NCBI RefSeq assembly: GCF_005047655.1
Contig: NZ_SUKF01000009.1
Location: forward strand, 186,001-250,000
Length of the DNA stretch: 64,000 nucleotides
Reading direction: 5' to 3'
Source: Sinimarinibacterium arenosum
Lineage (GTDB): Bacteria; Pseudomonadota; Gammaproteobacteria; Nevskiales; Nevskiaceae
The notes under the pieces: generated by a model
Database searches by the model: none
Told to the model about the DNA's origin: nothing
What the model saw: the letters and a program-made list of their open reading frames with translations, nothing else
Program-made: the position numbers and the translations under genes
In this document: positions 1-64,000 of the stretch, in pieces
Numbering within the stretch: position 1 is the first letter of the stretch
Layout of the letters: each line of letters starts with the position of its first letter

Positions 1-723
1 TCAGCCGCGCAAGCTAGGGCGGACGAGGCTCGCGCGGAGGCCGTGCGTGCGCAGGAAGGGGTCCTCACCGCCACGGCGGTCGCCCAGGCTAACCGTGCGA
101 AGCAGATCGCGGTCATTGCAGCGGAGCAAAGCGCCGAACAGGATGCGGTGCAGTTGCGCGTGACGGCGCAGGCTGAGCGCGCCGCGGCGGAGGACCGCGC
201 AGCAGCAATTATCACGGAAGCCACGGCCCGGGCCGATTCTGCCGAACTCGAAGCACGTGGCAGTCGGGCCAAGGCGCTCGCCGAGGCGGAGGGCCAGCGT
301 GCCATCAATGACGCCGAGAACTCACTGTCGCCGGCGATCATTTCGCTGCGCCAAACGTTGGCAGCCATCTCGGAACTCCCGGCGATTCTCGAAGCACAGG
401 CGAAGCCGCTGGAGAAGATCAGCGACTTCAAGGTGGTGTCCTTTGCCGGAGCGGGAATGCCAGGCATCCACGGGGGCGCTGCTGGAGTTGCGCCGGCCGC
501 AGGCGGCGTGGCGCATCAAGTGATGGATGCGGCGCTTCAGTACAAGCTTCAGAGCCCGATTGTCGACTCCATCCTGAAGCTCACGGGGCTGTCTGACGGA
601 CAGGGCGGCGTGAATCTGGGGGCCTTGCAGGACTTGGCGCGCGTGGGCGCTCAGGACGCCGCCGTTCCGGCGCCGGAAGCCGAAGTCGGTGCCTCCACAC
701 CTGCCGCCCAGGCCGAGGCGTAG
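1..723 (+). CDS. Flotillin/YqiK-like SPFH protein, C-terminal part (5' end outside window)
   Basis: The reading frame is open from base 1, so the gene begins before the window; about 240 residues are visible. Residues 1-85 are the Ala/Glu/Arg-rich coiled coil typical of flotillins (repeated AEA, RAE and AQA steps), then comes the block SLRQTLAAISELPAIL and a Gly/Ala-rich tail containing GAGMPG. This is the C-terminal half of a flotillin or YqiK-type membrane scaffold; the SPFH domain and membrane anchor would lie upstream. Two genes follow closely on the same strand and form the familiar flotillin-associated trio with a membrane protein and a coiled-coil protein. A role in envelope organisation or stress is inferred from the family. 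Confidence 0.8.
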   Translation, partial: SAAQARADEARAEAVRAQEGVLTATAVAQANRAKQIAVIAAEQSAEQDAVQLRVTAQAERAAAEDRAAAIITEATARADSAELEARGSRAKALAEAEGQRAINDAENSLSPAIISLRQTLAAISELPAILEAQAKPLEKISDFKVVSFAGAGMPGIHGGAAGVAPAAGGVAHQVMDAALQYKLQSPIVDSILKLTGLSDGQGGVNLGALQDLARVGAQDAAVPAPEAEVGASTPAAQAEA

Positions 724-796
724 CCGGCGCCTGTGGAGAGAAGCACCCGGTCGCCATTGGGGCGACCGGGTCAGTAAGCCCGGACCTGGAGAAGCC

Positions 797-2254
797 ATGA
801 ACGCAGCAGCCTCGCCAAACGCCACGACTCGCCAATTTGAGGATGCGTTGTTGACCATGGATGTGGTTGACCAAATTCGCCACCACCAGGCCGCACTGGC
901 TGAGATCGCGGCAAACGATGAAACCGCCCTCAAGGCGCGGCTGTCCGCGATCTACAAGTCGCAGGGAATTGATGTCAGTGACGCCGTTCTCCGCGCTGGC
1001 ATCAAGGCGCAGCGCGAGAAACGGTTCATCCACAAGCCCTACACCGGCCCCGCATATTGGCTTGCGCGCGGATGGATCTATCGGGCGACCGTGGCCCTGC
1101 GGTTGGCACGCGCGATTGGAGTCGTGGGGCTTGTCGCGATGGCCATTTGGCTCCCGAGGGAAGCGTGGATCCACTGGCAAATCTCTTCGGCCAACGAGGC
1201 TATTGCTCTCGTGAAGGTTCGGGCAAAGGCCAGCACATTGGCCTATCTGAGCGCAACGGCATCCTTGACCACGGCTGTGTCGGCCGCGGCGTCCGCCCCG
1301 CACCCGGAGTGGCTGTCAGGAGTGAACGATGCGGCGGTGCGACTTGGCCAAGACGCGATATCGTCCGGCCGCGAGTTGGAAACCGCATTGACCGAAGCGA
1401 AACTCCGCCCGGTTACACGCGCCACTGTTCGCGACATCACTCCACTGCGCCACGAGATCGCCCGCCTGGACGCGCGCGCAACTGCATTGGTGACGGCTTC
1501 CGCTGCTTTGAGTGCCGCCGCCGATACGGTCGCTGCATCGGCGTCGGCGTCGACGCGCTTGGAGACTGCAAACGCCACCCTGCTGGCCGGTTCGCTCTCC
1601 CCCGAAATGGACCGCACACGCGAGACGATCTATGCAAGCGGGGTAGAGGGGCTACTCTCCGGACGCACGGCACAGACGCAACATGCGGTTGAACGCCTCG
1701 CCTCGCTGGTGGCCGATTTCGCCGCGCTTGAGCAATTACGCGGACGGGTCGGGGGGCTTTACCAACAAGGCATGAGCACTTCGCCGTCCACGGATGCACG
1801 CAAGCGGTTCGAATCGCTTCACGCCCAGGTGATTGCCTTGCTTACGCCTGAAACGTTCTCTGAGGCACGCGGGGCCATGACGCGCCTTGAGGAGGCGGTC
1901 CACACGCTTTCGCATGAGTTCACCTACCGTGTTGTGAACCGCCCAAATGTTCGATCCGGTGTCTGGCGCCACAACAGCGCCAGCCCGAATGCTCGCAACT
2001 ACTACTTGATCGTCGAAGCACTCGATGAGGGTGGGCGCGCCGTGAAGCAGGAGGTGCGCAACGAGGAATCCGGCCGTTCGGTTCGTGCCGCCATTTTTGG
2101 GGTCCGGGTCTCGGAGTCCGCCTTCAATTCGGTCGCAGCCGACAAGCAGGACAACGGCATCATCGAGCGCGACGTGATCGGCTCCAAGCCGCGTGGTGCT
2201 TTCGATCCGACTTTCACTGTTGCCGCCCTGGGTGGCTACATCACGGAGTGGTAA
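797..2254 (+). CDS. DUF6384-like membrane protein
   Basis: 485 residues. The start is the ATG preceded by GGAGAAG; the frame is open further upstream, but no other start has a ribosome site. The N-terminus has the block MDVVDQIRHHQAALAEIA followed by IYKSQGIDVSDAVL and EKRFIHKP, which I recognise as the pattern of the uncharacterised family annotated DUF6384. A transmembrane helix lies near residues 107-125 (AIGVVGLVAMAIWLP), followed by a long Ala-rich helical region and a C-terminal domain of about 100 residues (from SGVWRHN). It sits between the flotillin-like gene and a coiled-coil gene, so it probably acts with them at the membrane. The family name is from memory; the function is unknown. 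Confidence 0.6.
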   Translation: MNAAASPNATTRQFEDALLTMDVVDQIRHHQAALAEIAANDETALKARLSAIYKSQGIDVSDAVLRAGIKAQREKRFIHKPYTGPAYWLARGWIYRATVALRLARAIGVVGLVAMAIWLPREAWIHWQISSANEAIALVKVRAKASTLAYLSATASLTTAVSAAASAPHPEWLSGVNDAAVRLGQDAISSGRELETALTEAKLRPVTRATVRDITPLRHEIARLDARATALVTASAALSAAADTVAASASASTRLETANATLLAGSLSPEMDRTRETIYASGVEGLLSGRTAQTQHAVERLASLVADFAALEQLRGRVGGLYQQGMSTSPSTDARKRFESLHAQVIALLTPETFSEARGAMTRLEEAVHTLSHEFTYRVVNRPNVRSGVWRHNSASPNARNYYLIVEALDEGGRAVKQEVRNEESGRSVRAAIFGVRVSESAFNSVAADKQDNGIIERDVIGSKPRGAFDPTFTVAALGGYITEW

Positions 2255-2257
2255 GAC

Positions 2258-3646
2258 ATGGCCAGTGGAACCAAAATTCGTCGCTCCCTGGATGACGCTG
2301 TGGAGCAACTTCAGAGTCAGGCCTCAGCTGCGGCCAGAGAAGTCGCGCGGTTGCGCGACAAGGAGGCCCAGTACCGGCAGGGGATAGCTCGATGCCTTTC
2401 GCGAATTGCAGTGGCTCAGGCATCGGCGTTCGAGTGGGGGGAGCTTCAAGGTTACGACAGTCTCACCGAGGAGCTCGCTCGCGCGTTGGCCGAACGCGCT
2501 GCCGGGGCCGCGGGTGTGGACCGGATGATCGAACAGGAGCAGCGCGCATTGACCGCGCACCGGGACGCCGAGCAGCACGCACAAGCGGTCCTGGATCAGA
2601 ACCAACAGTTGCTATTCGAATTGCACGAGCAGTCGATGCTCGAGCTCCGCGCAGACCCGGTGTTCGTCGACCTGAATGCCGCCACCTCCGTCGCGGCAGA
2701 CCGCGCGCGAGCTGCCAGTGAGAAAGCGTCGTCCGCGCGCTCGGAAAGCGAAGCCAAGGTTAAGGCGTTTTACGAGGACGCCTTGTTCATGTACCTGCGC
2801 GATCGCGCCTTTGGCACGGGCCGATACCAGGCTAACCGACTGGTTCGGGCGATAGACTCATGGCTTGCCGGCCTGTGTAACTTTTCACAGGCCAGCCGCG
2901 ATCTGGATGTGCTGGAGCAGCTGCCCGGCTATCTGGAGGCGCATGCGCAGGCGATGGCGATGGAGCACCAGCAGGCCGCTTCATCGCTGGATGCGCGCGT
3001 GCGCGAACACCTGCTCTCCCACAACGTTGAGACGCTGGAAGGTGACGTCGCGGATGCTCAGTCGCGTCTCACCGCCATCGTGGAAGAGCGCGATGCCTGC
3101 GTGACCCGTCTCGAAGCACTGCAGAACACGCGACGCGCTCACAGCGCGTGGTCTGACTCCGCCGGACAGGCGCTTCTGGAGTGGATGAGTGATCGGCTTG
3201 GCGACGAGGCCATCTCCCGCCTGCGCGATCGCGCCGCCCGCACGCGGGACACTGCGGATGACGACGCCGTAGAGGAAGTTGAAAGTTACAAGCGGGGGCT
3301 GGATGAGGTAGAGCGCGAGATTCCGGAAGCACAAGCGCGGGCGGATGAGTTGGCGTCCCGTGTGTCGGACCTCACCCACGTTCGTCAGAAATACCGCAGA
3401 AAGGGCTTTGACTCGTCTGCATTCTCCTTCCCCGATGCGCGCGTTGGAGACGCCCTGCACGGCTACTTGCTGGGGAGCGTGACGCAGACTCTGCTTTGGG
3501 ATGCGCTCTCAGATAGCGCGCGGCACACTCCATCATCGCCGTCATCTGGCGGCAGCTCGCACTCCGGGTTTGGCTCCGGTGGTGGCTTCTCATCCGGCGG
3601 TGGCTTCGGTGGCGGTGGTGGCTTCTCAACCGGCGGTGGGTTTTGA
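2258..3646 (+). CDS. Coiled-coil protein with Gly/Phe/Ser-rich tail
   Basis: 462 residues, starting three bases after the preceding stop, so co-translated with it. Nearly the whole length is predicted helix with heptad-like Ala/Leu/Glu spacing (for example residues 10-35, 80-120, 210-275 and 330-375), like PspA or SMC-type rods but without an ATPase. The last 35 residues are low-complexity repeats of GSGGGF, SSGGGF and STGGGF. Together with the flotillin-like and DUF6384-like genes it forms a conserved-looking membrane-associated trio. The low-complexity tail could drive self-association or membrane surface binding; that is inference. Confidence 0.65.
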   Translation: MASGTKIRRSLDDAVEQLQSQASAAAREVARLRDKEAQYRQGIARCLSRIAVAQASAFEWGELQGYDSLTEELARALAERAAGAAGVDRMIEQEQRALTAHRDAEQHAQAVLDQNQQLLFELHEQSMLELRADPVFVDLNAATSVAADRARAASEKASSARSESEAKVKAFYEDALFMYLRDRAFGTGRYQANRLVRAIDSWLAGLCNFSQASRDLDVLEQLPGYLEAHAQAMAMEHQQAASSLDARVREHLLSHNVETLEGDVADAQSRLTAIVEERDACVTRLEALQNTRRAHSAWSDSAGQALLEWMSDRLGDEAISRLRDRAARTRDTADDDAVEEVESYKRGLDEVEREIPEAQARADELASRVSDLTHVRQKYRRKGFDSSAFSFPDARVGDALHGYLLGSVTQTLLWDALSDSARHTPSSPSSGGSSHSGFGSGGGFSSGGGFGGGGGFSTGGGF

Positions 3647-3810
3647 GTATTCCGGCGCACAAGTTCGCGGTCGGGGTGGCCCAATCAACACGGTGCACAA
3701 CGTGGGCTCCGAGCGGGTTGCCCAGCGCCAGTACGATAGCTTCGCACGAGTGCCGGGCCACGCGGGGGGGCGGCCATCTCAAGCTCACCATGCTGGAACT
3801 CGGAGGGCCA

Positions 3811-3882
3811 ATGAACGCCTCGCCGCCGACTGAAGCTGCCCATACGGACGTGGCGTCCGGAGCGTTGTCGGAGGAAGCGTAA
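3811..3882 (+). CDS. Possible 23-residue leader peptide
   Basis: A short ORF (MNASPPTEAAHTDVASGALSEEA) follows the ribosome site GGAGGG. Its TAA overlaps the ATG of the next gene (TAATG), which suggests translational coupling. A longer in-frame version could begin at a TTG at 3643 overlapping the previous stop, but that start has no ribosome site. It may be a leader rather than a functional protein. Confidence 0.3.
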   Translation: MNASPPTEAAHTDVASGALSEEA

Positions 3883-4262
3883 TGAGAACCCCGTATGACG
3901 CGTGGGTGCGGTTTGGTCGCCCTTCGGTGGTTGAGTTAACTGTGCTTCAGCAAATCCTCGCCGTGATCCCGGCGCACTTAGCGATGGGTTTTGGAGCCGC
4001 GTTGTGCACGTATGCGGCTGCGGAAACCGCAGGCTTCGGCTGGGGCCTCCTTCTTCTGGCCGCTCTTGCGGTATTCATCTTCGTGTCCTATGCCGCGTCC
4101 GCAATGTTTGGCTTCCGCATGCTCCGCGCGATCGATCGTGACTACGGCCCGGGGTCGGCGTCGAAGGTCGTAACGTGGCTTCGCACCGCGGCCGACGGAG
4201 CCATCCTTGATCTCAATAAGGTGATTGGGCATCCGCCGCCGCGCGGAGGGCCGTTGACCTAG
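3882..4262 (+). CDS. Small two-helix membrane protein
   Basis: 126 residues. The start overlaps the stop of a 23-codon ORF and is preceded by GGAGGAAG. Two hydrophobic helices lie near residues 22-45 and 50-72, followed by a basic and amphipathic tail ending near HPPPRGG. I do not recognise the family. It opens a run of seven or eight small membrane proteins reaching to about 9.2 kb, several of which are paralogues of each other. Confidence 0.6.
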   Translation: MRTPYDAWVRFGRPSVVELTVLQQILAVIPAHLAMGFGAALCTYAAAETAGFGWGLLLLAALAVFIFVSYAASAMFGFRMLRAIDRDYGPGSASKVVTWLRTAADGAILDLNKVIGHPPPRGGPLT

Positions 4263-4335
4263 GAATGTTTGTGAATTGGCTCGGTGAGTACGGATGCTCG
4301 ACGAGCACAGGCTATCAACAGAAGGGAGAGACGCA

Positions 4336-4974
4336 ATGACGCACAGTTCATCTATCGACGACGATGTCGCGATTCTTCGGGCCGCCAGGACATCCCTCGA
4401 TGCGTTGGAGACGCGGCTTTCGGTCCACGTAGCCCGCGCTTCCGCATCCCATGACCGTGTAGGCCGGTCTGACGTAACCGTCAGAATTGTGGCGCTGCTT
4501 GGCACGGTGGGCTATGTGGCGGCGCTTATCCTAAACAAGGAGCTCCTTCCACCTTTCGGTCTTGCCATGGGAGGCATGATGGCGTGGGTGGCCATATTGG
4601 CGGTATTCGCCGATGACATTGTGTGGAAACTACCGTGGCTGGGCTCTAAGCCTCGCCGGCTGAGGGAAGCCGCTCGCCGCGATCTTGCGGCCGCGATCCG
4701 AGAAGCGGAGGCCACAAAGGAGGGGGGGTGGTTGGTCCGCTTCTCCTGCTTCGCTGCGGAGTTACCCCAGTCGCGCTTTATTCGGACTTTCAGTGCAGAC
4801 AAGGAGTTCGACCCAGAGCAGTACATCTCCGCGATCGCAGCACTTCAGATTGCTCTGCGGCAAGCATTGGAGGACGTCCCTTTTCGGAACGCTGCCGAGC
4901 GTTCCCTCGCTCAGTGGAGCTCGGAGGTCCATACCGCGGTCCCGCCGCCGGTGAGCGCTGGCTTGTCGCCATGA
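4336..4974 (+). CDS. Two-helix membrane protein with GWLVRFSCF domain, paralogue 1
   Basis: 212 residues; the start is chosen by the ribosome site GAAGGGAG. An N-terminal helix (residues 1-45) with DVAILRAARTSLDALE leads to two membrane helices at about residues 50-70 and 73-93. A cytoplasmic C-terminal domain carries the motif AIREAEATKEGGWLVRFSCF, then FIRTF and EFDPEQY. The same three blocks recur in three neighbours (5145, 7184 and 7989), so this is a local gene family. No known domain is recognised. Confidence 0.7.
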   Translation: MTHSSSIDDDVAILRAARTSLDALETRLSVHVARASASHDRVGRSDVTVRIVALLGTVGYVAALILNKELLPPFGLAMGGMMAWVAILAVFADDIVWKLPWLGSKPRRLREAARRDLAAAIREAEATKEGGWLVRFSCFAAELPQSRFIRTFSADKEFDPEQYISAIAALQIALRQALEDVPFRNAAERSLAQWSSEVHTAVPPPVSAGLSP

Positions 4975-5144
4975 CATGCGCGCACAACGCCGAGTGCGGC
5001 GCCGGATCTGATGATGAATGGAAAGCGCCATCGCGTGGTCACTCGTAGAACAGAGTGGAGGCGTTGCGCGTCACGTGCGGGGTGCTTGCACGAGGATTAC
5101 GGTTGGATGCGTTTCAAGTCTTAGGGCAGCAGGGAGGCGTGAGT

Positions 5145-5729
5145 ATGAACGCATGTTTGAATAATTCTGGGTCTGACTATCAGTCGCTCCTGAAGGCGAA
5201 AGCATCTGTTGATGATTTGGCCCAGCTTCTCATGCAGCCTGCGAACCGCCTGGCGGGGTGTTCGCCCCCTCGTCTGCCTTTGGCGCTCTGGCTTATCGCC
5301 GGGGCCGTCTGCATCACGGTGTATCTTGTTCCATTCTTCGCCACTGAGTCGCTTAGCCAGGACTGGGCTTCCTGCGGGATATTGATCGGCGCCTTTGGGG
5401 TGCTCGGCTGTTTCTTTGCCGGGCTACGGGCGTCGCGGCGCGAGCGCGAATTCCAAGAAGTCTGCGCCGAGGTTAGGGGCGCCATTCGTGCAGTGGAAGC
5501 GACGCAGAATGGAGGCTGGCTGCTGCGGTTTCGGTGCTTCCGTAGTACGCCTCGAAGCGACAGCTATATTCGCTCCTTCGATGTCGCTACAGAGTTCGAT
5601 CCGTACGCCTATCTGACCGCAGTTTGGAACGTTCGGGCGTCGCTGGCAGATGCCTTGGCAGCGGCGCATGCCCTTGACGCGTGGCGGTCCGAGGGGCCGG
5701 AACATGACGCACCGCCCGGTGGGGCCTAG
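5145..5729 (+). CDS. Two-helix membrane protein with GWLLRFRCF domain, paralogue 2
   Basis: 194 residues; the ATG follows AGGGAGGCG. It has the same architecture as the proteins starting at 4336, 7184 and 7989: an N-terminal helix (KAKASVDDLAQLL), two membrane segments near residues 45-62 and 72-90, and the conserved C-terminal domain with AIRAVEATQNGGWLLRFRCF, YIRSFD and EFDPYAY. It is the most divergent of the four in the motif (RFRCFRS instead of RFSCFA), consistent with divergence after tandem duplication. Confidence 0.7.
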   Translation: MNACLNNSGSDYQSLLKAKASVDDLAQLLMQPANRLAGCSPPRLPLALWLIAGAVCITVYLVPFFATESLSQDWASCGILIGAFGVLGCFFAGLRASRREREFQEVCAEVRGAIRAVEATQNGGWLLRFRCFRSTPRSDSYIRSFDVATEFDPYAYLTAVWNVRASLADALAAAHALDAWRSEGPEHDAPPGGA

Positions 5730-5833
5730 TCGGGCTCTAGTATCACAACGGCTGGGATTCGGACGAACAGCTGCGTTGGGCGGGCGTGGCCGAAATGGGC
5801 GTCTATCCTTAGGAAATTGAAAGGACTCTCAGG

Positions 5834-6112
5834 ATGACTACCGCACCAAGGAAGAATGATCCGATCGGACGTCTCTTCGCCGTCATGACGCTGGGGATGA
5901 TCCTTTGGGCATGGGCAATTGGATTCGAAGCGCGCTACTGCGAAGGAGAAGGGGCGCGCCTCAGCTTCAGCTGTCTCGGTACTCCGGATTGGTTCGGAGA
6001 TGACGTTGGCCCCTTGATCGTTTTGAGTACGCTATACGTGCTGTGCTTCGTGTTATTCCTGCGCTCTCGCTCTGCAAGTACGGCGCATGAGGAGAATCCT
6101 GCCCGTGACTAG
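5834..6112 (+). CDS. Small membrane protein, unknown
   Basis: 92 residues. Two hydrophobic helices (near residues 14-30 and 58-78) flank a loop containing CEGEGARLSFSCLGTPDWFG, whose two cysteines would lie outside the cytoplasm and could form a disulphide. It sits between members of the GWLVRFSCF family but lacks their domain. The family is unknown. Confidence 0.55.
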   Translation: MTTAPRKNDPIGRLFAVMTLGMILWAWAIGFEARYCEGEGARLSFSCLGTPDWFGDDVGPLIVLSTLYVLCFVLFLRSRSASTAHEENPARD

Positions 6113-6143
6113 GGTCCATCGTACTTCCGCCGGAGCCCGCTGA

Positions 6144-6635
6144 ATGTTCCCCATCAATTTCGGGATAGCAAGTGTTGGGCTCAATCACATGGCATCTGCG
6201 AGGCGCTTGAGAGCGCGCCTCGCAGTCGGGGCATGGCTGGAGGATGAGGTAGACCTCGACCCGCCGCCGCTTGATCCGCGCATCCCTGACTTCGACTCGT
6301 GGCCCGCGGTCAAGGCGGCTTGGCTCGCCGCTGGGTTGTTCCTGCAGTTGATGGGTGCGGTAGCGATCCTCGGTATTACGGGGATCTCCCCGTGCGCGTT
6401 GATGTTCTGGGGCTGGCTACTGCCCGTTGCTGGCCTGTCGGCAATCGTAGGCGGAGTGCTCGCGCTCCTCCTCAACGAACTGTTGATCATGCGTTGGCGA
6501 CGCCGCGTAGCGGCAGTCGAGACGGAGGTGCTCATGCGCGAAGCGCAAGATGGCCGCCGACCGATGGCGACGCGCCGACAGTTGTACCTCCTATATCGCA
6601 AGCGCGCCGGCCTTGGCCCTCCCCTCTGGGGCTGA
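6144..6635 (+). CDS. Two-helix membrane protein, unknown
   Basis: 163 residues from the ATG at 6144 (GGAG nine bases upstream); an ATG at 6189 is an alternative. Two adjacent membrane helices at about residues 58-80 and 85-110 are followed by a basic helix (LLIMRWRRRVAAVETEVLM) and a basic tail. The overall two-helix-plus-cytoplasmic-tail design resembles its neighbours, but the GWLVRF motif is absent. Confidence 0.5.
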   Translation: MFPINFGIASVGLNHMASARRLRARLAVGAWLEDEVDLDPPPLDPRIPDFDSWPAVKAAWLAAGLFLQLMGAVAILGITGISPCALMFWGWLLPVAGLSAIVGGVLALLLNELLIMRWRRRVAAVETEVLMREAQDGRRPMATRRQLYLLYRKRAGLGPPLWG

Positions 6636-6703
6636 CCGGTGCGTCGCAATTCTCGAGTGTGTGAGTGTTTCTATAGATAAGCCCAGGAGGGCGGATTCCT
6701 GAC

Positions 6704-7126
6704 ATGACCCAGCAAGAGCCCAAGAACAACGAGCCCCCGCGGTCGCCCGCATCGGCTCCCCAACTACCCGAGATCGGGGCGCCGCACGACGGGGAAATGC
6801 TGTCTCCCCGCGTGATGGAACTACGCGCGCGGGCCGCAACCAATTTGGTGTGCGCTATGCTGAGATCGGGTGATGTCTACGGAGTCCCGCCCAGTGACTT
6901 CGGGACGCTTCTGTATTCCATTGGGGTGGCGATCCACAACCTTCCGCTCTACGTTTGTGGCGTCCATCATGTATCACTCTACGATCTGATCGAGATCAAC
7001 AAGCTGGATCCGCGTGCAGCCGGCGATTCCTGGGGGCCGTGGGTCACCGATTTCGCGAAGACAGTTGGAATCGACCTGTCCGGCATTCTTGCGACGCGAC
7101 CGTGGGATGTGGCGCCGCGCAAGTGA
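6704..7126 (+). CDS. Unknown soluble protein
   Basis: 140 residues with a Pro-rich disordered N-terminus (to about residue 35), then a compact domain with LCAML-type helices and the blocks VPPSDFGTLLYSIG and HHVSLYDLIEINKLDP. No membrane segment or known family is seen. AGGAGGGCGG lies 12 or more bases before the ATG, and a possible -10 TATAGA lies at about 6672. Confidence 0.5.
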   Translation: MTQQEPKNNEPPRSPASAPQLPEIGAPHDGEMLSPRVMELRARAATNLVCAMLRSGDVYGVPPSDFGTLLYSIGVAIHNLPLYVCGVHHVSLYDLIEINKLDPRAAGDSWGPWVTDFAKTVGIDLSGILATRPWDVAPRK

Positions 7127-7183
7127 GCGAACTTTTCAAACGGCCCGGCGGGCTGGCTATCTCAACTCAAGGGAGGCAGTGCA

Positions 7184-7825
7184 ATGATTGATCGACCTGA
7201 GGAACGTCATTCGGCCACCGACATTCACGTCCTGAGCGCCGCGACCGAATCAATCAAAGAACTGCAACGGCGTCTACAAGGCCCGTACCTCAGGTGCCGA
7301 TCGCACCAGAAGCAGATCAGCGACGCAAAGGAGCGGGCGCAATATGGAGTAATGATCCTGTCGGGTCTCCTCGGCCTCGTCGGGGCCCTTGTAGACGCAG
7401 CGGCGCGCCGCCAAGGAGCGCTACCGGACGTTGGGCCGAATGGATGGTTTCTGAGCGCGTTTGGAGGATTGATGTCGGCCGAGTTCCTTGGAAATCGACT
7501 GGCAGCCGTCTTGCCAAGTAGTAAAAAGGCACAGAGAGGGATCGCCGAGGCGCGCGTAGAGCTGGTTGCTGCTATTCGAAGCGCGGAGGCGACAATGGAC
7601 CGCGGATGGTTGGTCCGGTTTAGCTGCTTCGCGACGGATACCAGCCCCGACAGTTTCATACGTTCATTCGATGTCGCAGCAGACTTCGATCCGATGGACT
7701 ACATGGAAGCGGTTGACGCGCTTCACGAGACCTTGGAGGAATCCCTACAGATCGCCAAGGGGCACGAAGCTGAGGACTTCGCGCTGGGCACGTGGAGGAC
7801 TGGCGGTGACCGCGCGCATGGGTAG
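7184..7825 (+). CDS. Two-helix membrane protein with GWLVRFSCF domain, paralogue 3
   Basis: 213 residues; the ATG follows GGGAGG. It opens with HVLSAATESIKELQRRLQ, has two membrane segments near residues 48-66 and 84-105, and carries the family motif AIRSAEATMDRGWLVRFSCF followed by FIRSFDVAADFDPMDY. It is the third member of the four-copy family in this block. Confidence 0.7.
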   Translation: MIDRPEERHSATDIHVLSAATESIKELQRRLQGPYLRCRSHQKQISDAKERAQYGVMILSGLLGLVGALVDAAARRQGALPDVGPNGWFLSAFGGLMSAEFLGNRLAAVLPSSKKAQRGIAEARVELVAAIRSAEATMDRGWLVRFSCFATDTSPDSFIRSFDVAADFDPMDYMEAVDALHETLEESLQIAKGHEAEDFALGTWRTGGDRAHG

Positions 7826-7988
7826 AGTGTTCGCAACGCGGTGTGCTATCGCCGTGTGGCAAGCCTCCAGACATTGGGGGCAGCCACAACGTGTAGGCGA
7901 GTGCCCTGTGCGAATCCGGGTTGGCGCGGACTTAGTCAGTTAGCGCTCGAGCCGTGAACAGAGCCTGGTTTCTTTTCGGAGATAGCGG

Positions 7989-8675
7989 ATGAGTGCATCG
8001 AACATCGAAGTAACGACAGATCGCGAGATTCTGACCCGCGCCAAGGCCTCCATCGAAGAGCTGGGGGCAGTTCTAGCCCCATCGATTGCCCGATACGAGG
8101 CGGGTGTGGTGCGAGTGCAATCCGACAGAATCTCCGCCGCCACCTGGATTCTGATTGCCTCGGTGGTCGTAGTGTTTGCCGCTGGCCTGGGGAGCGGCCT
8201 GATTGGGTCGATCTATGTGGGATCGATCAATGTGGTCGCTGTGGCCTTGGCGATTTCCTTTCTTGGAATCCTGACATCCGCGTTCGTTGCGGGTGTTCCT
8301 TGGCCCTACCCGCGCTCCAACACAAAGGCCGATAGGCGTTTGGGCGTATTGGTGGCGGGCCTCGTGGACGCAATCCGTGTAGCTGAGGCGACCAAAGAAA
8401 AAGGATGGCTGGTCCGGTTCAGCTGCTTTGCAACTGGATCGTCGCACGCCGGTTTCATTCATTCGTTCGACGCGGCATCCGAGTTCGACCCTTGGCAGTA
8501 CCTCGAGGCGATTGCCGAGCTCCGCTCCACGCTAGAGGAGGCCTTGAAGGACGCGGCGGCCGCGGGGGCCGTTGCGTTTTCGATTGAGACGTGGCGCGCT
8601 GCGGGACGCGAAGCGGGCCCACCGCCGACGGGAGCCTGCGACACCGTCGCCTTGCGGCCATGTCCTCGGACCTGA
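7989..8675 (+). CDS. Two-helix membrane protein with GWLVRFSCF domain, paralogue 4
   Basis: 228 residues; the ATG is preceded by GGAG. It opens with REILTRAKASIEELGAVL, has two membrane segments near residues 53-72 and 76-100, and carries AIRVAEATKEKGWLVRFSCF, FIHSFD and EFDPWQY. The strongest similarity to the other copies is in the C-terminal domain; the membrane segments have diverged more. That pattern suggests the cytoplasmic domain is the functional part and the membrane part acts as an anchor or sensor. Confidence 0.7.
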   Translation: MSASNIEVTTDREILTRAKASIEELGAVLAPSIARYEAGVVRVQSDRISAATWILIASVVVVFAAGLGSGLIGSIYVGSINVVAVALAISFLGILTSAFVAGVPWPYPRSNTKADRRLGVLVAGLVDAIRVAEATKEKGWLVRFSCFATGSSHAGFIHSFDAASEFDPWQYLEAIAELRSTLEEALKDAAAAGAVAFSIETWRAAGREAGPPPTGACDTVALRPCPRT

Positions 8676-8721
8676 TTCCTAGCAACCGGAATTTTTCTCC
8701 GTAGCCAGCAAGGAGACTCAA

Positions 8722-9231
8722 ATGAAGAGCCCCGCAATATCTTCCGAGTCGATCATCGCTCCGACGACGCGAGGCCAGACCTGTCTCATGGCGTTTGTAT
8801 TCTACCGGCCGCTGTGGATCTGCTTGGCAGCCTATTCGGCCATGCACCTCATTGCATGGGGGACCCCTGGCGTGGACTGGGCATTGGGGGTCACCGTCCC
8901 GAGGTTTCACATCTGGGACGGTCTTCTCTTCCCGGTGGCGACCACCATAACGCTATACGTTCTCGGATGGTCTGTGTTCCGCGCCTCTCTCGCGATGCGC
9001 GTTTTGCCGAGCCGAGAGTTCGCGGCGGAACTTGAGGATTCACTTCGAGAGAATCCGGACGTCGCCACGCTCGTGCTTGACGTAGCCGCCCAACAAGGAG
9101 GCCGTCTATTTGGCTGGCAGTTTGACCTTGTTCAAGATGAACTAGCTTTGCGGCGCGTCGCAGGAATTGCGGCAAGAGCGGGAACTTCCGCGCTGCCCGA
9201 AGCCGCGGAATCGGCGGTGGGGAGCCAATGA
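8722..9231 (+). CDS. Membrane protein of the same block, unknown
   Basis: 169 residues; the ATG follows AAGGAGACTC. Membrane helices lie near residues 30-50 and 72-92, and a soluble C-terminal helical region contains SREFAAELEDSLRENPDV. It lacks the GWLVRFSCF motif of the four neighbouring paralogues but shares their layout. The function is unknown. Confidence 0.55.
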   Translation: MKSPAISSESIIAPTTRGQTCLMAFVFYRPLWICLAAYSAMHLIAWGTPGVDWALGVTVPRFHIWDGLLFPVATTITLYVLGWSVFRASLAMRVLPSREFAAELEDSLRENPDVATLVLDVAAQQGGRLFGWQFDLVQDELALRRVAGIAARAGTSALPEAAESAVGSQ

Positions 9232-9415
9232 ACGTGTTTACGCTAGTCGCGATGACTCTGGCACCTCCAGACACCAATAGGCGCAAGGCACGTCCTGTCG
9301 GCATAGCTTTCTACCTGCGTTGAGCAGCGGGGCGCCTCTGGGTCCGTAGGGTCGCGCTGACACATGAGGTGTCTACAGCTAAACCGATCTGCGTTGGATC
9401 CGACAGGAGAGCGGC

Positions 9416-10780
9416 TTGAAAAAAGACTCACTGCATTCATTTCTTAGTGCCGCGCTGGCACACGCCGGCCCGATTCCCGACTCGGCCCTACAAGCGGATG
9501 TGGAAAGCCTTGTCGGTGGCGTCGATCTCGTCACGATCGCCGCTGATGTGGCGGCAGAGCGCGCGGACTTCTGGCTTTCTCAGGCGGCATCGAGCGAAGT
9601 GGAGGAGCGGGCACGGGCCGGCGTTGCCATGCTTGTCGTGCTTGCGTTTGCGCAGGCATGCCATCCTGTCTGTCTGCTGCATCCCTCGCTCAAGCCCCTG
9701 GCCGACATGACCATGAAGCCTGGTGGGAATCCACTGGACGCGCCCATCCTTCTGCGTGGACTGGAGGAGTACCTGAAGTTTCCAGCCGGCCCATGCGCGG
9801 GAAACGCTCAGGTGGCGCGGCATGTGGAGTCCCTGCGCGCGAACATCGCAAGCGCCCTGGATCGTTTGATCGGCGCGGCCGTGAGCGAGGCTCTCCAGCG
9901 GCAATTGAAGAAGCCAGTACACAGCGATCGCATTGCGCTGGCTGAGATGGATCGCCTCCTCGAGGATCGACCCATACGGCGCGTGTCGGCGGGCACGATT
10001 CGATTCGTTCACGCTGACCGGGTGCAGCTGAAGGTGCATGGCGCCCGCGATCTGGGCCGCAGTCCCGAGCCAGTGCCGGCGCCGGCTCTTCGCTCCGCAG
10101 CTCCGGCTCTTGAGCTGACACACAGCCGTGAGCGCGTCGCGCAGCTGGAAAGCGAGGTCGGGCAGCTGCGGCATCTGCTCGAAGTGGAGCGTGCTCGTCG
10201 GGACGCTGTTGGTCAGTCGTCGGATGCTGAAGGCGTGATGCGGTCACTGCGCGCGCGCATATCGCATCTGGAACGGGGCATCCTTCTGAACACATCCGAC
10301 CTTCCGGGAGCCAAGGCAGGGGATGACCCCTTGCCGGACAGTTGGGATGCACTGGAACTATTCGCGGATCGGATTCTTGCTGGGAGTGTTGTCCTATCGT
10401 CCAAGGCGGTTCGCACGGCGAAACGAAGCTACTTTGCGAATATCCCCTATGCCTATGATGTTTTACGCATGCTGGCCCGCAGCTACGTGCCCATGCGCAA
10501 CGGACTGAGTGGAGCGCGCGAGCGATTCGAGGCGGAGTGCGCCCGACTGAAGGTGAGCGTTGAGCCTACGGGGCGTGCGGCGGACGAACGACGCTCTGCA
10601 GGCAGCTACTCCGTTCTGCATCTCGGGGTGCGCCGGGCTCTCGATCTTCATGTGCGCGGGAGCAGCTCCCGTGATCCGCGCGAGGGGTTCCGGTTGTACT
10701 TCGCCTGGGTTGATGATCCGGCGGGTGGGTATGTAGTCGTCGGTAGCTTCCCCGGTCATCTGGAGAACGGACAGTCATGA
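9416..10780 (+). CDS. Unknown 454-aa protein, first gene of an operon with an AcrVA2-like gene
   Basis: The start is a TTG preceded by ACAGGAGA, giving MKKDSLHSF. The N-terminal 170 residues are helical, a coiled coil lies near residues 240-290 (RVAQLESEVGQLRHLLEVER), and a C-terminal domain ends with RLYFAWVDDPAGGYVVVGSF then HLENGQS. That kind of ending, with a beta hairpin and a HLxNxxS tail, occurs in proteins of accessory islands I have seen, but I cannot name the domain. It overlaps the next gene by 4 bases (ATGA), so it is co-translated with it. The role is unknown; anti-defence or defence is suggested only by the operon. Confidence 0.55.
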   Translation: MKKDSLHSFLSAALAHAGPIPDSALQADVESLVGGVDLVTIAADVAAERADFWLSQAASSEVEERARAGVAMLVVLAFAQACHPVCLLHPSLKPLADMTMKPGGNPLDAPILLRGLEEYLKFPAGPCAGNAQVARHVESLRANIASALDRLIGAAVSEALQRQLKKPVHSDRIALAEMDRLLEDRPIRRVSAGTIRFVHADRVQLKVHGARDLGRSPEPVPAPALRSAAPALELTHSRERVAQLESEVGQLRHLLEVERARRDAVGQSSDAEGVMRSLRARISHLERGILLNTSDLPGAKAGDDPLPDSWDALELFADRILAGSVVLSSKAVRTAKRSYFANIPYAYDVLRMLARSYVPMRNGLSGARERFEAECARLKVSVEPTGRAADERRSAGSYSVLHLGVRRALDLHVRGSSSRDPREGFRLYFAWVDDPAGGYVVVGSFPGHLENGQS

Positions 10781-11469
10781 AACCTGGCATTCAGACAGTC
10801 TTTGCGGTGACGAACGATCGGCGTGTGGTTCTGACCTGGGCCATCGTGCGCTGCTATGACGAGGCGCTGGCCTATGCGATGCGCGATGGCATCTTGGACA
10901 TCCGACGCCTCATTGCTTTCGAAGACGCGGTGCAGGGGCTTTACATGGCGCACTTCCCGAAGAAAGTGGCTTCCCGGTGGGCCGCGGTGATGCGGGGCCA
11001 AACCACCGATGGCGAATTCATATCCTCGGAGTCCGTCAGCGGGCTGGATATGGATCAGGTGACCTCGGCCAAGATGGGCCTTGTGATTGGAGCTCAGAAC
11101 ATCGGGTTCCTTTACCTGGATCACGTTGAGGAAGCGGCTGGAGCTGGCCAGAAGGATCTGCACACCGGTGCGGTATGTGCAGGGATCATTCGACTTCGTG
11201 CCAAGGCGCAGGAAGAACTGGATCGTGCGGCGGCAGCAGCGGCTGTCGCGCTCGACGTGGCCTACTCGGGGCGGCGGGTGAGTGTCGCGGGGAGTGAGGC
11301 TTGCGCCCCGATTCTGGTGATCGAGGAGCCCGGCGAAAGTCGGTTGGTGCCGCTGGATGCAATCGAGGCGGAACTCCGCGCCTTGGAGGACGCCACCGCG
11401 TCATCAGAGATCGTTGATGCGACCCAGGCGGTGCTGGACCGCTTCTTGAATGAAGGGGAGGGCGGGTAG
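10777..11469 (+). CDS. Unknown 230-aa protein, middle gene of the operon
   Basis: 230 residues, starting inside the stop of the previous gene (ATGA overlap), with GGAG a few bases upstream. It is a mixed alpha/beta protein with blocks VFAVTNDRRVVLTWAIVRCY and DLHTGAVCAGIIRLRAKAQ. The C-terminal third is acidic and helical. The next gene begins five bases after its stop. No family is recognised. Confidence 0.5.
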   Translation: MKPGIQTVFAVTNDRRVVLTWAIVRCYDEALAYAMRDGILDIRRLIAFEDAVQGLYMAHFPKKVASRWAAVMRGQTTDGEFISSESVSGLDMDQVTSAKMGLVIGAQNIGFLYLDHVEEAAGAGQKDLHTGAVCAGIIRLRAKAQEELDRAAAAAAVALDVAYSGRRVSVAGSEACAPILVIEEPGESRLVPLDAIEAELRALEDATASSEIVDATQAVLDRFLNEGEGG

Positions 11470-11473
11470 GGGA

Positions 11474-12718
11474 ATGAGCAACGGAACATCACTGATGGAG
11501 ATGTCGAGTCCCGACCTGTGGATTCTCGCGCTATCGCAGGGCATCCCTGGTTTATTCAATACCCTGACGTCGACAAAGCATCCGCCGTTGCTGGTCAATG
11601 TCGACCCCTACAGTCGCGCTGTTGGGGATCCACCATTTCCCCTCAAGCGCATCGTCAACGGTGCTGCAGCGTTGGTGATGTCGGAATCCGACTTCGAAGG
11701 CTACGAAGCGGAGCTCAAGGCTGGGGTCGACCCGGCACAGATCGCGGTTCGCCATGAAGGCAGCGTGCTTCACCGCCTCGGTGAGCTCATCACGATGCCA
11801 TCGGTTCATCTTTCCTTGACGGCCCTGGCCAACTGGCAATTGACGAAGGGCGTCTATCGCTTTGACGCTGATCTGCTGCGCGCCCTGCTGCGCTCGCAGG
11901 TGAAATCGGTGGACGTGTCCGCGTTTCGTACGTTGCCCGAGTGGTCGGTCTATATCGATCTCAGCGAGTCACCCTTAGAGGGCACGGAAGCCGAGGGCGT
12001 ACACGGTGTGTTCGCCCACATGCTGCAAGGGACGCGTGCGATCGCTACGACTCAGGCCGAGCGGCGCATCGACGCACTTGACGATGCCGGTGGTGGGAGC
12101 GATAGCGCGCTGCTGCTGGTGATCGAGTACGACGACATGCTGGTGCCTGTAGCGATCCCCTTGTTGCGAGGACAAACGCTTGAGGAGGCGATTGCAGAAG
12201 TCGATGCGACCTTCCAACGCCTTGCGGACACGATCGGAAGCGCAGACCGCCTCGTTCGAAGTGACGTGGAGACGCGTGCTACGCGCGCGGCGCTACTGTT
12301 GATCAACCTGGTGCTTTATCTGTGCAGCGAGGAGCCGGACGTGTCGGGCCGTCAGTGGCCGCCGGTACCGGCCCGCCAGAGCAAGCTGAAGCGGGACAAA
12401 TGGGTGGTGCCGCCCAAGCCCAGTGAATGGGCCGTTGGGGTCCGCATGGGGGCTGCGTTGCGGCGATACGCGGAGCGCATTGCGAATGCGCCTGAGGAGG
12501 CCGGCGCGACCGGCACAACGCCGAAACCTCATGTCCGCATCGCGCACTTTCATGGGTTCTGGAAGGGCCCCCATTCTGAAGCGCAGAGGCGCTACATGGC
12601 GGTGAAGTGGCTTCCGCCAATTCCGGTCAATTTCGCATGGACTGACGATGACGTTGCGAGCATGCCAGCGGTCGTGCGTGACGCGCCCGCTGACCCGGCA
12701 AAGCGGCGCGGCGGCTAG
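11474..12718 (+). CDS. AcrVA2-like protein
   Basis: 414 residues from ATG 11474; an in-frame ATG at 11450 overlaps the previous gene and is less likely. The C-terminal 250 residues line up with AcrVA2, the type V-A anti-CRISPR that destroys cas12a mRNA. Matching blocks are LPEWSVYIDLS (LPDWCVYVDIS in AcrVA2), YLCSEEPDV (LCVAEPDI), the GxRxGAALRRY region, and PHVRIAHFHGFWKGP (PHIRRGHWHGYWQGT), with a final WLPPIPVN. The comparison is from memory of the AcrVA2 sequence. The N-terminal 150 residues are longer than in AcrVA2. Homologues are scattered over mobile elements, and most have not been tested for anti-CRISPR activity. It is the last gene of a three-gene operon. Confidence 0.7.
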   Translation: MSNGTSLMEMSSPDLWILALSQGIPGLFNTLTSTKHPPLLVNVDPYSRAVGDPPFPLKRIVNGAAALVMSESDFEGYEAELKAGVDPAQIAVRHEGSVLHRLGELITMPSVHLSLTALANWQLTKGVYRFDADLLRALLRSQVKSVDVSAFRTLPEWSVYIDLSESPLEGTEAEGVHGVFAHMLQGTRAIATTQAERRIDALDDAGGGSDSALLLVIEYDDMLVPVAIPLLRGQTLEEAIAEVDATFQRLADTIGSADRLVRSDVETRATRAALLLINLVLYLCSEEPDVSGRQWPPVPARQSKLKRDKWVVPPKPSEWAVGVRMGAALRRYAERIANAPEEAGATGTTPKPHVRIAHFHGFWKGPHSEAQRRYMAVKWLPPIPVNFAWTDDDVASMPAVVRDAPADPAKRRGG

Positions 12719-12882
12719 GGCCCGGGCCGCGATATTCGCCAGGTCGGAGGCATTAAGACGCCGGGTAGCGGCCCAGCTCTTCGGTGAGTACGGCTGGCAC
12801 TTCGCGGGGCGCCTCTGTGTGTCGTACGGTTGTTGGCGAGGATGTTTACTGAGGTTGGAGAAGGGGCATTGGAGCTAGGGCT

Positions 12883-13029
12883 ATGAGTGCGACTAAGCGG
12901 ACGTGGCGTGAGCAAGTGGATCGCGGCGTGGAGCTGTTGAAGCTCTGCCAGGTTTTACAGAGCGAGAAGGATGGCGTCGATCGCCCTGAAGTGCCTGCTC
13001 ACTCGCGTTGGTGCGGTGGTCGACATTGA
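12883..13029 (+). CDS. Possible 48-aa ORF
   Basis: A short frame beginning MSATKRTWREQVDRGVEL and ending PAHSRWCGGRH. The first 30 residues look like a genuine amphipathic helix, but the end overlaps a better ORF in another frame from 12971. It may be the N-terminus of a decayed gene whose continuation is in the other frame. Evidence is weak. Confidence 0.25.
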   Translation: MSATKRTWREQVDRGVELLKLCQVLQSEKDGVDRPEVPAHSRWCGGRH

Positions 13030-13267
13030 CGGGCCCTTTGTGTTCGTGACGCGCGCGTCGCTCGGTGGCGTCGATCTTGAGGACCTGCTGGCGGACATTG
13101 CGGCGGCTCCGGTACCGGACTCCTCGGCACTACTCTCGGGGGCGAGCAATCTTGAGCGGCACAAGTGGGACCATGTGCTGCCGCCGGAGCTCCTTCAGCA
13201 GGACTTTGCGAGCGAGAACCTGGATATCCCCGGCGCCGTACGATGGATTCAGTCGCTGGGGCTTTGA
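12971..13267 (+). CDS. Possible C-terminal fragment of an Lhr/DEAD-type helicase
   Basis: 98 residues. The second half, ERHKWDHVLPPELLQQDFAS followed by LDIPGAVRWI, resembles the extreme C-terminus of large Lhr-like or DEAD-box helicases, where a KxDxxLPxxLLxxxFA.xxLD.xGA pattern closes the protein. No helicase core is present, so this is either a decayed remnant or an independent small gene. It lies just before the AAA ATPase gene at an apparent junction. Confidence 0.35.
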   Translation: MASIALKCLLTRVGAVVDIDGPFVFVTRASLGGVDLEDLLADIAAAPVPDSSALLSGASNLERHKWDHVLPPELLQQDFASENLDIPGAVRWIQSLGL

Positions 13268-13320
13268 CCCTCAGTCGATGCGCCGAGCGCGCTTGTGTAT
13301 GGACTTTATGTATTTTATGG

Positions 13321-13352
13321 TTGGACCATAACTTCTCTAAACTCCTTATATA
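13321..13352 (+). promoter_or_regulatory. AT-rich candidate sigma-70 promoter for the AAA ATPase gene
   Basis: TTGGAC at 13321 and TATATA at 13347 (spacing about 20) lie in an unusually AT-rich island of about 60 bases. The -10-like box ends six bases before the ATG and no ribosome site is visible, so a leaderless transcript is possible. Confidence 0.4.
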
Positions 13353-13357
13353 CTGCC

Positions 13358-14548
13358 ATGGATCCTGTTACCAATCCCTACGCCCCAGGGGCAGGCACTC
13401 CGCCACCGGAACTGTCCGGGCGCGATCAGCTGCTCGAAAAGGTACGCGTGGCCGCCCAGCGGGTGCAGCGGGGGAGGCCGGCAAAAAGCGCGATGCTGGT
13501 CGGGTTGCGCGGCGTGGGCAAGACGGTGCTGCTGGATCGCATGCGCCGGGACGTCGAAGCGCTGGGGTGTCTGACCCTACGGATTGAGGCGCCCGAGGAT
13601 CGGTCTCTTCCTGCGTTGCTCGCGCCGCAGCTGCGGCAGGCGCTGCTGCGGCTGTCGATAAAGGAAGCCGCCGCCGAAACGGCGAAGCGGGCATTGCGCG
13701 CGCTGGCAGGTTTCGCCAAGTCCCTGAAGGTGAAGTTCGGCGATATTGAGGTGGGGTTTGACGATGATCCGGAACCCGGGCTGGCCGACAATGGGGACCT
13801 CGAGCATGACTTGCAGGCCCTTCTTGAGGTCACCGGAACGGCGGCGAAGGAGGCCGGTACCGCGCTGATCATCTTCATTGACGAGCTGCAGTATGTGGAG
13901 GAGTCGCAGCTCGCCGCCCTCGTGATGGCCTTGCACAAGATGTCGCAACAGAACCTCCCGGTCATGCTCGTCGGTGCCGGGCTGCCGCAGCTGCGCGAGC
14001 GGATGGGGCAGGCGAAGTCGTATGCGGAACGGCTCTTCGACTTCCCTGAAGTGGGGCCCCTGCGAGAGGCTGATGCGAAGGACGCGCTCGCCAAGCCGGC
14101 GCTGGCCGAAGGTGTAGAGTTCGAACCGGAAGCTCTGACCCGCATCGTCACCGTGACCGAGGGCTACCCGTACTTCCTTCAGGAGTGGGGGAAGCATGTG
14201 TGGGATGCCGCGGAGCACTCCCCGATCGGTGCGGCGGACGTCGGGTTCGCCTCCAGATCCGCAGTGGCGGCGCTGGATGAAAGTTTCTTCCGCGTGCGCT
14301 TTGATCGCCTTACCCCGAAGGAACGCGAGTACCTTCGCGCCATGGCCGAGCTAGGCCCCGGCCCGCACCGTTCGGGTGAAATCTCCAAGTTGCTTGATCG
14401 CCCGACCAGCTCGTTCGGACCGGTTCGCGCGCAGTTGATTGCCAAAGGAATGATCTGGAGCCCGAGCCACGGCGACACCGCGTTCACGGTGCCACTGTTC
14501 GACCAGTTCATGAAGCGGATCATGCCGGGACCTGACTGGCGAACATGA
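13358..14548 (+). CDS. AAA/ORC-like ATPase
   Basis: 396 residues from ATG 13358. Walker A is GLRGVGKT (residues 49-56) and Walker B is LIIFIDELQ (about 170-178). They are followed by a sensor region VMLVGAGLPQLRERMG and a winged-helix-like C-terminus (LTPKEREYLRAMAELG and GEISKLLDRPTSS). This is the layout of stand-alone AAA ATPases of the ORC/Cdc6-like group found in accessory and defence loci. A gene for an AlbA_2 domain protein follows 85 bases later and a tyrosine recombinase after that, suggesting a small mobile or defence cassette. The biological role is not known. Confidence 0.75.
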   Translation: MDPVTNPYAPGAGTPPPELSGRDQLLEKVRVAAQRVQRGRPAKSAMLVGLRGVGKTVLLDRMRRDVEALGCLTLRIEAPEDRSLPALLAPQLRQALLRLSIKEAAAETAKRALRALAGFAKSLKVKFGDIEVGFDDDPEPGLADNGDLEHDLQALLEVTGTAAKEAGTALIIFIDELQYVEESQLAALVMALHKMSQQNLPVMLVGAGLPQLRERMGQAKSYAERLFDFPEVGPLREADAKDALAKPALAEGVEFEPEALTRIVTVTEGYPYFLQEWGKHVWDAAEHSPIGAADVGFASRSAVAALDESFFRVRFDRLTPKEREYLRAMAELGPGPHRSGEISKLLDRPTSSFGPVRAQLIAKGMIWSPSHGDTAFTVPLFDQFMKRIMPGPDWRT

Positions 14549-14633
14549 TGGGGCGTGGAGGCTTTTTTCAGTCGCTGTGGATTGAACGCGTCCGGGTCGC
14601 GGACACTGGCCTCCCCATTTTCCGAGTGCACTG

Positions 14634-15803
14634 ATGCTTCTTTCTCACCTCGAAATTCAGCAGATGGACGAGCGCGGGTTGCGCGACTTTCTTGCGCAGC
14701 GCGTGCCCGAAGGCCCCGGGCTCGACTACAAGCGCACTGAATACGATGCCTCCGATCCGAAGGGCCGCTCCGAGTTTTTGAAGGATGTTTGCGGATTCGC
14801 CAATGCAACCGGTGGGCACATCCTGCTGGGGGTACGTGAACCCTCGAGTAAGCTCGGTGTCGATGACCAGATCGTCGGCTTTCCAGACGGCACCCGTGTT
14901 GCGCAGCGGCTTGAGCAGTTGGCACGCACCTGGATATATCCACGTGTACCGGGTCTGCTCTTCCGCGTTGTGGAGATCGCCGAAGCCAAACACTGTGTCG
15001 TCATTCATGTCCCTGCCGGCGCCAGCGCACCCCACATGGTGATGCTGGATGGTCGGAACGCGCTGTACACGCGCCATTCGGAATCCACCACGCTGATGGA
15101 TCTGCATGAGATTCGTCGCGCGATTGAACGGTCCACGACGGCCCGTGCACTGGCACGGCAAGTCGCGGCGCAGCGGTTGTCCGAGGTTCGCGCCCAGGTT
15201 GGGGCTCGCGCACCGGCCCTCCTGATGCAAGCGGTTCCGTTGATCGCGCTTTCTGAGCCTCTGGACGTGTTGAGCGATGCCTTCGATGCTGTGATTCGCG
15301 GCAACGCCCGCGATGCGGCGGGGTTTGATAGCAGCCTGGCAGTGAGCACCAAGCCGCAGCCAACGCTGGAAGGCATTCGGGGGATCAATTTCCGCGACAT
15401 GCCGACGGTCGAAACGCAGGTGCATCGCGATGGCTATGTGTCCGCGCTGTACCGCGAGATCCCCCTGGGGCCATTTCATCAAGAGCCTCGGGCGCCCTTC
15501 TTGCACCCCAAACTGTGCGAAGTGATGTCGGCCTTTGCCATGATGGTCGCGGAGGTTCGGTCAGCGGCGGGCATGGAGATTCCCTACCTCATCGTGGGGA
15601 CGCTGCTCAACGCACGCGGCATGTATCTGGGCACGCAACTGCGAGGACACAGCGACAGCGACGCGTTCGCCGGCCCCTTCGATCGTGACGATCTGAACTG
15701 GCCTGAGCAGGTCTGCGAGGCCGGCGACGCAACGGAAGATTTCGCGCGGAACATGAAAAATCAGCTCTACAACGCGTTCCACCTGCCTGGTTTCCCGCGA
15801 TAA
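14634..15803 (+). CDS. AlbA_2/Schlafen-type ATP-binding domain protein
   Basis: 389 residues. The N-terminal 160 residues carry the AlbA_2 (Schlafen-like) pattern: EGPGLDYKRTEYD with the conserved acidic and basic residues, then FLKDVCGFANATGGHILLGV with its typical N-(A/T)-x-GG-x-(I/L)-(L/V)-x-G signature, and a later LYTRHSESTTLMDLHEI. The C-terminal 200 residues are unassigned. Such proteins occur as transcription regulators and in phage-defence loci as putative RNA- or DNA-binding effectors. Pairing with an adjacent AAA ATPase supports a two-gene defence module, which is inference. Confidence 0.75.
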   Translation: MLLSHLEIQQMDERGLRDFLAQRVPEGPGLDYKRTEYDASDPKGRSEFLKDVCGFANATGGHILLGVREPSSKLGVDDQIVGFPDGTRVAQRLEQLARTWIYPRVPGLLFRVVEIAEAKHCVVIHVPAGASAPHMVMLDGRNALYTRHSESTTLMDLHEIRRAIERSTTARALARQVAAQRLSEVRAQVGARAPALLMQAVPLIALSEPLDVLSDAFDAVIRGNARDAAGFDSSLAVSTKPQPTLEGIRGINFRDMPTVETQVHRDGYVSALYREIPLGPFHQEPRAPFLHPKLCEVMSAFAMMVAEVRSAAGMEIPYLIVGTLLNARGMYLGTQLRGHSDSDAFAGPFDRDDLNWPEQVCEAGDATEDFARNMKNQLYNAFHLPGFPR

Positions 15804-15804
15804 T

Positions 15805-16977
15805 ATGGCTATGTCACTCGCTCCCGCCCTTGCTGCGTGCGCTGAATTCGATCTGGTCGCGTACGACTGCCCACCCGCGCAGGGGATCATGCGGTCCTCT
15901 GACGGAACCGCGTTCATCGTGGCCGGCGATGACTTCGAAGCAGCGCAGCTCTACCTGAACGATGTGCGCTTGACGCGCAGCGCCGCGACCTATCGCGCGT
16001 ACAAGAAGGAGATTGGGCGCTTCCTCGGGTGGTGTGCGGCGGTTCGGCGCAAGTCGTTTTCCGACTTCGGTCCCAACGACTATGGAGAGTACAAGCAGTT
16101 TCTGTTGAACCCGCCCGCGGCTTGGGTCGCGCCAGCGGGGCAGGGACCCGGACGCGCGTGGCGTCCGTTTGCAGGCGAGCTGAGTCCGTCTTCGGTGACC
16201 TATGCGTTTCGGGCGCTGTCCGCGATGCTGACGTGGCTGGTGGCTCAGAACTGGCTCCGGGGCAACGTGATCTCTGCCAACCACGGTCTGATGAAACGAC
16301 CCCGCACGCCCCGTGCGAATCGCCGCATCCCCCAGGGTGGCTTGGACGCCATACGCGATTATCTCGCCAGCCTACCCATCGAGACCCCGGCGCAGCTTGA
16401 AGCTGCACGCAGGACCCAGTTGGTGATGTCGGTCGGGTTGGGCATGGCGCTGCGTCGTTCTGAGATCGCTGCCGCGACGATGGGACAGTTTCAGATCGAG
16501 CCCGATCACGGGACGTGGACTTGGGTTGGCGTGCGCAAGGGTGGCGGCGAACACGGCGTCGGCGTCCCGCTGTTCGTGATCGACGCGCTCGTCCAATACC
16601 GCGTGGCCCTCGGTCTGCCGCCGTATCCGGAGCCGGCCGAGTCGATGCCGATGGTGCGCGCGCTTGGCACCGATAAGCCAGTAACAGGGGAGTGGGTGAA
16701 GCAGATGGTGCAACAGGTCTGCACTGCAGCCGCGGAGCGGTTGGCGTGCCTGCCTGTGACTGCGGAGCGTACGGAGGCGATTCGCCGTTTGCGCGCCGCA
16801 ACGACGCATTGGCTGCGACACACACGGTTGTCTGAGCTGCTGGAACAAGGTGCGACCCTGAAGGAGGTCAGCGAGGTGGCTGGCCATGAATCCATCGCGA
16901 CCACCGGCACGTACTTGCACGCGGAGGGACGACGGCTGTATCAGAGCGCGGCCTTCCAGCGTAGCCCGATTGCATAA
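15805..16977 (+). CDS. Tyrosine recombinase/integrase
   Basis: 390 residues. The N-terminal SAM-like core-binding domain spans about residues 40-150 (FEAAQLYLNDVRLTRSAATY). The catalytic domain shows the Arg in LGMALRRSEIAAAT (about residue 216), HWLRHTRLSELLEQG with the HxxR box (about 334-337), GHESIATT and the nucleophile Tyr in TGTYLH (about 369). All key residues are present, so it should be active. It begins two bases after the AlbA_2 gene, so the two are probably transcribed together. It could integrate an element, resolve multimers, or have brought in the neighbouring ATPase/AlbA_2 genes. Confidence 0.9.
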   Translation: MAMSLAPALAACAEFDLVAYDCPPAQGIMRSSDGTAFIVAGDDFEAAQLYLNDVRLTRSAATYRAYKKEIGRFLGWCAAVRRKSFSDFGPNDYGEYKQFLLNPPAAWVAPAGQGPGRAWRPFAGELSPSSVTYAFRALSAMLTWLVAQNWLRGNVISANHGLMKRPRTPRANRRIPQGGLDAIRDYLASLPIETPAQLEAARRTQLVMSVGLGMALRRSEIAAATMGQFQIEPDHGTWTWVGVRKGGGEHGVGVPLFVIDALVQYRVALGLPPYPEPAESMPMVRALGTDKPVTGEWVKQMVQQVCTAAAERLACLPVTAERTEAIRRLRAATTHWLRHTRLSELLEQGATLKEVSEVAGHESIATTGTYLHAEGRRLYQSAAFQRSPIA

Positions 16978-17062
16978 CTGCGGATGATGTAGGGATCTGA
17001 CAGTTGCCGCACTTTTGTCGTTGCGGCGCGTCTATCCCACACAACAAGAAATGGAGAAGCCG

Positions 17063-17458
17063 ATGTTGCTGTTCATTACCCTGTCTGTTTGTGCCGTGGT
17101 CGGGGCCGCGACAAGCTTGGCGCTGCGGCGCCTCAGGGAAGTCAGCGAGCGGACGAGCCAGTCGCTCAAGCAGGCTGGTGGCGGCCAGGAGATCAAGGTC
17201 GCGACGCGACCCGGATTCACTTGGGTGCAACGCGGTGGCTATGTCTTGCTGGGCGTGGTGGTGGTCACCGCCGGTGCCGAGATTACGTCCACGGCGGACG
17301 CACCCGCCATTTACGTTCTGTCGCTGCTGTGCGTTGGGGCCGTGTTTGCCAGTCTTGCCAAGACCCAGGCCAATGCGCGGATGACGGACACCCTGGCAGC
17401 CGTTCAGCAGCACCTGCGCCTGCGGCGCTGGCGATCGGGCGGTTCCGACTCCGTGTAG
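17063..17458 (+). CDS. Small two-helix membrane protein
   Basis: 131 residues; the ATG follows GGAGAAG. The first hydrophobic helix (residues 1-18, MLLFITLSVCAVVGAATSLA) is anchor-like, two further hydrophobic stretches lie near 50-68 and 74-95, and a basic tail follows. The family is unknown. Confidence 0.5.
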   Translation: MLLFITLSVCAVVGAATSLALRRLREVSERTSQSLKQAGGGQEIKVATRPGFTWVQRGGYVLLGVVVVTAGAEITSTADAPAIYVLSLLCVGAVFASLAKTQANARMTDTLAAVQQHLRLRRWRSGGSDSV

Positions 17459-17562
17459 CAGGACGCGGGCCTGCTCTACGCAGTCAGCGCCCGCGGTATG
17501 CGCGACACGCGGTGAAGCTAGTCACTTAGTGTCGCCGGAGGTATACGGGCTCACACACCCGA

Positions 17563-18042
17563 ATGAGGCCTGCCTGCCAGATGGTTACCCGATTCAGCCC
17601 CACCCGACGTCTGATCCCTCAAGCCGAGACGATTGCCGCCCAGCTGTCGCGGATGATTCTACGCGCTCAGGACCTACATCGGTCCGGCCTCAAGTATGGG
17701 GACGACGATCCCTCCGTGGTGGGGAACAAGCGGGCGCTTAAACTTACGCAACCCATTGACTACATGATCATGGGCGATGCCATCGAGATGAGCGTCCTGG
17801 CGCAGGCGAAGATCGAGGCCTGGATCACCCACTGCAAAGCCGGCGAGGGAGACTCGCAAATCCATGTGCTGGAGATCGCAGTGGAGCTGCTGCGCGACGC
17901 CAAGTCCGATTTCGAGGTGGCCACGTATGCGGACTGGGTGGGTCCGATCGACGGGCTGCTCGACAACCTGGTGGAGCTCGCCCACGCGCTCGCGCGCCGG
18001 TTGAACGCCAATACCGAACGGCAGCGCGCCAGTGGGGAGTAG
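17563..18042 (+). CDS. Unknown helical protein
   Basis: 159 residues, mostly helical, with RLIPQAETIAAQLSRMILRA near the N-terminus and VGPIDGLLDNLVELAHALAR near the end. There is no signal peptide or membrane segment. The start is not well fixed (ATG 17563 or ATG 17584), because no strong ribosome site is visible. The following intergenic region contains a palindrome and a DnaA box. Confidence 0.45.
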   Translation: MRPACQMVTRFSPTRRLIPQAETIAAQLSRMILRAQDLHRSGLKYGDDDPSVVGNKRALKLTQPIDYMIMGDAIEMSVLAQAKIEAWITHCKAGEGDSQIHVLEIAVELLRDAKSDFEVATYADWVGPIDGLLDNLVELAHALARRLNANTERQRASGE

Positions 18043-18087
18043 CTGGTCAAATCCTGCTCAAACCGCAGCAGTTCCTGATCGGAACGC

Positions 18088-18101
18088 GGTTTGCGCAAAC
18101 C
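18088..18101. repeat. Perfect 14-bp palindrome GGTTTGCGCAAACC
   Basis: A perfect two-fold symmetric site between the genes at 17563 and 18196, about 22 bases before a perfect DnaA box. It is a plausible operator or dimeric protein site. Confidence 0.5.
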
Positions 18102-18122
18102 CCAACCGGAGTTGTTGGCAAG

Positions 18123-18131
18123 TTATCCACA
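18123..18131 (+). other. Perfect DnaA box TTATCCACA
   Basis: It matches the strict consensus TTATNCACA. It is embedded in a small inverted repeat (CCACAG-AGG-CTGTGG) and overlaps the upstream side of the promoter at 18138. It is a possible origin component, but a single box is not enough to call an origin. Confidence 0.45.
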
Positions 18132-18137
18132 GAGGCT

Positions 18138-18161
18138 GTGGGCAAACCGTGCGTCTACTGC
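18138..18161 (+). promoter_or_regulatory. Shared-class promoter: GTGGGC-N12-TACTGC
   Basis: It lies upstream of the SPFH gene at 18196 and includes GTGCGTCTA just before and into the -10-like box. It is nearly identical to the partition-operon promoter at 49259-49282. Confidence 0.55.
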
Positions 18162-18195
18162 GAACACACCATCGGGTGCAGATCCCTTGAACGCC

Positions 18196-19164
18196 ATGAC
18201 GCATCCCCCGACATTTCTGGTTCAGCAATCGCCGGCCGAGCAGGAGCCTGAGACGCCTGTTGCGGCAGCGACGGTGCCCCCTGTGGTCGCGGTCGAGCGG
18301 ACGCCCAGCATTGGCACGCGCGTCGCGCGCTATCTGCGCTCGGGCGGGGCACGCGGAGACTTCAGCTACTACCTTTCGCTGGTGCTGGTCTTGCTGGCGG
18401 TCGCGTGGTTCCTCTCGCATGCCTTGTTCACAGTGCCCTTGGGGACCGTGGGTGTGCGCACGGGCTTTGGGTCCAGCGCCGGTCAGGCGTTGGATCCGGG
18501 GCCGTATGTGGTCGTGCCAAAACTGAGCGAGATGCTGCTCTACTCGACCGAAGAGATTGAGTACCCGGTGCAGATTTCCGGATTGAAGGATGCCGCTGGG
18601 CTCCCGCTGGCCAGCGCGGAGGTGATGGTGGTGTACCGGGTGATGCGCAGCGCCGTAGATCAGGCGATCGCGCTGGAATTCTCTCCGGCACAGAATGCCA
18701 ACGGCATTCGGCTGCCGCTGGCCAACAAGATGGTCCGGGACATCCCGAGGATTCTCGGTGCATTCGTCGGCAAGCTGGATGTGGCCCAGCTGGCGGTGCT
18801 CGGCCCGCAGCTGGGGCCCTTGGTACAGGACGAGCTTCAGCAGGAACTGAACGCGTGGCTCCCCAAGGGGGTTCAGGTGGTCTCCATAACGGTGCCGCCG
18901 ATCCTCGAATACACCGAGCCCGAACCGGTCGCATCGGAGCCGGCAGGGCCGCAAACGGTCGCGCCGTCCGAAGCCTCGGCCGCCGAACCGGAGCCGGCGG
19001 CGCCCGCAGACGCAGCTCAACCGTCGTCAGTCCCCGCGGCCCCGCAGGGCGCGGCGGAGGTTCCCCAGCCCCCGGGGCCCGTTCCGGGCGCCATCGGAGT
19101 CAAGGCGGCGGACTCGTCCGTGAAGGGCAAATTGCCAGAAGCGGACGCCGGATTCGGCGGCTAG
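18196..19164 (+). CDS. SPFH/band-7 (HflC/prohibitin-like) membrane protein
   Basis: 322 residues from the ATG at 18196; the frame is open upstream, but the shared promoter lies inside that extension. An N-terminal cytoplasmic tail leads to a membrane helix at about residues 58-78 (YYLSLVLVLLAVAWFLSHAL). Next comes an SPFH domain opening FTVPLGTVGVRTGFG, with GPYVVVPKLSE and AEVMVVYRV, and ending with a long Pro/Ala-rich tail from about residue 250. This resembles HflK/HflC-type proteins found on some conjugative elements. It may help organise the envelope around the transfer apparatus, which is inference. Confidence 0.8.
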   Translation: MTHPPTFLVQQSPAEQEPETPVAAATVPPVVAVERTPSIGTRVARYLRSGGARGDFSYYLSLVLVLLAVAWFLSHALFTVPLGTVGVRTGFGSSAGQALDPGPYVVVPKLSEMLLYSTEEIEYPVQISGLKDAAGLPLASAEVMVVYRVMRSAVDQAIALEFSPAQNANGIRLPLANKMVRDIPRILGAFVGKLDVAQLAVLGPQLGPLVQDELQQELNAWLPKGVQVVSITVPPILEYTEPEPVASEPAGPQTVAPSEASAAEPEPAAPADAAQPSSVPAAPQGAAEVPQPPGPVPGAIGVKAADSSVKGKLPEADAGFGG

Positions 19165-19210
19165 GTTCGGCGTCACTGGCCAACCCTGTGCTCTAAGGCA
19201 GGACGGTAGC

Positions 19211-19234
19211 GGGGCGGTGCAGCACCCGTAGGGT
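19211..19234 (+). promoter_or_regulatory. Shared-class promoter: GGGGCG-N12-TAGGGT
   Basis: A perfect match to the class consensus, 36 bases before the start codon of the endonuclease gene at 19270. Confidence 0.65.
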
Positions 19235-19269
19235 GTGACTGTACCCACGCACCAGCACGGAGAGTTCTC

Positions 19270-19968
19270 ATGCGACGCTATGCACTACAGGCCTGCACCT
19301 TTATTTCCATTCTCTTGGCCGCCGCGACTGCCGGTGCCGCCGGCGGACTGGACTTCGAGACGGGAAAGAAGGTGATGTACGCCGTTCACAAGTCGCATCC
19401 CATCGATCTGTATTGCGGGTGTGCGTATCACGGCAAGTCGCTCGATGGCAGTTGCCCTGTGACGACCCCTTCCTATCGCGAGCGGTTACGGCGTGTTGAG
19501 GCGGAGCACATGGTTCCGGCGTCCGATTTCGGGCGTCAGCGGTCGTGCTGGCGCAGCGCGCCGAAGGGGACCAGCGGGCGAAATTACTGCCGGGAAGTGG
19601 ATCCGGACTTCCGCGCCATGGAAGGCGATCCGCATAACCTGTGGCCTGTGGTCGGCGCGCTCAACGCGACGCGGAGCAACTATCGCTTTGGCGAGGTTCC
19701 CGGCGAAGCGCGCAACTTCGGCCAGTGTGACTTTGAACTCTCGGCGGATGGGGCCGGGCACTTCGTTGAGCCGCCTGAGGCGGCCAAAGGCGTGGTCGCG
19801 CGGGCCTATTTCTACATGGAGCGCCAATACGGCCAGCGCATTTCCAAGTCACAGCGGCGCGTCCTGGAGTCCTGGGCACGCTCGCATCCGCCGACGGTGT
19901 TTGAAGTTGAGCGCGCCCGGGCGATTGAGCGGCTGACCGGATTGCACAACCCGATACTGACACCCTGA
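19270..19968 (+). CDS. Secreted endonuclease I (EndA/Vvn/Dns-type)
   Basis: 232 residues with a signal peptide (cleavage probably after the Ala-rich stretch near residue 23). It has the EndA pattern: YCGCAYH near the N-terminus, the catalytic region VEAEHMVPASDFG with the active-site His, and GDPHNLWPVVGALNATRSNY with the metal-binding Asn/Glu region. Several paired cysteines fit a periplasmic or extracellular nuclease. Members degrade DNA nonspecifically outside the cytoplasm. Carried by a conjugative element, it could limit uptake of other DNA or act on the cell surface during mating; both ideas are inference. Confidence 0.9.
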   Translation: MRRYALQACTFISILLAAATAGAAGGLDFETGKKVMYAVHKSHPIDLYCGCAYHGKSLDGSCPVTTPSYRERLRRVEAEHMVPASDFGRQRSCWRSAPKGTSGRNYCREVDPDFRAMEGDPHNLWPVVGALNATRSNYRFGEVPGEARNFGQCDFELSADGAGHFVEPPEAAKGVVARAYFYMERQYGQRISKSQRRVLESWARSHPPTVFEVERARAIERLTGLHNPILTP

Positions 19969-20018
19969 CCGCTGCGCAGTCTGCCTGCCGTCGGCGCCGC
20001 GCAGCGCGGCGTCGACGC

Positions 20019-20981
20019 TCACGGTTCGGTCGGATGTCGGATGTCGGCTCTTGCGCTGACCAGCGGGTTGAACACCAGGATTTCGCCGGACTCACAGGTC
20101 CATAACCCGGTGTCCACCTGATACTTGAAGCTTTGTGATCGTGGGGTCTTCGATCGCGCGTGGCTGACAACGAACAGCAGGTAGCGGTCGCGGTTGAGCT
20201 GCATCTTGCTGTACTCGTTCGCGGAGAGCTCCACCGACTTTGCGGGGCCGGCGAGACCCTTCACCCCGATCAGCGCGGGGGATCCGTTGCCGGGGGCTTC
20301 AATGTCCCAGCCCCAGTTCTCGCCGGAGACGTCGAGCCCGCCGAAATAGGCCAGCGCAATGTCCATGGCGGCGAGGTCCACCATACGGCGGTACTCGGGG
20401 TTGGGGTTGTGCGCGATCTTGCTTGACCGCCGGTGGGGCTTGAGGTGGCGCTTCAGGCGTGCCCGCACGCGTTCAACGATGTCTGAATGCTGGTCGGCGT
20501 ACCACACCGGAGAGCGCACGCGCCCGGGTTGGTGCAATCCGTCTGGCAGCACCAGGTCGCGGGCGGCGACGGGGATCACGTAGGCCTCCGATGCGCCCGC
20601 ACTGATCGCGGCCGTCAGCTTGAGCCCGCGGAGCGTCCGTGTCCGGGCCGGCGTTCGCAGCACGGTGGCATTCTGGTACCAGCCCACCACCTTGATGACA
20701 TCGGCCAGTGGGTCGCGGGCGATGAAGACGGCGAGGACGCCGGAGACGGACTCGTCCTCCTTGCGTGCGCCCAGGCGCTCGACCTGGATCGGCGGGCTGT
20801 CTGCCACGCACCCATAGACCTTGCCGCGATAGGGCGCGAAATTCCACTGCTCCGGCGCGCTCGCAGTGTCCTGTGGCTGGCGGAAGCTGTGCGCGTTACG
20901 CGGGTACATCGGATCGGCGGTGCTGGGCCCGGCGTAGTGCTTCATCCAACCAATCTTGACGAACAGGACAGGAGAATCCAC
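20019..20981 (-). CDS. DUF3883-like protein
   Basis: 320 residues. I chose the GTG at 20981, preceded by CTGGAG and 21 bases after the upstream gene's stop; the frame continues further upstream, but that part overlaps the neighbouring gene and is not credible. The C-terminal 110 residues match the DUF3883 pattern: RMVDLAAMDIALAYF, WDIEAPGNGSPALIGVKG with an (I/V)-x-V-K-G core, then ELSANEYSKM and YLLFVVSHA. DUF3883 has a PD-(D/E)XK-like fold and occurs in helicases and restriction-like proteins. The N-terminal part is unassigned. Confidence 0.65.
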   Translation of the reverse strand: MDSPVLFVKIGWMKHYAGPSTADPMYPRNAHSFRQPQDTASAPEQWNFAPYRGKVYGCVADSPPIQVERLGARKEDESVSGVLAVFIARDPLADVIKVVGWYQNATVLRTPARTRTLRGLKLTAAISAGASEAYVIPVAARDLVLPDGLHQPGRVRSPVWYADQHSDIVERVRARLKRHLKPHRRSSKIAHNPNPEYRRMVDLAAMDIALAYFGGLDVSGENWGWDIEAPGNGSPALIGVKGLAGPAKSVELSANEYSKMQLNRDRYLLFVVSHARSKTPRSQSFKYQVDTGLWTCESGEILVFNPLVSARADIRHPTEP

Positions 20982-21001
20982 AGCCGAACTCCAGGTGGTT
21001 A

Positions 21002-21568
21002 TCAGCGCCCCTCGGGCGGGGAGAATTGCGTATACGCAAGACCGCGCTGGTCTTGCATGAACTTGAGCGCGGCCTGGATCTCCGGCCGGAGGCTCCTTCC
21101 GCCGCGGGTGCGAGCGCCCATCGGCAGGTGCCAGATGGCGGTGCGGGCACCGCCGAGGCGCGCGTCCTCGATGGCGCAGAGCACCCGCACATCGAGCGAC
21201 GCCAGCCAGCGGGCGGCGTCGCGTTCGGGCGCAGGCGCGCCCAGGTGCAACGCGCGCAATGCGGTCTGGATCACGGCGGTCGGCGGCAGCGCCTGTCCGG
21301 CGGGAGCCCACACGGTCCATCGCGCTTCGAACGATCGGGCCTGAAGGCGCGCGGCGTACAGCTGTCCGTTGGCGCGGCACGCCCGCGGACCGCGCCAATG
21401 CAGTCCGCGCAGGGCGGAGGCCAGGGCAGGGATCAGATCCAGCGCCCGGGTGGCGCTGGCGCAGCTGCGCAGCAGGATGGACTCACGCAGCCACTGCGCG
21501 TGCCACACCCGCAGAGCAGGCGGCTCATAGGCCAAGCGGCGCCCGCGCGGGGCGCGATTTGCGTGCAT
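21002..21568 (-). CDS. Unknown 188-aa protein
   Basis: The ATG at 21568 is preceded by GGAGGGAG on the minus strand. It is an Arg/Ala/Leu-rich soluble protein with no recognised domain; WHLPMGARTRGG and FMQDQRGLAYTQFSPPEG mark the C-terminus. A TATAAG box on the minus strand lies about 50 bases upstream and may be its -10. It runs into the DUF3883-like gene, so the two form an operon. Confidence 0.5.
   Translation of the reverse strand: MHANRAPRGRRLAYEPPALRVWHAQWLRESILLRSCASATRALDLIPALASALRGLHWRGPRACRANGQLYAARLQARSFEARWTVWAPAGQALPPTAVIQTALRALHLGAPAPERDAARWLASLDVRVLCAIEDARLGGARTAIWHLPMGARTRGGRSLRPEIQAALKFMQDQRGLAYTQFSPPEGR
21026..21039. repeat. 14-bp palindrome TTGCGTATACGCAA, copy 1
   Basis: A perfect palindrome inside the 3' part of the gene at 21002-21568. 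It is identical to the one at 46280-46293; a 13/14 match lies at 36086. Confidence 0.4.
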
Positions 21569-21654
21569 TGGACTCCCTCCGCCCGGCGCTTGAGCGCCCT
21601 ATCGGGCCTTGCTTATATCCCGATTATTGAGCCGGCGGGCGTCCGAGGGCAAGG

Positions 21655-22899
21655 CTACAGCGCGTCGCAGGCCACCGCCGTCGCAGCATCGGCCCGCGGG
21701 AGCAGGCCGCTGTGCTGCATTTCACCGCGCGGATCGTGCAGGGAGATCCCCACGCCGTGACGCCGGCGCAGCAGCCGCAGCGTGCCTGCCGGCGTGGGCA
21801 GGTTCTGCACGCCCTGTCCGCGCAGCACCGCGCCCAGCGCGTCGACCAGCAGCGGCCAGGTCTGTGCGGGCAGCGACAGTCGCACCGGCGGCTGCGCCGG
21901 TCCGAACAGGATGTCCGGGCGCTGCAGCTGCACGCTGCCGGCGGCGCCGGCCTGGTCCGCTTCGCACTCCCGGTATTGTTCGCGATAGCGGTACAGATCC
22001 AGGCGCGGGATCAGCGGGTCGGACTCGCACCGGGCGTCGGAACGCGACGGCGCCTTGTTGCGCTGGACCACCAGGTCGCCGAGCTCGCGGATCGCGGGCC
22101 AGACGCCGGCGGCACCGGCCGGGAAGGCCAGCGGCAGGACCGCCTTAATCGGCTTTTCGGGGGTCTGGTCGAGCCACCAGTTGACCTCCGGGACGGGCTG
22201 CAGCGCGCGGCGGACCGCCAGCACTTCGTCATCCTGCAGTCCGGCGAGCGCGGCCATGTCCTCGGTCTGCATTTCCTGGCGCTGGCGCGCCGACAGCTCG
22301 AAGGCGCGGCCCAGCGAGGTCAGCACCAGCTCGCGGGCACGGCGCACGCTGAGGCGCTGGATCGAGACATTCTGGGACAGCCACGAGAACGAGACTTTCT
22401 CCGGGGCGCTGGCCAGCACCGGCACGCGCCGGTAGGCGTACAGCAGATTCACCCGCGCGTAGTCGGTGCGGATGCGCAAGGCCTTCCACTGCTTTTGCGT
22501 CAACGCGCTGGCACGCCTTTCAAACACGGCCTTGGCGGCATTGAGCGCTGTGAGCGTGTCGAGGGTGCTCGCCGAGCACGCCAGCACGCCGGGCAGTCGC
22601 TCCACCGCCTTGGGATGTTGCTCCTCGAGGTAGGTGAGCCGTGCCACCCCCTGGGCGATCACTTCCCGCGCCGGCGCGTCATACAGCGTCAGCACCTCGA
22701 TCCGGCTCGGCAGCGGGGTGTCTTTGCTGCGCGCCTCGACATGGGCGAGATAGGCCGGCAGTGCGGCATCGTCGTACAGGATCGCCCGGCGCGCGGCCGT
22801 GGCCGCGTCCGTCAGCGCCAGCCACGCCTCGCGCAGCATCAGCCGATCGCCGGCCGCGACCTCCGGAACATCGGGCAATCCCTGGAAGGACTCGTTCAT
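21655..22899 (-). CDS. tus: Tus-like DNA replication terminus site-binding protein
   Basis: 414 residues against 309 in E. coli Tus. The order of conserved blocks matches Tus: ERLPGVLACSASTL (RLPGVLCYQVDNL in Tus), AKAVFERRA (KTTFEHIV), NLLYAYRRVPVLASAP (LNAYRTLTVLHDP), VSFSWLSQN (LRFGWANKH), then PLIPRLDLYRYREQY. A C-terminal extension contains PVRLSLPAQTW. Tus binds Ter sites and blocks the replicative helicase from one side. The gene is divergent from a RecD-like gene and has a shared-class promoter at 22931-22953. A 15-bp repeat just downstream of that promoter sits where TerB lies in E. coli. Alignment is by eye from memory of Tus. Confidence 0.8.
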   Translation of the reverse strand: MNESFQGLPDVPEVAAGDRLMLREAWLALTDAATAARRAILYDDAALPAYLAHVEARSKDTPLPSRIEVLTLYDAPAREVIAQGVARLTYLEEQHPKAVERLPGVLACSASTLDTLTALNAAKAVFERRASALTQKQWKALRIRTDYARVNLLYAYRRVPVLASAPEKVSFSWLSQNVSIQRLSVRRARELVLTSLGRAFELSARQRQEMQTEDMAALAGLQDDEVLAVRRALQPVPEVNWWLDQTPEKPIKAVLPLAFPAGAAGVWPAIRELGDLVVQRNKAPSRSDARCESDPLIPRLDLYRYREQYRECEADQAGAAGSVQLQRPDILFGPAQPPVRLSLPAQTWPLLVDALGAVLRGQGVQNLPTPAGTLRLLRRRHGVGISLHDPRGEMQHSGLLPRADAATAVACDAL

Positions 22900-22916
22900 C
22901 GTCGCACCATTTCACG

Positions 22917-22931
22917 TTAAGTCATCATCTC
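22917..22931 (+). repeat. TTAAGTCATCATCTC, copy 1 of candidate Ter/operator
   Basis: It lies 18 bases upstream of the tus-like start codon, immediately downstream (in tus orientation) of its -10-like box. The related copies are at 22982 (same strand) and 23135 (opposite strand). The placement mirrors autoregulatory TerB next to E. coli tus. Confidence 0.55.
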
Positions 22932-22953
22932 TACTAGACGCACCCGCCGCCCG
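22931..22953 (-). promoter_or_regulatory. Shared-class promoter for tus: CGGGCG-N11-TAGTAG
   Basis: Minus strand; the segment just before and into the -10 reads GTGCGTCTAG, as in other members of the class. It abuts repeat copy 1, so a protein bound there would block initiation. Confidence 0.5.
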
Positions 22954-22981
22954 CCCCGCAACCACCCAAACCCCGTTTCCC

Positions 22982-22996
22982 CTAAGCCATCATCTC
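22982..22996 (+). repeat. CTAAGCCATCATCTC, copy 2 of candidate Ter/operator
   Basis: It has 13 of 15 bases identical to copy 1 and the same orientation, 65 bases away. Confidence 0.55.
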
Positions 22997-23134
22997 CCTA
23001 TAAACGGCCCGGGTCGACCCCCACGCCACCCCGCGCACAGTCTTGTGCCGCTTTTCCCCCATTCTTTTTCCATTTTTGATTGGGGGGACGCGTGAAGGGG
23101 GTGGGGCCGGCGGGATTGGCGGTGTGGCTTTAGG

Positions 23135-23149
23135 GGGATGATGGCTTAA
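23135..23149 (-). repeat. TTAAGCCATCATCCC, copy 3 of candidate Ter/operator (inverted)
   Basis: It reads on the minus strand and faces the first two copies. It lies 20 bases upstream of the promoter box of the RecD-like gene. The intervening 138 bases are C/T-rich with no gene. Confidence 0.55.
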
Positions 23150-23168
23150 ATGCTGGGTGGTGTCTGCC

Positions 23169-23191
23169 TGGGCGGGCGCTGCGTCTATAGG
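23169..23191 (+). promoter_or_regulatory. Shared-class promoter: TGGGCG-N11-TATAGG
   Basis: It lies upstream of the RecD-like gene and has GCTGCGTCTATAGG in common with the promoter at 27891. Its -10-like box ends three bases before the chosen ATG, implying a leaderless message or a slightly different true start. Confidence 0.6.
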
Positions 23192-23194
23192 GGA

Positions 23195-25390
23195 ATGAGC
23201 TCAGCCGCCCTCGCCAACGCCCCGCTCGACGGGGTCATTCTGTCGTCCTATCAGTCGTTGACCGGTCGCACCCTGGCCGTGGTCGAGGACCGGGCCGGGC
23301 ATCGTGCCTTTGCGATCGGGGAGGGGCTGAAGTGGGTCGCCGGTGAGCGGGTTGCGCTGCGCGGACGCTGGAGCGAGGGCGTCGGCGCGGGCCGCTGTCT
23401 GCTGGTGGACTCCCAGCGGGCCGTGGTCCCCACCGACATTGCCGGCTCGGCCGCCCAGCTGATGTCGGCGCTGTCCATCGACTTTGCCGGCGCCACCAAA
23501 CTGCTGTCGGCGTTCGGCAGCGACATCTTCGATGTGCTGGAACGCGGCGATGCCGAGCGCCTGGCCGACGCCAACTACTCGGGCCCGGAAGTGCGGCAGT
23601 TCCTCGAAAGCTGGCGCCGCTTCCGCTCGAACCAGTCGGCGCAGACCCTGCTCGACCGGCTCGGACTCAATGAGGCTCACCGGCAGACCCTGGCGCGCAT
23701 GCTGGGGTCGGAGACCGACCTCGATGTCGCGCTTCGCGATAACCCCTATCTGGCGGTGATCCACCTTCCCGGGGTCGACTGGAGCCACGCCGATGAACTC
23801 GGTCTGGAGCTGGGCGTCCCGCGCGACAGCGCCGAACGCCGCAAGGCGGCGGTGGTCGCCGCACTGCGTGGCCTCGGCGATGCCGGACACAGCTTCCTGC
23901 CCGCCCCAGTCCTGCAGACCGCCGCCAGCCGCCTGCTCGCGCTGTCGCCCAGCCAGACCGAGTGGGACAGCGCGCTGCAGCACCTGCGCTCCCGCCGCCT
24001 GATCGCCTTTGACGCCGACCGCGTCTACCTGCCCGAGGCCTTCGAGGATGCCGCCAATGCGGCCCGCGCGGTGCTGGACTGCGCCCGCGCCGCGTCGCTG
24101 AACGATCCGCCCGAGGACTTCGCCGCGATGGAGCGCGCGGTCAACCAAGCCGACTTCCGCTTGCCGCGGGCCCACTTCGACGTGCTCGCGCCGGCGCTCG
24201 GGCGCGCCCTGACCGCCATCGACGTCGTCGGTCACCCCACCGCCCAGCACCTCGCCGAATCCTTCGTGCGCATGTGTCAGGCCCTGCGCCTGGTGCCGGT
24301 GGTGCTGTGCCCCGCGTACTGGGTCGCCCAGGCGCTGCTGGAACGCTGCCCGGATGAGCGCATCGGGACCGCCGGCGCGCTGCTGGGCGTCAACGACCAG
24401 GGGGAACCGCTGTACGAGAACCTGGCCAGCCTGCAGCCCGACGCGGTCCTGGTCATCGGCGCCGAACGGCTGCCGATGCCGGCGCTGACCTATCTGCTGA
24501 CCCGCCGCACCGACGGCTGCGCCGTGATCCTGGCCGGCGATCCGGCCGCCGACATCGGCGTGGTCCGTGGCCGCCCGTTTGCCGAGCTGGCCCGCGCCGC
24601 CAGCGCCGCGTCACCGCCCCTCAAACTCGTGCCGCTGGGCATCGCCCCCGATCGCGACTCGCCGCTGGGCGCCGTCCGCGCGCTGCTGCGCAACCCCGCC
24701 GCCGCCTCCGCGCTGGTCGGTCGCTTCGACCTGCCGGTGTCCGTGCTGCAGCTGGGGGAGCCGGCCGACGCACTGACACGCTATGCCGCGGAGGTCCTGC
24801 CGAAACTCGGACTGGGCCCGGCGCCGGAACTGGTCTGCGTGACGCCCACGCGCTCGTCGTTGCCGCGGGCGATGTACGCGGTGCGCAACCTGCGCCGCAT
24901 CCTCAATCCCGATCACGCCAATACCGTCGGCGCCGTGGGCCGCACGCAGCTGGCGCCCGCCGATCCGTTCCTGGTCACCCGCGACCTGATCGACGGCCTC
25001 TACATTCCCGCCGGCACGCGGCTGCGCCTGATCACCGCGCACGACAGCAAAGGCCCGGTGGCGGCCTCGCTGGGCGGTCAGCGCATCCTGATCAGCGCCG
25101 ATCGCGTCAACGACATCCTGCAGGGCTATGTGCTGATCACCGCGCACATGCACTGGGAACGGGCGGACGTGGTCGTGCTGGCTGTCCCCGAAGGCGGCGA
25201 CGTGCCGCTGGGGGCGAGCGTGCTCTACACCATCGCCGCTTCGGCCACCCGCAAGCTGGTGCTGCTGGGCTCCCCCGATGACGTGCAACTCCTTCTGCGC
25301 CAGAGCGTCAAGGCGCCGTACTCCCTGTTCGAGTCGCTGTTGCATGACTTGCACGCCCAACGTCCACCGGAGGCGACCGCCGATGCCTAA
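23195..25390 (+). CDS. RecD2-like helicase homologue with degenerate ATPase motifs
   Basis: 731 residues from ATG 23195; an ATG at 23150 is possible but lies upstream of the promoter. The N-terminal 330 residues follow RecD2: an OB-like segment ending in RWSEG, helix-hairpin-helix repeats with KLLSAFGSDIFDVLERG and ERLADANYSGPEV, the NPYLAV box (about residue 182) and GHSFLPAPVL. The helicase part is recognisable but inactive by sequence. Motif I reads VVGHPTAQHLA with no GKT, motif II reads VLVIGAERLP with no DE, and motif III reads AGDPAADIG with no Gln. The C-terminal helicase-2 region survives as LITAHMHWERADVVVLAVPE. It overlaps the next small gene, which overlaps traD, so it is translated with the transfer genes. 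A structural or DNA-binding role is inferred. Confidence 0.75.
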   Translation: MSSAALANAPLDGVILSSYQSLTGRTLAVVEDRAGHRAFAIGEGLKWVAGERVALRGRWSEGVGAGRCLLVDSQRAVVPTDIAGSAAQLMSALSIDFAGATKLLSAFGSDIFDVLERGDAERLADANYSGPEVRQFLESWRRFRSNQSAQTLLDRLGLNEAHRQTLARMLGSETDLDVALRDNPYLAVIHLPGVDWSHADELGLELGVPRDSAERRKAAVVAALRGLGDAGHSFLPAPVLQTAASRLLALSPSQTEWDSALQHLRSRRLIAFDADRVYLPEAFEDAANAARAVLDCARAASLNDPPEDFAAMERAVNQADFRLPRAHFDVLAPALGRALTAIDVVGHPTAQHLAESFVRMCQALRLVPVVLCPAYWVAQALLERCPDERIGTAGALLGVNDQGEPLYENLASLQPDAVLVIGAERLPMPALTYLLTRRTDGCAVILAGDPAADIGVVRGRPFAELARAASAASPPLKLVPLGIAPDRDSPLGAVRALLRNPAAASALVGRFDLPVSVLQLGEPADALTRYAAEVLPKLGLGPAPELVCVTPTRSSLPRAMYAVRNLRRILNPDHANTVGAVGRTQLAPADPFLVTRDLIDGLYIPAGTRLRLITAHDSKGPVAASLGGQRILISADRVNDILQGYVLITAHMHWERADVVVLAVPEGGDVPLGASVLYTIAASATRKLVLLGSPDDVQLLLRQSVKAPYSLFESLLHDLHAQRPPEATADA

Positions 25391-25646
25391 TCCGCCCGTT
25401 CGCCTGAATTCCCCGCACGTCATGGCCTCTGACCACCGGCGACCGCAGCCGCAGGCGTCGACCGCCGGATTCCGCGCGCTGACGGCGCCTCTGTTCACCT
25501 GGGAGGTGGAGCGCTTCGACGCGCGCCGCAACGGCAAGACCGCACGCCTATTGGCGGCCTGCGAACACCACGCCGGGGAAGGGGACATCTTTGATCCGAA
25601 GGCGGACCGGGCCGTGCTGACTCGACGGACGTTGATCCCGAGATGA
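25383..25646 (+). CDS. Small protein coupled to traD
   Basis: 87 residues. It overlaps the end of the RecD-like gene by 8 bases and the start of traD by 4, so the three are translationally coupled. The sequence is basic, with a Pro-rich N-terminus and the block LFTWEVERFDARRNGKTARL. No known domain is seen. The position suggests a partner of the coupling protein or relaxosome, which is inference. Confidence 0.5.
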   Translation: MPNPPVRLNSPHVMASDHRRPQPQASTAGFRALTAPLFTWEVERFDARRNGKTARLLAACEHHAGEGDIFDPKADRAVLTRRTLIPR

Positions 25647-27490
25647 ACCAGTTTGACCGCTACACCAGCCAGGCGCGCCTGCAGGTTCGTCTACGCAACG
25701 CCCAGCGGCGCTTGCTGGGGAGCCTGTGGACCCCCGCGCTGGCCGCCGCCGCGCCCTTCCTTCCCGCGCCGCTGTACGGGGCGCTGGGCGCCGGGGCCGG
25801 ACTGTTTGCCGCGCGGCGCCTCGCAGAGATCCACCAACTCGAACAGCCGCCGCCAGTCCACGAGTCCTACGCCTTCGCGCCGCGCGTGGTGACCGGCCCC
25901 TCCAATGGCATGTACTTCGGGCAGTCGCTGGACTTTCTGTCGTACAAAGCGGGCCTCGAGTCGCTTCGCGCCGAGCACGGCCGCGTCACCCCCGAGCAAC
26001 TGCGCGGCTACAACAACGCCACGATCTCCGCCATGAAGCCGATGTTCATCGCGGACGCGGAGTTGGCTGCGCACGTGGCGATCATGGGCTCTCCGGGACA
26101 AGGCAAGACCGAGCTTCTGCTGGCGCTCTGCGAGCAGCAGGTGAAGCGCGGCGGGGGGATGATCATCTTTGACCCGAAATCGGACGAGGAGGTGTTTGCC
26201 CGCGTCGCCGAGATCATGCGCGTGTGCTACCGCGAGCACGATCTGCGCTACTTCAATCCGGATCGCCCGCAGCTGTCGCACACCTACAACCCGCTGCTGT
26301 ACGGCGGCACCCGTCACATCGTGTCAACCGGCATGAAGCTGGCCAAGACGCCCTCGGGCGGGGATGACTTTTTCTATCGCATGACCCGCCTGGGCATGCT
26401 GGCCGCGATCGTCTGCCTGAAGTCACAGCCCAGCCGCACCCCGATCAGCTTTGCCGATCTTGCGCCGCTGTTCTCGGACCTGCCGACCTTCATCCGCCTG
26501 TGGCAGCAGATCCCCGAGGAGAACCGCGAGGCCCGCGAGTTCGTATACCAATTCCTCAGCATGTGGCTGACCGAGGATTCGAAGGGCAACCTGAAGATCA
26601 ACCGCACCCGCTACCTGGAAATTCTCGCGGGCCTCAAGCAGATGGTGATGGACTTCTGTCACAGCGAGTATCGCGCGCTGCTGAATTCCTATAACCCGGA
26701 CATCAACCTCAAGGATGTCATCGAGAACGGGCAGGTGCTCTACGTCGGCTTCAGCGCGCTGACCGACAAGCAGGGTTCGAATGTGTTTGGACGCCTGATG
26801 CTGGCCGACCTGGCGCGCGCCATCGGTGAGATTTTCACCGAGCGCACTCGCCCGGCCATTCCGCCGCTGGTGTTCATGGACGAATACGGATCCAGTGCGG
26901 ATGAAGCGGACCTTGAACTGTTCCAGATGGGACGCTCCGCGCGCGTACCCATCATCGTTGCGGTGCAGGGTCGAGGCTTTCTGGACAGCGTCAACCAGCA
27001 GTTCATGCCCAAGCTGCTCGACGCCACGGCCAATCACATCTTCATGCGGGTGTCGTCAGAAGAAACACGCTCCACCGCGGCCAAGCTCGCCGGATCGACG
27101 ATCACGCGCTTTGCCCAGACCAGCGACAGTCGCAACTTCGGTCGCAGCTACAGCAACTACGAGACCGGCCTTCTGCATGACGAAAGCCATGGCCGCTCGG
27201 TCAGCACCGGCACAAAAGAAACCCGCGAAGACCTGATTCAGCCCGAGGATTTCATGATGGAACGCGGTGACGCGATCATCATCAACTCAGCAGGCTCGCA
27301 CAAATTGCGACTGCCCCTGATCCAGATTTCCGGCGTGCCGCACTCGTCTTCCGATGTGTGGCTGCCCCGGTTTGCCCGTCACAAGGTCAAGGGACTGGAC
27401 CTGATGTCCTACACGATGGAGCGCGACAGCGCGCTACTGGACAGCCTGCTGAGCGGTCCCTCCGGCATGCCCAGCCCCAAGGAGGACTGA
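25643..27490 (+). CDS. traD: TraD-type coupling protein (VirD4/TraG family)
   Basis: 615 residues, a usual length. A hydrophobic N-terminal segment near residues 30-60 (short membrane anchor) is followed by Walker A MGSPGQGKTELLLAL (about residue 148) and IIFDPKSDEEVF. Walker B is IPPLVFMDEYGSSADEADLE (about 405-424), with the arm IIVAVQGRGFLDSVNQQF after it. This is the hexameric ATPase that links the DNA-relaxase complex to the secretion channel at the inner membrane. The sequence is closer to the SXT/ICE TraD group than to F TraD. It heads the T4SS operon. Confidence 0.92.
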   Translation: MNQFDRYTSQARLQVRLRNAQRRLLGSLWTPALAAAAPFLPAPLYGALGAGAGLFAARRLAEIHQLEQPPPVHESYAFAPRVVTGPSNGMYFGQSLDFLSYKAGLESLRAEHGRVTPEQLRGYNNATISAMKPMFIADAELAAHVAIMGSPGQGKTELLLALCEQQVKRGGGMIIFDPKSDEEVFARVAEIMRVCYREHDLRYFNPDRPQLSHTYNPLLYGGTRHIVSTGMKLAKTPSGGDDFFYRMTRLGMLAAIVCLKSQPSRTPISFADLAPLFSDLPTFIRLWQQIPEENREAREFVYQFLSMWLTEDSKGNLKINRTRYLEILAGLKQMVMDFCHSEYRALLNSYNPDINLKDVIENGQVLYVGFSALTDKQGSNVFGRLMLADLARAIGEIFTERTRPAIPPLVFMDEYGSSADEADLELFQMGRSARVPIIVAVQGRGFLDSVNQQFMPKLLDATANHIFMRVSSEETRSTAAKLAGSTITRFAQTSDSRNFGRSYSNYETGLLHDESHGRSVSTGTKETREDLIQPEDFMMERGDAIIINSAGSHKLRLPLIQISGVPHSSSDVWLPRFARHKVKGLDLMSYTMERDSALLDSLLSGPSGMPSPKED

Positions 27491-27492
27491 TC

Positions 27493-27867
27493 ATGCTTCC
27501 GGTCTACATCGAGAACCGTACGTTTCTGGAACGTTTCCGCGATTGGGATCTTGACCCCACTGACGTTTGGCACTGGGCGCTCGACACCGCTCAGTATTAC
27601 CTGAACGCGTTTGGCCCCTGGGGCTACGTGATCGTGTTTGTGTCCGTGGTCATCGCGCTGCTGTCCTTCGACATCACGCACAGCATGACCAGCCTGGTGC
27701 TGGCGGGTGTGATCCGCTCCGTCGGCTCGTTGGTCTTCAAGTCCATCGGCTTGGTCCTGGCCCTGGTGTTCCAGCTCACGCACAGCGCGGTGATTGCCCG
27801 TGCGCGCGACGCCATTCGCTTCTGGGAGTCCCGACTCCGCAAGAGCGAACCGGCCGAGGACGCCTAG
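27493..27867 (+). CDS. T4SS-associated inner-membrane protein
   Basis: 124 residues, starting two bases after the traD stop. Membrane helices lie near residues 44-62 (WGYVIVFVSVVIALLSF) and 70-98, followed by a basic cytoplasmic helix. Its position between traD and the RAQPRD-like gene is where GI-type ICEs encode a small membrane protein of the conjugation system. I do not recognise the sequence itself. Confidence 0.55.
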   Translation: MLPVYIENRTFLERFRDWDLDPTDVWHWALDTAQYYLNAFGPWGYVIVFVSVVIALLSFDITHSMTSLVLAGVIRSVGSLVFKSIGLVLALVFQLTHSAVIARARDAIRFWESRLRKSEPAEDA

Positions 27868-27890
27868 CGCCTCGACCGTTTGCTCGTGAA

Positions 27891-27913
27891 TGGGCGAACG
27901 CTGCGTCTATAGG
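27891..27913 (+). promoter_or_regulatory. Shared-class promoter: TGGGCG-N11-TATAGG
   Basis: It precedes the RAQPRD-like gene by 20 bases and is the internal promoter for the pilus genes. It has CTGCGTCTATAGG in common with the RecD-like gene promoter. Confidence 0.6.
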
Positions 27914-27933
27914 AGCAACAGAAGGAGCTCCTG

Positions 27934-28332
27934 ATGCAAAAGATTGCCGCACTGCTGTTCGCGACCGCGCTTTGGCCGGGCCTGGCCGCCGCCGAGACCA
28001 TTGCCACGCTGCCGATGAATGGCCCTTATGGCACGGCCTACGCCGGACCTACGGTGCTCGATCAGCGTGACGCCGGATATCAGATGGCCCTCGAGCACGC
28101 CGCGAATGCGCAACGCGCTTTGCAGCGCGCGCTGGATGAGATGGCGCAGTCCCAAAGCCTCTACGCCTTCCCCGGCTTCCAGTATTCGGCGCTCGCGCGA
28201 GAGCTGACGCTCGCGCGGGATGCCGTGGCAGTGATGGTGACGCCAGAACAGCGTCGCCTTCGCTACCAAACCCTGACACCCGACGGCATGTACATGCGCG
28301 TGCCGGGTGCTGTCGCGTCCCCTACCAAGTAA
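27934..28332 (+). CDS. RAQPRD-like periplasmic conjugation protein
   Basis: 132 residues with a signal peptide (cleavage after LAAAE or just before it). The central part is helical, and the C-terminus (FQYSALARELTLARDAVAVM then LTPDGMYMR) resembles the end of the ICE protein family named RAQPRD, although the RAQPRD residues themselves are replaced by EQRRLRY. The family is known only as a conserved part of GI-type conjugation systems. Position just before the pilin agrees. Confidence 0.5.
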   Translation: MQKIAALLFATALWPGLAAAETIATLPMNGPYGTAYAGPTVLDQRDAGYQMALEHAANAQRALQRALDEMAQSQSLYAFPGFQYSALARELTLARDAVAVMVTPEQRRLRYQTLTPDGMYMRVPGAVASPTK

Positions 28333-28346
28333 CCCGGAGTTAGACC

Positions 28347-28820
28347 ATGCGTACCCAAGTTGATGACCGTAACTCTTCGATGCCTGAGCGCATCGCCAAC
28401 GCCATGTATGGCCTGATGGCGTCCCTGACCACTCGCGCGGCGCTGCGGGCCGACGGGGGTCTGGCGCCGATGGATCCCGCCACCGAGCAGCAGCTGCAGC
28501 GGATGGGCAACTTCCTGGTGGCCGCGCTGGTCCTCACGGTGTTCGCCCTGATGCCGCAGCTGGCGCTCGCCGACGGCGGCGGCTTCCTTCCCGACAACAC
28601 CGAGGGATTTCGGACTGACGTCAAAGGCAGCTGGACGCTGATCTCCTATGTCGTGATCTTCCTTGGGCTGGCGGTGCTGGTCATCGGCTTGTTCGTGCCG
28701 ATGGCGTCTTGGCTGAAAGGTGGCGCGATTGCAGCCGTAGGCGTTGGTGCCTTCGGCGAGTCCGTCGTGACGTGGCTGTATGAGATCGGCGGCAACAGCG
28801 CCGGCACCACGGGCGGTTGA
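28347..28820 (+). CDS. traA: Conjugative pilin precursor (TraA-like)
   Basis: 157 residues. The long leader ends in VFALMPQLALADGGGF, with a cleavage site expected after LALA. The mature part of about 82 residues has two membrane helices (LISYVVIFLGLAVLVIGLFV and a Gly/Ala/Val-rich second helix) and ends in a Gly-rich tail. This is the layout of F-type and GI-type pilins, with an unusually long cytoplasmic leader of about 50 residues before the signal helix. GGAG precedes the start. It is the main pilus subunit. Confidence 0.75.
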   Translation: MRTQVDDRNSSMPERIANAMYGLMASLTTRAALRADGGLAPMDPATEQQLQRMGNFLVAALVLTVFALMPQLALADGGGFLPDNTEGFRTDVKGSWTLISYVVIFLGLAVLVIGLFVPMASWLKGGAIAAVGVGAFGESVVTWLYEIGGNSAGTTGG

Positions 28821-28829
28821 TTCGTCGCC

Positions 28830-29186
28830 ATGGCCGCCCGTCGATGTCCTGTAAACGCCCTCGAGCCGTTCCGGTTCCTGGGCATTCAGTACGAGTACCT
28901 CGTGCTCTCCGTGATTGTGTTCGTCGCGGCCCACATGGGCTTCCGCGACGTCCTGGGGACCCTGGGGCCGTTTGTGTCGCTGGCTACTGGCATTGCATTC
29001 GGTCAGCTGTTGCAGAAGGCGACGCAGGACCAGCCGGGCGGCTGGCTACAGCATGTGGTCCTGGTCTGGGTGAGCGACCCGAAACGGTCGCGTTGGGTGC
29101 CCGGACTGGCTCCCATGATGGAACAGGAATTCCAGACGCGGGGCGCGCTGCCCCCGTCTGGAATTCGCAATCACTATGAAGCGTAG
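28830..29186 (+). CDS. traL: TraL-like inner-membrane protein
   Basis: 118 residues. The N-terminus has the TraL-type block PFRFLGIQYEYLVLSVIVF, followed by a hydrophobic hairpin (about residues 22-60) and a C-terminal soluble part with WLQHVVLVW. It is placed directly after the pilin and before TraE as in F and GI-type systems. TraL is a VirB3-like component that works with the TraC ATPase. Confidence 0.75.
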   Translation: MAARRCPVNALEPFRFLGIQYEYLVLSVIVFVAAHMGFRDVLGTLGPFVSLATGIAFGQLLQKATQDQPGGWLQHVVLVWVSDPKRSRWVPGLAPMMEQEFQTRGALPPSGIRNHYEA

Positions 29187-29192
29187 ATATCG

Positions 29193-29804
29193 ATGAGCGA
29201 TCTATCCAAACGTGGCGAAGGCTGGACACTCTGGGCGTCCCAGCAGATGGAAATCGAGCGCGAGCGACGTAACAAGATTGTGATGGGTGGCGTGGCGCTT
29301 TTCATCGGGGTGGTCGCATCCCTGTACATCGGCCACCAGAACAAGCGCATCGACTATCTGACCGCGAATCGCCAGATGTACTGCGAGAACAGCGGGGTCG
29401 GTTTGTACCGGTCCACGGCCAAGCGTCCCCAAGAAATGGTGACGCGCTATGCCCGCGAGTACCTGAACAATCTGAAGCAGTTCGACCAGCGCAGCGCCAA
29501 GATCAACTTCGAGCGCGCGCTGTCCATGATGTCTCCCGATGTGGCGGCGGCGACGCGGCCCACACTCGAGGCGCAGATCGAAACCGTGCGCAAGCAGTCG
29601 CTCTCGCAATGGATCACGGTCACCACTGAAGACGTCACCGAAGACGCCTCTACCTACACCTATACCGCGACCGCGAAAGTGGGGGGCCATACGGGCACCA
29701 CGCCACTGCCGACCGGCGTGGCGAAGGTGACGGTTGTGCTCCGAAAAATCGCGCCGAGCGATTCCCGTCCGGAAGGCCTGATGGTGGTTGAGAGTCGCGG
29801 TTAA
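29193..29804 (+). CDS. traE: TraE-like protein (VirB8-like)
   Basis: 203 residues. A short cytoplasmic N-terminus leads to one membrane helix near residues 29-48 (VMGGVALFIGVVASLYIG), then a periplasmic domain with MVTRYAREYLNNLKQFD and repeated beta strands (STYTYTATAKVGG, VTVVLRKI). This matches TraE/VirB8-type periplasmic domains. It is placed between traL and traK. Confidence 0.8.
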   Translation: MSDLSKRGEGWTLWASQQMEIERERRNKIVMGGVALFIGVVASLYIGHQNKRIDYLTANRQMYCENSGVGLYRSTAKRPQEMVTRYAREYLNNLKQFDQRSAKINFERALSMMSPDVAAATRPTLEAQIETVRKQSLSQWITVTTEDVTEDASTYTYTATAKVGGHTGTTPLPTGVAKVTVVLRKIAPSDSRPEGLMVVESRG

Positions 29805-29820
29805 GTCGCGCGTCTATAAC
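29797..29820 (+). promoter_or_regulatory. Weak shared-class promoter: GCGGTT-N12-TATAAC
   Basis: The -10-like part, CGCGTCTATAAC, fits the class but the upstream box is poor. It lies 29 bases before the GTG start of traK. Confidence 0.35.
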
Positions 29821-29849
29821 GACAAGCTCTGGCGGATTGAACAGACATC

Positions 29850-30644
29850 GTGATCAGCAAACCAATTGTTATGGGCCTCGCACTGGCTCTCGCATCCACT
29901 ACTGTGCATGCCGCTGCGTGTGAACGCGTGCAGCGGCAAGTCGTCTTCGCCGGCACGCCGGTTGACGTCAACGTCGCCCCCAACCAGTTCACGGAAGTCG
30001 TCTTCCCTGAAACGCTCGCGGCGGTTCTCCCCGAGAAAACGGAGGGGCTGCAGTATCATGAGAACGCATTTCCGGACCGCCTGTTCTTCACGGTCGAGGA
30101 CCCGAAGTATCGCGGGATCGTGATCCTTCAGGGGGTCAGCGGGAACACCTACCATCTGCGCCTGCTGGGCGGGAACTGCGCCGACCTGACCATTCACGGC
30201 AACGCACGCTCAACGTCCGAAGCGTTGGTGGCACCGCCAGCCTCGGCGCAGAAGAAGGGACGCAAGCTGATCGAGTACATGCTGACCGGTGAAACACCGC
30301 CAGCGTACTCGCGCACCCAGCTCACCGACCCGCTCCCAAGCCGCCTGGTGCTGGAACAGGGTTCGGTGAAGTTCTATCTGTCCGAGATCTACAAGGGTCT
30401 CAACTACACCGGTCTGGTGCTGATGGCGGTCAACGAAGGGCGGGTGCCCTACCGGGTGGCCCTGGAGGGCATCGACTTCTCGACGCCTGAGTTACGCAAC
30501 GTGCTGGGCCGCGTCACCGAAATCACCATGTACCCCTACGACTTCCGCCTGGGCCCTGCGCCGGAGTTTGCGGCGGACGCGGCCCATCCGAGTCACCAGG
30601 GGCTGGTCTTCATCGTCTCGGAGACGCGCCGTGGCCTCCGCTAA
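29850..30644 (+). CDS. traK: TraK-like secretin/outer-membrane-complex protein
   Basis: 264 residues from a GTG; an ATG at 29871 would shorten the signal peptide. The signal peptide ends near VHAAA. Periplasmic beta-rich blocks include DVNVAPNQFTEVVFPE, GNTYHLRLL and a C-terminal half with LVLEQGSVKFYLSEIY. This is the TraK/VirB9-like protein that forms the outer part of the core complex with TraB and TraV. The 3' end overlaps traB by 14 bases. Confidence 0.75.
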   Translation: MISKPIVMGLALALASTTVHAAACERVQRQVVFAGTPVDVNVAPNQFTEVVFPETLAAVLPEKTEGLQYHENAFPDRLFFTVEDPKYRGIVILQGVSGNTYHLRLLGGNCADLTIHGNARSTSEALVAPPASAQKKGRKLIEYMLTGETPPAYSRTQLTDPLPSRLVLEQGSVKFYLSEIYKGLNYTGLVLMAVNEGRVPYRVALEGIDFSTPELRNVLGRVTEITMYPYDFRLGPAPEFAADAAHPSHQGLVFIVSETRRGLR

Positions 30645-32073
30645 GGGCACCGCATCGCCGACGGACCTGAGCGCGGCGCCGACCGAAGGCGGGAAAGCCC
30701 GCTCGCGCCCGCCGGTGCTCGTGGTCGCCGTCCTGGTGCTCGGCGTGGTGGTATTCGCTTGGAAGATCAGCGGCGCTACGCGCAAAGCTGCTCCTCCAAC
30801 GCCTGCAGCCACCGAGACCAAGGCGGTCGACAACCAGACCCTGACCCAGAGCGCGATCGATACCCAGCGGCAGGTCGAGATCGATGCGATGAAGCAGCGC
30901 ATCGCCGGACTCGAAGAGCAGCTTCGCAAGCAGCCGGGGGAAATCAAAGCCCACATCGACGACGTCGAAAGCAAGGTGACGCGAGAAATCCAGGGCATTG
31001 TCACCACGCTCGAGGAACGCAGCGAGGCAAACATCCGCGCGCAGAAGCCACCGCTGGGCGGTAGCGCGGCCAGCCCTCGCCTGGATGGCGGCATCACCAA
31101 CATCCCTCTGCCTGCGGGCGGCGGGGAGTATGGCGAAGAGACTCCAGAGGACAGTTCGTTCCCGTACCGGCGCCTGGGCGGCGCTGCTTTGGTCTCTGCA
31201 AACAATTCGGTGGCGTCCGCGTTGCAGAACCTGCCGGCAATGCCTGCGCCGGTGACCCCGACCGGCCCTGATGCAAGGCCCGCAGCCGCGGCCTATTCGC
31301 CGGAGTCAGGCACGGATCCCGAAGTGGCTGCCCCCGACAAGCCCGCCCGTGGCCTCAGTGGCACTGACGCCAAGCTCGAGCATTCGTTTGTTGTTCCGGC
31401 CTACTCGTATGCGGACCTTCGTACGCTGCATGGGGTGACGTGCCCGGTTCGAACAAGCGCTACCGCGTCCCTGGGACTCTCCGACAAGCCGGCGCCGATC
31501 GTGCTGCCTGTGGTCGGTCCGTTCCGCGGACCGCAAGGCATTGAGATCCAGACGGGGTCCATCCATCTGTTCGGCTTTTGCGAAGGCATGGACCGCCTGC
31601 GGCCCACGGGAATGATCAAAGTCGAAGGACTCTCGATGGTGCGCGCCGATGGCAGCAATTACACCGTCTCGATCAACGGCTACGTGATTGACGCTCGCGA
31701 CAACGACCTCGGTGTGCGCGGCGTCAAGGAATCCGTGAAGGGGCGCCAGCTGGCCGCCGCGATGGCGTCATCAATGATTGCGGCCGCCGGAGATGTCTTC
31801 AATCAGGGCTCGTTCGACACAGTCGAAACCCAAGGCGGCAATCTGCGTCAGGTCCTCAAGGGCGGCAAGTTGGGCAGCGCCATCGGCGGCGCGGCAATCG
31901 CCGCGCCGGCGCGCGAACTGGCGAACTTCTTCCGTCAGTACGCCAACACGCTGTTCGATGTGATCTCCATCGAAGGCGGCACGCCGCTCAAGCTCATCCT
32001 CGAAGAACCCATCCAGTTGCCGGACGACACTGCCGGCGCCGACGAGATTCCTGATGGCCGACCGTTACTCTAA
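30631..32073 (+). CDS. traB: TraB-like core-complex protein (VirB10 family)
   Basis: 480 residues from GTG 30631, eight bases after GGAG and overlapping traK. A membrane helix at about residues 30-46 (PPVLVVAVLVLGVVVFAW) is followed by a coiled coil (about 75-130) and a Pro/Ala-rich linker. The VirB10-type beta-barrel region starts near residue 255 and contains YADLRTLHGVTCPV, GYVIDARDNDLGVRG and a Gly/Ala-rich segment. It spans the envelope and forms the outer-membrane pore with TraK and TraV. Confidence 0.85.
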   Translation: MASAKGTASPTDLSAAPTEGGKARSRPPVLVVAVLVLGVVVFAWKISGATRKAAPPTPAATETKAVDNQTLTQSAIDTQRQVEIDAMKQRIAGLEEQLRKQPGEIKAHIDDVESKVTREIQGIVTTLEERSEANIRAQKPPLGGSAASPRLDGGITNIPLPAGGGEYGEETPEDSSFPYRRLGGAALVSANNSVASALQNLPAMPAPVTPTGPDARPAAAAYSPESGTDPEVAAPDKPARGLSGTDAKLEHSFVVPAYSYADLRTLHGVTCPVRTSATASLGLSDKPAPIVLPVVGPFRGPQGIEIQTGSIHLFGFCEGMDRLRPTGMIKVEGLSMVRADGSNYTVSINGYVIDARDNDLGVRGVKESVKGRQLAAAMASSMIAAAGDVFNQGSFDTVETQGGNLRQVLKGGKLGSAIGGAAIAAPARELANFFRQYANTLFDVISIEGGTPLKLILEEPIQLPDDTAGADEIPDGRPLL

Positions 32074-32392
32074 ATTCACCAAGATCCTTGCGGTGTCCCT
32101 CGCGGCACTGGCGCTCTCCGGCTGTGCGGCCCGCAAGGGCCCGGTGCGTTCGATCGATGAGATCTACGACGAAGTGCATCGCAAAGGGGGGCAGGACGCC
32201 GTCTCGATGCTGCGCGCTGGAATGCGTGAACGCATGGTCTACGGCGTGGCTGATCCCTACGTTCCGCTGCGCACTCCAGACGAAGTGGTCCCGATCTGGG
32301 TGCCTCCCTACGAGGAGCCGCGCACCGGTCGCCGAATCGACGGTCATTGGGAACACACCGTGACCCGGAGAGGCGAATGGTTTACCGAGTGA
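32054..32392 (+). CDS. traV: TraV-like lipoprotein
   Basis: 112 residues with a lipoprotein signal (ALALSGCAAR, Cys at about residue 24). The C-terminal block LRTPDEVVPIWVPPYEEP, followed by GHWEHTV, matches the pattern of TraV-type lipoproteins, where a Pro-x-x-V-x-x-I/R-W-x-x-P/A-(W/Y) motif precedes a VxxGxW strand. It is shorter than F TraV. It overlaps traB by 20 bases and the next gene by 16. Confidence 0.7.
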   Translation: MADRYSKFTKILAVSLAALALSGCAARKGPVRSIDEIYDEVHRKGGQDAVSMLRAGMRERMVYGVADPYVPLRTPDEVVPIWVPPYEEPRTGRRIDGHWEHTVTRRGEWFTE

Positions 32393-32850
32393 TCGCTCTC
32401 GCCGGCACGCTGGCGGTGTCCGCCTGCGCCCACGACCGTTGGCTCCCCGACCATGCGGCGACGTACGACCGTGCCAGCATGCGTGCCGAGGCCATGGCGT
32501 ATTACACGGGTCGCGCGATCGATGACAGTCAGCTCTACCAGCTGCCGCTGATTGCGGCGGCTACGCGATCCAATTTCGCAACGCCTCACGCGGCCCCGCT
32601 GTATCTGCATGAGCCCTTGGCCATGATCATGGTCCGCGGGACGCGCCTTGGCGACGCCGTCACGCTGTGGGGGCGCGCCTGGGGCTACTCCCCGTTGTTT
32701 GCCGACAGTGCCGCGCGCGACATTCGCCTGCAGGACACCTGGAACGGTACAGGGAGTGCCGCTGACCTTTCGGATTGGCTGCATGCCCAAACGGGGCAGC
32801 GCGTCACCATTTTCCCGGAATCCCGGCTACTCATGGTTTCGGAGGGATGA
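32377..32850 (+). CDS. DotD/TcpQ-like lipoprotein with secretin-N-type domain
   Basis: 157 residues with a lipoprotein signal (AVSACAH, Cys at about residue 17). The C-terminal 85 residues look like the small secretin-N or TcpQ/DotD fold: MIMVRGTRLGDAVTLWGRAW, then a strand-helix-strand pattern ending VTIFPESRLLMV. In I-type systems DotD lines the outer-membrane ring; PilL/TcpQ proteins do this for type IV pili. The presence of such a lipoprotein between TraV and TraC is unlike F. Confidence 0.5.
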   Translation: MVYRVIALAGTLAVSACAHDRWLPDHAATYDRASMRAEAMAYYTGRAIDDSQLYQLPLIAAATRSNFATPHAAPLYLHEPLAMIMVRGTRLGDAVTLWGRAWGYSPLFADSAARDIRLQDTWNGTGSAADLSDWLHAQTGQRVTIFPESRLLMVSEG

Positions 32851-32851
32851 C

Positions 32852-35650
32852 GTGCTGAGCGATACCGCAACGATTGACGAGGCGGTGGCCAAGCTCGGCT
32901 ACTCGCCTGAACTGCGTATTCAGGATGTCCTCGACGCCTACAAGTACGTCCAGGACGGCGACTACTTCCTGACGCGCGACGCGCGCATGGTGGTGGTGTG
33001 GGCGCTTCCCGCGATCCCCGGCGACGCGCTCTCCGAAGACACCAAGACGGGAATTGCGGACAGCCTGGCGGGGATCATCGATCACTTCCCCGAGGGGTCC
33101 ACCGGGCAATACATCCGATTTTCCCACCGCGACGTCACCGACCGTCTTGACCGGTTCCGGGCGGGCGTTCGGAACGAGGGTTTCTTTCCCCAGGTCGGCG
33201 AGTCCATCCTGCGTGTTCAAGAACGCGCTGCGCGGTTTGGATTCTTCGCGCACCCGCTCGATGCCGACGCCAGCATGCGTCAATTCGAGCGCATGCGTGA
33301 GAGCGGCGATGACGGCAGCGTCATCCAGGCGCCCCGCGAACTGTCGCCACAAGGCATTTCCCGCGGACGCTATGCGCTGGTCACCGAGCACTACCTGATC
33401 TTCTCGGTGGATACCTCGCGCACGGACAAGCGCGGGCTTTCTTCCGTCGTCGAGCAGATCCGCAGCGCGGTCGTGCTGAACAAAGGCGAGGACGCGCTCA
33501 AGCGCATGCTGGAGGATGAGCGTCGCTTCAAGAATATCCTCGAGGAGATTGAATATGCGATGACGGCTGCCGGCCTGACCGTGCAGCGCCTGGACGGCAA
33601 TGCGGTCACCCAGTTGCTGTACCGCATGCTCAACCCGCGTCGCTCCGTGCTCTCGGGCGCGCCCGAGAACAGTGGCTACGAAACACTGACCGACGCATTG
33701 ACCCTTGGGGACTTCCGCCCGGGCGTTGCGCAGTGCTCCGTGGGCACGATGATCGCCACGTCGCGGGAGGGTTGGGCGATCGACGGCTACCAGCACTACG
33801 TGACGAGTGTGCGCGTCATGCCGGAAGAGACGCGGCCTGCGATGCTGCTCCGGTCCCTGCGCGAAACCGAAGGCGAGGGCTGGTGCACGATCAACTGGTC
33901 AGTGCCGAAGCAGGCTACCTATCGTCGCAACCTGACGATGAAGCACGTACTCCTGTCCAACCAGAAGGACATGCAGCATATCCCGCTGCTGGCCTCGGAT
34001 CCTATTAAGCTGGCGAAGCGTGAACAGGACCTGGACTACGTGCGCAACGCCATCAACCAGGAAGAAACGGTCTATCACAAGGTCGTTCGCGCCTCGGTGC
34101 ACTTCGTTTGTCGCGGTCAGGATGCCGTGGCCGCCCTCAAGCGTGCGAAGCAACTCGAGAAGCTGCTATGGAACGCCGGCTATCGCGAAACCCTGCGTGG
34201 GGAAGCGGTGATTCACCATTCGCTCCCCATGAATTTTCGCGCTGGCGCCCAGCAATTCATCCGACGCGACTTCCCGATTCTCACGACCAACCTGGCCGAT
34301 CTGATCCCGGTCTACTCCGGCTTCCCCGGCTTGGATGACGGCCGCTTGATGTTCAATAACTCCAACGGTGAGCCGGTCCCGTTCGACGTTTTCACCAAGC
34401 ATGCGACCGCTGGACACGCCCTGATTTCCGGGGGCACCGGTACCGGTAAATCCTTCTTGATCAACGGGGTGGTGTCCCAGTCGCGTGCGCAGGCCCCGAC
34501 AAAGACGTTCGTCATCGACAAGGGCTTCAACTTCTCGGAGCACTGCGAAGCGGCCGGCGGCCAAACCATCGTGCTGGTTTCCGAGCAGACGGGTGACTAC
34601 ACCCCCATTTGCCTCAACCCATTCTGGATTGACGAGTCGGGCAGTGGGGCGGGGGGCTCAGGCTTCCGTGAGCCGTCGAGCTCCGAGTATGGCTACATGC
34701 TCGGCATTCTGATCGGCATGCTCAAAGCGGGCACGGCCAATGAGCAGGGTGTGACCGAACCCGTCACCAAGGAGGAGATGAACCGCCTGATGGCGCACTT
34801 GCAGGCCATCTTTTCGGCGCGGCAGGCCGGGCAGGAACTGACGCTCAGCGACTTGACGCGATCGCTGGAACACAACCTGGACGACACCCTGGCGCAAAGT
34901 CTGGCCCGGCGTCTGCACGACTTCACGCGCGGCGGCATCTGGGGGGCCATTTTCGATGGTCCGCTGGAAGTGAACTGGGACGCCGAAATGATCGTGCTGG
35001 AGACGTCCTTCCTCGCCGACGCGCCCTGCATGGACGTGGTGATGCTGGCGTTGTTCAGCCAGATCGAGGCGTACATGAAATTTCGCCTGCCGCGTAGCTA
35101 TCGCAAGTTGATCGTGATCGACGAAAGCTGGAAGGTGCTGGCCAAGCAGCATCTGGCCCGAACCGTCGCTGGCTTCTTCCGTGAAGCCCGCAAATACCAA
35201 GCGGCCATTCTGTTGATCAGCCAGACCCTCAGCGACTTCCGTTCTCTGGTGAATGCCGAAGGCGGACGCGATGACGGCATCCTGGCCAATACCCGGCACT
35301 TCTTCATGTTGGGCAAGTCCAAACAGGACATGGACGATGCCGAGGAAATGTTCGGCATCACGCAGGAAGAACGCGTGATGTGGGATGGGGTGAAGTCCGC
35401 CTTGCCCCAATTCTCGGAGTTCTTCTATCTGCTGCGCCACAAATCCAACATCAACTACACCGCGCTGATGCGCTATTGCTCAGATCCGGTGACCTACTGG
35501 ATGAGCTCCACAACCCCTAGAGATGTTGATCTGCGGCGCGAGCGTCGCAATCACTATCTGGTCGATGGGGTGTCTCCCATGCAGGCGCTGCAGAGCGCCA
35601 TCGTCGAACTGTCAGAGGAACTGCCGTATGGCACTGAATACCCGCTATAA
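32852..35650 (+). CDS. traC: TraC-like T4SS ATPase (VirB4 family)
   Basis: 932 residues from GTG 32852, eleven bases after GGAGGG and one base past the previous stop. The frame is open far upstream, but that region belongs to another gene. The N-terminal domain includes IQDVLDAYKYVQDGDYFLTR. Walker A is ISGGTGTGKSFLING (about residue 527), Walker B is KLIVIDESWKVL (about 751-762), and the Gln motif region reads ILLISQTLSDF. The length is slightly above F TraC (875). It energises pilus assembly and transfer. Confidence 0.92.
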   Translation: MLSDTATIDEAVAKLGYSPELRIQDVLDAYKYVQDGDYFLTRDARMVVVWALPAIPGDALSEDTKTGIADSLAGIIDHFPEGSTGQYIRFSHRDVTDRLDRFRAGVRNEGFFPQVGESILRVQERAARFGFFAHPLDADASMRQFERMRESGDDGSVIQAPRELSPQGISRGRYALVTEHYLIFSVDTSRTDKRGLSSVVEQIRSAVVLNKGEDALKRMLEDERRFKNILEEIEYAMTAAGLTVQRLDGNAVTQLLYRMLNPRRSVLSGAPENSGYETLTDALTLGDFRPGVAQCSVGTMIATSREGWAIDGYQHYVTSVRVMPEETRPAMLLRSLRETEGEGWCTINWSVPKQATYRRNLTMKHVLLSNQKDMQHIPLLASDPIKLAKREQDLDYVRNAINQEETVYHKVVRASVHFVCRGQDAVAALKRAKQLEKLLWNAGYRETLRGEAVIHHSLPMNFRAGAQQFIRRDFPILTTNLADLIPVYSGFPGLDDGRLMFNNSNGEPVPFDVFTKHATAGHALISGGTGTGKSFLINGVVSQSRAQAPTKTFVIDKGFNFSEHCEAAGGQTIVLVSEQTGDYTPICLNPFWIDESGSGAGGSGFREPSSSEYGYMLGILIGMLKAGTANEQGVTEPVTKEEMNRLMAHLQAIFSARQAGQELTLSDLTRSLEHNLDDTLAQSLARRLHDFTRGGIWGAIFDGPLEVNWDAEMIVLETSFLADAPCMDVVMLALFSQIEAYMKFRLPRSYRKLIVIDESWKVLAKQHLARTVAGFFREARKYQAAILLISQTLSDFRSLVNAEGGRDDGILANTRHFFMLGKSKQDMDDAEEMFGITQEERVMWDGVKSALPQFSEFFYLLRHKSNINYTALMRYCSDPVTYWMSSTTPRDVDLRRERRNHYLVDGVSPMQALQSAIVELSEELPYGTEYPL

Positions 35651-36170
35651 GCTGTCGGCACTGGCTCTGTGCTTCGCGCTGACGGCGTGCGCTAGCGCTC
35701 CGGCTGCGCGCGACACCACAGGTCCGACGCATCGGAACCTCGGCCCGCGCAGCTTGACGGCAGACCAGCAGGAACTCCGGCGCGCGCGCGCCGAGGCCTC
35801 CGCCGCCAAGGAAATTCGGGCACTGCATCAGCAGCAGATCACCCAGGCCTATGACACCGGTGTGCGCGACACCCTTGAGGAGTTCCGCGGGCGCATGCAA
35901 GGGCGCGATGGATTCGTGTTCCAGCCCCCGGTGCTCGACTGGGTCGACATGCCTTCGCGTGTCGTCAACGGTGCTTTGGTGCCGGCGCACAAGGAGCAGG
36001 TGCTGGTCGCCCCCGGTCGCTGGGTGGAAGACAGTTACGCCTCGATTCCGGACCAGGCCCTGGGCCTGTCCGCTGCCCCCGCTGATGCGTATACGCAACG
36101 CCAGAACTACCTGGCACCGTCTGCGCCCATGGCATCGCAGTCCCGTTTCGAGTATGTCCATGGCGAATAA
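35628..36170 (+). CDS. DotC-like lipoprotein
   Basis: 180 residues with a lipoprotein signal (CFALTACASAP, Cys at about residue 20). The body has an amphipathic helix (QELRRARAEASAAKEIRALH) and then GFVFQPPVLDWVDM, with VLVAPGRWVEDSYA further on. The order PPVL followed by an A-P-x-x-W block recalls DotC/TraI lipoproteins of I-type systems, although this protein is shorter. It could also be a specialised TraV/TraW-like factor. It overlaps the traC stop by 23 bases. Confidence 0.4.
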   Translation: MALNTRYKLSALALCFALTACASAPAARDTTGPTHRNLGPRSLTADQQELRRARAEASAAKEIRALHQQQITQAYDTGVRDTLEEFRGRMQGRDGFVFQPPVLDWVDMPSRVVNGALVPAHKEQVLVAPGRWVEDSYASIPDQALGLSAAPADAYTQRQNYLAPSAPMASQSRFEYVHGE

Positions 36171-37296
36171 AGACCCCGATCCGATCGCAGCGTATCTGCA
36201 TCAGGCGGACCGCGGTGTGACCCCGCCCAACCCGCTGGACATGGAGCTGCCTGACAATGCCCCCGACCTGGATGTGGGTCGGGATACGGTGGATGCCGCG
36301 GAGCCGCTGGATGACCAGTCCTCGGTGATCGACGATTTCGACACTCCCTACCCCGATGAGGTGGAGGCGCCACACGCGGCTGATTACGCCTACGAAACCG
36401 CCCCCGAGAATGTGTCCCCCGAAGATGTCGCCGCTTCGGCCTCGACTCCCGGCCGCAAGTCCCTTGCCGGAGCCGTCATCGCGGGGCTGTCCGCACTCCG
36501 AAAGAAGGCGGCCAAACCTGCCGCCGCCGCGGCCGAGAACGCAGCGGCACCGTCGCCACCGGAGAAGGTGCCGTTACGCGCGAAGGCGCGCAAGTTCGCC
36601 ATGGTGGTGGTTATCGTCCTCCTTGGCGGCGCTGCGCTGGTCTCCAAGATGTCCGGAAAGCAGTCTCCGTCCGAGGTCGATGTCGCCTTGCTGGACTCCA
36701 TGGGCTCGGGACTTGAGGACGTCACCCCCAGTGCTGATGAATCCGCTGAGGAACCCGATCAACAACCGGTGGTTACTGGCGACGCACCGGACACTCGCCT
36801 GCTTCAGGTCGACGTAGCGCCCGCATTGGATCTCAGCGTCCCTCAGAATCTTGACGACGCGATGGCGCCTTTCGAGTCCACTCCATCCGACGCCGGCTCG
36901 GCCATTTCCGTCACGTTGCCCTCGATCGACTCTGTTACACCAGAACCTACGCCCGCACCCGTCGAGGCCGCACCGGTCGTTGCTGCCGCCGCTGCAGAAC
37001 CCACACCGGCGCCAACCCCCGCGCCGCCGCCAACACCCAGTTCGTCCAGCCCTCGCGCGAAGGCCTCCACATCCAAGAAGGGCAGTGCCGGCGGCGCGCC
37101 GCAGCTGCGCGTCCTCGGGATCGCGGCAGCACCGTCCTGCTGGAGCTGCGGTGCGTCCGCGATTCTTGCATCGAAGGGCGTCAACTCGGTGGTTAACGAT
37201 GGCGATACGTGGAACGGCTACCGCGTCGCAATCTCCGGTGACCGTGTGACACTGAGTAGCAAAGCCGGGCAGTGGAGCTTTCTGCCTGAGCACTGA
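36160..37296 (+). CDS. PilP-like bitopic membrane protein
   Basis: 378 residues; ATG 36154 is an equally possible start. A long acidic cytoplasmic N-terminus leads to one membrane helix near residues 147-165 (FAMVVVIVLLGGAALVSKM), a Pro/Ala-rich periplasmic linker, and a small C-terminal domain. That domain, PSCWSCGASAILASKGVN followed by WNGYRVAISGDRVTL, has the beta pattern of PilP/TraP-type inner-membrane-to-secretin connectors. The CWSC pair could form a disulphide. Confidence 0.45.
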   Translation: MANKDPDPIAAYLHQADRGVTPPNPLDMELPDNAPDLDVGRDTVDAAEPLDDQSSVIDDFDTPYPDEVEAPHAADYAYETAPENVSPEDVAASASTPGRKSLAGAVIAGLSALRKKAAKPAAAAAENAAAPSPPEKVPLRAKARKFAMVVVIVLLGGAALVSKMSGKQSPSEVDVALLDSMGSGLEDVTPSADESAEEPDQQPVVTGDAPDTRLLQVDVAPALDLSVPQNLDDAMAPFESTPSDAGSAISVTLPSIDSVTPEPTPAPVEAAPVVAAAAAEPTPAPTPAPPPTPSSSSPRAKASTSKKGSAGGAPQLRVLGIAAAPSCWSCGASAILASKGVNSVVNDGDTWNGYRVAISGDRVTLSSKAGQWSFLPEH

Positions 37297-37299
37297 CCC

Positions 37300-37707
37300 A
37301 TGGGCAACAGAGAGTTGCTAACCCTTGCCCGTAAGTGCTTGCGCTCCGTCGAGATCTACTACGTCCGGCAACCCGTTCCTGTGGTCATTGCCGTTGCGCT
37401 TCCAGAGCGCATGCAGGAGGTTGTCCTCGACATCTCGGTGGGCGGCGTCTCACGGCAGGTCACCCGGCGCCTGACCTCCTCGTACGACGTGCGCAATCTG
37501 CGCAAGCTTATCCGGGTCCATCCCCAACTGGCCGCTGATCGGGCGCCACGCTACGTGGTACTGAACGTCGTCTATAGGGCATGTGTGGAGTATCTGAAAA
37601 TCAACGGCGTGCCAGCGGAAGCCATTCAGGGCTTCACGGTGCCCAACCGCGCGGCGGATGCCAGTGAGTGGCTGCGCCGCCATGAGTACCCGGCGCTGGG
37701 TTCTTAG
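37300..37707 (+). CDS. Unknown transfer-region protein
   Basis: 135 residues with no signal peptide or membrane segment. The N-terminus reads LLTLARKCLRSVEIYYVRQP, a beta-rich middle follows, and the block YVVLNVVYRACVEYLKINGV comes near the end. No family is recognised. It lies between the PilP-like and transglycosylase genes, overlapping the latter by 26 bases. Confidence 0.5.
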   Translation: MGNRELLTLARKCLRSVEIYYVRQPVPVVIAVALPERMQEVVLDISVGGVSRQVTRRLTSSYDVRNLRKLIRVHPQLAADRAPRYVVLNVVYRACVEYLKINGVPAEAIQGFTVPNRAADASEWLRRHEYPALGS

Positions 37708-38311
37708 CCGACTCGCAGGATTGGTGCTGTCGTGCTGGCCGGTGCTGCCGGCGCACGCGGGCGCCATTGAAGATGCGGCTACGGCTGCCGGCGTCGATCC
37801 CCTGGTGGTCCGCGCGATAGTCATCACCGAGTCTCGCGGCCATCCGTGGACGGTCAACGTCAACGGGGAGCCGTTCTTCCTCGCGTCGAAGGCCGACGCG
37901 GTCAATCTGATCCGTCGGATTCACTACGAACCGTGGATGGTCCGCGTGGTGGAGCCGGGGAAAAAGCCGGTTCGTTATTTCTTTCGCACCGAGGCCGATG
38001 CGACCGAAGCGACTCGCGAGCTCCCGAAGAAGTCCTACTCGATCCGAAAGATCGACGATCGCATGATCGACATCGGTCTTATGCAGATCAATCTGCACTA
38101 TCACGGCGATCAGATGCGCTCGCTCGATGAGGCCTTCTCTCCAAGCTGGAACCTGAGCTACGGGTCGAAGTTCCTCGCGTCCCTGGTGGCCCGCCACGGC
38201 AGTGTCACGACCGCGATCGGCTACTACAACGCAAGCACCGCGGCACGCCGCGCTCAGTACAGCGCCAAGGTGCTCTCAACCTACCGGCGCCTCAAAAACC
38301 GCCGTTCCTGA
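37682..38311 (+). CDS. Lytic transglycosylase of the T4SS
   Basis: 209 residues with a signal peptide ending in LPAHAGA. The SLT fold is clear: AATAAGVDPLVVRAIVITES with the catalytic Glu in TESRG, then IGLMQINLHYHG and VTTAIGYYNAS. An insertion of about 60 residues between the catalytic Glu and MQIN contains MVRVVEPGKKPVRYFFRTEA. It opens peptidoglycan locally for assembly of the secretion channel. Confidence 0.88.
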   Translation: MSTRRWVLSRLAGLVLSCWPVLPAHAGAIEDAATAAGVDPLVVRAIVITESRGHPWTVNVNGEPFFLASKADAVNLIRRIHYEPWMVRVVEPGKKPVRYFFRTEADATEATRELPKKSYSIRKIDDRMIDIGLMQINLHYHGDQMRSLDEAFSPSWNLSYGSKFLASLVARHGSVTTAIGYYNASTAARRAQYSAKVLSTYRRLKNRRS

Positions 38312-38339
38312 TTACCTAGCCGTGACAGCCATGCTCCGT

Positions 38340-38363
38340 CTGGCGTGGAGCGCCGTCTAAGGC
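38340..38363 (+). promoter_or_regulatory. Shared-class promoter: CTGGCG-N12-TAAGGC
   Basis: It lies 16 bases before the thioredoxin-like gene, with GCCGTCTAAGG at the -10, close to GCCGTCTAAAGG at 60778. Confidence 0.5.
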
Positions 38364-38379
38364 TGCAAAGGAGTCATCT

Positions 38380-39174
38380 ATGCACATTCGTTCCGTCGCG
38401 ATCGCCTGCCTTCTGGCCAGCCCGGTGCTGTGGGCCGCGGAGCCCCCAGCGCCCGATGCTAAGGCAGCCAAGGAAAAGCCGATTCCATCCTTTCTGGACT
38501 GCCACAAGCTGTCGTGGGTCACCAATTGCAAGGAGATCGACAAGATCGCCCGGGAGAATCCGGGCGCGCCGCTCCGCCTGACGAACCCGGATGGACTCGA
38601 ACTGTACTTCGTGCCTGGCACCCCAACGGCGATGATCTATCACCAGCTCAACCCAACGCCCGAAAGCGCGCGTGCGTTGATCGAATACAACCGCCGCTAC
38701 ATGGCGCAAATGGAAAAAGCGGCCGCGGTCAGTCTGAAGGTGCTGGGTGAAATGGGCGGCACAGACCCGGTGGGCTCCTCCGGCATGAGGACCAGCAGCG
38801 TCAAACCCTCGTCCAAGGGTGGGCCGGTCACCATCAACGCGAAGAACATCCGGGTCTGGATGTTCTACGACTCGAAATGCTCGCCCTGCCGACAGACCAT
38901 CCCCGAGGTGTACCTGTTGGCGAAGCAGAACCCGTCTCTCGACCTGACGCTGCTTCAGATGGATGACGACCTCGACTATGTCGATCAACTCCGGACAGAC
39001 ATGTCGCTGAAGGCGGGGCCCATACCCGCCAAGGATCGCGCGAGCCTGCTGCCAAAGATTCGACAAACACCGACGTTCTGGGTGCAGGACACCCGCAATA
39101 AGAAAACCACCGTCATGGAGGGATACATGTCTGTCACTGAACTGTCTGCCCGCCTTGCGGACCTGTCGAAGTGA
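38380..39174 (+). CDS. Thioredoxin-like periplasmic protein (TraF/DsbC-like)
   Basis: 264 residues with a signal peptide ending near VLWAAE. The N-terminal half has paired cysteines (FLDCHKLSWVTNC). The C-terminal thioredoxin-like domain has IRVWMFYDSKCSPCRQTIPE with a CSPC active site, and a strand-cisPro region near KIRQTPTFWV. Such proteins (TraF, TrbB or DsbC type) fold disulphide-rich transfer proteins in the periplasm. AAGGAG precedes the ATG; the next gene starts 8 bases after its stop. Confidence 0.8.
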   Translation: MHIRSVAIACLLASPVLWAAEPPAPDAKAAKEKPIPSFLDCHKLSWVTNCKEIDKIARENPGAPLRLTNPDGLELYFVPGTPTAMIYHQLNPTPESARALIEYNRRYMAQMEKAAAVSLKVLGEMGGTDPVGSSGMRTSSVKPSSKGGPVTINAKNIRVWMFYDSKCSPCRQTIPEVYLLAKQNPSLDLTLLQMDDDLDYVDQLRTDMSLKAGPIPAKDRASLLPKIRQTPTFWVQDTRNKKTTVMEGYMSVTELSARLADLSK

Positions 39175-39182
39175 GGTGCGTC

Positions 39183-40436
39183 ATGAAACGAATCGTTCTT
39201 GTGGGGCTGGTTGCTCTGTATTCGAGTAGTGCCGCATTGGCCGCTGAACCTGCCGATCCGAAAAAGGGCGGTACCACCGAGTTATCCCGGTACGTTGACG
39301 TCCTGGCGCCAGATCGGCGCGGTCGCGAGTTCGAAGTGCTGAATGGCGAACTGGGTCCGTCGCTGCAGATCGGATGCGACGGCAGCCCGGACTTCAACAT
39401 CTTCGGGCGCATCTCGAGCGAGCTCGAAATGCTCTTGAAGTCAGTCACCGAGGAAGCGCTGTTCGGGATCCTGATCAACTACATGATCTACTCCAATCCC
39501 ACGCTCTATCAGATCTACGAGAACATCAATCTCCACCGGGAATTCCTGCGCAAGCTGATGGTTTTCTCGTGTAACTCGGTGCGCGATATGGCCAATGCGT
39601 CGCGCACGGACAAGGTCCTTTCGGCGGCGAAGAGCAAGTGCTTGATGGACCCAGATCAACTGCCGGAGCAATGCGACAACGGAGACGTGCTCCAAGAGTA
39701 CATTCCGGACGCCACCACCGCATTGGACAAGCAGCTTGCGCGCCTTCAGGGCGCAGCGGACGACTTCGATTTCGCAGAGTTTGTGAAGCAGCGCACGGGT
39801 ATCGCGCTGCCGCCTCCACCGGGCGCGGTAGCGGCTGTGGGCCTCAAGAATGACGCTACTGCAAAGGAGTACAAGGCCCGTCTTGACAACCTTCGCGTGA
39901 ACGTCGAGGTCAACCGTTCCAATCCGAAGACGGGCGCCATCATTTACACGCCTTCGAAGAAAAGCGTGGCGACCGTCCTCGACGAATCGTCCGACTACTA
40001 CCGTAAAAAGATTGATGCAGTGACCAGCATTGCCAGCAGCGTTGGGTCGGGCGGCGAGCTCGACATGCGGACTGCGCCTGAGTGGGAGGAACTGCAGACC
40101 GACCCGGCATTCGGTGAGATTTCACCCGCCACCTTTTCACAACTCGTTGAGCTGCGACGCAAGAAACCATGGGCGTACGAAGAGGCTGTGAGCGCATTGA
40201 CTCGCGAGCTGGCGGTTTCTGCGGTTCGCTACACCATTGCCCGGTTCGAGCTTGAAATCCGGCAGGGTTTGAACGCCCAGGCGGGGATTGAGTTGCGCGA
40301 AAGCACTCCGGGCGTCATCGACGCCCTCAATGCGGCGGTTGAGAACATGAAGGCCGAGTTGGCGATTGAAGATGTTCGCGCATCCAACACCGGGCGCGTC
40401 AACGCAGTCGTGAAGCGCGTCATCGAATTGCAGTAG
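39183..40436 (+). CDS. Periplasmic conjugation protein of ICE (PFL_4711-like) type
   Basis: 417 residues with a signal peptide ending ALAAE. The N-terminal half, LQIGCDGSPDFNIFGRISSE with LINYMIYSNPTLYQIYENI and FSCNSVRDMA, resembles the GI-type ICE protein family represented by PFL_4711, which sits just before the TraG-like gene, as here. The second half contains a coiled coil (about 300-410). F TraH occupies a similar place and may be a distant analogue. The role in pilus assembly is inferred. Confidence 0.5.
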   Translation: MKRIVLVGLVALYSSSAALAAEPADPKKGGTTELSRYVDVLAPDRRGREFEVLNGELGPSLQIGCDGSPDFNIFGRISSELEMLLKSVTEEALFGILINYMIYSNPTLYQIYENINLHREFLRKLMVFSCNSVRDMANASRTDKVLSAAKSKCLMDPDQLPEQCDNGDVLQEYIPDATTALDKQLARLQGAADDFDFAEFVKQRTGIALPPPPGAVAAVGLKNDATAKEYKARLDNLRVNVEVNRSNPKTGAIIYTPSKKSVATVLDESSDYYRKKIDAVTSIASSVGSGGELDMRTAPEWEELQTDPAFGEISPATFSQLVELRRKKPWAYEEAVSALTRELAVSAVRYTIARFELEIRQGLNAQAGIELRESTPGVIDALNAAVENMKAELAIEDVRASNTGRVNAVVKRVIELQ

Positions 40437-40444
40437 GAGCTGTC

Positions 40445-43138
40445 ATGTCTGATCCGGCAGTCGACAATCTAGTCCCTACCCTGGAAGCCTGGGCGCCTTT
40501 CCTGCAGGACGGGGCGCGGGCGCAGGACATCGCGATGACGTACGCGCTTCCATATCACTCGCTGATGATGGACGCACTGTGGAGTACGTGGGGCCTGTCC
40601 GCCTTGGCGATCGGCCTCATTTTCGTGCTGTTCAAGCTGATGATCGCCCCGGGCTGGGAAGCGTGGAAGATTATTTCGGCCGTGGTGGTGGTGTATATCT
40701 TTAGCTTCCCGGTACCGATGGATTACGCCGAAAAAGTCGTGTTTCACAGTTCGCGGCTTCCGGTGTCGGAATCGATAGCGCCGCCTTCGGAGTCCGTTCT
40801 CCCGCCGTTTGCAGTGAAAAAGGAAAAGGTCGCGTTGGGGGTTGCGGTCTTCCTCTACGCGGTCAACGGCATTGAGGACCTGCTGTATAGCGTTGTGAGC
40901 TTTTCCACGGAGGAGGGGGAGCCGTCGCCGATGGCTACTTTCCAGGCAATGTCCATGTCCTACATCGATATGTACGACGAGCCGTCCTTACGCCAGCCTA
41001 TCGACGACTACTACAAAAATTGCGCCTATCTTCGCAACGAGCCCGCCTACAAATCCATCGATCAAAAAGAGTGGTTGATCTATGGACTCGGCGGCGTGCC
41101 CACCTTCGGGTACGACGCGACAATGGCTGAAGCCCAATTGGTTGACTCCACACTGGCTAATTCGATGCTTGGTAAGTGGATTCCGGGCATTGAAGCGATC
41201 GTGAATGCCAAAAATTCCGCAGCGGGGTACATGTCGGGGCGCGACGGGAGTCAGGTCAAGGCGATTCTCGCAGCAAGCAACCCGACGCGAATTCCCGATA
41301 TGCCTCTCAATCAGGAGCCCTATCACATCCTGAGCGCCGACTACTGGCGTGAGCGCGCAAAGACCAACGGCGCCGAATCCGCGAACAAGTTGTATCTCTC
41401 CCGCGAAGACGCTGATGCGCTGAGCGAGTTCGATCATCCGAGGGGCGAGACGCCCGATACCGATTTGTATGCAACCAACTGTTTGGAGCTTTTCCAGATC
41501 GCAGACACCGCAGTGCGGGAGATGCGCAAAGGGTCGTCGAGCGCATACCTAAAGGACTTGACCGGCGCACTTACCCCTCGGGCTTTGGCAGTTTATGGGG
41601 CGTCCACCTTCGGGACCATGAGGGCGGGTGCCGCGTACGCTGCGAACCTGCAGAAGGGCAACAATGTGTATGCGAAAAGCGACCCCAATCGTACGCGCGC
41701 AGTGTCGCCCGAAGATACAGACGGCTTCGGCACTCAGTTTAAGAATTGGCTCGGACGGATTGTCGGAGGGGCGTCTGGCGCTGTTAGCGAAACTGGGATT
41801 TGGGCGCAATCCGTCATTAAGCTGCCGGACGTGATCATGATGACGGTCGGCGGAACCTCTCTTCTCTCCGCAATTCTGGTCATCTTCACCCCGATCCTGC
41901 TACTGGCCGGCTTTGCAACAGGTTCCCTGAGTGTCATTTCGGTTCCGCTGCGGGCCATCCTCATGCTGAAGCTGGCACTGGTCCTCATGTTTCTGATTCT
42001 CAAAATGGGGACTGGGCTACTGGAAACATTGTCCATCTACTGGACCTATTCCCAGATCGTCGACCAGGTGAACACCTATCCGATGCTCCCACTGATGCAC
42101 GCTGCACACACGGGAACCCTCATCCTCGTGATGGCCGCCCCCCCTGTGCTCGGCTACATGCTGGCCTTCGGGTCAACAACAGGGTTTTCCCGGTTCAGTG
42201 GTGGGCGGGCGGGGGCGGCCAATCTCGCCGCTGGCGCTGGGGCTCTCTACACCGGAGCGAAGATTGCTGGAGCGGTTGTGCCGGGGCCCGGCCAAGTCGG
42301 AGCTATGTCCTCCGCTCTCTCTGGGGGCGTAAAAACCGCAGCTGTTACTTCTAAGCTTGGATTTACCCCCATGACCTCGGGAGGTCCGTCTGGCTCTTTG
42401 TCGGGATTCGCCGAGAGGAGCTTGCGCCCAGGAGGCGGCGATGGAGGCGGCAGGCCAGTGCTTGGAATGCAAAGCGCGCGTCAAGGGCAGGGCTCAAATT
42501 CGGTGCATCAGGGTTCCGTAGTTGGAACGCTGGCCGACGCAGGCGACCGGGTGACATCTAAGGGGGCTCCGAAAGCAAGCGCCCCCGGAGGCGGCCCTTC
42601 CGCGGGGGCAAGCGCCTCCCCCGCGACCGCGCGGAGTGGTGCGCCCAGAGATAGTTCGAGCCGCGTCTCGTCTCCTGTTTCGGGGGCGCAGTCTGCCCCC
42701 GCGTCAAGCGCGAGCGTATCGGTTCCATCCTCGCCCGGCACCGCGCCTGTCGGCACCGCGCCAACCTACACGCCAGCACAGGGCCCGAGCATTCCCCCTG
42801 GATCTGGCGTCTTGGCACCAGTGAGCCAGCGCCCGGCTTCCGCTCCACATCGGCAGTCCTCTAGCCCTGGAACTCGGTCGTCCACCAACCGCCGCCCGTC
42901 GCCCAATCCCTCGTCCGCGCGCCCTTCCCAGTCCACTCGGCCGTCGTCACCGCAAGCCTCTCAGAGCCCTTCTCGCCCCGTTGATCCTCCGCGGCAGAGC
43001 GCGCCCGCGCCGGCGGCTCCACCACGCGGGCTGGATCGACCGCCGGCCCCTGAAAGGCCAGCTCCGAAACCCGTTGGAGCGAGGGCGATTCCCGATGGTC
43101 CGGTCAAGAAGGACCCCAAGGGCCTCGATAAGCCTTGA
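40445..43138 (+). CDS. traG: TraG-like mating-pair protein (TraG N-terminal domain)
   Basis: 897 residues; the ATG follows AGGAG. The N-terminus has membrane helices near residues 42-65 and 75-95, with the TraG-N pattern FKLMIAPGWEAWKIISAVVV. A periplasmic domain spans about 100-440 and further membrane helices lie at 460-575 (LLSAILVIFTPILLLAGFAT). The C-terminal 250 residues are a Ser/Pro/Ala-rich disordered tail, unlike the folded C-terminus of F TraG. It is expected to act in pilus assembly and mating-pair stabilisation. Confidence 0.85.
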   Translation: MSDPAVDNLVPTLEAWAPFLQDGARAQDIAMTYALPYHSLMMDALWSTWGLSALAIGLIFVLFKLMIAPGWEAWKIISAVVVVYIFSFPVPMDYAEKVVFHSSRLPVSESIAPPSESVLPPFAVKKEKVALGVAVFLYAVNGIEDLLYSVVSFSTEEGEPSPMATFQAMSMSYIDMYDEPSLRQPIDDYYKNCAYLRNEPAYKSIDQKEWLIYGLGGVPTFGYDATMAEAQLVDSTLANSMLGKWIPGIEAIVNAKNSAAGYMSGRDGSQVKAILAASNPTRIPDMPLNQEPYHILSADYWRERAKTNGAESANKLYLSREDADALSEFDHPRGETPDTDLYATNCLELFQIADTAVREMRKGSSSAYLKDLTGALTPRALAVYGASTFGTMRAGAAYAANLQKGNNVYAKSDPNRTRAVSPEDTDGFGTQFKNWLGRIVGGASGAVSETGIWAQSVIKLPDVIMMTVGGTSLLSAILVIFTPILLLAGFATGSLSVISVPLRAILMLKLALVLMFLILKMGTGLLETLSIYWTYSQIVDQVNTYPMLPLMHAAHTGTLILVMAAPPVLGYMLAFGSTTGFSRFSGGRAGAANLAAGAGALYTGAKIAGAVVPGPGQVGAMSSALSGGVKTAAVTSKLGFTPMTSGGPSGSLSGFAERSLRPGGGDGGGRPVLGMQSARQGQGSNSVHQGSVVGTLADAGDRVTSKGAPKASAPGGGPSAGASASPATARSGAPRDSSSRVSSPVSGAQSAPASSASVSVPSSPGTAPVGTAPTYTPAQGPSIPPGSGVLAPVSQRPASAPHRQSSSPGTRSSTNRRPSPNPSSARPSQSTRPSSPQASQSPSRPVDPPRQSAPAPAAPPRGLDRPPAPERPAPKPVGARAIPDGPVKKDPKGLDKP

Positions 43139-43183
43139 ACGCTAAGTGACTAACTTCAGGCGCGCGGCGTCGTATTCTTGGGC

Positions 43184-43987
43184 ATGGATACGAAACCACT
43201 TGGTTGGAGGCTGACGGATCGCGGGGCGATCGCTGCCGCGCTATTGCTCGGTGCAGCGTCGGTTCTGGTTTGCGCGATAACCTTCTTTTCGGCCGCACGA
43301 ATTGATCGATTCGCGTTTGTCGCTTCGGAGTTGGGCGTCATGGGCAATGTCGCGGAGAACCCTCCGCCGATTCATCTTGTCCGCATGACCGTGGATCAGC
43401 TGCTCCGTCAGCCCGGGGAGATGAACCTTAACTTCCCGATTTCCAAGATCGACTGGTCTCTCCAGCGCGGCAAATGGATCGTCCTGGTCTTCGTGGATCT
43501 CCCCGACGGCGGGCAGGTCCATCGCCTCAGCACCAATGATGCTTGGGCGATCGGTAATTGGTTGGCGGCCATTCGTCACGGAATGAATGAGCAGGTGCCA
43601 GGTGCCGAGCTTTGGGTGACCCGTATGGATTTGCCCAGTGGCTTCAATGGCCGCGTTATGGGGGTCTTGGAGTTCACCCAAGGGTGCTTCATGTACACCG
43701 CTGGCTGCTTTGATCGGTTCCTGGTCGGGTTTGCCGATCCTGGCGAGGATGGCTCGCACTTCCTGCCTCAGGTGGACTGGCTCCTTAAAGTTCACGGCAG
43801 CCCAATCAACGACGCTCAGCGCGGCGCACTGGGGTACCCGCTGATGATGCTCGTACGGCCTGATGGTGAGATGGTCGCGGTAACGCGGGATTCGCTGACT
43901 TCGCTGCATGTGCCCGGTTCGGAGGAGTTCTTGGAATTCCTGAACGGCACGATCGCAGCCTATGACAAGGAGCACACCCATGACTGA
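43184..43987 (+). CDS. Post-TraG cassette protein A, copy 1
   Basis: 267 residues. An N-terminal membrane helix (about residues 11-35) is followed by a domain outside the cytoplasm. That domain has NPPPIHLVRMTVDQLL, DAWAIGNWLAAIRHGMNEQ, the Cys-rich GCFMYTAGCFDRFLVGF and LGYPLMMLVRPDGEMVAV, a strand-turn-strand resembling the end of thioredoxin-like folds. It is about 75-80% identical to the protein at 44711. TATTCT lies six bases upstream with no ribosome site, so it is probably leaderless. Genes directly after traG often encode entry exclusion (traS/traT in F, eex in SXT); that role is a guess from position. Confidence 0.65.
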   Translation: MDTKPLGWRLTDRGAIAAALLLGAASVLVCAITFFSAARIDRFAFVASELGVMGNVAENPPPIHLVRMTVDQLLRQPGEMNLNFPISKIDWSLQRGKWIVLVFVDLPDGGQVHRLSTNDAWAIGNWLAAIRHGMNEQVPGAELWVTRMDLPSGFNGRVMGVLEFTQGCFMYTAGCFDRFLVGFADPGEDGSHFLPQVDWLLKVHGSPINDAQRGALGYPLMMLVRPDGEMVAVTRDSLTSLHVPGSEEFLEFLNGTIAAYDKEHTHD

Positions 43988-44651
43988 GTACACGCCGGGA
44001 TGGTTCTTCCAGGTCTGTGCGGGGAGTGTGCTGCTGTTCTTGGCGTATCTCGCACGGCTCTACTCCGTCGACATGGACACGGAGCAGGTGGCGGTATCGA
44101 CGGGGTTTGCGCTGCGCGGTGTGGCCAACTTGGTCCCGGTGCTCGCACTCTGGCAGATTGGACTGGCCGGGGCAGGGCTCGCACTGCTGGCGTTCCCACT
44201 CAAGCAATATCGCATCGTCTTGGTTGTTCTCGCGGCCTTCGTAGCAATCTCGGGCGATCTGTATAGGATCCGGCCGACGTACGGCACCGATTCGCGAGTG
44301 CTGCACTCGACAACCGATGTGCCGGGAGTGCCCATATCGGCGGCCCGCCCTAACTACATGCTGAAGAGCTCAGAGGATTTTGAACGGGGCCGCGCGGAGA
44401 TTCTTGGGCATGTCATTGGGGCCGTCACCGAAACCTTCGGCAAGAAGGCAGGGGACACCGTGGCGGCCGTCCCCGATCTGGCCCGCAAGACTCCGATGTC
44501 GACGACGTTCTCAAAGAAGATTACGAAGTCTTTCGATCTCCAGCCGATCACGGCGGAAGAGCTGGAACTTACGCGCCAGTCTCGGACGAGTGGGACTCTG
44601 CGTGAGTCGCGGGCAATCGTTCGGTCGGCTGGCATTCTGGACCCACGGTGA
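43980..44651 (+). CDS. Post-TraG cassette protein B, copy 1
   Basis: 223 residues; ATG 43980 follows AAGGAG and overlaps protein A by 8 bases. It is membrane-bound, with hydrophobic helices near residues 8-25, 42-60 and 64-90. A cytoplasmic C-terminus contains RPTYGTDSRVLHSTTDVPGV and KSFDLQPITAEELELTRQ; both blocks are kept in the second copy at 45507. The family is unknown. A and B probably form a pair. Confidence 0.6.
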   Translation: MTEYTPGWFFQVCAGSVLLFLAYLARLYSVDMDTEQVAVSTGFALRGVANLVPVLALWQIGLAGAGLALLAFPLKQYRIVLVVLAAFVAISGDLYRIRPTYGTDSRVLHSTTDVPGVPISAARPNYMLKSSEDFERGRAEILGHVIGAVTETFGKKAGDTVAAVPDLARKTPMSTTFSKKITKSFDLQPITAEELELTRQSRTSGTLRESRAIVRSAGILDPR

Positions 44652-44710
44652 CACCCCCCAAACAATGGCTAAGTGACTAACTTCCGCTGGGGGTCGTCGT
44701 ATCCTTGGGC

Positions 44711-45514
44711 ATGGACACGAACACACCTCGTTGGAAGCTGACTGATCGCGGAGCAATGATTGCCGCGCTATTGCTCGGGGCGCTCGGCGTTTTCGTTTGC
44801 GGCGGGGCCTACCTTTCGGCAGCCACTGCGGATCGGTACACATTTACCGCATCGAAGCTGGGCGCCCTCGGACCGATCGCCGAGAATCCTCCGCCGATCC
44901 ATCTTGTCCGCATGACGGTGGATCAGCTGCTCCAGCAGCATGGAAAAATGCTTTTTCACCTTCCGATCGCGGAAGTCGACTGGTCACAACAGCTCGGCAA
45001 GTGGACCGTGCTGGTCTTTGTTGATCTTCCGGACAGCGGTTCATCTCATCGCCTTTCTGGGCATGACGCCTGGGCTATCGGGAACTGGTTGGCGGCCATC
45101 CGCCACGCCATGAATGAGCAGACCCCAGGTGCTGAGCTTTGGCTGACCCGAATGGACTTGCCCGGCGGGTTCAATGGTCGCGTTATGGGGCTCGCGCAGT
45201 TCACCAAAGGGTGCTTCATGTACAGCGCCGGGTGCTTTGATCGGTTCCTGGTCGGGTTTACCGATCCTGGTGCGGACGGCACGTACTTCCTTCCTCAGGT
45301 GGACTGGCTCCTTGAAGTTCATGGCAGTCGGATCGACGAAGCTCATCGCAACTCGCTGGGATATCCGCTGATGATGCTCGTGCGCCCCGATGGTGAGATG
45401 GTCGCGGTGACGCGGGATTCGATGACGTCGCTGCAAGTGCCGGGTTCGGAGGAGTTCATCACGTTTTTGAAATCGACGATCGCTGGCTATGACAAGGAGC
45501 ACGCCAATGACTGA
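44711..45514 (+). CDS. Post-TraG cassette protein A, copy 2
   Basis: 267 residues, the same length as copy 1 with no gaps. The block LVRMTVDQLL, the Cys-rich GCFMYSAGCFDRFLVGF and YPLMMLVRPDGEMVAVTRDS are identical or nearly so. Differences cluster in the membrane helix and residues 75-105. Conservation of the Cys-rich block and of length suggests both copies are functional. Confidence 0.65.
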   Translation: MDTNTPRWKLTDRGAMIAALLLGALGVFVCGGAYLSAATADRYTFTASKLGALGPIAENPPPIHLVRMTVDQLLQQHGKMLFHLPIAEVDWSQQLGKWTVLVFVDLPDSGSSHRLSGHDAWAIGNWLAAIRHAMNEQTPGAELWLTRMDLPGGFNGRVMGLAQFTKGCFMYSAGCFDRFLVGFTDPGADGTYFLPQVDWLLEVHGSRIDEAHRNSLGYPLMMLVRPDGEMVAVTRDSMTSLQVPGSEEFITFLKSTIAGYDKEHAND

Positions 45515-46205
45515 CCGCGCGCCAAGCCGCATCTTTCAGGTATGCGCCGGCGGCGCGCTGATCATCTGCGCCGCCGCCGCACGCCAGCACTCGGTGGGGT
45601 ATGAGGAAGTCGCCGCCGCAACCGGATTTCCGTTGGCAGCGGTCGCCACAATGATCCCGACGCTGGAAGTCTGGTGGCCCGCACTGGCTGGCGCAGGGCT
45701 TGCGTTGCTGCTGTTCCCGCTGAAACGGTACCGGATCGCTTTCGTGGTGCTCTCGGTTCTCTACCTCTTCGCGGCGAGTCCGCATGTACTGCGACCGACC
45801 TACGGAACGGACCAGCGCGTGCTGTTGTCGACGAGTGACGTTCCGGGGGTGCCGATAACGTATGCGCGGCCAAATGAAGTGCTGCAGCTTGGCGTTGAGC
45901 TCGAACGTGGGCGGATGTTTATCCTCTCGGAGATCATCTCCAACCTGACAGCCGCTATCCGGAAGGTGGGAGGGTATGGGGACGCGCCGGTGCAGGCGGC
46001 CGCTGCCGCAGCTGCGGACGCAGCAGCTGATCTGCCGCGCAAGGCGCAACGGTTTAATCCCCACTCAAAGATTCGTTCCAAGTCTTTCGATCTCCAGCCC
46101 ATGACCGCTGAGGAGTTCGAAGCCACTCGGCAGCATCAGACCAGCGGAACGCTGCGACCGTCGCCCGCATTTGGAAATCGCATTTCTCTATTGGACCCAC
46201 GATGA
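45507..46205 (+). CDS. Post-TraG cassette protein B, copy 2
   Basis: 232 residues. It is more diverged from copy 1 than the A pair: the helices and the blocks RPTYGTDQRVLLSTSDVPGV and KSFDLQPMTAEEFEATRQ are kept, while an Ala-rich insertion (VQAAAAAAADAAADL) is new. AAGGAG precedes the ATG. Its stop overlaps the start of the next gene (ATGA). Confidence 0.6.
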   Translation: MTDRAPSRIFQVCAGGALIICAAAARQHSVGYEEVAAATGFPLAAVATMIPTLEVWWPALAGAGLALLLFPLKRYRIAFVVLSVLYLFAASPHVLRPTYGTDQRVLLSTSDVPGVPITYARPNEVLQLGVELERGRMFILSEIISNLTAAIRKVGGYGDAPVQAAAAAAADAAADLPRKAQRFNPHSKIRSKSFDLQPMTAEEFEATRQHQTSGTLRPSPAFGNRISLLDPR

Positions 46206-46780
46206 ACACGCACAGTCAGCATGCCGGACGGCCCGGCTCTCGCAGTTCGGCCGAACCAACGGATCAGGGCCATCCCGCGTTGCGTATACGCAATTCGGGA
46301 GCGACCGTTCGTGATCGCCAGGCTGCGCCGGAGACACAGTGCGACCATCCGGTGCTGCGCTCCTACGAGTCGATTACGCCTCAAACATTGCTTGCTGAAC
46401 GTAAGCAGTTCATCGGCCGAGTCATCAATGGGCGGCGCAAGCATGTCGACTGCGCGATCGACTTTTCCGTGATCGCTGGCGATCGCCCCTGGAACTTGCT
46501 GCGCGTTCGATACATCGTCTCGGAGCTGGCGATTCCGTTGTTCGGCGCCGGCGACGAGGCGGAACTGCTGATGGGCCTCCAAGCCTGGGCTATCGCCTAT
46601 CGCATGGGCTGGGTGCCGTCGACGTGCTATCTGCGCCTGTTCGCTGATGGCACGGCGACGATGCTTGCCCAGAGTGCGAACCTCCGCACCTTCAACCCGT
46701 GGAAGATCATGGATTGGGCAGAGGGAGTTTTGGACGATCCGGCGAACACCGCACTCGACTGGCTATCGCGTGCGGCCTAG
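46202..46780 (+). CDS. Unknown protein coupled to the duplicated cassette
   Basis: 192 residues. The first 60 are disordered; the rest is a compact domain with LLRVRYIVSELAIPLFGAG and LMGLQAWAIAYRMGWVPS. It overlaps the previous gene by 4 bases and ends next to the convergent partition operon. No family is recognised. The palindrome TTGCGTATACGCAA lies within its 5' part. Confidence 0.5.
   Translation: MNTHSQHAGRPGSRSSAEPTDQGHPALRIRNSGATVRDRQAAPETQCDHPVLRSYESITPQTLLAERKQFIGRVINGRRKHVDCAIDFSVIAGDRPWNLLRVRYIVSELAIPLFGAGDEAELLMGLQAWAIAYRMGWVPSTCYLRLFADGTATMLAQSANLRTFNPWKIMDWAEGVLDDPANTALDWLSRAA
46280..46293. repeat. 14-bp palindrome TTGCGTATACGCAA, copy 2
   Basis: Identical to the site at 21026-21039; both lie inside coding sequence. 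Confidence 0.4.
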
Positions 46781-46784
46781 CCCG

Positions 46785-47381
46785 CTACGGCAGCGACCTC
46801 AGGAGCTTCTGTCCTTGACCCATCGTGCGCTCCTGATACCGGTGCGCGTCGAGCTCGTCATCCATTGACGGTTCTGTCCCTTCGGCCCGAGGCGGGGAGG
46901 GCTGTGGTGGGGGCGAGGGTGGCTGCGCCGACACCGGGGGCTGCACTACCGGCCCGCGAGTGGCTTCTTTCGCGGGCGCGGCGGGTGACCGCGGCGGGAC
47001 AGTGTCTCGAACCGGCGGTGAAACCGCGGCGGATACCGGCGCGGCCAGGCCCCCTCTCTGTAGCGCATACCCCGCAACGATGAACTGGCCAAGGCGCAGG
47101 CTCCGGAACCCCGGCGGCGCTGCTTTGTAGGCGTTGAGCAGGTCCGAATCGTCCAGGTGGATGGTGGTGCGCATCTCGACTGCTTGCGCAGGGGCGATGG
47201 CCGGGGGGATTCCTACCGACGTGCCCAGCTGCTGCATCCCCTGGCGGGCGAGTTCTGCAACCGCCTGGCTCTGATAAAGCGTGCTCGGGGCGTCGCTCAG
47301 GAATCGGATCAGCTCGGCATCCCGTTCCTTGTCGAGAATGAACGTCGGTCGTGTCACCGCAGCGCGCTTCTTCTCAGCCAT
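46785..47381 (-). CDS. parR: ParR-like partition adaptor
   Basis: 198 residues. Two segments each look like a ribbon-helix-helix unit: TRPTFILDKERDAELIRFL followed by SQAVAELARQGM (residues 10-50), and MRTTIHLDDSDLLNAYKAAP followed by LGQFIVAGYAL (about 70-108). The C-terminal half is a Pro-rich disordered tail ending in a basic helix. The start overlaps the ParM-like gene by 8 bases. ParR binds the centromere and the ParM filament tip; the disordered tail could make the ParM contact. The assignment rests on gene order and the weak RHH pattern. Confidence 0.6.
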   Translation of the reverse strand: MAEKKRAAVTRPTFILDKERDAELIRFLSDAPSTLYQSQAVAELARQGMQQLGTSVGIPPAIAPAQAVEMRTTIHLDDSDLLNAYKAAPPGFRSLRLGQFIVAGYALQRGGLAAPVSAAVSPPVRDTVPPRSPAAPAKEATRGPVVQPPVSAQPPSPPPQPSPPRAEGTEPSMDDELDAHRYQERTMGQGQKLLRSLP

Positions 47382-48315
47382 TGAGCACCCCGATCTTCAG
47401 GTAGCCACGCACATTGGAAAGGTGAGGGGTCTTTGGGATCTTCACGTTCGCTTTTTTGAACGTCTCCATAAGCTCCGCCTGGAGAAACGCTGCGCCGCCA
47501 CCGGAGAGAATGAGGCATTCGAGCGAATTGGGATTGGTCCACAGATCCGCGACGATGTCCGAGACTGCCTGGACGACCATGCGTTTGGCCTCCGCGATCG
47601 GTTTTTCCAAGCTGATTGTTGTCGTGCCGGACCGGATGCTCCCCTGCGCAAAGACCCGCGGCATGTCCGTGATCCGCGCCGGGAGATCCCTGTTTCGGAT
47701 ATGCGAGAGCAGATACTCGTAGGCACGGCTCACGCCACGCGGCTCGCTGGTATTGGTGGTCCAGCTCACCTCGCCATCGGTAACCTCAACCGCGTCGATG
47801 GTGCCGTTGCCAATGTCCACGATACCAATGCGCCCATCCATGCTGTCGACCGGCTCGCCGTGGGCATCAAAGCAGATATCGAAGAGTGAACCGACCGGTT
47901 GGGGCACGATGCGCGCCACTTCAATGTCTAATCCGTCCGACTTCCACGACTTGAGGGTACGCATCAATCGTTCGCGGTGGTCGCTACGGATGTTCTTCAC
48001 CGGAAGGCCGGTTACGATCCGGGCGGCTCGCACACCAAAATGCTCCAGTGCGTAACGGAAGAGCACACGGTACTCGTCCGTTTCATACCATAGCGAGTCC
48101 ACTGTCGGAACCGACGCCTTGGCCAGTCGATGTGCGTCTTCCCCCACAAGCCACATAGCGCCCCGATCATTGACTACCTTGGTCTCTTTCAAAGACATGG
48201 AGCGGTCGTGCACTTGGGCCGTCCATGACGGCATGCAGATCTCGCGACCGTCGACCGACGCGGCCTTGAGCTGGCCGAAGCCGACGTCGATGCCGAGGAG
48301 TAGGGGGTTCTTCAT
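47374..48315 (-). CDS. parM: ParM/StbA-like actin ATPase for plasmid segregation
   Basis: 313 residues. Actin-fold signatures are clear: phosphate 1 LLLGIDVGFGQLKAASVDG at the N-terminus, phosphate 2 IGIVDIGNGTIDAVEV (about residue 165), and adenosine motif LILSGGGAAFL (about 268). This is a filament-forming segregation ATPase of the ParM/StbA/Alp group. It is the middle gene of a leftward operon; the start overlaps the preceding gene by 4 bases. Confidence 0.88.
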   Translation of the reverse strand: MKNPLLLGIDVGFGQLKAASVDGREICMPSWTAQVHDRSMSLKETKVVNDRGAMWLVGEDAHRLAKASVPTVDSLWYETDEYRVLFRYALEHFGVRAARIVTGLPVKNIRSDHRERLMRTLKSWKSDGLDIEVARIVPQPVGSLFDICFDAHGEPVDSMDGRIGIVDIGNGTIDAVEVTDGEVSWTTNTSEPRGVSRAYEYLLSHIRNRDLPARITDMPRVFAQGSIRSGTTTISLEKPIAEAKRMVVQAVSDIVADLWTNPNSLECLILSGGGAAFLQAELMETFKKANVKIPKTPHLSNVRGYLKIGVLNG

Positions 48316-49256
48316 GTTTCCGGTTCCATTTTGATTCGATGTAGTGCAGCCACCGCGCGTGCAGTGGCCTTGAGCGTGCTCGTGTAACTGCGACGGCGGA
48401 CGCGAAGCATCGTGATTTCGGCCGCCAGCCTTCCGATTTCGTCTGGGTTCTTGTTGTACTTGGCGCGCTCCAGCTCGCGACTTGAGATGGGGTTTTCGTC
48501 TGGGCCCTTGGGCGAAGTCATTCGCGCCATGCGGCGTCCCCCCAGTCCTGCAGTGGCCATAAAGAAGGTCGGTCCCGCCGGGCCGCTGAACGGCCCAACT
48601 GCTTTCTCAGAAACTTCCCACCGGCACACAATCGAAACCCTGGGACGTTTGGTGAGCTGATTGAACCGCTGCATCATTTCGTCGAGTTCGCGATCGATCA
48701 GCTCCAGGGCTTCACCCGCTTCGCGGACCATCGTGGCAACGTCAGAGATCAGCGCGGCGCGGTAACGGGCCGTGACTGCGGGGCTCGGTTGGGGGCCCGG
48801 AATCGAAGCCACCTCCGCGCGACGCACCAGGGGGACGAGGTTACGCATTGCTTCGCGCGCAGCGCTCCGAATCGCCAGGTAGTCCGTCAGGCGTTCGAGG
48901 GCGGCCGACTGGAAGGGGAGGAACGCCGGGGTGGTGTACCTCGGCAGATACCGGACCTGGGGCCGCCGCATCCGTTCACGTCTCCCGTCTGCGTGCACGA
49001 CATACCAGTCAACACCAGCCGGTCCCAAGGCGCGGTCGGCCGGCATCTCCCCCCAATACACACGCAGGCTCCTGCCAAGGACGTGCCTTGCTGGGTGATT
49101 GAACTGGCGCATCAGCTCATCAATCTCCCAGTCCACCGCATCGAGGTGGCGGCCGACGTACCGGATCACGTCCTCCAGATTGGTGATCGTATCGGCACGC
49201 CGGCGCCGCAACTCCTCGCGGAGTTCAAGGTAGGCGTTGAGTTTGGGATTCTCCAT
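48312..49256 (-). CDS. Unknown protein with internal duplication, first gene of the par operon
   Basis: 314 residues from ATG 49256. The protein consists of two similar halves. Half 1 has AVDWEIDELMRQFNHPAR followed by RVYWGE and GPAGVDWYV; half 2 has LIDRELDEMMQRFNQLTKRP followed by VCRWEVSE and GPAGPTFFM. Both units end in a basic helical stretch. I do not recognise the family. Because it is co-transcribed and overlaps parM, it may be an extra partition factor such as a second centromere-binding or filament-regulating protein; this is inference. A shared-class promoter lies directly upstream. Confidence 0.6.
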   Translation of the reverse strand: MENPKLNAYLELREELRRRRADTITNLEDVIRYVGRHLDAVDWEIDELMRQFNHPARHVLGRSLRVYWGEMPADRALGPAGVDWYVVHADGRRERMRRPQVRYLPRYTTPAFLPFQSAALERLTDYLAIRSAAREAMRNLVPLVRRAEVASIPGPQPSPAVTARYRAALISDVATMVREAGEALELIDRELDEMMQRFNQLTKRPRVSIVCRWEVSEKAVGPFSGPAGPTFFMATAGLGGRRMARMTSPKGPDENPISSRELERAKYNKNPDEIGRLAAEITMLRVRRRSYTSTLKATARAVAALHRIKMEPET

Positions 49257-49258
49257 GC

Positions 49259-49282
49259 TCGATAGACGCACGGATTGCCCAC
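49259..49282 (-). promoter_or_regulatory. Shared-class promoter for the par operon: GTGGGC-N12-TATCGA
   Basis: Minus strand. The stretch GTGGGCAATCCGTGCGTCTA is almost the same as at 18138 (GTGGGCAAACCGTGCGTCTA). The -10-like box ends two bases before the ATG, so the transcript may be leaderless. Confidence 0.55.
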
Positions 49283-49630
49283 GGCTGAGCGTTCTGGGGC
49301 TTCACGGGGCGGGACGTAGTGCGGCCGTCCCGTGTCCCGCCCCGGGCCTGCGTGTACCACCGCTCGCCGCCACTACGCCTTCAGGTCGCCCGCGGCCCGC
49401 CTAGGCCCAGACGCCCTCCGCCGCACCCATCCAGACGCGCGCCGCTACACGGTCGCCGCACGCCGGTGGAGGGCTCCGCGCGCGCCGGTCAACGTGGCCT
49501 GCGGGCGGTTAGGAGTGGCGCATGGCGGCGCGTTCGCGGCCGATGCCGGCGTACGCCGGGCGCTTTCTGAGAGGGGCCTGGCGTTAGGGCGGCGTGCGGG
49601 GGGCGCGCGTGCAGGAATCCTGGGCGTGAC
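49283..49630. other. Gene-free GC-rich region upstream of the par operon
   Basis: About 350 bases without a convincing gene; ORFs here are GC-driven and have no ribosome sites. It holds the inverted repeat at 49305-49344 and several short G/C-rich repeats, and is the likeliest place for the ParR centromere. Confidence 0.4.
49305..49344. repeat. 11-bp perfect inverted repeat (CGGGGCGGGAC, 18-base loop)
   Basis: The arms are 49305-49315 and 49334-49344. The repeat lies 49 bases upstream of the first par gene. It could be a centromere element, an operator or a transcript hairpin. Confidence 0.5.
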
Positions 49631-49672
49631 AGAGCGCGCGGGGGGCTTGGCCGCTCTAAGTTGTTGTTTTTT
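49631..49672 (+). terminator. Candidate rho-independent terminator
   Basis: Stem arms AGAGCG and CGCTCT (49631-49636 and 49652-49657) with a G-rich loop are followed by GTTGTTTTTT. No plus-strand gene is evident just upstream, so it may end an unrecognised transcript or protect the par region. Confidence 0.35.
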
Positions 49673-49761
49673 GGTGGTATCGGAGAGCCGCGTGCGTACG
49701 GGTGTAAAGCCCCCAACGCGGCACCAATCTAATACTTCGGGTAACTCTGCCCAATAGGGCG

Positions 49762-50490
49762 TTACAGGTCCTGGTGAACTACCCGGGTCGCGCGGCCTAC
49801 CAGAAAGAGATCTCGCCCCCCTGCCTCGATCGGGGTGGCCGTAGTCGCCACCACCCGGATGGTCTGCCTGGGGTCTGTCGTGGTGGCAAAGGCGAGCTGA
49901 TGCGTACCGGGAATCTGGGCTAGAAAGGTCATCAGCGTGAGGTGCCCTACTTCTGTAGCGACAACATAGCGCTCCCCGACGCCGAACACGCCTCCGGAGG
50001 CCTGGGTCTCAACGATCGTGTCGCCATCGTTCGCACCGCCCTCGATCGCGACGTACAAACAATCCGGCCTCTTCACCCATACGCCGCGCGGGTGAATCTT
50101 CATCGCCCCACGGCTCTCGACGGCCGCGAGCAGGCGCGCGACCACTTCCGCCTGTGGACACGCGGCTACCTCGTCCAGCACAACACGATCGCAATAGGCG
50201 CTGCTCTGCTGGGTGCCGCTGCGGGCGCGTTCCAGAAACGCGGTCTTCGCCTCCGCGCCGATCCGCTCGAGTGCATTTTCCAAAACCAACTCGGCCGTGT
50301 TCTCCGGAGTACATCCCGCTAACCCCGCCAGGACAAGCACCGCATCCTCCGACGCCGCCGGCTGCGAGCCCGTTCGCAGCCGCCGCAGCTGGGCCACCGT
50401 GAGGCGACACTCCGCCGCAACCTCCTTCACCTCCCGTCCCTGCGCCACGAGCCGTTCTATTAGCCGCGCCGCTGTTGTTGGCGACGTCAT
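49762..50490 (-). CDS. HTH-domain regulator-like protein
   Basis: 242 residues; ATG 50490 is preceded by GGAGGG, and longer in-frame extensions lack a ribosome site. The N-terminal 60 residues look like an HTH: LIERLVAQGREVKEVAAECR, then LTVAQLRRLRTGSQPA. The rest has a helical middle and a beta-rich C-terminal domain of about 120 residues (GVWVKRPDCLYVAIEGG and GVFGVGERYVVATEVGHLTL) with no known family. It is divergent from the sigma-like gene and may control it. Confidence 0.55.
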   Translation of the reverse strand: MTSPTTAARLIERLVAQGREVKEVAAECRLTVAQLRRLRTGSQPAASEDAVLVLAGLAGCTPENTAELVLENALERIGAEAKTAFLERARSGTQQSSAYCDRVVLDEVAACPQAEVVARLLAAVESRGAMKIHPRGVWVKRPDCLYVAIEGGANDGDTIVETQASGGVFGVGERYVVATEVGHLTLMTFLAQIPGTHQLAFATTTDPRQTIRVVATTATPIEAGGRDLFLVGRATRVVHQDL

Positions 50491-50600
50491 CTGTATCCCT
50501 CCACCTGGTCCACTCACCCGCTCCATAACGCTACAGCACCCCCCACTGACCCCCGGCATTGTAGGCAAGGCTGTAACAAAGCGAACCTGGCGAACATTGT

Positions 50601-50630
50601 TTGCTTGCGGACGTGCAAGTTTTGTTCTAC
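50601..50630 (+). promoter_or_regulatory. Sigma-70-like promoter of the sigma-like gene
   Basis: TTGCTT, an 18-base spacer and TTCTAC, 31 bases before the ATG. It differs from the GGGGCG/TAGGGT class seen elsewhere, which fits transcription by host polymerase. Confidence 0.4.
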
Positions 50631-50635
50631 GCTCG

Positions 50636-50655
50636 CCCCCTAAATTCTTCGGGGG
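50636..50655 (+). promoter_or_regulatory. Hairpin over the ribosome site of the sigma-like gene
   Basis: CCCCC (50636-50640) pairs with GGGGG (50651-50655), and the latter is the start of the ribosome site GGGGGAAGAA. Folding would hide the site and could control translation. Confidence 0.4.
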
Positions 50656-50661
50656 AAGAAC

Positions 50662-51432
50662 ATGGGGCACGCAGCGATTTCGCGCGCGCAACTACTCCAA
50701 CAGTTGCAGATGGAGCGGTATATCAACGCATTGGCGCGGGAGGCCGAGTGCTCCCCCGAGTTGATGCCGAGAGTCGTCCGGGTCCTGGACGAGCACCTTG
50801 ATGGATGGGTCGCTTACTGCCTCCGCAGGTATTGGCGCCCCCAGGGGATTTCCTGGACTGACCATGTCGCGGAAAGTCGCCAAAGCCTGCACGACCTGAT
50901 CACGACCACCATGCTTCGATGGCTGAGTCGCGCGGTCAGCGAGGCCCCCACAATTGAACACGACATCCTTTGCATCCGCGCCTGCAGCGTCTTCAGGACC
51001 GCCGCGCGCTGCAACATCGCCCAGCAGTATTACGGTCGCATAAGCAGCTGCGGCCACTGGGCCCTGACCCTGAACCCGAGCGGCGAGGTGCGTTTCCGCG
51101 ACTCCGATCTCCGGGTCAAAGTCGACGAGAGCGCCTCGACCTGGTGCACCGTCGAGAGCCTTGAGTCCATCTCCGATCCCGCTGAGCTGCTGGTTGCTGA
51201 GGAGGATCTCTCCCAGCAGAACGAGACACTGCGCATCGTGCTCGAGCGCCTTCGCGCTGAATATAGCCGGCGCCAGGTGTCCATCCTGATGATGTGTCTA
51301 CGCGACCGAATGACGACCGACGAGATCGCCGCGGCCCTCAACGAGGACCGCCGCAACGTCGTCCGCTGCCTCGACCGGATGCGCCCTCGCGCTGCCGAGA
51401 TCGCTGCAGAGCTGCACAGCCACCCCGAATAA
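50662..51432 (+). CDS. Sigma-factor-like protein
   Basis: 256 residues. The C-terminal 60 residues look like a sigma region 4 helix-turn-helix: YSRRQVSILMMCLRDRMTTD, then EIAAALNEDRRNVVRCLDRM. The helical N-terminal part (about 30-115) could be region 2 (VDRxLDxHLDGWVAYCLRRYW-like helices), but it is longer than in typical ECF factors and contains an unassigned insertion (about 120-175). Cys-containing blocks RTAARCNIAQQYYG and SSCGHW lie in the middle. It could be a bona fide alternative sigma factor or an anti-termination or regulatory relative. Its divergence from an HTH gene fits a local control circuit. Confidence 0.6.
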   Translation: MGHAAISRAQLLQQLQMERYINALAREAECSPELMPRVVRVLDEHLDGWVAYCLRRYWRPQGISWTDHVAESRQSLHDLITTTMLRWLSRAVSEAPTIEHDILCIRACSVFRTAARCNIAQQYYGRISSCGHWALTLNPSGEVRFRDSDLRVKVDESASTWCTVESLESISDPAELLVAEEDLSQQNETLRIVLERLRAEYSRRQVSILMMCLRDRMTTDEIAAALNEDRRNVVRCLDRMRPRAAEIAAELHSHPE

Positions 51433-51434
51433 CG

Positions 51435-51458
51435 GCGGGCATGCACGACGTCTAAAGC
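51435..51458 (+). promoter_or_regulatory. Shared-class promoter: GCGGGC-N12-TAAAGC
   Basis: It lies 23 bases before the primase gene, with GACGTCTAAAG at the -10. Confidence 0.5.
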
Positions 51459-51481
51459 TCGTCTACACAGAACGAGCCCCG

Positions 51482-52798
51482 ATGTCTTTCCTGAACGATC
51501 AAGTCTTGCCGGCTCTCGACGCCGCTGACGCCGGATTGCTTTCGGCACTCAACCCGAAGAAACGCACGCGCTACTGGGTCCTCGACTGCCCCTCGTGCCA
51601 AACGGCCGGGGCCGCCTACTACTACCCCGGGCACAGCCGCTTCCAGTGCTCTCGCAAGAACAACTGCGGCCATTCCACCTCCCTGTGGGAATACGTCTTG
51701 GCGGGCCATGGCGGGAACAAGCAAGAGACCTTCAATACTTTGTGCGCCGCTGCCGGGGTTGTGCCTCCCGCCCGGGACGGTGAAGTCAGCGAGAGCCAGC
51801 GGCTATCGGCGGTTGTTCGCTCCGTCCTGAAGTCGGCGCTGATCAACAACACTTCCGCAGGCGACTATCTCGCCACCACGCGCAAGCATCCGCGCGACAC
51901 CTGGGACCGCCTCGATATCGGCTATTACCCCGGCGCGAAATGGCTCGAGGCCACCCTCAAGCAGCGCGGCGTGGATCTCGCACTCGCGCGGGAGTGGGAC
52001 ATCCTCCCGGACCCGAAGTACAGGGAGAGCCTGCACGCCAACCGGCTCGTTGGCTGGTGGAAACAACCCAACGGCACCCTCCGGCTCTGGAGTCGCCTGA
52101 TTGGCGACCCACCGGATGGCCCTGATGCGCCCCCCAAGTACCGGTATGGCGAGGGGATGGTTCGGACCATTCCGTACGGCTTCCGGCGCCCCGGACACAA
52201 CACCCTCATCTGCGTCGAGGGCCCCCTCGACCGCCACGCTCTGGAAGCCCTCGGCATTCCCGCCAACGCGACGGGCGGCAACGCGGTCATTGACGCCCAG
52301 GCCGCGTACATGGCCGCAAACGGGGTGGAGGCCTTGGTCTACTTCATTGACGCCGACAAGGCTGGAACGGACGGGGCCCTAGCTACAATCCGCAACTGCG
52401 AGCCACGCGGCATCACCTGCTTCTTCGCAACGCCGCCCGCGGGCCTCGACGTCGACGACCTCTACCAGGCCGGGGAGGGCGCCACAATCGTGTCCCTGCT
52501 CGAAACCGCGGTCAGCTCTGGCGCTCTTCTGGCCCGAGAGATCCTTGCTGCCGGCGACGACCGAAAGTCCTTCGAGTCCGCCCGCACCTACTGGAAACTG
52601 CGCGGGACTCTGACGCCGTACAGCTGGGATGTGTTCACTCGGGTGATGCAGGCGGCCGGGCGCCCGGTCATGCCGCTGCCCTCCGAGGCGCTGCAAATGA
52701 TGGCCCGCCTCCTCGAAGATGGGGTGCGCGTCGACGACGCCCAAACATTGATCCAGCGCCGCTACGGCCTTCAGATCGCAATCACAGAGGCTCGATAA
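51482..52798 (+). CDS. Primase-like protein with zinc-binding and TOPRIM domains
   Basis: 438 residues. The N-terminal zinc ribbon has DCPSCQTAGAAYYY and a second pair in CSRKNNCGH (DnaG CHC2 type). The TOPRIM domain has NTLICVEGPLDRHALEALGI (about residue 239) with its catalytic Glu, and VYFIDADKAGTDGA with the DxD pair (about 285-295). No helicase domain follows, and the C-terminal 100 residues are unassigned. It probably makes primers on the element, for example on the transferred strand. It overlaps the next gene (TAATG). Confidence 0.85.
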   Translation: MSFLNDQVLPALDAADAGLLSALNPKKRTRYWVLDCPSCQTAGAAYYYPGHSRFQCSRKNNCGHSTSLWEYVLAGHGGNKQETFNTLCAAAGVVPPARDGEVSESQRLSAVVRSVLKSALINNTSAGDYLATTRKHPRDTWDRLDIGYYPGAKWLEATLKQRGVDLALAREWDILPDPKYRESLHANRLVGWWKQPNGTLRLWSRLIGDPPDGPDAPPKYRYGEGMVRTIPYGFRRPGHNTLICVEGPLDRHALEALGIPANATGGNAVIDAQAAYMAANGVEALVYFIDADKAGTDGALATIRNCEPRGITCFFATPPAGLDVDDLYQAGEGATIVSLLETAVSSGALLAREILAAGDDRKSFESARTYWKLRGTLTPYSWDVFTRVMQAAGRPVMPLPSEALQMMARLLEDGVRVDDAQTLIQRRYGLQIAITEAR

Positions 52799-53184
52799 TG
52801 CCAGCCCCCACACAGTCGCCCATCAGCCCGGCGCTCCGCCTCGCGAAGTTCACCCTGATTGTCCTTGTGGTCGTGGTCGTGCTTCAGCTGGTGCTGAACC
52901 CCGCTCACCGCCGTCCCTACGTCGCGTGCTGGCCCGTGTACATGGGGTGCAAGTTCTTCTCGGTGACCGTTGTCCGCCAACTATTCCCGGGCGAACACGC
53001 CTTTGCGCTCGAAAACTTACGGCGCTGCGAACGCGCTCACGCCAGCTGTGTGTCCGTGACATCAAAGATCCCTGGCTTCCACTCAGGGGACAACGGGCTT
53101 CTGGAGCGTCTAAAGGAACAGGGAGCCGCCCTGAAGGGGCGCGCGGCCCCCACCACCGATAACAGCGGAGATGAAGATGAGTGA
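52798..53184 (+). CDS. Small membrane-anchored protein
   Basis: 128 residues. One membrane helix lies near residues 15-38 (FTLIVLVVVVVLQLVLNPAH). The rest is soluble with several cysteines (VACWPVYMGCKFF, RRCERAHASC) and an acidic C-terminus. It is coupled to the primase gene by the TAATG overlap. The family is unknown. Confidence 0.5.
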   Translation: MPAPTQSPISPALRLAKFTLIVLVVVVVLQLVLNPAHRRPYVACWPVYMGCKFFSVTVVRQLFPGEHAFALENLRRCERAHASCVSVTSKIPGFHSGDNGLLERLKEQGAALKGRAAPTTDNSGDEDE

Positions 53185-53764
53185 GTTTCAACAGAACCGG
53201 ACCACCCCCGCCGCTACGGCTGCGATCTCGAGCAAGGATGAGACAACAATCATTATCGGGAGCCCAATTACCGGCGTTCTGGCCCACAAACTGAAAGCCC
53301 TGGATCGTTGGATGGTGGCACAGGACCGCGCGTTCCAGCGGGGCGAGCTTGGGCTTGAGGAGCATCAGCAGCTGCAGCGCTCCGCCATGGGGGTCTCGAC
53401 CTCGATTGACGACATGATCCGGACCTTGAAGAAGGTCCCGTCCATCGCCAAGGTCGCCCACGCCAGCTTCCGGCCTCGCACGCGCCCCGCCCATGCGGGA
53501 CAACGCCCGAAGGGTCCGGGCGCTCCTCCTCGTGGCGCATCCTCGCAATCTGCGCACCGGACCCCTCCCGAACGGCCCAATGGCGGAACCGCCCCGACGG
53601 TAGCGACCCCGACCGCCGCTCCGGAGGCGCCCTCGCCCGCGGTCGCAGTGGCTGCTCCTCGAAAGGCATCACCCAAGCCACGCCCTGCCGCTACTCCTGG
53701 TGATGCTGCACCGGAGACCATCGCGGTGGCGGAGAACCTGAAGCCCGACACAACGGCCTTGTGA
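53177..53764 (+). CDS. Unknown protein with Pro/Ala-rich tail
   Basis: 195 residues from ATG 53177 (GGAG six bases upstream; ATG 53171 is possible). A helical N-terminal domain (VLAHKLKALDRWMVAQDRAF and ELGLEEHQQLQRSA) of about 95 residues is followed by a basic, Pro/Ala-rich disordered tail of 100 residues. It is the last gene of the primase operon; an inverted repeat follows the stop. Confidence 0.5.
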   Translation: MSEFQQNRTTPAATAAISSKDETTIIIGSPITGVLAHKLKALDRWMVAQDRAFQRGELGLEEHQQLQRSAMGVSTSIDDMIRTLKKVPSIAKVAHASFRPRTRPAHAGQRPKGPGAPPRGASSQSAHRTPPERPNGGTAPTVATPTAAPEAPSPAVAVAAPRKASPKPRPAATPGDAAPETIAVAENLKPDTTAL

Positions 53765-53775
53765 TCTCGCGTGGG

Positions 53776-53862
53776 GGATCTGACCCCCATCCCTCCCGTA
53801 CGCTCTCGCTTCGCTCGCCCCATGTAATGGGGACGCTTCCGTACGGGATGGGGGTCAGATCC
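53776..53862. repeat. 18-bp perfect inverted repeat enclosing a second hairpin
   Basis: The arms are GGATCTGACCCCCATCCC (53776-53793) and its complement (53845-53862); both flank CGTACG-containing segments, and the loop includes CCCCAT-GTA-ATGGGG. It begins 12 bases after the primase operon. It resembles a REP-type element or a large terminator. Confidence 0.7.
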
Positions 53863-54182
53863 TGACAATGCTTCACTTGCGCGTGCCGATCCGACCGGTG
53901 ACTTCACATCTGGCCCCACACGTCTTTCCTCACATTTCTCACTGTTCCCGGTTGCGTTCCTACAGCGGTTTTCCGAGGAGACAGGTCACGGTCGGCCGGG
54001 CGCCGCTGGACCGGCCAACATCCGGCGCCTTGCTCGGGCGGTGCCGGGTTTCCGCCCCCTGCGGGGGCTTCCGCGCCTTCGGCGCATGCAGTGCATATCG
54101 CGACGTCGCGGTGTGACTTTGATCGCCATCGCGCGTCACGCTCCGACTGGCGACGGTCCGGCGCGTCTCGCGTGGCATTGCG
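53863..54182. other. Gene-free interval
   Basis: About 320 bases between the inverted repeat and the promoter at 54183. ORFs on both strands are short and GC-driven, with no ribosome sites or recognisable products. I see no repeats other than runs such as GGCGCCGCTGG. Confidence 0.4.
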
Positions 54183-54205
54183 GGGGACGCTGCCGTCGGT
54201 AGGGT
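54183..54205 (+). promoter_or_regulatory. Shared-class promoter: GGGGAC-N11-TAGGGT
   Basis: It lies 27 bases before the gene at 54233 and is the first of a run of ten or more such sites in the 54-64 kb block. Confidence 0.6.
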
Positions 54206-54232
54206 GGGCCTGTACCTCGCACCGAGCCTCAA

Positions 54233-54664
54233 ATGTCCCGGAAATCCGTCCAGCCGCTTCGCCTCGTGATCGCACTGTCGGGCGGTGTCGTCCATGCGGT
54301 TGGTTATGACCAAGCCGGCGCCCCGGTGGCGCTTGAAGTCCAGGTGATCGACTACGACGCGCCCGCGGGTGGAGTCCCGATCGCGATCCCCCAGACCGAT
54401 GGCGAGGACATTCCCGCGATTACCTACGCGGTGCAGGCGCAGTGGCTACCGGAGCAGGTCCCCGAGACGATGCGGCGCGCTCAGGAGGCTACCGCCGCTC
54501 AGCAAGCCGCAGATGACGCGGCGCGCGCGCAGTACGTCGCGACCCTCGCAGCACCCGTCGCACACATTGCTGCGGCGGCCGATGCGCTCCCGCCGGAGTG
54601 GATGGACTGGAGCGGCCCGCTGGAGTCGGACTTCGACGACGCATGGATTCGCGAGGCGGCGTAG
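54233..54664 (+). CDS. Unknown 143-aa protein
   Basis: A beta-rich N-terminus (PLRLVIALSGGVVHAVGYD, EVQVIDYDA) is followed by an Ala-rich helix (residues 78-118) and an acidic end. No family or membrane segment is seen. It is a monocistronic gene with its own shared-class promoter. Confidence 0.5.
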   Translation: MSRKSVQPLRLVIALSGGVVHAVGYDQAGAPVALEVQVIDYDAPAGGVPIAIPQTDGEDIPAITYAVQAQWLPEQVPETMRRAQEATAAQQAADDAARAQYVATLAAPVAHIAAAADALPPEWMDWSGPLESDFDDAWIREAA

Positions 54665-54677
54665 CACCCCAAGTCGT

Positions 54678-54702
54678 GGGGCGCATATCCGCTGCATAGG
54701 GT
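54678..54702 (+). promoter_or_regulatory. Shared-class promoter: GGGGCG-N13-TAGGGT
   Basis: It lies 36 bases before the gene at 54739. Confidence 0.6.
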
Positions 54703-54738
54703 GGTTACAGGCCCACCCAATCGGATGTTTGACACCCC

Positions 54739-55203
54739 ATGGAATACGCGATGACGAAGGCGGAAGCGGCAGCCCGCACAGCGTTTGACCCTGCCTCCGA
54801 GCAAGTAGCACGCTGCATGGTTGAGGTTGATCTGGCACTCGACCGCACCCGGCGCAGTGTTCGGCGCGCGTTGGGCGCGCTGCTTTGGTCCCCGGTGGAG
54901 ATTGAATTGTTCCGTCGCCTGTCGGCCCCCAATGGGCGGCTGGTGGTGTACGTCAACGGGCGCCCCGAATCGAGCTTTGAGCCGGAGTTTGTCCTTGATC
55001 CGCAGGGACGCTCGCGCGGCGAGACGGCGCCCATCATCGCCGCGTTTGGCGGTGGGGTAGGCGGCGAGTCCCGCCTGCGCGAGTTCTATCGCCTTGCGCG
55101 CACCTATGAGGCGATCGGTGGATTGGTCGTCGGCGGTAGTCCGTGCCGTCTATTCCCACAGGTCTTTGTCACTCGTGAGTGCGGGGCTCTCGAAGCGGCA
55201 TAG
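54739..55203 (+). CDS. Unknown 154-aa protein
   Basis: ATG 54739 is used; ATG 54751 is an alternative. A helical N-terminus (EVDLALDRTRRSVRRALGAL) leads to a domain with NGRLVVYVNGRPESSFEP and a Gly-rich turn (GGGVGGES). No family is recognised. The stop codon TAG is the first three bases of the next promoter's TAGGGT box. Confidence 0.5.
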   Translation: MEYAMTKAEAAARTAFDPASEQVARCMVEVDLALDRTRRSVRRALGALLWSPVEIELFRRLSAPNGRLVVYVNGRPESSFEPEFVLDPQGRSRGETAPIIAAFGGGVGGESRLREFYRLARTYEAIGGLVVGGSPCRLFPQVFVTRECGALEAA

Positions 55204-55206
55204 GGT
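55183..55206 (+). promoter_or_regulatory. Shared-class promoter: GGGGCT-N12-TAGGGT
   Basis: It overlaps the end of the gene at 54739 and lies 34 bases before nrdJa. Confidence 0.6.
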
Positions 55207-55240
55207 AGTCACATACCACGCAATTCCACGGAGCAGAACG

Positions 55241-57316
55241 ATGAAGCAGCGCCCTTCGACCCGCCTGGCTGATCTGATCCCGATGCAGGAGGCATCGGAC
55301 CTGATCGCCAAAACGAAGTATTACGTTGGCAAAGAGTCCAGCGTCGCTGACCTGCGCAAGCGCGTCGCCGCCGCGCTGGCCGCACCGGAGTCTGATCCTG
55401 ACGCCCATTTAGCCTCCTTCGAGTGGGCGCTCCAGTACGCTTTCCCCGGTGGGCGTGTGATGGCCAACGCAGGTGCCGGGGCGTTTCGCCCTGCGACCTC
55501 TACGATCAACTGCACGGTGTCGCAAACCATCCGCGATTCGATGGGCGGCATCATGGAGGCACTGTCGCACGCCGCTATTACCCTCAAAGGGGGCTCGGGT
55601 ATCGGGTATGACTTTACGACGATCCGACCGCGTGGCGCTCGTGTAGCCGGTGCCGGTGCGAGCACGAGCGGCATCCTGCCGTTCATGGACATGTTCGATG
55701 CCATGTGCAAAACGGTGTCGAGTGCCGGTGGCCGCCGTGGCGCTCAGATGGGCGTGCTGGAAGTGTCACATCCCGACATTGAGGACTTCATCAAGGCCAA
55801 GCGCGAGAATGGCCGGCTACGGGCGTTCAATCTCTCGGTCAATGTCACCCGCGCATTCATCGACGCTGCCAACGCGGGCGACGACTGGCCGCTGGTGTTC
55901 CCGTTGCTTCCGGGCGAGTCGGAATCCGACATCGTGTGGCGCGACTGGCCGGTCATTGAGCCTGAGTATCGTGTAAACGCGCTGGGCGAGGTGGCGTGCC
56001 GGGTTTACCGTCGCGTGTCGGCTCGTGATCTGCGCAACCTGATTGAAGGCTCGACCTACGAGTTCAGCGACCCCGGCTATCTGCTGTTGGACGAAGCGAA
56101 CCGCATGAACCCGCTGTGGTTCGCGGAAAACCTTCGCGCGACCAATCCCTGCGCCGAACAGTTTCTCCCCCCTGAGGGCAGCTGCTTGCTGGGGTCCGTT
56201 AACCTTGCGGCTCTGGTCCAGAACCCGTTCACCCCCGAAGCGCGCTTCGATTACGAAACGTTCGCGAAAGTCGTTTTCATTTTCGCCCGCATGCTGGACA
56301 ACGTCGTCGAAATCAACGGGCTGCCGCTTGAAGGCCAGCGCCGTGAGATTCAGAGCAAGCGTCGGCATGGCATGGGGTATCTGGGCTTGGGGTCGGCGCT
56401 GACGATGATGGGCATCCGCTACGGCTCCCCCGAGTCTGTGGCGTTCACGAATGACGTCACCCGCGAGCTGGCACTCAACAACTGGCGCGCTGGGCTGGCG
56501 CTGGCCAAGGAAAAGGGTGCGGCTCCGATCCTGACGGAGAACTTCGTCATTACCCCGAAGATGCTGCGCCAACGTCCCGAGCTGGCTGCGGACGGCTACA
56601 AGGCCGGCGACACCTTGCCGGGCCGCGTGTTGCATGCGAAGTATTCCGTATACATGCAGCAGATCGCGCAGGCTGACCCTGAGCTGGTCGCAGAGCTTGC
56701 AGAGCACGGCTCTCGCTTCACCCATGCGACGTCGATCGCTCCGACCGGCACCATGGCCGCATCGGTGGGCAACAACGCGAGCAACGGCATCGAGCCGAGC
56801 TTCGCGCACTCCTACATCCGCAACATGATCGTCGAGGGCGAAAAGACCAAGCGGGCGATTCGCATGGAGTCTTACGAGCTGTTGGCCTATCGCAAGCTGG
56901 TCGACGCAAACGTCGACCCCGACAACCTGCCGGAGCTGTTCGAAGCGTCTGCGAAGAACGTTACGCCGGCAGAGCACATCGCGGTGCAGGCGGCAGCGCA
57001 GCGGTGGATTGATAGCGCGATCAGCAAGACCACCAACTGCGACACCGACATGCCGTTCGCGGAGTTCCAGGGTCTCTATCAGCTGGCGATTGACAGCGGC
57101 CTCAAAGGTTGCACCACGTTCCGCTTCAATCCCGAGGTCCACATGGGCGTGCTGGTGGAAAAGAAAGATCTGGACGCGACGGTGATCGAATTCAAGCTGG
57201 ATGACGGCAGCACCATTCGTGGGGCGGCCTCGCAGAAAGTACGGTACGACAACGCCGAAACAACCATCGGCAATCTGTATGAAGCCCTCAAGGAAGGGCA
57301 GTACGGCAAGCACTAA
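55241..57316 (+). CDS. nrdJa: Adenosylcobalamin-dependent ribonucleotide reductase, large part (NrdJa)
   Basis: 691 residues from ATG 55241. Class II signatures are present: STINCTVSQT with the first redox Cys, GGSGIGYDFTTIRPRGA, ATNPCAEQFLPPEGSCLLGS with the catalytic N-C-E triad, SIAPTGTMA, and the second redox Cys in LKGCTTFRFNP. The usual C-terminal zinc/TSCPD domain is absent because it is encoded by the next gene, as in split pseudomonad NrdJa/NrdJb enzymes. It makes deoxynucleotides with or without oxygen, using vitamin B12 coenzyme. Carrying it could supply dNTPs during establishment. Confidence 0.93.
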   Translation: MKQRPSTRLADLIPMQEASDLIAKTKYYVGKESSVADLRKRVAAALAAPESDPDAHLASFEWALQYAFPGGRVMANAGAGAFRPATSTINCTVSQTIRDSMGGIMEALSHAAITLKGGSGIGYDFTTIRPRGARVAGAGASTSGILPFMDMFDAMCKTVSSAGGRRGAQMGVLEVSHPDIEDFIKAKRENGRLRAFNLSVNVTRAFIDAANAGDDWPLVFPLLPGESESDIVWRDWPVIEPEYRVNALGEVACRVYRRVSARDLRNLIEGSTYEFSDPGYLLLDEANRMNPLWFAENLRATNPCAEQFLPPEGSCLLGSVNLAALVQNPFTPEARFDYETFAKVVFIFARMLDNVVEINGLPLEGQRREIQSKRRHGMGYLGLGSALTMMGIRYGSPESVAFTNDVTRELALNNWRAGLALAKEKGAAPILTENFVITPKMLRQRPELAADGYKAGDTLPGRVLHAKYSVYMQQIAQADPELVAELAEHGSRFTHATSIAPTGTMAASVGNNASNGIEPSFAHSYIRNMIVEGEKTKRAIRMESYELLAYRKLVDANVDPDNLPELFEASAKNVTPAEHIAVQAAAQRWIDSAISKTTNCDTDMPFAEFQGLYQLAIDSGLKGCTTFRFNPEVHMGVLVEKKDLDATVIEFKLDDGSTIRGAASQKVRYDNAETTIGNLYEALKEGQYGKH

Positions 57317-57337
57317 GGCACGTAAGCGAGGCTGACC

Positions 57338-58126
57338 ATGGGCACTCAAGACATTATTTCCATTGACCGCAAGATCGTCGGCTTCGCAGTCGTTAAAGAA
57401 GAGCCGGCGGCCCCGACGCTGCCGGATGTCGATCCGCGTTCCCTGCGCATCGACAAGCGCGAGGGCGGTAGTTGGGAATCGACCACGCTCAAGCTGGAGC
57501 TGACGACGAGCGCCGGTCCGCGAGCGATCTACGTCGTGATCGGATACGGGCGCGTCTGTGGTCGCAGCAACGGCCGCGAGGTGTGCATCGAACGTCCGCT
57601 GGAGTTCTTTGTCCCTGCGAACCAGTCGTCAACCGAACACCAGTGGGTGTCGGCAACCATGCGCACGCTGTCGCTGGCCGCGCGTGGCGGGTTTGCAGCC
57701 AAGGCGCTGGCTGACCTGCGCAAGGTGACGTGGGATCGTGGGCCGATCTGGTACGGCAAGAACGCAGCCGGCAAGACGCTGACGCACGAGTCGGAGGTCG
57801 CGGCGATCGCGTGGGCGATCCAGAACGAACTGCGCAAGCGGCGCTATCTGGACGAGAACTTCGAAGAGCGCCCGCTGGATGAAATGGTGGCGCACTTTGA
57901 GCGGGTCCGCGCCTACCGCGACGCACTGGCGTATGACTCACCGTCGCCGCTGGTGATTGCGGCCCCCTCAGTGTCGCGTCTGGATGCCGCACCCGCAGCT
58001 GCGCACCAGATGGCCCAAGGGCGCCCCGTCGTCGGCACCTGCCCGGACCCGAATTGTCAGGGTGACATGATTTTGCTGGACGGTTGTCCCACGTGCACAT
58101 CCTGCAGTTACTCGAAATGCACATGA
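57338..58126 (+). CDS. nrdJb: Ribonucleotide reductase NrdJb (TSCPD and zinc C-terminal part)
   Basis: 262 residues, starting 21 bases after nrdJa. It has the TSCPD-type domain and a C-terminal cysteine cluster, TCPDPNCQGDMILLDGCPTC followed by CSYSKC, which re-reduces the active-site disulphide of NrdJa. The block WDRGPIWYG is typical of NrdJb. The two chains should form one enzyme. Confidence 0.88.
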   Translation: MGTQDIISIDRKIVGFAVVKEEPAAPTLPDVDPRSLRIDKREGGSWESTTLKLELTTSAGPRAIYVVIGYGRVCGRSNGREVCIERPLEFFVPANQSSTEHQWVSATMRTLSLAARGGFAAKALADLRKVTWDRGPIWYGKNAAGKTLTHESEVAAIAWAIQNELRKRRYLDENFEERPLDEMVAHFERVRAYRDALAYDSPSPLVIAAPSVSRLDAAPAAAHQMAQGRPVVGTCPDPNCQGDMILLDGCPTCTSCSYSKCT

Positions 58127-58224
58127 CGGTCCCCGCCCGATTCCCACTGTCCCGAACCCCCGGACGCGTCGCACCTGGCGTCGCGTTCTGACTCTCAAAC
58201 TCAAGGTGTTACCCAGAGTGTTGT

Positions 58225-58240
58225 GGATAGGTGGCTATCC
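58225..58240. promoter_or_regulatory. Inverted repeat GGATAG-GTGG-CTATCC before ssb
   Basis: A perfect 6-bp stem with a 4-base loop sits just upstream of TAAAAT (58253), the likely -10 of ssb. It is a candidate operator. The shared-class promoter is not present here. Confidence 0.4.
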
Positions 58241-58285
58241 GCTGTCCCACTCTAAAATGTTGACAATTAGAAGGATATTGCAGAC

Positions 58286-58771
58286 ATGGCAAGCAGAGGC
58301 GTGAATAAAGTCATTTTGCTCGGGAATCTTGGCAAGGATCCCGAGGTCCGCTATTTCCCCAATGGCGACGCGGTGTGCAACGTCACGGTGGCGACCTCCG
58401 ACAGCTGGACCGACAAGCAGTCCGGCGAGAAGAAAGAGCGCACGGAATGGCACAACGTCGTATTCACGCGCAAGCTCGCGGAGATTGCCGGGCAGTACCT
58501 GAAAAAGGGCGCCAAGGTCTACGTCGAGGGCTCGCTGCGTACGCGCAAGTGGGAGAAGGATGGGGTCGAGCGCTACACCACTGAAATCATGGTCAACGAC
58601 ATGCAGATGCTCGATGGCCGCGGTGGCGAGTCGCGTCCTGACGCCGCACGCTCCGGCAGTGCCACCACGCCTGCCGCGCCGGCGCCGGCGGACGACGGCT
58701 CTGCGGAGCCGGGGGGCGGGTTCCCCGCGGACGATATTCCATTTTCGAAGCGTCACCACAAGGAGTGGTGA
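58286..58771 (+). CDS. ssb: Single-stranded DNA-binding protein
   Basis: 161 residues. The OB fold is complete: [59 protein letters not shown] short linker follows, and the acidic tip DDIPF is present but not terminal: eight more residues (SKRHHKEW) follow, so the normal free Phe end is buried in a basic extension. Plasmid SSBs protect the entering strand during conjugation. The gene lies among small genes as in the leading region of F. Confidence 0.93.
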
Positions 58772-58784
58772 GCGCCTACGGCAC

Positions 58785-58809
58785 GGGGCGCGAGGTCGCT
58801 GCGTAGGGT
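58785..58809 (+). promoter_or_regulatory. Shared-class promoter: GGGGCG-N13-TAGGGT
   Basis: It lies 27 bases before the gene at 58837. Confidence 0.6.
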
Positions 58810-58836
58810 GAAGGCTCTTCCACACGGAATGCCCCA

Positions 58837-59319
58837 ATGCTGAACCATGACGCTCAACTGACGTTCCGCGCGATGCGCAACGAGGACGTTCTCGCTACGG
58901 CAACGCTCACCGGTGAGCGCGCCTACGCGCAAGTGACCTACGTCTATGTGCAGACGTATGGCGCCTGCCATGACTTCGTTCTCGGCCCGGAGAGCATCGC
59001 CGTCTCGCCAGAGGACGACTCGTTTCTGTCGGGGTTCGCTGAGGTTGGCGACGCAACCGCGCTGCGCCTCGGCAACCCGGGCGAGTCGATGGCTGCCACG
59101 TTCTACTCCATGAACGAGGAGAATCCCGATCTGACGCTGGATGCGACATCGGTCACCGTCGTCGGTCCCGTGGACGTCCTGCCGGACCGGATCGTCTGCG
59201 TGCCCACCGGTGAGGTTCTCGCGACGCGCACGCCGGAGGACTACTGGCTGCGCGATGGCCTGAACTACAGCGACTGCTGTATCGCAGAGTGGCGGCCGGA
59301 CCGGATGGATGGCCAATGA
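58837..59319 (+). CDS. Unknown 160-aa protein
   Basis: A beta-rich acidic protein with AYAQVTYVYVQTYGACHDFV and LPDRIVCVPTGEVLATRTPE. The C-terminus has a Cys pair (SDCCIAEW). It has no membrane segment and no known family. The stop overlaps the start of a 44-aa ORF. Confidence 0.5.
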   Translation: MLNHDAQLTFRAMRNEDVLATATLTGERAYAQVTYVYVQTYGACHDFVLGPESIAVSPEDDSFLSGFAEVGDATALRLGNPGESMAATFYSMNEENPDLTLDATSVTVVGPVDVLPDRIVCVPTGEVLATRTPEDYWLRDGLNYSDCCIAEWRPDRMDGQ

Positions 59320-59450
59320 GCGCTGCTCCCACGCCACCGGCGGCGCCGCGCTGGCAGTCGATCGCGGGGTGGGCCGCCCTTGGACTTGGGTGTGCTGGCC
59401 TGCTGCTCTTCGTCGTCGTTGGGTTTGTCCAACTCTCAGGGCGACTGTAG
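59316..59450 (+). CDS. 44-aa single-helix membrane peptide
   Basis: The ATG overlaps the previous stop (ATGA). The N-terminus is Pro/Ala-rich, and a strong membrane helix follows (AALGLGCAGLLLFVVVGFV) with a short basic end. The overlap and the clean hydrophobic segment support a real translationally coupled gene. Confidence 0.5.
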   Translation: MSAAPTPPAAPRWQSIAGWAALGLGCAGLLLFVVVGFVQLSGRL

Positions 59451-59473
59451 GGACACGACTCGCGGCGCTGAGC

Positions 59474-59497
59474 GGGGCCCCTGCCGGTGGGTAGAGT
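59474..59497 (+). promoter_or_regulatory. Shared-class promoter: GGGGCC-N12-TAGAGT
   Basis: It lies 32 bases before the gene at 59530. Confidence 0.55.
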
Positions 59498-59529
59498 TGA
59501 AGCTCAGACACCACGCACAGGAGCACCCC

Positions 59530-59799
59530 ATGTTGCAGGTCTCTCTCGCACACGCACCGAACCCGGATATCCCGGGGGGATACTGGGACGGGCCGCCGGA
59601 GGACGGATGCTCCGCCAAAAGCGTGGAAACGCTGGCCGACGCATCGCGGGCGGTTCGCAGCTACATCACCCGAAACAACTTGGGCAGCGGGAACTGGGCG
59701 GGTGGCGAGGTCTATCAGGGGCCTGAGCTGGTCGCGCGCATCTCCTACAACGGTCGAATCTGGGGTTTGGACGGGACTGCGCTCGCCGTCCCCGAGTAA
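59530..59799 (+). CDS. Unknown 89-aa protein
   Basis: Contains SVETLADASRAVRSYITRN and NWAGGEVYQGPELVARISYN, ending GLDGTALAVPE. The helix-then-strands pattern is reminiscent of small plasmid proteins that modify host processes, but I recognise no family. Confidence 0.5.
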   Translation: MLQVSLAHAPNPDIPGGYWDGPPEDGCSAKSVETLADASRAVRSYITRNNLGSGNWAGGEVYQGPELVARISYNGRIWGLDGTALAVPE

Positions 59800-59936
59800 C
59801 AGTCTGCTGCGGGGCACGTGGTTGCGGTCCGCCACGCAGCCCCCGCCGAAGCGCGCGGCGCCCCGTCCTCGACTGTACCGCCCTGACTCTCTGCGGTGCC
59901 GACGCTTCGGGGCGGCGACTTAGTCACTTGGCGAGC

Positions 59937-59960
59937 GGGGCGGACTTTGCCGCATAGGGT
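59937..59960 (+). promoter_or_regulatory. Shared-class promoter: GGGGCG-N12-TAGGGT
   Basis: It lies 25 bases before the gene at 59986 and has CTTAGTCACTTG immediately upstream. Confidence 0.65.
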
Positions 59961-59985
59961 GGAGACATCGCCCACGGAGAGTTCC

Positions 59986-60243
59986 ATGCACGCCACCGAC
60001 GCCACACCACCCACACATTGTGCGCACTACCTGTTGCTCGACGGCCGCGACGTCGCGTCGACCTGGCTGCCGATCACGGCCACCCTTGACGAAGTGCGCG
60101 CCGACTGCCTGACGATGACAAGCATCATCGTCCACACGGAGAGCGAGCATGGGGAACTGCCGTTCGAACGCGAAGGAAAGATTCGCAAGGCTGACGGCCA
60201 CGCGCTGGTGTCCCGTGGCGAATACCGACAGGTCGCCTACTGA
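59986..60243 (+). CDS. Unknown 85-aa protein
   Basis: Begins MHATDATPPTHCAHYLLLDG and has TATLDEVRADCLTMTSIIVH. A compact small protein with its own promoter and GGAG before the ATG. No family is recognised. Confidence 0.5.
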   Translation: MHATDATPPTHCAHYLLLDGRDVASTWLPITATLDEVRADCLTMTSIIVHTESEHGELPFEREGKIRKADGHALVSRGEYRQVAY

Positions 60244-60250
60244 CGCTGGC

Positions 60251-60274
60251 GGGGCGTGTGCCGCCGCATAGCTT
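60251..60274 (+). promoter_or_regulatory. Shared-class promoter: GGGGCG-N12-TAGCTT
   Basis: It lies 41 bases before the gene at 60316. Confidence 0.55.
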
Positions 60275-60315
60275 GGTGATGTACCCCCTTCATTCGCAGT
60301 CAGCCCGGAGTTCCC

Positions 60316-60756
60316 ATGAGCGCCCATCTCTCCAAGATCAACATCGATCAGCGCCTGTACGTCATGCGTTCGGTCGGCGGTGTTTCGTGCTACGGCTTCG
60401 AAGTGCTGCACGCGAAAGCATGCGCAGTCGCGCAGTGGATCGGCACGACCGCTCCCGACTCGGACGCGCTGGGGACCCCCGAACACTACGCGGCGTGCAT
60501 GACGCTCCTTGACCGTGGGCAAGCGCACGCGTCGGCGACGCGCACCCGATGCCCGGCTGACCTCACGCCGCAGCTGGTGGGGCTGGAAGGCGCAACCGTT
60601 CGCGTAGTGGACGCACACGGCGAGACGCGCACCTTCCGCGTCGGCCGCTCGACGGGCTGGCTGCCGTGCCACCTTGAAATGCGGAACACGCGCGATCGCT
60701 TCGGCGACTCTGTTACCGGGGCGCCGTTCCGCTCCGTGGAGATCCTGCGGCACTGA
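60316..60756 (+). CDS. Unknown 146-aa protein
   Basis: Begins with NIDQRLYVMRSVGGVSCYGF and HAKACAVAQWIG; the C-terminal half has GATVRVVDAHGETRTFRVGR and STGWLPCHLEM. It looks like a small two-part soluble protein; the middle is Cys-containing. The block RSTGWLPCHLE recalls uncharacterised proteins on large plasmids, but I cannot name a family. Confidence 0.5.
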   Translation: MSAHLSKINIDQRLYVMRSVGGVSCYGFEVLHAKACAVAQWIGTTAPDSDALGTPEHYAACMTLLDRGQAHASATRTRCPADLTPQLVGLEGATVRVVDAHGETRTFRVGRSTGWLPCHLEMRNTRDRFGDSVTGAPFRSVEILRH

Positions 60757-60764
60757 CCACGTGA

Positions 60765-60788
60765 CTGGCGGCGCGTGCCGTCTAAAGG
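60765..60788 (+). promoter_or_regulatory. Shared-class promoter: CTGGCG-N12-TAAAGG
   Basis: It lies 27 bases before the gene at 60816, with GCCGTCTAAAGG at the -10. Confidence 0.55.
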
Positions 60789-60815
60789 CCATTGCCGCCC
60801 TACGCTGAGGTCTCC

Positions 60816-61349
60816 ATGGCCCCCATTCACTCCCTGCTGCTTGGCGCTGGTGCCGTTGGTGCTGCGCTTGCTCTTGCCAGTGGCGCTCCGACAACCTTCG
60901 GGGAGTGGGTCGCGATGGTGGGACTCGGAAGCGTCGGCGGGGGTGGCGTCGTCGCCGGGGCGTTTGCGCTCAAGCCTCGCCGGCGCCGTCGTCGGCGTGC
61001 GACGTCGGGCTCGCGTGAGTGCGTCGAGCGCGCCGCACGTCGGGTGGACACGCTGGCCGCGCGGCTGGAGGTGGCGGCGGTCGAACTCCGACGCCGATCG
61101 GAGAGCATGCGCAAGCGCCAGAGCATCGCCGAGGCGGTCGGCACCGTCGGAGTGGTGGTCGCGGCGCTCCGGATCGGAGGGGCTGCGCAATCGGTGGCCG
61201 ATGAACTGGCAACGCTGGGCGTCACGCCCGCACGACCGGACGGCGGTGGGCGCACGCGGCTCGCGGGGCAGTCCCCCAGCGGTAGGGTGGAATCTCACCG
61301 ACACGCCGCAGACGATCATGAAATTCCTCCTTTCCTTCGCGCCCGCTGA
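60816..61349 (+). CDS. Membrane-associated protein, unknown
   Basis: 177 residues from ATG 60816. Hydrophobic Gly/Ala/Val-rich segments (residues 5-24 and 30-50) are followed by an Arg-rich stretch (PRRRRRRRA), a helix (RRVDTLAARLEVAAVELRRR) and another hydrophobic segment. The last 30 codons overlap the next gene and contain its promoter, so the true C-terminus is functionally unconstrained. Confidence 0.4.
   Translation: MAPIHSLLLGAGAVGAALALASGAPTTFGEWVAMVGLGSVGGGGVVAGAFALKPRRRRRRRATSGSRECVERAARRVDTLAARLEVAAVELRRRSESMRKRQSIAEAVGTVGVVVAALRIGGAAQSVADELATLGVTPARPDGGGRTRLAGQSPSGRVESHRHAADDHEIPPFLRAR
61265..61288 (+). promoter_or_regulatory. Shared-class promoter: GGGGCA-N12-TAGGGT
   Basis: It lies 29 bases before the gene at 61318, inside the 3' end of the gene at 60816. 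Confidence 0.6.
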
Positions 61350-61695
61350 ATCGCAGTCCGTGAGTCGCCTGGACTTTCAGCCGGGCCGCGCCGTCGTCGA
61401 TGTGACGTGGCGGCTGACCGGGCAGGTGGCGCGCTACCAGTGCCCCTACGAGGCGTTGGTGGGTCTGGTCGGCACCGACAACATTGCTACGGCCCTGAAG
61501 TCGATGCGGCTGACACGCGATCCCGCCTTTGTCCCTGCTGGCGAGACGCTGCAGGCGCAGGGGCTGCAGACGGCGTGGGTCACGGCCGAGACGCTGCCGG
61601 CAACCGAGGCGCTCGCACGCACGCAGTTCGGGCGGGAGATCTTCCTTGCCAACAACGACGTCGCCGCGTGGGACTCCCGCGCGCTGTTCGGCTAA
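61318..61695 (+). CDS. Unknown 125-aa protein
   Basis: Begins MKFLLSFAPAESQSVSRLDF and has RAVVDVTWRLTGQVARYQCP. Ends DVAAWDSRALFG. It is soluble with no recognised family. The next gene follows 17 bases later with its own ribosome site, so the two form an operon. Confidence 0.5.
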   Translation: MKFLLSFAPAESQSVSRLDFQPGRAVVDVTWRLTGQVARYQCPYEALVGLVGTDNIATALKSMRLTRDPAFVPAGETLQAQGLQTAWVTAETLPATEALARTQFGREIFLANNDVAAWDSRALFG

Positions 61696-61712
61696 GACCC
61701 CCGGAGGCGGGA

Positions 61713-62246
61713 ATGCAAACGGAACAGGACGTGGCGGCGGCGTTTCGGGCGGAGTTGCTGGCGCTGCTGGCGCGGTACAACGCGGAACTTGACGCGAAGG
61801 ATCACTACGACGGCCATTCCGAGTGCGGGTCCGACGTGCGGATGACCGTCAGTGTTCCGGGCATCTGGGACGCGCACTGCGACATGCTGCGCGAACCCAC
61901 GCAGATCGACCTTGGCGCATGGCTGGCGCCGGACACCACGGCTGGCCGGCAGGCGCTCGCGCCGATGCTACTGGCAACCCCTGTGACGTATGCGCTTCCG
62001 GGTGGGGTGTCGCTCGAACGCTGCGCGGGGCGGAGTTCCGCTGCGACCTGGGCGGTGCGTCAGGCGGGACACTGTCTGTCGACCGAGGGGGTGTTCGTTC
62101 ACGAACCGATGCCGAGCCGCCGGGATGCAGTGTTTCTGGCGCACTGCCGCTTCGCTTCGGCTGAAGCTGCCTATGCGATGTGGGAGAAGCACGTCGCGTC
62201 CCGACAACCGTTACCGAACATGACCTCGATGGGAGAGCCCCAATGA
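61713..62246 (+). CDS. Plasmid/phage-type protein of unknown function
   Basis: 177 residues; the ATG follows GGAGGCGG. The N-terminal block LLALLARYNAELDAKDHYDG, followed by SECGSDVRMTVSVPGI and a later IDLG, is a pattern I have seen repeatedly in small phage and plasmid proteins. The C-terminal half has Cys-containing VSLERCAGRSSAATWAVRQ. The function is unknown. Confidence 0.5.
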   Translation: MQTEQDVAAAFRAELLALLARYNAELDAKDHYDGHSECGSDVRMTVSVPGIWDAHCDMLREPTQIDLGAWLAPDTTAGRQALAPMLLATPVTYALPGGVSLERCAGRSSAATWAVRQAGHCLSTEGVFVHEPMPSRRDAVFLAHCRFASAEAAYAMWEKHVASRQPLPNMTSMGEPQ

Positions 62247-62569
62247 ACAACGATCTTGTGTCGCGCCTGCTGTCTGATGCGGTGGAGGACTCCGCCGCCC
62301 TGCGCCGTGAGGCGGCCGAGGCCCTGCAGCAGATGGCCGCGCGGTTCACGCGGCTCGACGCACCGCGCTACAGCAACGACCCGATGCTTGATGCCGTGCT
62401 CGCTGTCCCGTCCGAGCGGTTCCGTGCGCGTGTCCAGGCGCTGCCGGCGACGTACTGGGCCCGCTACGACTTGAGCGCAGTGCGGATCGGCTACGAGCTC
62501 GGATTGGCCGAGGTTGCGCTCGGAGAAGCGTTGCCGATGCAAAAATTGATCGGGGCGGGGCGCGCGTAG
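62243..62569 (+). CDS. Unknown 108-aa helical protein
   Basis: It overlaps the previous stop (ATGA). An Ala/Glu-rich helix (RREAAEALQQMAARFTRLDA) is followed by LPATYWARYDLSAVRIGYEL. No family is recognised. Confidence 0.45.
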   Translation: MNNDLVSRLLSDAVEDSAALRREAAEALQQMAARFTRLDAPRYSNDPMLDAVLAVPSERFRARVQALPATYWARYDLSAVRIGYELGLAEVALGEALPMQKLIGAGRA

Positions 62570-62580
62570 GTCGGTACGGT
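62557..62580 (+). promoter_or_regulatory. Shared-class promoter: GGGGCG-N12-TACGGT
   Basis: It lies 21 bases before the gene at 62602 and overlaps the end of the preceding gene. Confidence 0.55.
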
Positions 62581-62601
62581 GGAGTGACACCGGAGACTTC
62601 C

Positions 62602-62931
62602 ATGCACGTCCTTGAACACCACAGCGCCCTTGTCACCTCGATCCTTGAGCACGCCGGCTGGACGGTCCGGGCGGGTGCGACCTTCGCGACGAAGCACTTC
62701 GCGACCGTGGTTGGCGACAAGGCCGCGTCCCTGCTCATGCTCGGAACCCGCAGCGTGCGCGGCGACTTCAGCAGCGAAGGCCTGAACGTGCTGGGCGGAC
62801 GGCCGCTGCTCCTTCCAGAAGACGCGAACGCTCAACAGGTCGCGGAACAGGTCGCCGGCTTCCTCACGGAGGCCGAGGCCCTGATTGTCGACTCGTGGAC
62901 CGTGCGCGTCGGACCGCTCGGGGGCCGCTGA
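62602..62931 (+). CDS. Unknown 109-aa protein
   Basis: Begins MHVLEHHSALVTSILEHAGW; the middle is SLLMLGTRSVRGDF and the end has AEQVAGFLTEAEALIVDSWT. It is a small globular protein with no known family. GGAG precedes the ATG. Confidence 0.5.
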   Translation: MHVLEHHSALVTSILEHAGWTVRAGATFATKHFATVVGDKAASLLMLGTRSVRGDFSSEGLNVLGGRPLLLPEDANAQQVAEQVAGFLTEAEALIVDSWTVRVGPLGGR

Positions 62932-62939
62932 GGCGCTCA

Positions 62940-62963
62940 GGGTGCAACTTCGGTGTCTATTGC
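62940..62963 (+). promoter_or_regulatory. Shared-class promoter: GGGTGC-N12-TATTGC
   Basis: It lies 36 bases before the GTG start at 63000; GGTGTCTATT at the -10 resembles CGTCTATAGG of other members. Confidence 0.45.
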
Positions 62964-62999
62964 CGGGATAGCCCCCGGCGCCTACATGAGGAGAAGCGT

Positions 63000-63212
63000 G
63001 TGTCTCTCGAACAATACCGCGTCGCACGCGACCATTTCGAGGTGGATGAGGCGTCGGCCGCTCAGCTGGCGTTCCCCTGCAACGTCTGCCGCCACCGGCA
63101 CGGCAGCGACCGCGCGGAGCCGTGTCGCAGCTGCGACCACAACGCGAACGCGGTGCCGGCACCGACGCATCTGGAACGACTGCTTGCGGCGGGCCGGGCA
63201 CTGGACTGGTAG
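63000..63212 (+). CDS. Small zinc-ribbon-like protein
   Basis: 70 residues from a GTG preceded by GAGGAGAA. Two CxxC pairs (FPCNVCRHRHG and EPCRSCDHN) 15 residues apart look like a zinc ribbon. The N-terminus is helical (LEQYRVARDHFEVDEASA). It may bind nucleic acid or act as a protein adaptor. Confidence 0.5.
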   Translation: MSLEQYRVARDHFEVDEASAAQLAFPCNVCRHRHGSDRAEPCRSCDHNANAVPAPTHLERLLAAGRALDW

Positions 63213-63265
63213 CCCCGAGGTCGCGACCTGCATTCCCCTACCCCCTCTTTCGACGGAATCCCTGT

Positions 63266-63502
63266 ATGAACCTGACATCCTCCGAGCCCACGTGGACCCA
63301 GCGGGTCAAGCTCGGCGTGCAACTCGGCAAGTCGCTGGAGACGGTGTGCTCGCTGGACGAAATCGCGGCCGAACTGGGGGTCTCGCGGCAGACGGCCTAC
63401 AACGAGTGTGCGGCGGCTCTCGGGGCGCTGGCGTGGCGGCTGCGCGCGCGCTATTCGGCGCCTCCCGGGTCGACGTCGGAATCCCCGGTGCTGCGGAGCT
63501 AG
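63266..63502 (+). CDS. Small HTH protein
   Basis: 78 residues. A clear helix-turn-helix is present: SLDEIAAELGVSRQTAYNEC, in the middle of the protein, with basic residues around it. It is probably a DNA-binding regulator. The start lacks a good ribosome site. The stop TAG is part of GCTAGTCACTTG. Confidence 0.55.
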   Translation: MNLTSSEPTWTQRVKLGVQLGKSLETVCSLDEIAAELGVSRQTAYNECAAALGALAWRLRARYSAPPGSTSESPVLRS

Positions 63503-63562
63503 TCACTTGCCGCGGGGCACTTGCGGGCTCTCTCGTCCTTGACGGCAGGGCGGTGGGTCTGC

Positions 63563-63588
63563 GGGGTCGCGCGCGCCGCCTATAGGGT
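63563..63588 (+). promoter_or_regulatory. Shared-class promoter: GGGGTC-N14-TAGGGT (or N12 to TATAGG)
   Basis: It lies 74 bases before the last gene of the window, leaving a longer leader than at other sites. Confidence 0.55.
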
Positions 63589-63662
63589 TAGACTGCAACC
63601 GATGGGAGATGTCCTCCCGCCCGGCACCTCCCGGCAATGAGAGGTAACTCTAGGAGTTTCGC

Positions 63663-64000
63663 ATGCCCTCAGCTCTTGTCGTCACGGCGCGCCTGAATAA
63701 CGGCGCACCGGCTGAAGCCCGTTCTTCGGATGGTCGCTATACGTGGTGGCACGGGGAGAGTGACTGGCTCAAGGACACCCAGGCCAACCGCCCGATCTTT
63801 CAAATGCGCTACCCGTGGGCTCACGGGTTTGGCGGTGACCCCGTGCCGGATGATGTGCGCCGCGACGTCACGGCGTTTTGGGAGGCTCTCGCCCAAGAGC
63901 AAGTGCGCTGCCAGCATCTGATTGCGGCCGCTGAGCGTGAACGCTTCGAAGCTGAGTGCGCAACCGCAGGGCAACGACGCTATCGTCCCGATGTCACCGG
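63663..64000 (+). CDS. Unknown protein, 3' end outside window
   Basis: ATG 63663 follows TAGGAG. The frame is open to the end of the window (112 residues visible): SSDGRYTWWHGESDWLKDTQ, then YPWAHGFGGDPVPDDVRRDV and a Glu-rich helix. No family is recognised from the visible part. Confidence 0.55.
   Translation, partial: MPSALVVTARLNNGAPAEARSSDGRYTWWHGESDWLKDTQANRPIFQMRYPWAHGFGGDPVPDDVRRDVTAFWEALAQEQVRCQHLIAAAERERFEAECATAGQRRYRPDVT

Follow-up and report, generated by a model that had tools for sequence, protein, structure and literature searches.

Genes on plasmids are commonly taken to rely on promoters of the host, and the stretch of Sinimarinibacterium arenosum DNA analysed here (64,000 nucleotides, hereafter the window) raises the question of whether a plasmid might carry start signals, and a factor that reads them, of its own. 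An earlier note had described about 20 intergenic sites in which a GGGGCG-like box is followed by a TAGGGT-like box, and had taken them as one promoter class with abnormal spacing and two subclasses. The contig carrying the window (C24) is a plasmid of about 267.8 kb, large and conjugative, with F-type transfer genes, and it is apparently circular, its ends overlapping by 117 bases. Two motifs are each enriched before its genes, whose starts were set by a simple purpose-written gene caller: GGGGC-N13-TA[GC]GGT (class A), and CGTCTA preceded by a box resembling CGGG (class B). What had been read as subclasses are motifs in their own right, differing in their upstream boxes and, for the most part, in the genes they precede.

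With a matrix for the class A consensus, TWGCGGGGCG-N10/11-TGCGTA[GC]GGTGGAnnCAT, C24 holds 101 sites at a score of at least 14 (92 on the plus strand and 9 on the minus strand), 400 kb of the host chromosome hold none, and five random sequences with the length and dinucleotide frequencies of C24 gave 28 in all, or about 6 each. A strict form of the pattern matched 36 times in the 4.54-Mb genome, every time on C24, and its reversed control matched nowhere across the genome. The random-sequence and chromosome controls rule out chance as the origin of class A. Use of the strict C24-type pattern elsewhere in the order was likewise ruled out, with 84 other genomes having 0-4 matches each, about the control level, as was a bias common to the upstream regions of all large plasmids: on a Rhodanobacter plasmid the 14 top 6- and 7-base upstream words, mainly ribosome-binding-site-like plus CACCAC, include no class A or class B word. 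Along C24, 89 of the 101 sites fall in an arc that starts at 240 kb, crosses the contig ends and stops at 110 kb, although the boundary of this 138-kb arc was picked after the sites were known.

The sites of the earlier note do exist, and class A alone outnumbers its count of about 20. Eleven of its 20 positions coincide with class A (19229, 22936, 54200, 54697, 55201, 58804, 59492, 59955, 60269, 61284 and 62575); the other nine have no class A match at a score of at least 9, seven of them carrying CGTCTA, one (62958) TGTCTA and one (63583) neither. Its statement that 1-17.5 kb held none is contradicted by class A sites at 9347, which it missed, and 12825. At score 14 the full matrix finds 14 class A sites in the window, including one at 19025 (minus) that is probably a chance match, since it falls within a called gene and away from any start. 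A held-out matrix, trained on 51 plasmid sites of which none belongs to the window, still recovers 12 window sites at score 14 (19025 among them), against zero in 400 kb of host chromosome; 22938 and 60269 are missing from what it lists at score 12. Twenty random sequences matched to the window in dinucleotide frequencies gave this matrix far fewer matches, with a mean of 0.45 and a maximum of 2, so the sites withstand comparison with control sequences.

Table 1. Class A and class B sites and the candidate second sigma gene in the window (positions count from the first base of the window).
Feature	Position	Strand	Box	Score	Gap	Remarks
Class A predicted promoter	9325..9359	+	-10 TAGGGT at 9347	27.7	18	
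Class A predicted promoter, weak	12802..12837	+	-10 TACGGT at 12825	15.6	19	
Class B site	17015..17042	+	CGTCTA at 17029			
Class B site	18138..18165	+	CGTCTA at 18152			precedes Band_7/SPFH gene
Class A predicted promoter	19207..19241	+		24.9		precedes endonuclease I family gene 19270-19968 (Pfam Endonuclease_1)
Class A upstream box	22926..22961	-	-10 TCTAGT overlapping CGTCTA	21.6	19	precedes Ter-like gene 21655-22899 (Pfam Ter)
Class B site	23168..23195	+	CGTCTATAGG at 23182			in-frame ATG at 23195
Class B site	27890..27917	+	CGTCTATAGG at 27904			precedes 27934-28332, transfer gene cluster
Class B site	29797..29824	+	site at 29811			within transfer gene cluster; [CG]GTCTA before partner gene too
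Class B site	38340..38367	+	site at 38354			
Class B site	49255..49282	-	site at 49268			called ATG of gene adjoining parM at +12
Sigma-like protein, 256 aa, candidate second plasmid sigma	50662..51432	+				TIGR02937 E 1.6e-4, 21.3 bits (cut-off 42.9)
Class B site	51435..51462	+	site at 51449			precedes Toprim-domain gene 51482-52798
Class A predicted promoter	54178..54212	+		25.3		
Class A predicted promoter	54674..54709	+		26.5	19	
Class A predicted promoter	55179..55213	+		26.2		precedes ribonucleotide reductase gene 55241-57316 (Pfam Ribonuc_red_lgC, 368 bits)
Class A predicted promoter	58781..58816	+		28.9	19	
Class A predicted promoter	59470..59504	+	TAGAGT	24.6		
Class A predicted promoter	59933..59967	+		32.8		
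Class A predicted promoter, weak	60247..60281	+	TAGCTT	16.4		
Class A predicted promoter	61261..61295	+		26.6		
Class A predicted promoter	62553..62587	+	TACGGT	30.6		

The position of class A relative to genes can be read off directly. Only 6 of the 101 sites lie inside called genes, and in 68 of the 100 that have a downstream start the start codon follows 25-50 bp away, a spacing expected for 2.6% of plus-strand positions. The gap between the boxes is 18 in 71 sites and 19 in 30; C and A are favoured 11 and 12 bases past the -10 T (56 and 57 of 101), and where the called start is less than 22 bp away the ATG lies exactly 12 bases from that T in all four sites, which places it on the predicted transcription start. 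Upstream, the most conserved block is GCGGGGC at -32 to -26, and conservation starts four bases before GGGGCG, weakly on C24 and strictly in a related plasmid of Flagellatimonas centrodinii. Because conservation runs from TWGC on, the full box reads as a TTGCGG-like hexamer with a 16-17 bp spacer to TAGGGT; the spacing had seemed abnormal through treating GGGGCG alone as the hexamer, and full-box spacing at sites of both plasmids rules it out as a property in itself. A promoter role is nonetheless well supported by site position, orientation, the one-base spacer flexibility, -11A and -7T, the ATG at the predicted start and the second plasmid, so that of the earlier proposal the putative promoters stand and their abnormal spacing falls away.

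Many asymmetric, similarly oriented sites on one replicon only might also be operators, bound by a repressor or nucleoid protein that acts across the plasmid and sits on promoters, a case for which the stoperators of mycobacteriophage L5 offer the comparison. We consider this very improbable, as two boxes with a one-base variable spacing, a -10-like box with -11A and -7T, and the coincidence of ATG and predicted start at the close sites fit a promoter better. Single-stranded-DNA promoters, of the type represented by Frpo of the F plasmid, would serve early leading-region transcription in conjugation, and mostly one-stranded sites, many of them before small genes of unknown function, would suit such a role. 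The strand bias, however, mirrors that of the genes (270 of 307 on the plus strand), the mean folding z was -0.24 and -0.04 against base shuffles, and no conserved hairpin emerged on either strand of 71 aligned sites (RNAalifold 0.0, a blunt test because shuffled columns also gave 0.0). Frpo-type hairpin promoters were rejected on these folding tests, and the single-stranded reading is in our view hardly credible.

The F. centrodinii plasmid (NZ_CP092105, 146.6 kb) is syntenic with C24 and carries both motif classes, which are lacking from 400 kb of that species' chromosome. It resembles C24 in its F-type transfer, ParM, primase, PRTRC and recA genes and in a counterpart of the sigma gene discussed below, and differs in having fewer sites and a looser class A -10 (nAnnnT). 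On the F. centrodinii plasmid the word TTGCGGGG occurs 22 times, 12 of them 40-75 bp ahead of a start (0.4 expected), and on C24 the figure is 13 of 23; it is 0 of 14 for 400 kb of the F. centrodinii chromosome, 0 of 10 for an equal length of host chromosome and 0 of 6 for the Rhodanobacter plasmid. When 13 F. centrodinii sites were aligned solely on T[TG]GCGGGG, A stood at -11 in 11 and T at -7 in 9, at the same spacing, whereas TA[GC]GGT itself precedes genes in 65 of 136 cases on C24 and 1 of 57 in F. centrodinii. Across 74 gene pairs (best BLAST hits, some with a common partner; P values uncorrected for several tests), class A precedes 19 genes on C24 and 11 in F. centrodinii, coinciding at 5 (P = 0.14), and class B, with [CG]GTCTA accepted in F. 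centrodinii, precedes 12 and 10, with 7 in both (P = 4.3e-5).

A strict upstream box with a loose -10 (mainly -11A, -7T), as in F. centrodinii, is also what an activator with a weak -10 could produce, and the conserved GCGGGGC of class A extends past a normal -35 hexamer. Host sigma-70 polymerase might then act with a plasmid activator bound to GCGGGGC at about -30, by sigma appropriation as at the middle promoters of phage T4, where MotA with AsiA is an activator on host sigma-70 and where, as in class A, a box centred near -30 replaces the -35 and the -10 follows about 12 bp later. We think this unlikely. The -10 of C24 is itself specific; rich in G (97 of 101 sites have G at position 5), it does not resemble TATAAT, and this favours a dedicated sigma over an activator on sigma-70. 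The distance between the boxes also varies by one base. Set beside the T4 middle promoters, C24 differs in this -10 and in carrying a sigma-family gene.

That gene, C24:119624-120673 on the minus strand, is outside the window and hence was not visible to the earlier note. Its 349-aa product is a divergent sigma-70-family protein, with region 2 recognised by Pfam (Sigma70_r2, 29.7 bits, cut-off 24; 38.1 in the F. centrodinii counterpart) as the only one of 10 matches in the genome that lies on C24. An hhalign profile comparison with three host sigma factors gave 95.4% probability, spanning regions 2-4; NCBI's sigma superfamily model, TIGR02937, aligned over 12-165 of its 165 positions at 37.4 bits, below the cut-off of 42.9 that the counterpart exceeds with 46.6, and Pfam region 4 gave no match. 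The sigma genes of the two plasmids are syntenic and sit beside plasmid recA. At E 1e-8 a search of 85 genomes from the order recovered the family in two, our own and F. centrodinii, and not in the other 83, including one (G082) that also has TraD; searched in plasmids, the C24 protein had no match and its counterpart only itself. On C24 the sigma gene is preceded, at 33 bp, by a class A site (score 18.5), and among the occurrences listed for F. centrodinii no TTGCGGGG precedes the counterpart. The co-occurrence of motif and sigma is thin, as it involves only two plasmids with many other genes in common and TTGCGGGG before genes was scored in five sequence sets and the G082 contig.

Class B is a second plasmid-specific motif, reading about CGGGTC-N7-CGTCTAA in F. 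centrodinii. The best-hit partner there of 27934-28332 likewise has [CG]GTCTA, and the partner of the gene adjoining parM shows the same layout, with its ATG at +13. Site 23182 would be leaderless if the ATG at 23195 is the start, and is absent from the class B counts because the caller set the gene start at 23150. The protein encoded at 50662-51432 might read class B. It has no Pfam sigma match and reached just 9.2% against host sigmas in hhalign, its G082 homolog passes Sigma70_r4_2 narrowly (26.0 bits, cut-off 25.7), and Foldseek on a low-confidence model gave nothing at E 0.001, the best hit being at E 0.079 and the top rows mostly sigma chains. The AlphaFold model of the C24:119624 protein (pLDDT 52.7) was unusable, and the models of the candidate sigmas are altogether too poor for firm fold claims.

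The roles of the two proteins could be exchanged, the 50662-51432 protein reading class A and the C24:119624 factor class B or something else; the F. centrodinii plasmid has counterparts of both, and no computed result pairs factor with motif. We regard this exchange as quite improbable, as G082 has a homolog of the 50662-51432 protein, and at E 1e-8 nothing from the 119624 family, yet none of 13 GCGGGGC and none of 18 CGTCTA occurrences on its contig lie in upstream windows. The argument is weakened by the contig being only 42.8 kb long, and it also tells against pairing the 50662-51432 protein with class B.

We return to the C24:119624 factor, of which class A is probably the promoter class, and infer that class A sites start transcription and that this factor reads them. 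The plasmid sigma would bind host core RNA polymerase and steer it to class A sites, recognising TWGCGGGGC at about -34 to -26 instead of a -35 hexamer and TA[GC]GGT at -12 to -7, with transcription from the A of CA(T), 12 bases past the T that opens the -10. Some 90-100 promoters of this kind, mostly within the one arc, would drive many small genes together with ribonucleotide reductase, a helicase, PRTRC genes and the plasmid RecA. Transfer, partition and primase genes carry class B instead. More tentatively, two plasmid sigmas may divide the plasmid, one serving some 100 class A promoters mostly across the maintenance and accessory arc and the other the class B set, in part leaderless, that belongs to transfer, partition and replication genes. 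The plasmid would then be transcribed largely without host sigma factors, needing from the host no more than its core polymerase. With about 100 predicted start signals that the host chromosome does not appear to use and a probable sigma of its own, the plasmid seems to run its own gene-expression programme. If true, this would show how a conjugative plasmid can keep expression independent of the host it has entered, and it would provide Gammaproteobacteria with an orthogonal sigma-promoter pair that is GC-rich; the boxes, which are not identical in the two plasmids, should then match their respective sigma factors.

The nearest precedent is SigN (ZpdN) of Bacillus subtilis plasmid pBS32, described in the accessible text of its report as a plasmid-encoded sigma-70-family factor whose regulon lies mainly on its own plasmid, with 19 listed promoters (17 with fold changes and 2 predicted) that are AT-rich and mostly measured (PMC6751061). 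Class A likewise appears restricted to its plasmid, as in a regulon of the SigN type, and the same text gives SigN many promoters, its own gene in the regulon and nucleotide-metabolism genes among the targets (PMC6751061). C24 also has many predicted promoters, with ribonucleotide reductase among the putative targets, and its sigma gene may belong to the set as well. C24 differs in its roughly 100 sites, GC-rich consensus, gammaproteobacterial host, F-type transfer genes and second motif class, and in being known from sequence alone. A literature search of titles and abstract openings, with few subscription journals, found no description of the plasmid family or motif, and PMC9045368, in its accessible part, has a subject other than a plasmid-wide sigma.

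Relatives of C24 are few. A near-identity search of plasmids with 25 kb of sequence gave no match, and at E 1e-60 the helicase occurs, among 369 genomes of the class, in our own genome alone; in viral_contigs it has one short fragment and TraD no match. The helicase is 39% identical to that of the Rhodanobacter plasmid. On the G082 contig, upstream windows hold none of 2 TTGCGGGG and 2 of 13 TA[GC]GGT (0.3 expected). TraD occurs, among the 85 genomes of the order, in our own, F. centrodinii and G082, and its single locus in genome_contigs lies on a contig as long as that of G082 (42,816).

C24, the contig whose positions 186001-250000 make up the window, is one of 24 contigs in the 4.54 Mb genome and is 267,883 bases long; because its termini overlap by 117 bases, we treated it as a presumed circular plasmid of ~267.8 kb. 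Our own simple gene caller placed 307 genes on it (270 on the plus strand), and the start-codon distances of the two motifs described here, class A and class B, rest on those called starts.

Scanning with a two-box weight matrix, trained from seed matches and then iterated, revealed 101 class A sites on C24 at a score threshold of 14 (92 on the plus strand and 9 on the minus strand), versus none in 400 kb of host chromosome (20 stretches of 20 kb). The recurrent GGGGCG-TAGGGT pairing picked out in the earlier note also withstood a random-sequence control, in which five sequences with the length and dinucleotide frequencies of C24 yielded 28 sites at this score, or ~6 per copy. A matrix built solely from 51 sites outside the window found 12 sites inside the window, compared with a mean of 0.45 in random windows, and had no match in the 400 kb of chromosome. 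The strict pattern GGGGC-N13-TA[GC]GGTG occurred 36 times in the genome, each time on C24 (36/36), and its reversed control did not occur in the genome; 84 other genomes of the order held 0-4 matches each, at about the frequency of the reversed control. A seed-free search agreed with the matrix-defined motif, the six 6-base words most enriched upstream of C24 genes relative to chromosomal genes being GTAGGG, CGTAGG, CGGGGC, TAGGGT, TACGGT and CGTCTA.

The consensus of the 101 sites reads TWGCGGGGCG, 10-11 bases, TGCGTA[GC]GGTGGAnnCAT, in which the -10 T follows the first G of GGGG by 18 bases at 71 sites and by 19 at the other 30. With the A of the favoured CA set as +1, TA[GC]GGT spans -12 to -7, and the upstream box covers about -34 to -26. 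The spacing had been called abnormal, but the 12 bases then reported came from counting the box from GGGG; taking TTGCGG as the hexamer, whose first two positions are weakly conserved on C24 (T in 48/101 and 38/101), gives an unexceptional spacer of 16-17. A downstream start lay 25-50 bp away in 68 of the 100 sites having one, versus 2.6% of plus-strand positions, and 6 of 101 sites were inside called genes. Of 219 C24 upstream regions, 69 contained TA[GC]GGT in the gene direction and 3 in the opposite one; of 242 chromosomal regions, 5 did so in each direction. No conserved hairpin was found at class A sites.

Sites close to a called start offered a test independent of composition. If the predicted +1 is placed correctly, an mRNA whose start codon lies ~13-21 bases past the -10 T would have a leader with no room for a ribosome-binding site, and one with its start codon exactly at +12 would be leaderless. 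ATG lay at exactly 12 in all four class A sites whose called start was less than 22 bases off, and in all eight class B sites with one 6-21 bases off it lay 12 or 13 bases past the C of CGTCTA (four on C24, four on its syntenic relative, the 146.6 kb Flagellatimonas centrodinii plasmid NZ_CP092105). The test supports both classes as promoters, the role first proposed in the earlier note. The eight class B genes seem leaderless, and the arrangement is conserved in two best-hit pairs, which account for four of them.

An arc of C24 that begins at 240 kb, crosses the contig ends and stops at 110 kb, its boundary chosen post hoc, after the data, held 89 of the 101 class A sites. There, among plus-strand genes preceded by a gap of 60 bp or more, 55 of 97 had a site 8-75 bp before them (4/54 elsewhere on C24); among those with a smaller gap, 14 of 64 did (2/55 elsewhere). 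Class A-led genes include those for ribonucleotide reductase and a helicase-methylase, counterparts of the PRTRC ParB and ThiF genes and, outside the arc, the plasmid RecA gene; Pfam at E 0.001 gave no match for 7 of the 9 class A-led window genes searched. Near the contig end, a near-identical class A stretch recurs with its downstream leader; the terminal overlap puts the last copy at the contig start as well.

A TraD search of plasmids gave the F. centrodinii plasmid as best match (65%), and synteny with C24 is broad. TA[GC]GGT promoters are absent from it (1/57 occurrences upstream). Of the 49 occurrences there of GCGGGGC, a word defined on C24, 12 were 40-75 bp ahead of a start (0.9 expected), versus 2 of 135 (2.0 expected) on the F. 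centrodinii chromosome (contig 1 of G035, taken to be the genome of that strain). For TTGCGGGG, a longer word derived from matrix matches in the F. centrodinii plasmid itself, the counts were 12/22 on the plasmid and 0/14 on 400 kb of its own chromosome. Thirteen sites aligned on T[TG]GCGGGG had -11A in 11/13 and -7T in 9/13, with the same spacing as C24. These alignments and word counts indicate that the plasmids share the upstream box, its distance to the -10 and the two core -10 bases, whereas the remaining -10 differs.

Each of the two plasmids has, next to a short gene and its recA, a gene for a divergent sigma-70-family protein; the two proteins are 27% identical in alignment. Sigma region 2 was significant in both; the profile comparison of the plasmid sigma against three sigma factors of the host (RpoD-, FliA- and RpoH-like by our own reading) spanned regions 2-4 (95.4%), and the NCBI sigma superfamily model placed the F. 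centrodinii protein over its cut-off and the C24 protein below. Structure models of the sigma candidates were poor. At E 1e-8 a profile of the two matched in 2 of 85 genomes and had no other member among them; both matches are to its own training rows, and the informative result is the lack of any in the remaining genomes. The looser promoter box was scored on the two plasmids, on 400 kb of each chromosome, on a Rhodanobacter plasmid and on one contig of genome G082. The sequences themselves show the sites, which among those scored are confined to the two plasmids, their placement, and the sigma genes. On C24 the sigma gene has a class A site in front of it, and its product is the likely reader of class A. 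From sequence, we infer its binding, initiation at class A and the pairing of factors with motifs: it would join the host core polymerase, region 4 recognising TWGCGGGGC and region 2 TA[GC]GGT, and transcription would start at the A twelve bases past the -10 T.

Ahead of the transfer genes, class B stands in place of class A. C24 has 85 copies of CGTCTA, 36 of them 8-65 bp ahead of a start codon (2.8 expected), and the F. centrodinii plasmid has 42, of which 15 are so placed (1.3 expected); controls gave 2/58 and 3/77 on the two chromosomes and 0/39 on the Rhodanobacter plasmid. GGG occurred 9-14 bases upstream of 16/36 start-proximal copies on C24 and 13/15 on the F. centrodinii plasmid, and of 2/49 and 4/27 remaining copies. 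Class B sites coincided at best-hit gene pairs of the two plasmids (7 with both; Fisher P = 4.3e-5, several of our P values being nominal and post hoc). A second, weaker sigma-like protein of the window, which we pair with class B as a conjecture, has a relative (29%) in the corresponding position of the F. centrodinii plasmid and a homolog just over the Pfam region 4 cut-off on a 42.8 kb contig (contig 12) of G082, a genome from another family of the order. No CGTCTA was found upstream of genes on that contig; by eye, a different, CCCCTTTnTAGGGG-like repeated element precedes some genes of its related transfer cluster (L051-L053), perhaps a class B counterpart.

Among the literature consulted, the nearest precedent appears to be SigN of pBS32, a plasmid sigma with 19 listed promoters on its own plasmid and positive feedback (PMC6751061). 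The C24 arrangement would be of the same kind but is read from sequence, the SigN promoters being mostly measured; C24 differs in belonging to another phylum and in carrying ~5 times the number of sites, along with a second motif.

Features of C24, in window coordinates unless prefixed C24
Position	Strand	Feature	Remarks
4294-4974, 5055-5729, 7184-7825, 7989-8675		Four small alike proteins	GWL-RF-CF-like stretch common (by eye)
21655-22899	-	Ter/Tus-like replication terminus protein	Adjoins transfer genes; counterpart in F. centrodinii plasmid; Pfam Ter 53.6 bits
~25-43 kb		Transfer genes	Class B
43178-44651, 44705-46205		Two gene pairs with similar proteins	Tandem duplication in appearance (by eye)
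50662-51432		Second sigma-like protein	256 aa
63266-63502	+	Helix-turn-helix protein	78 aa; weak similarity to several HTH families including sigma region 4
C24:119624-120673	-	Divergent sigma-70-family protein	349 aa; outside window
C24:264539-267883, C24:1-100		Repeated class A stretch and leader	4 copies
C24:56023-58293		Open frame	756 aa; outside window; sigma region 4-like stretch, 29.0 bits, above Pfam cut-off
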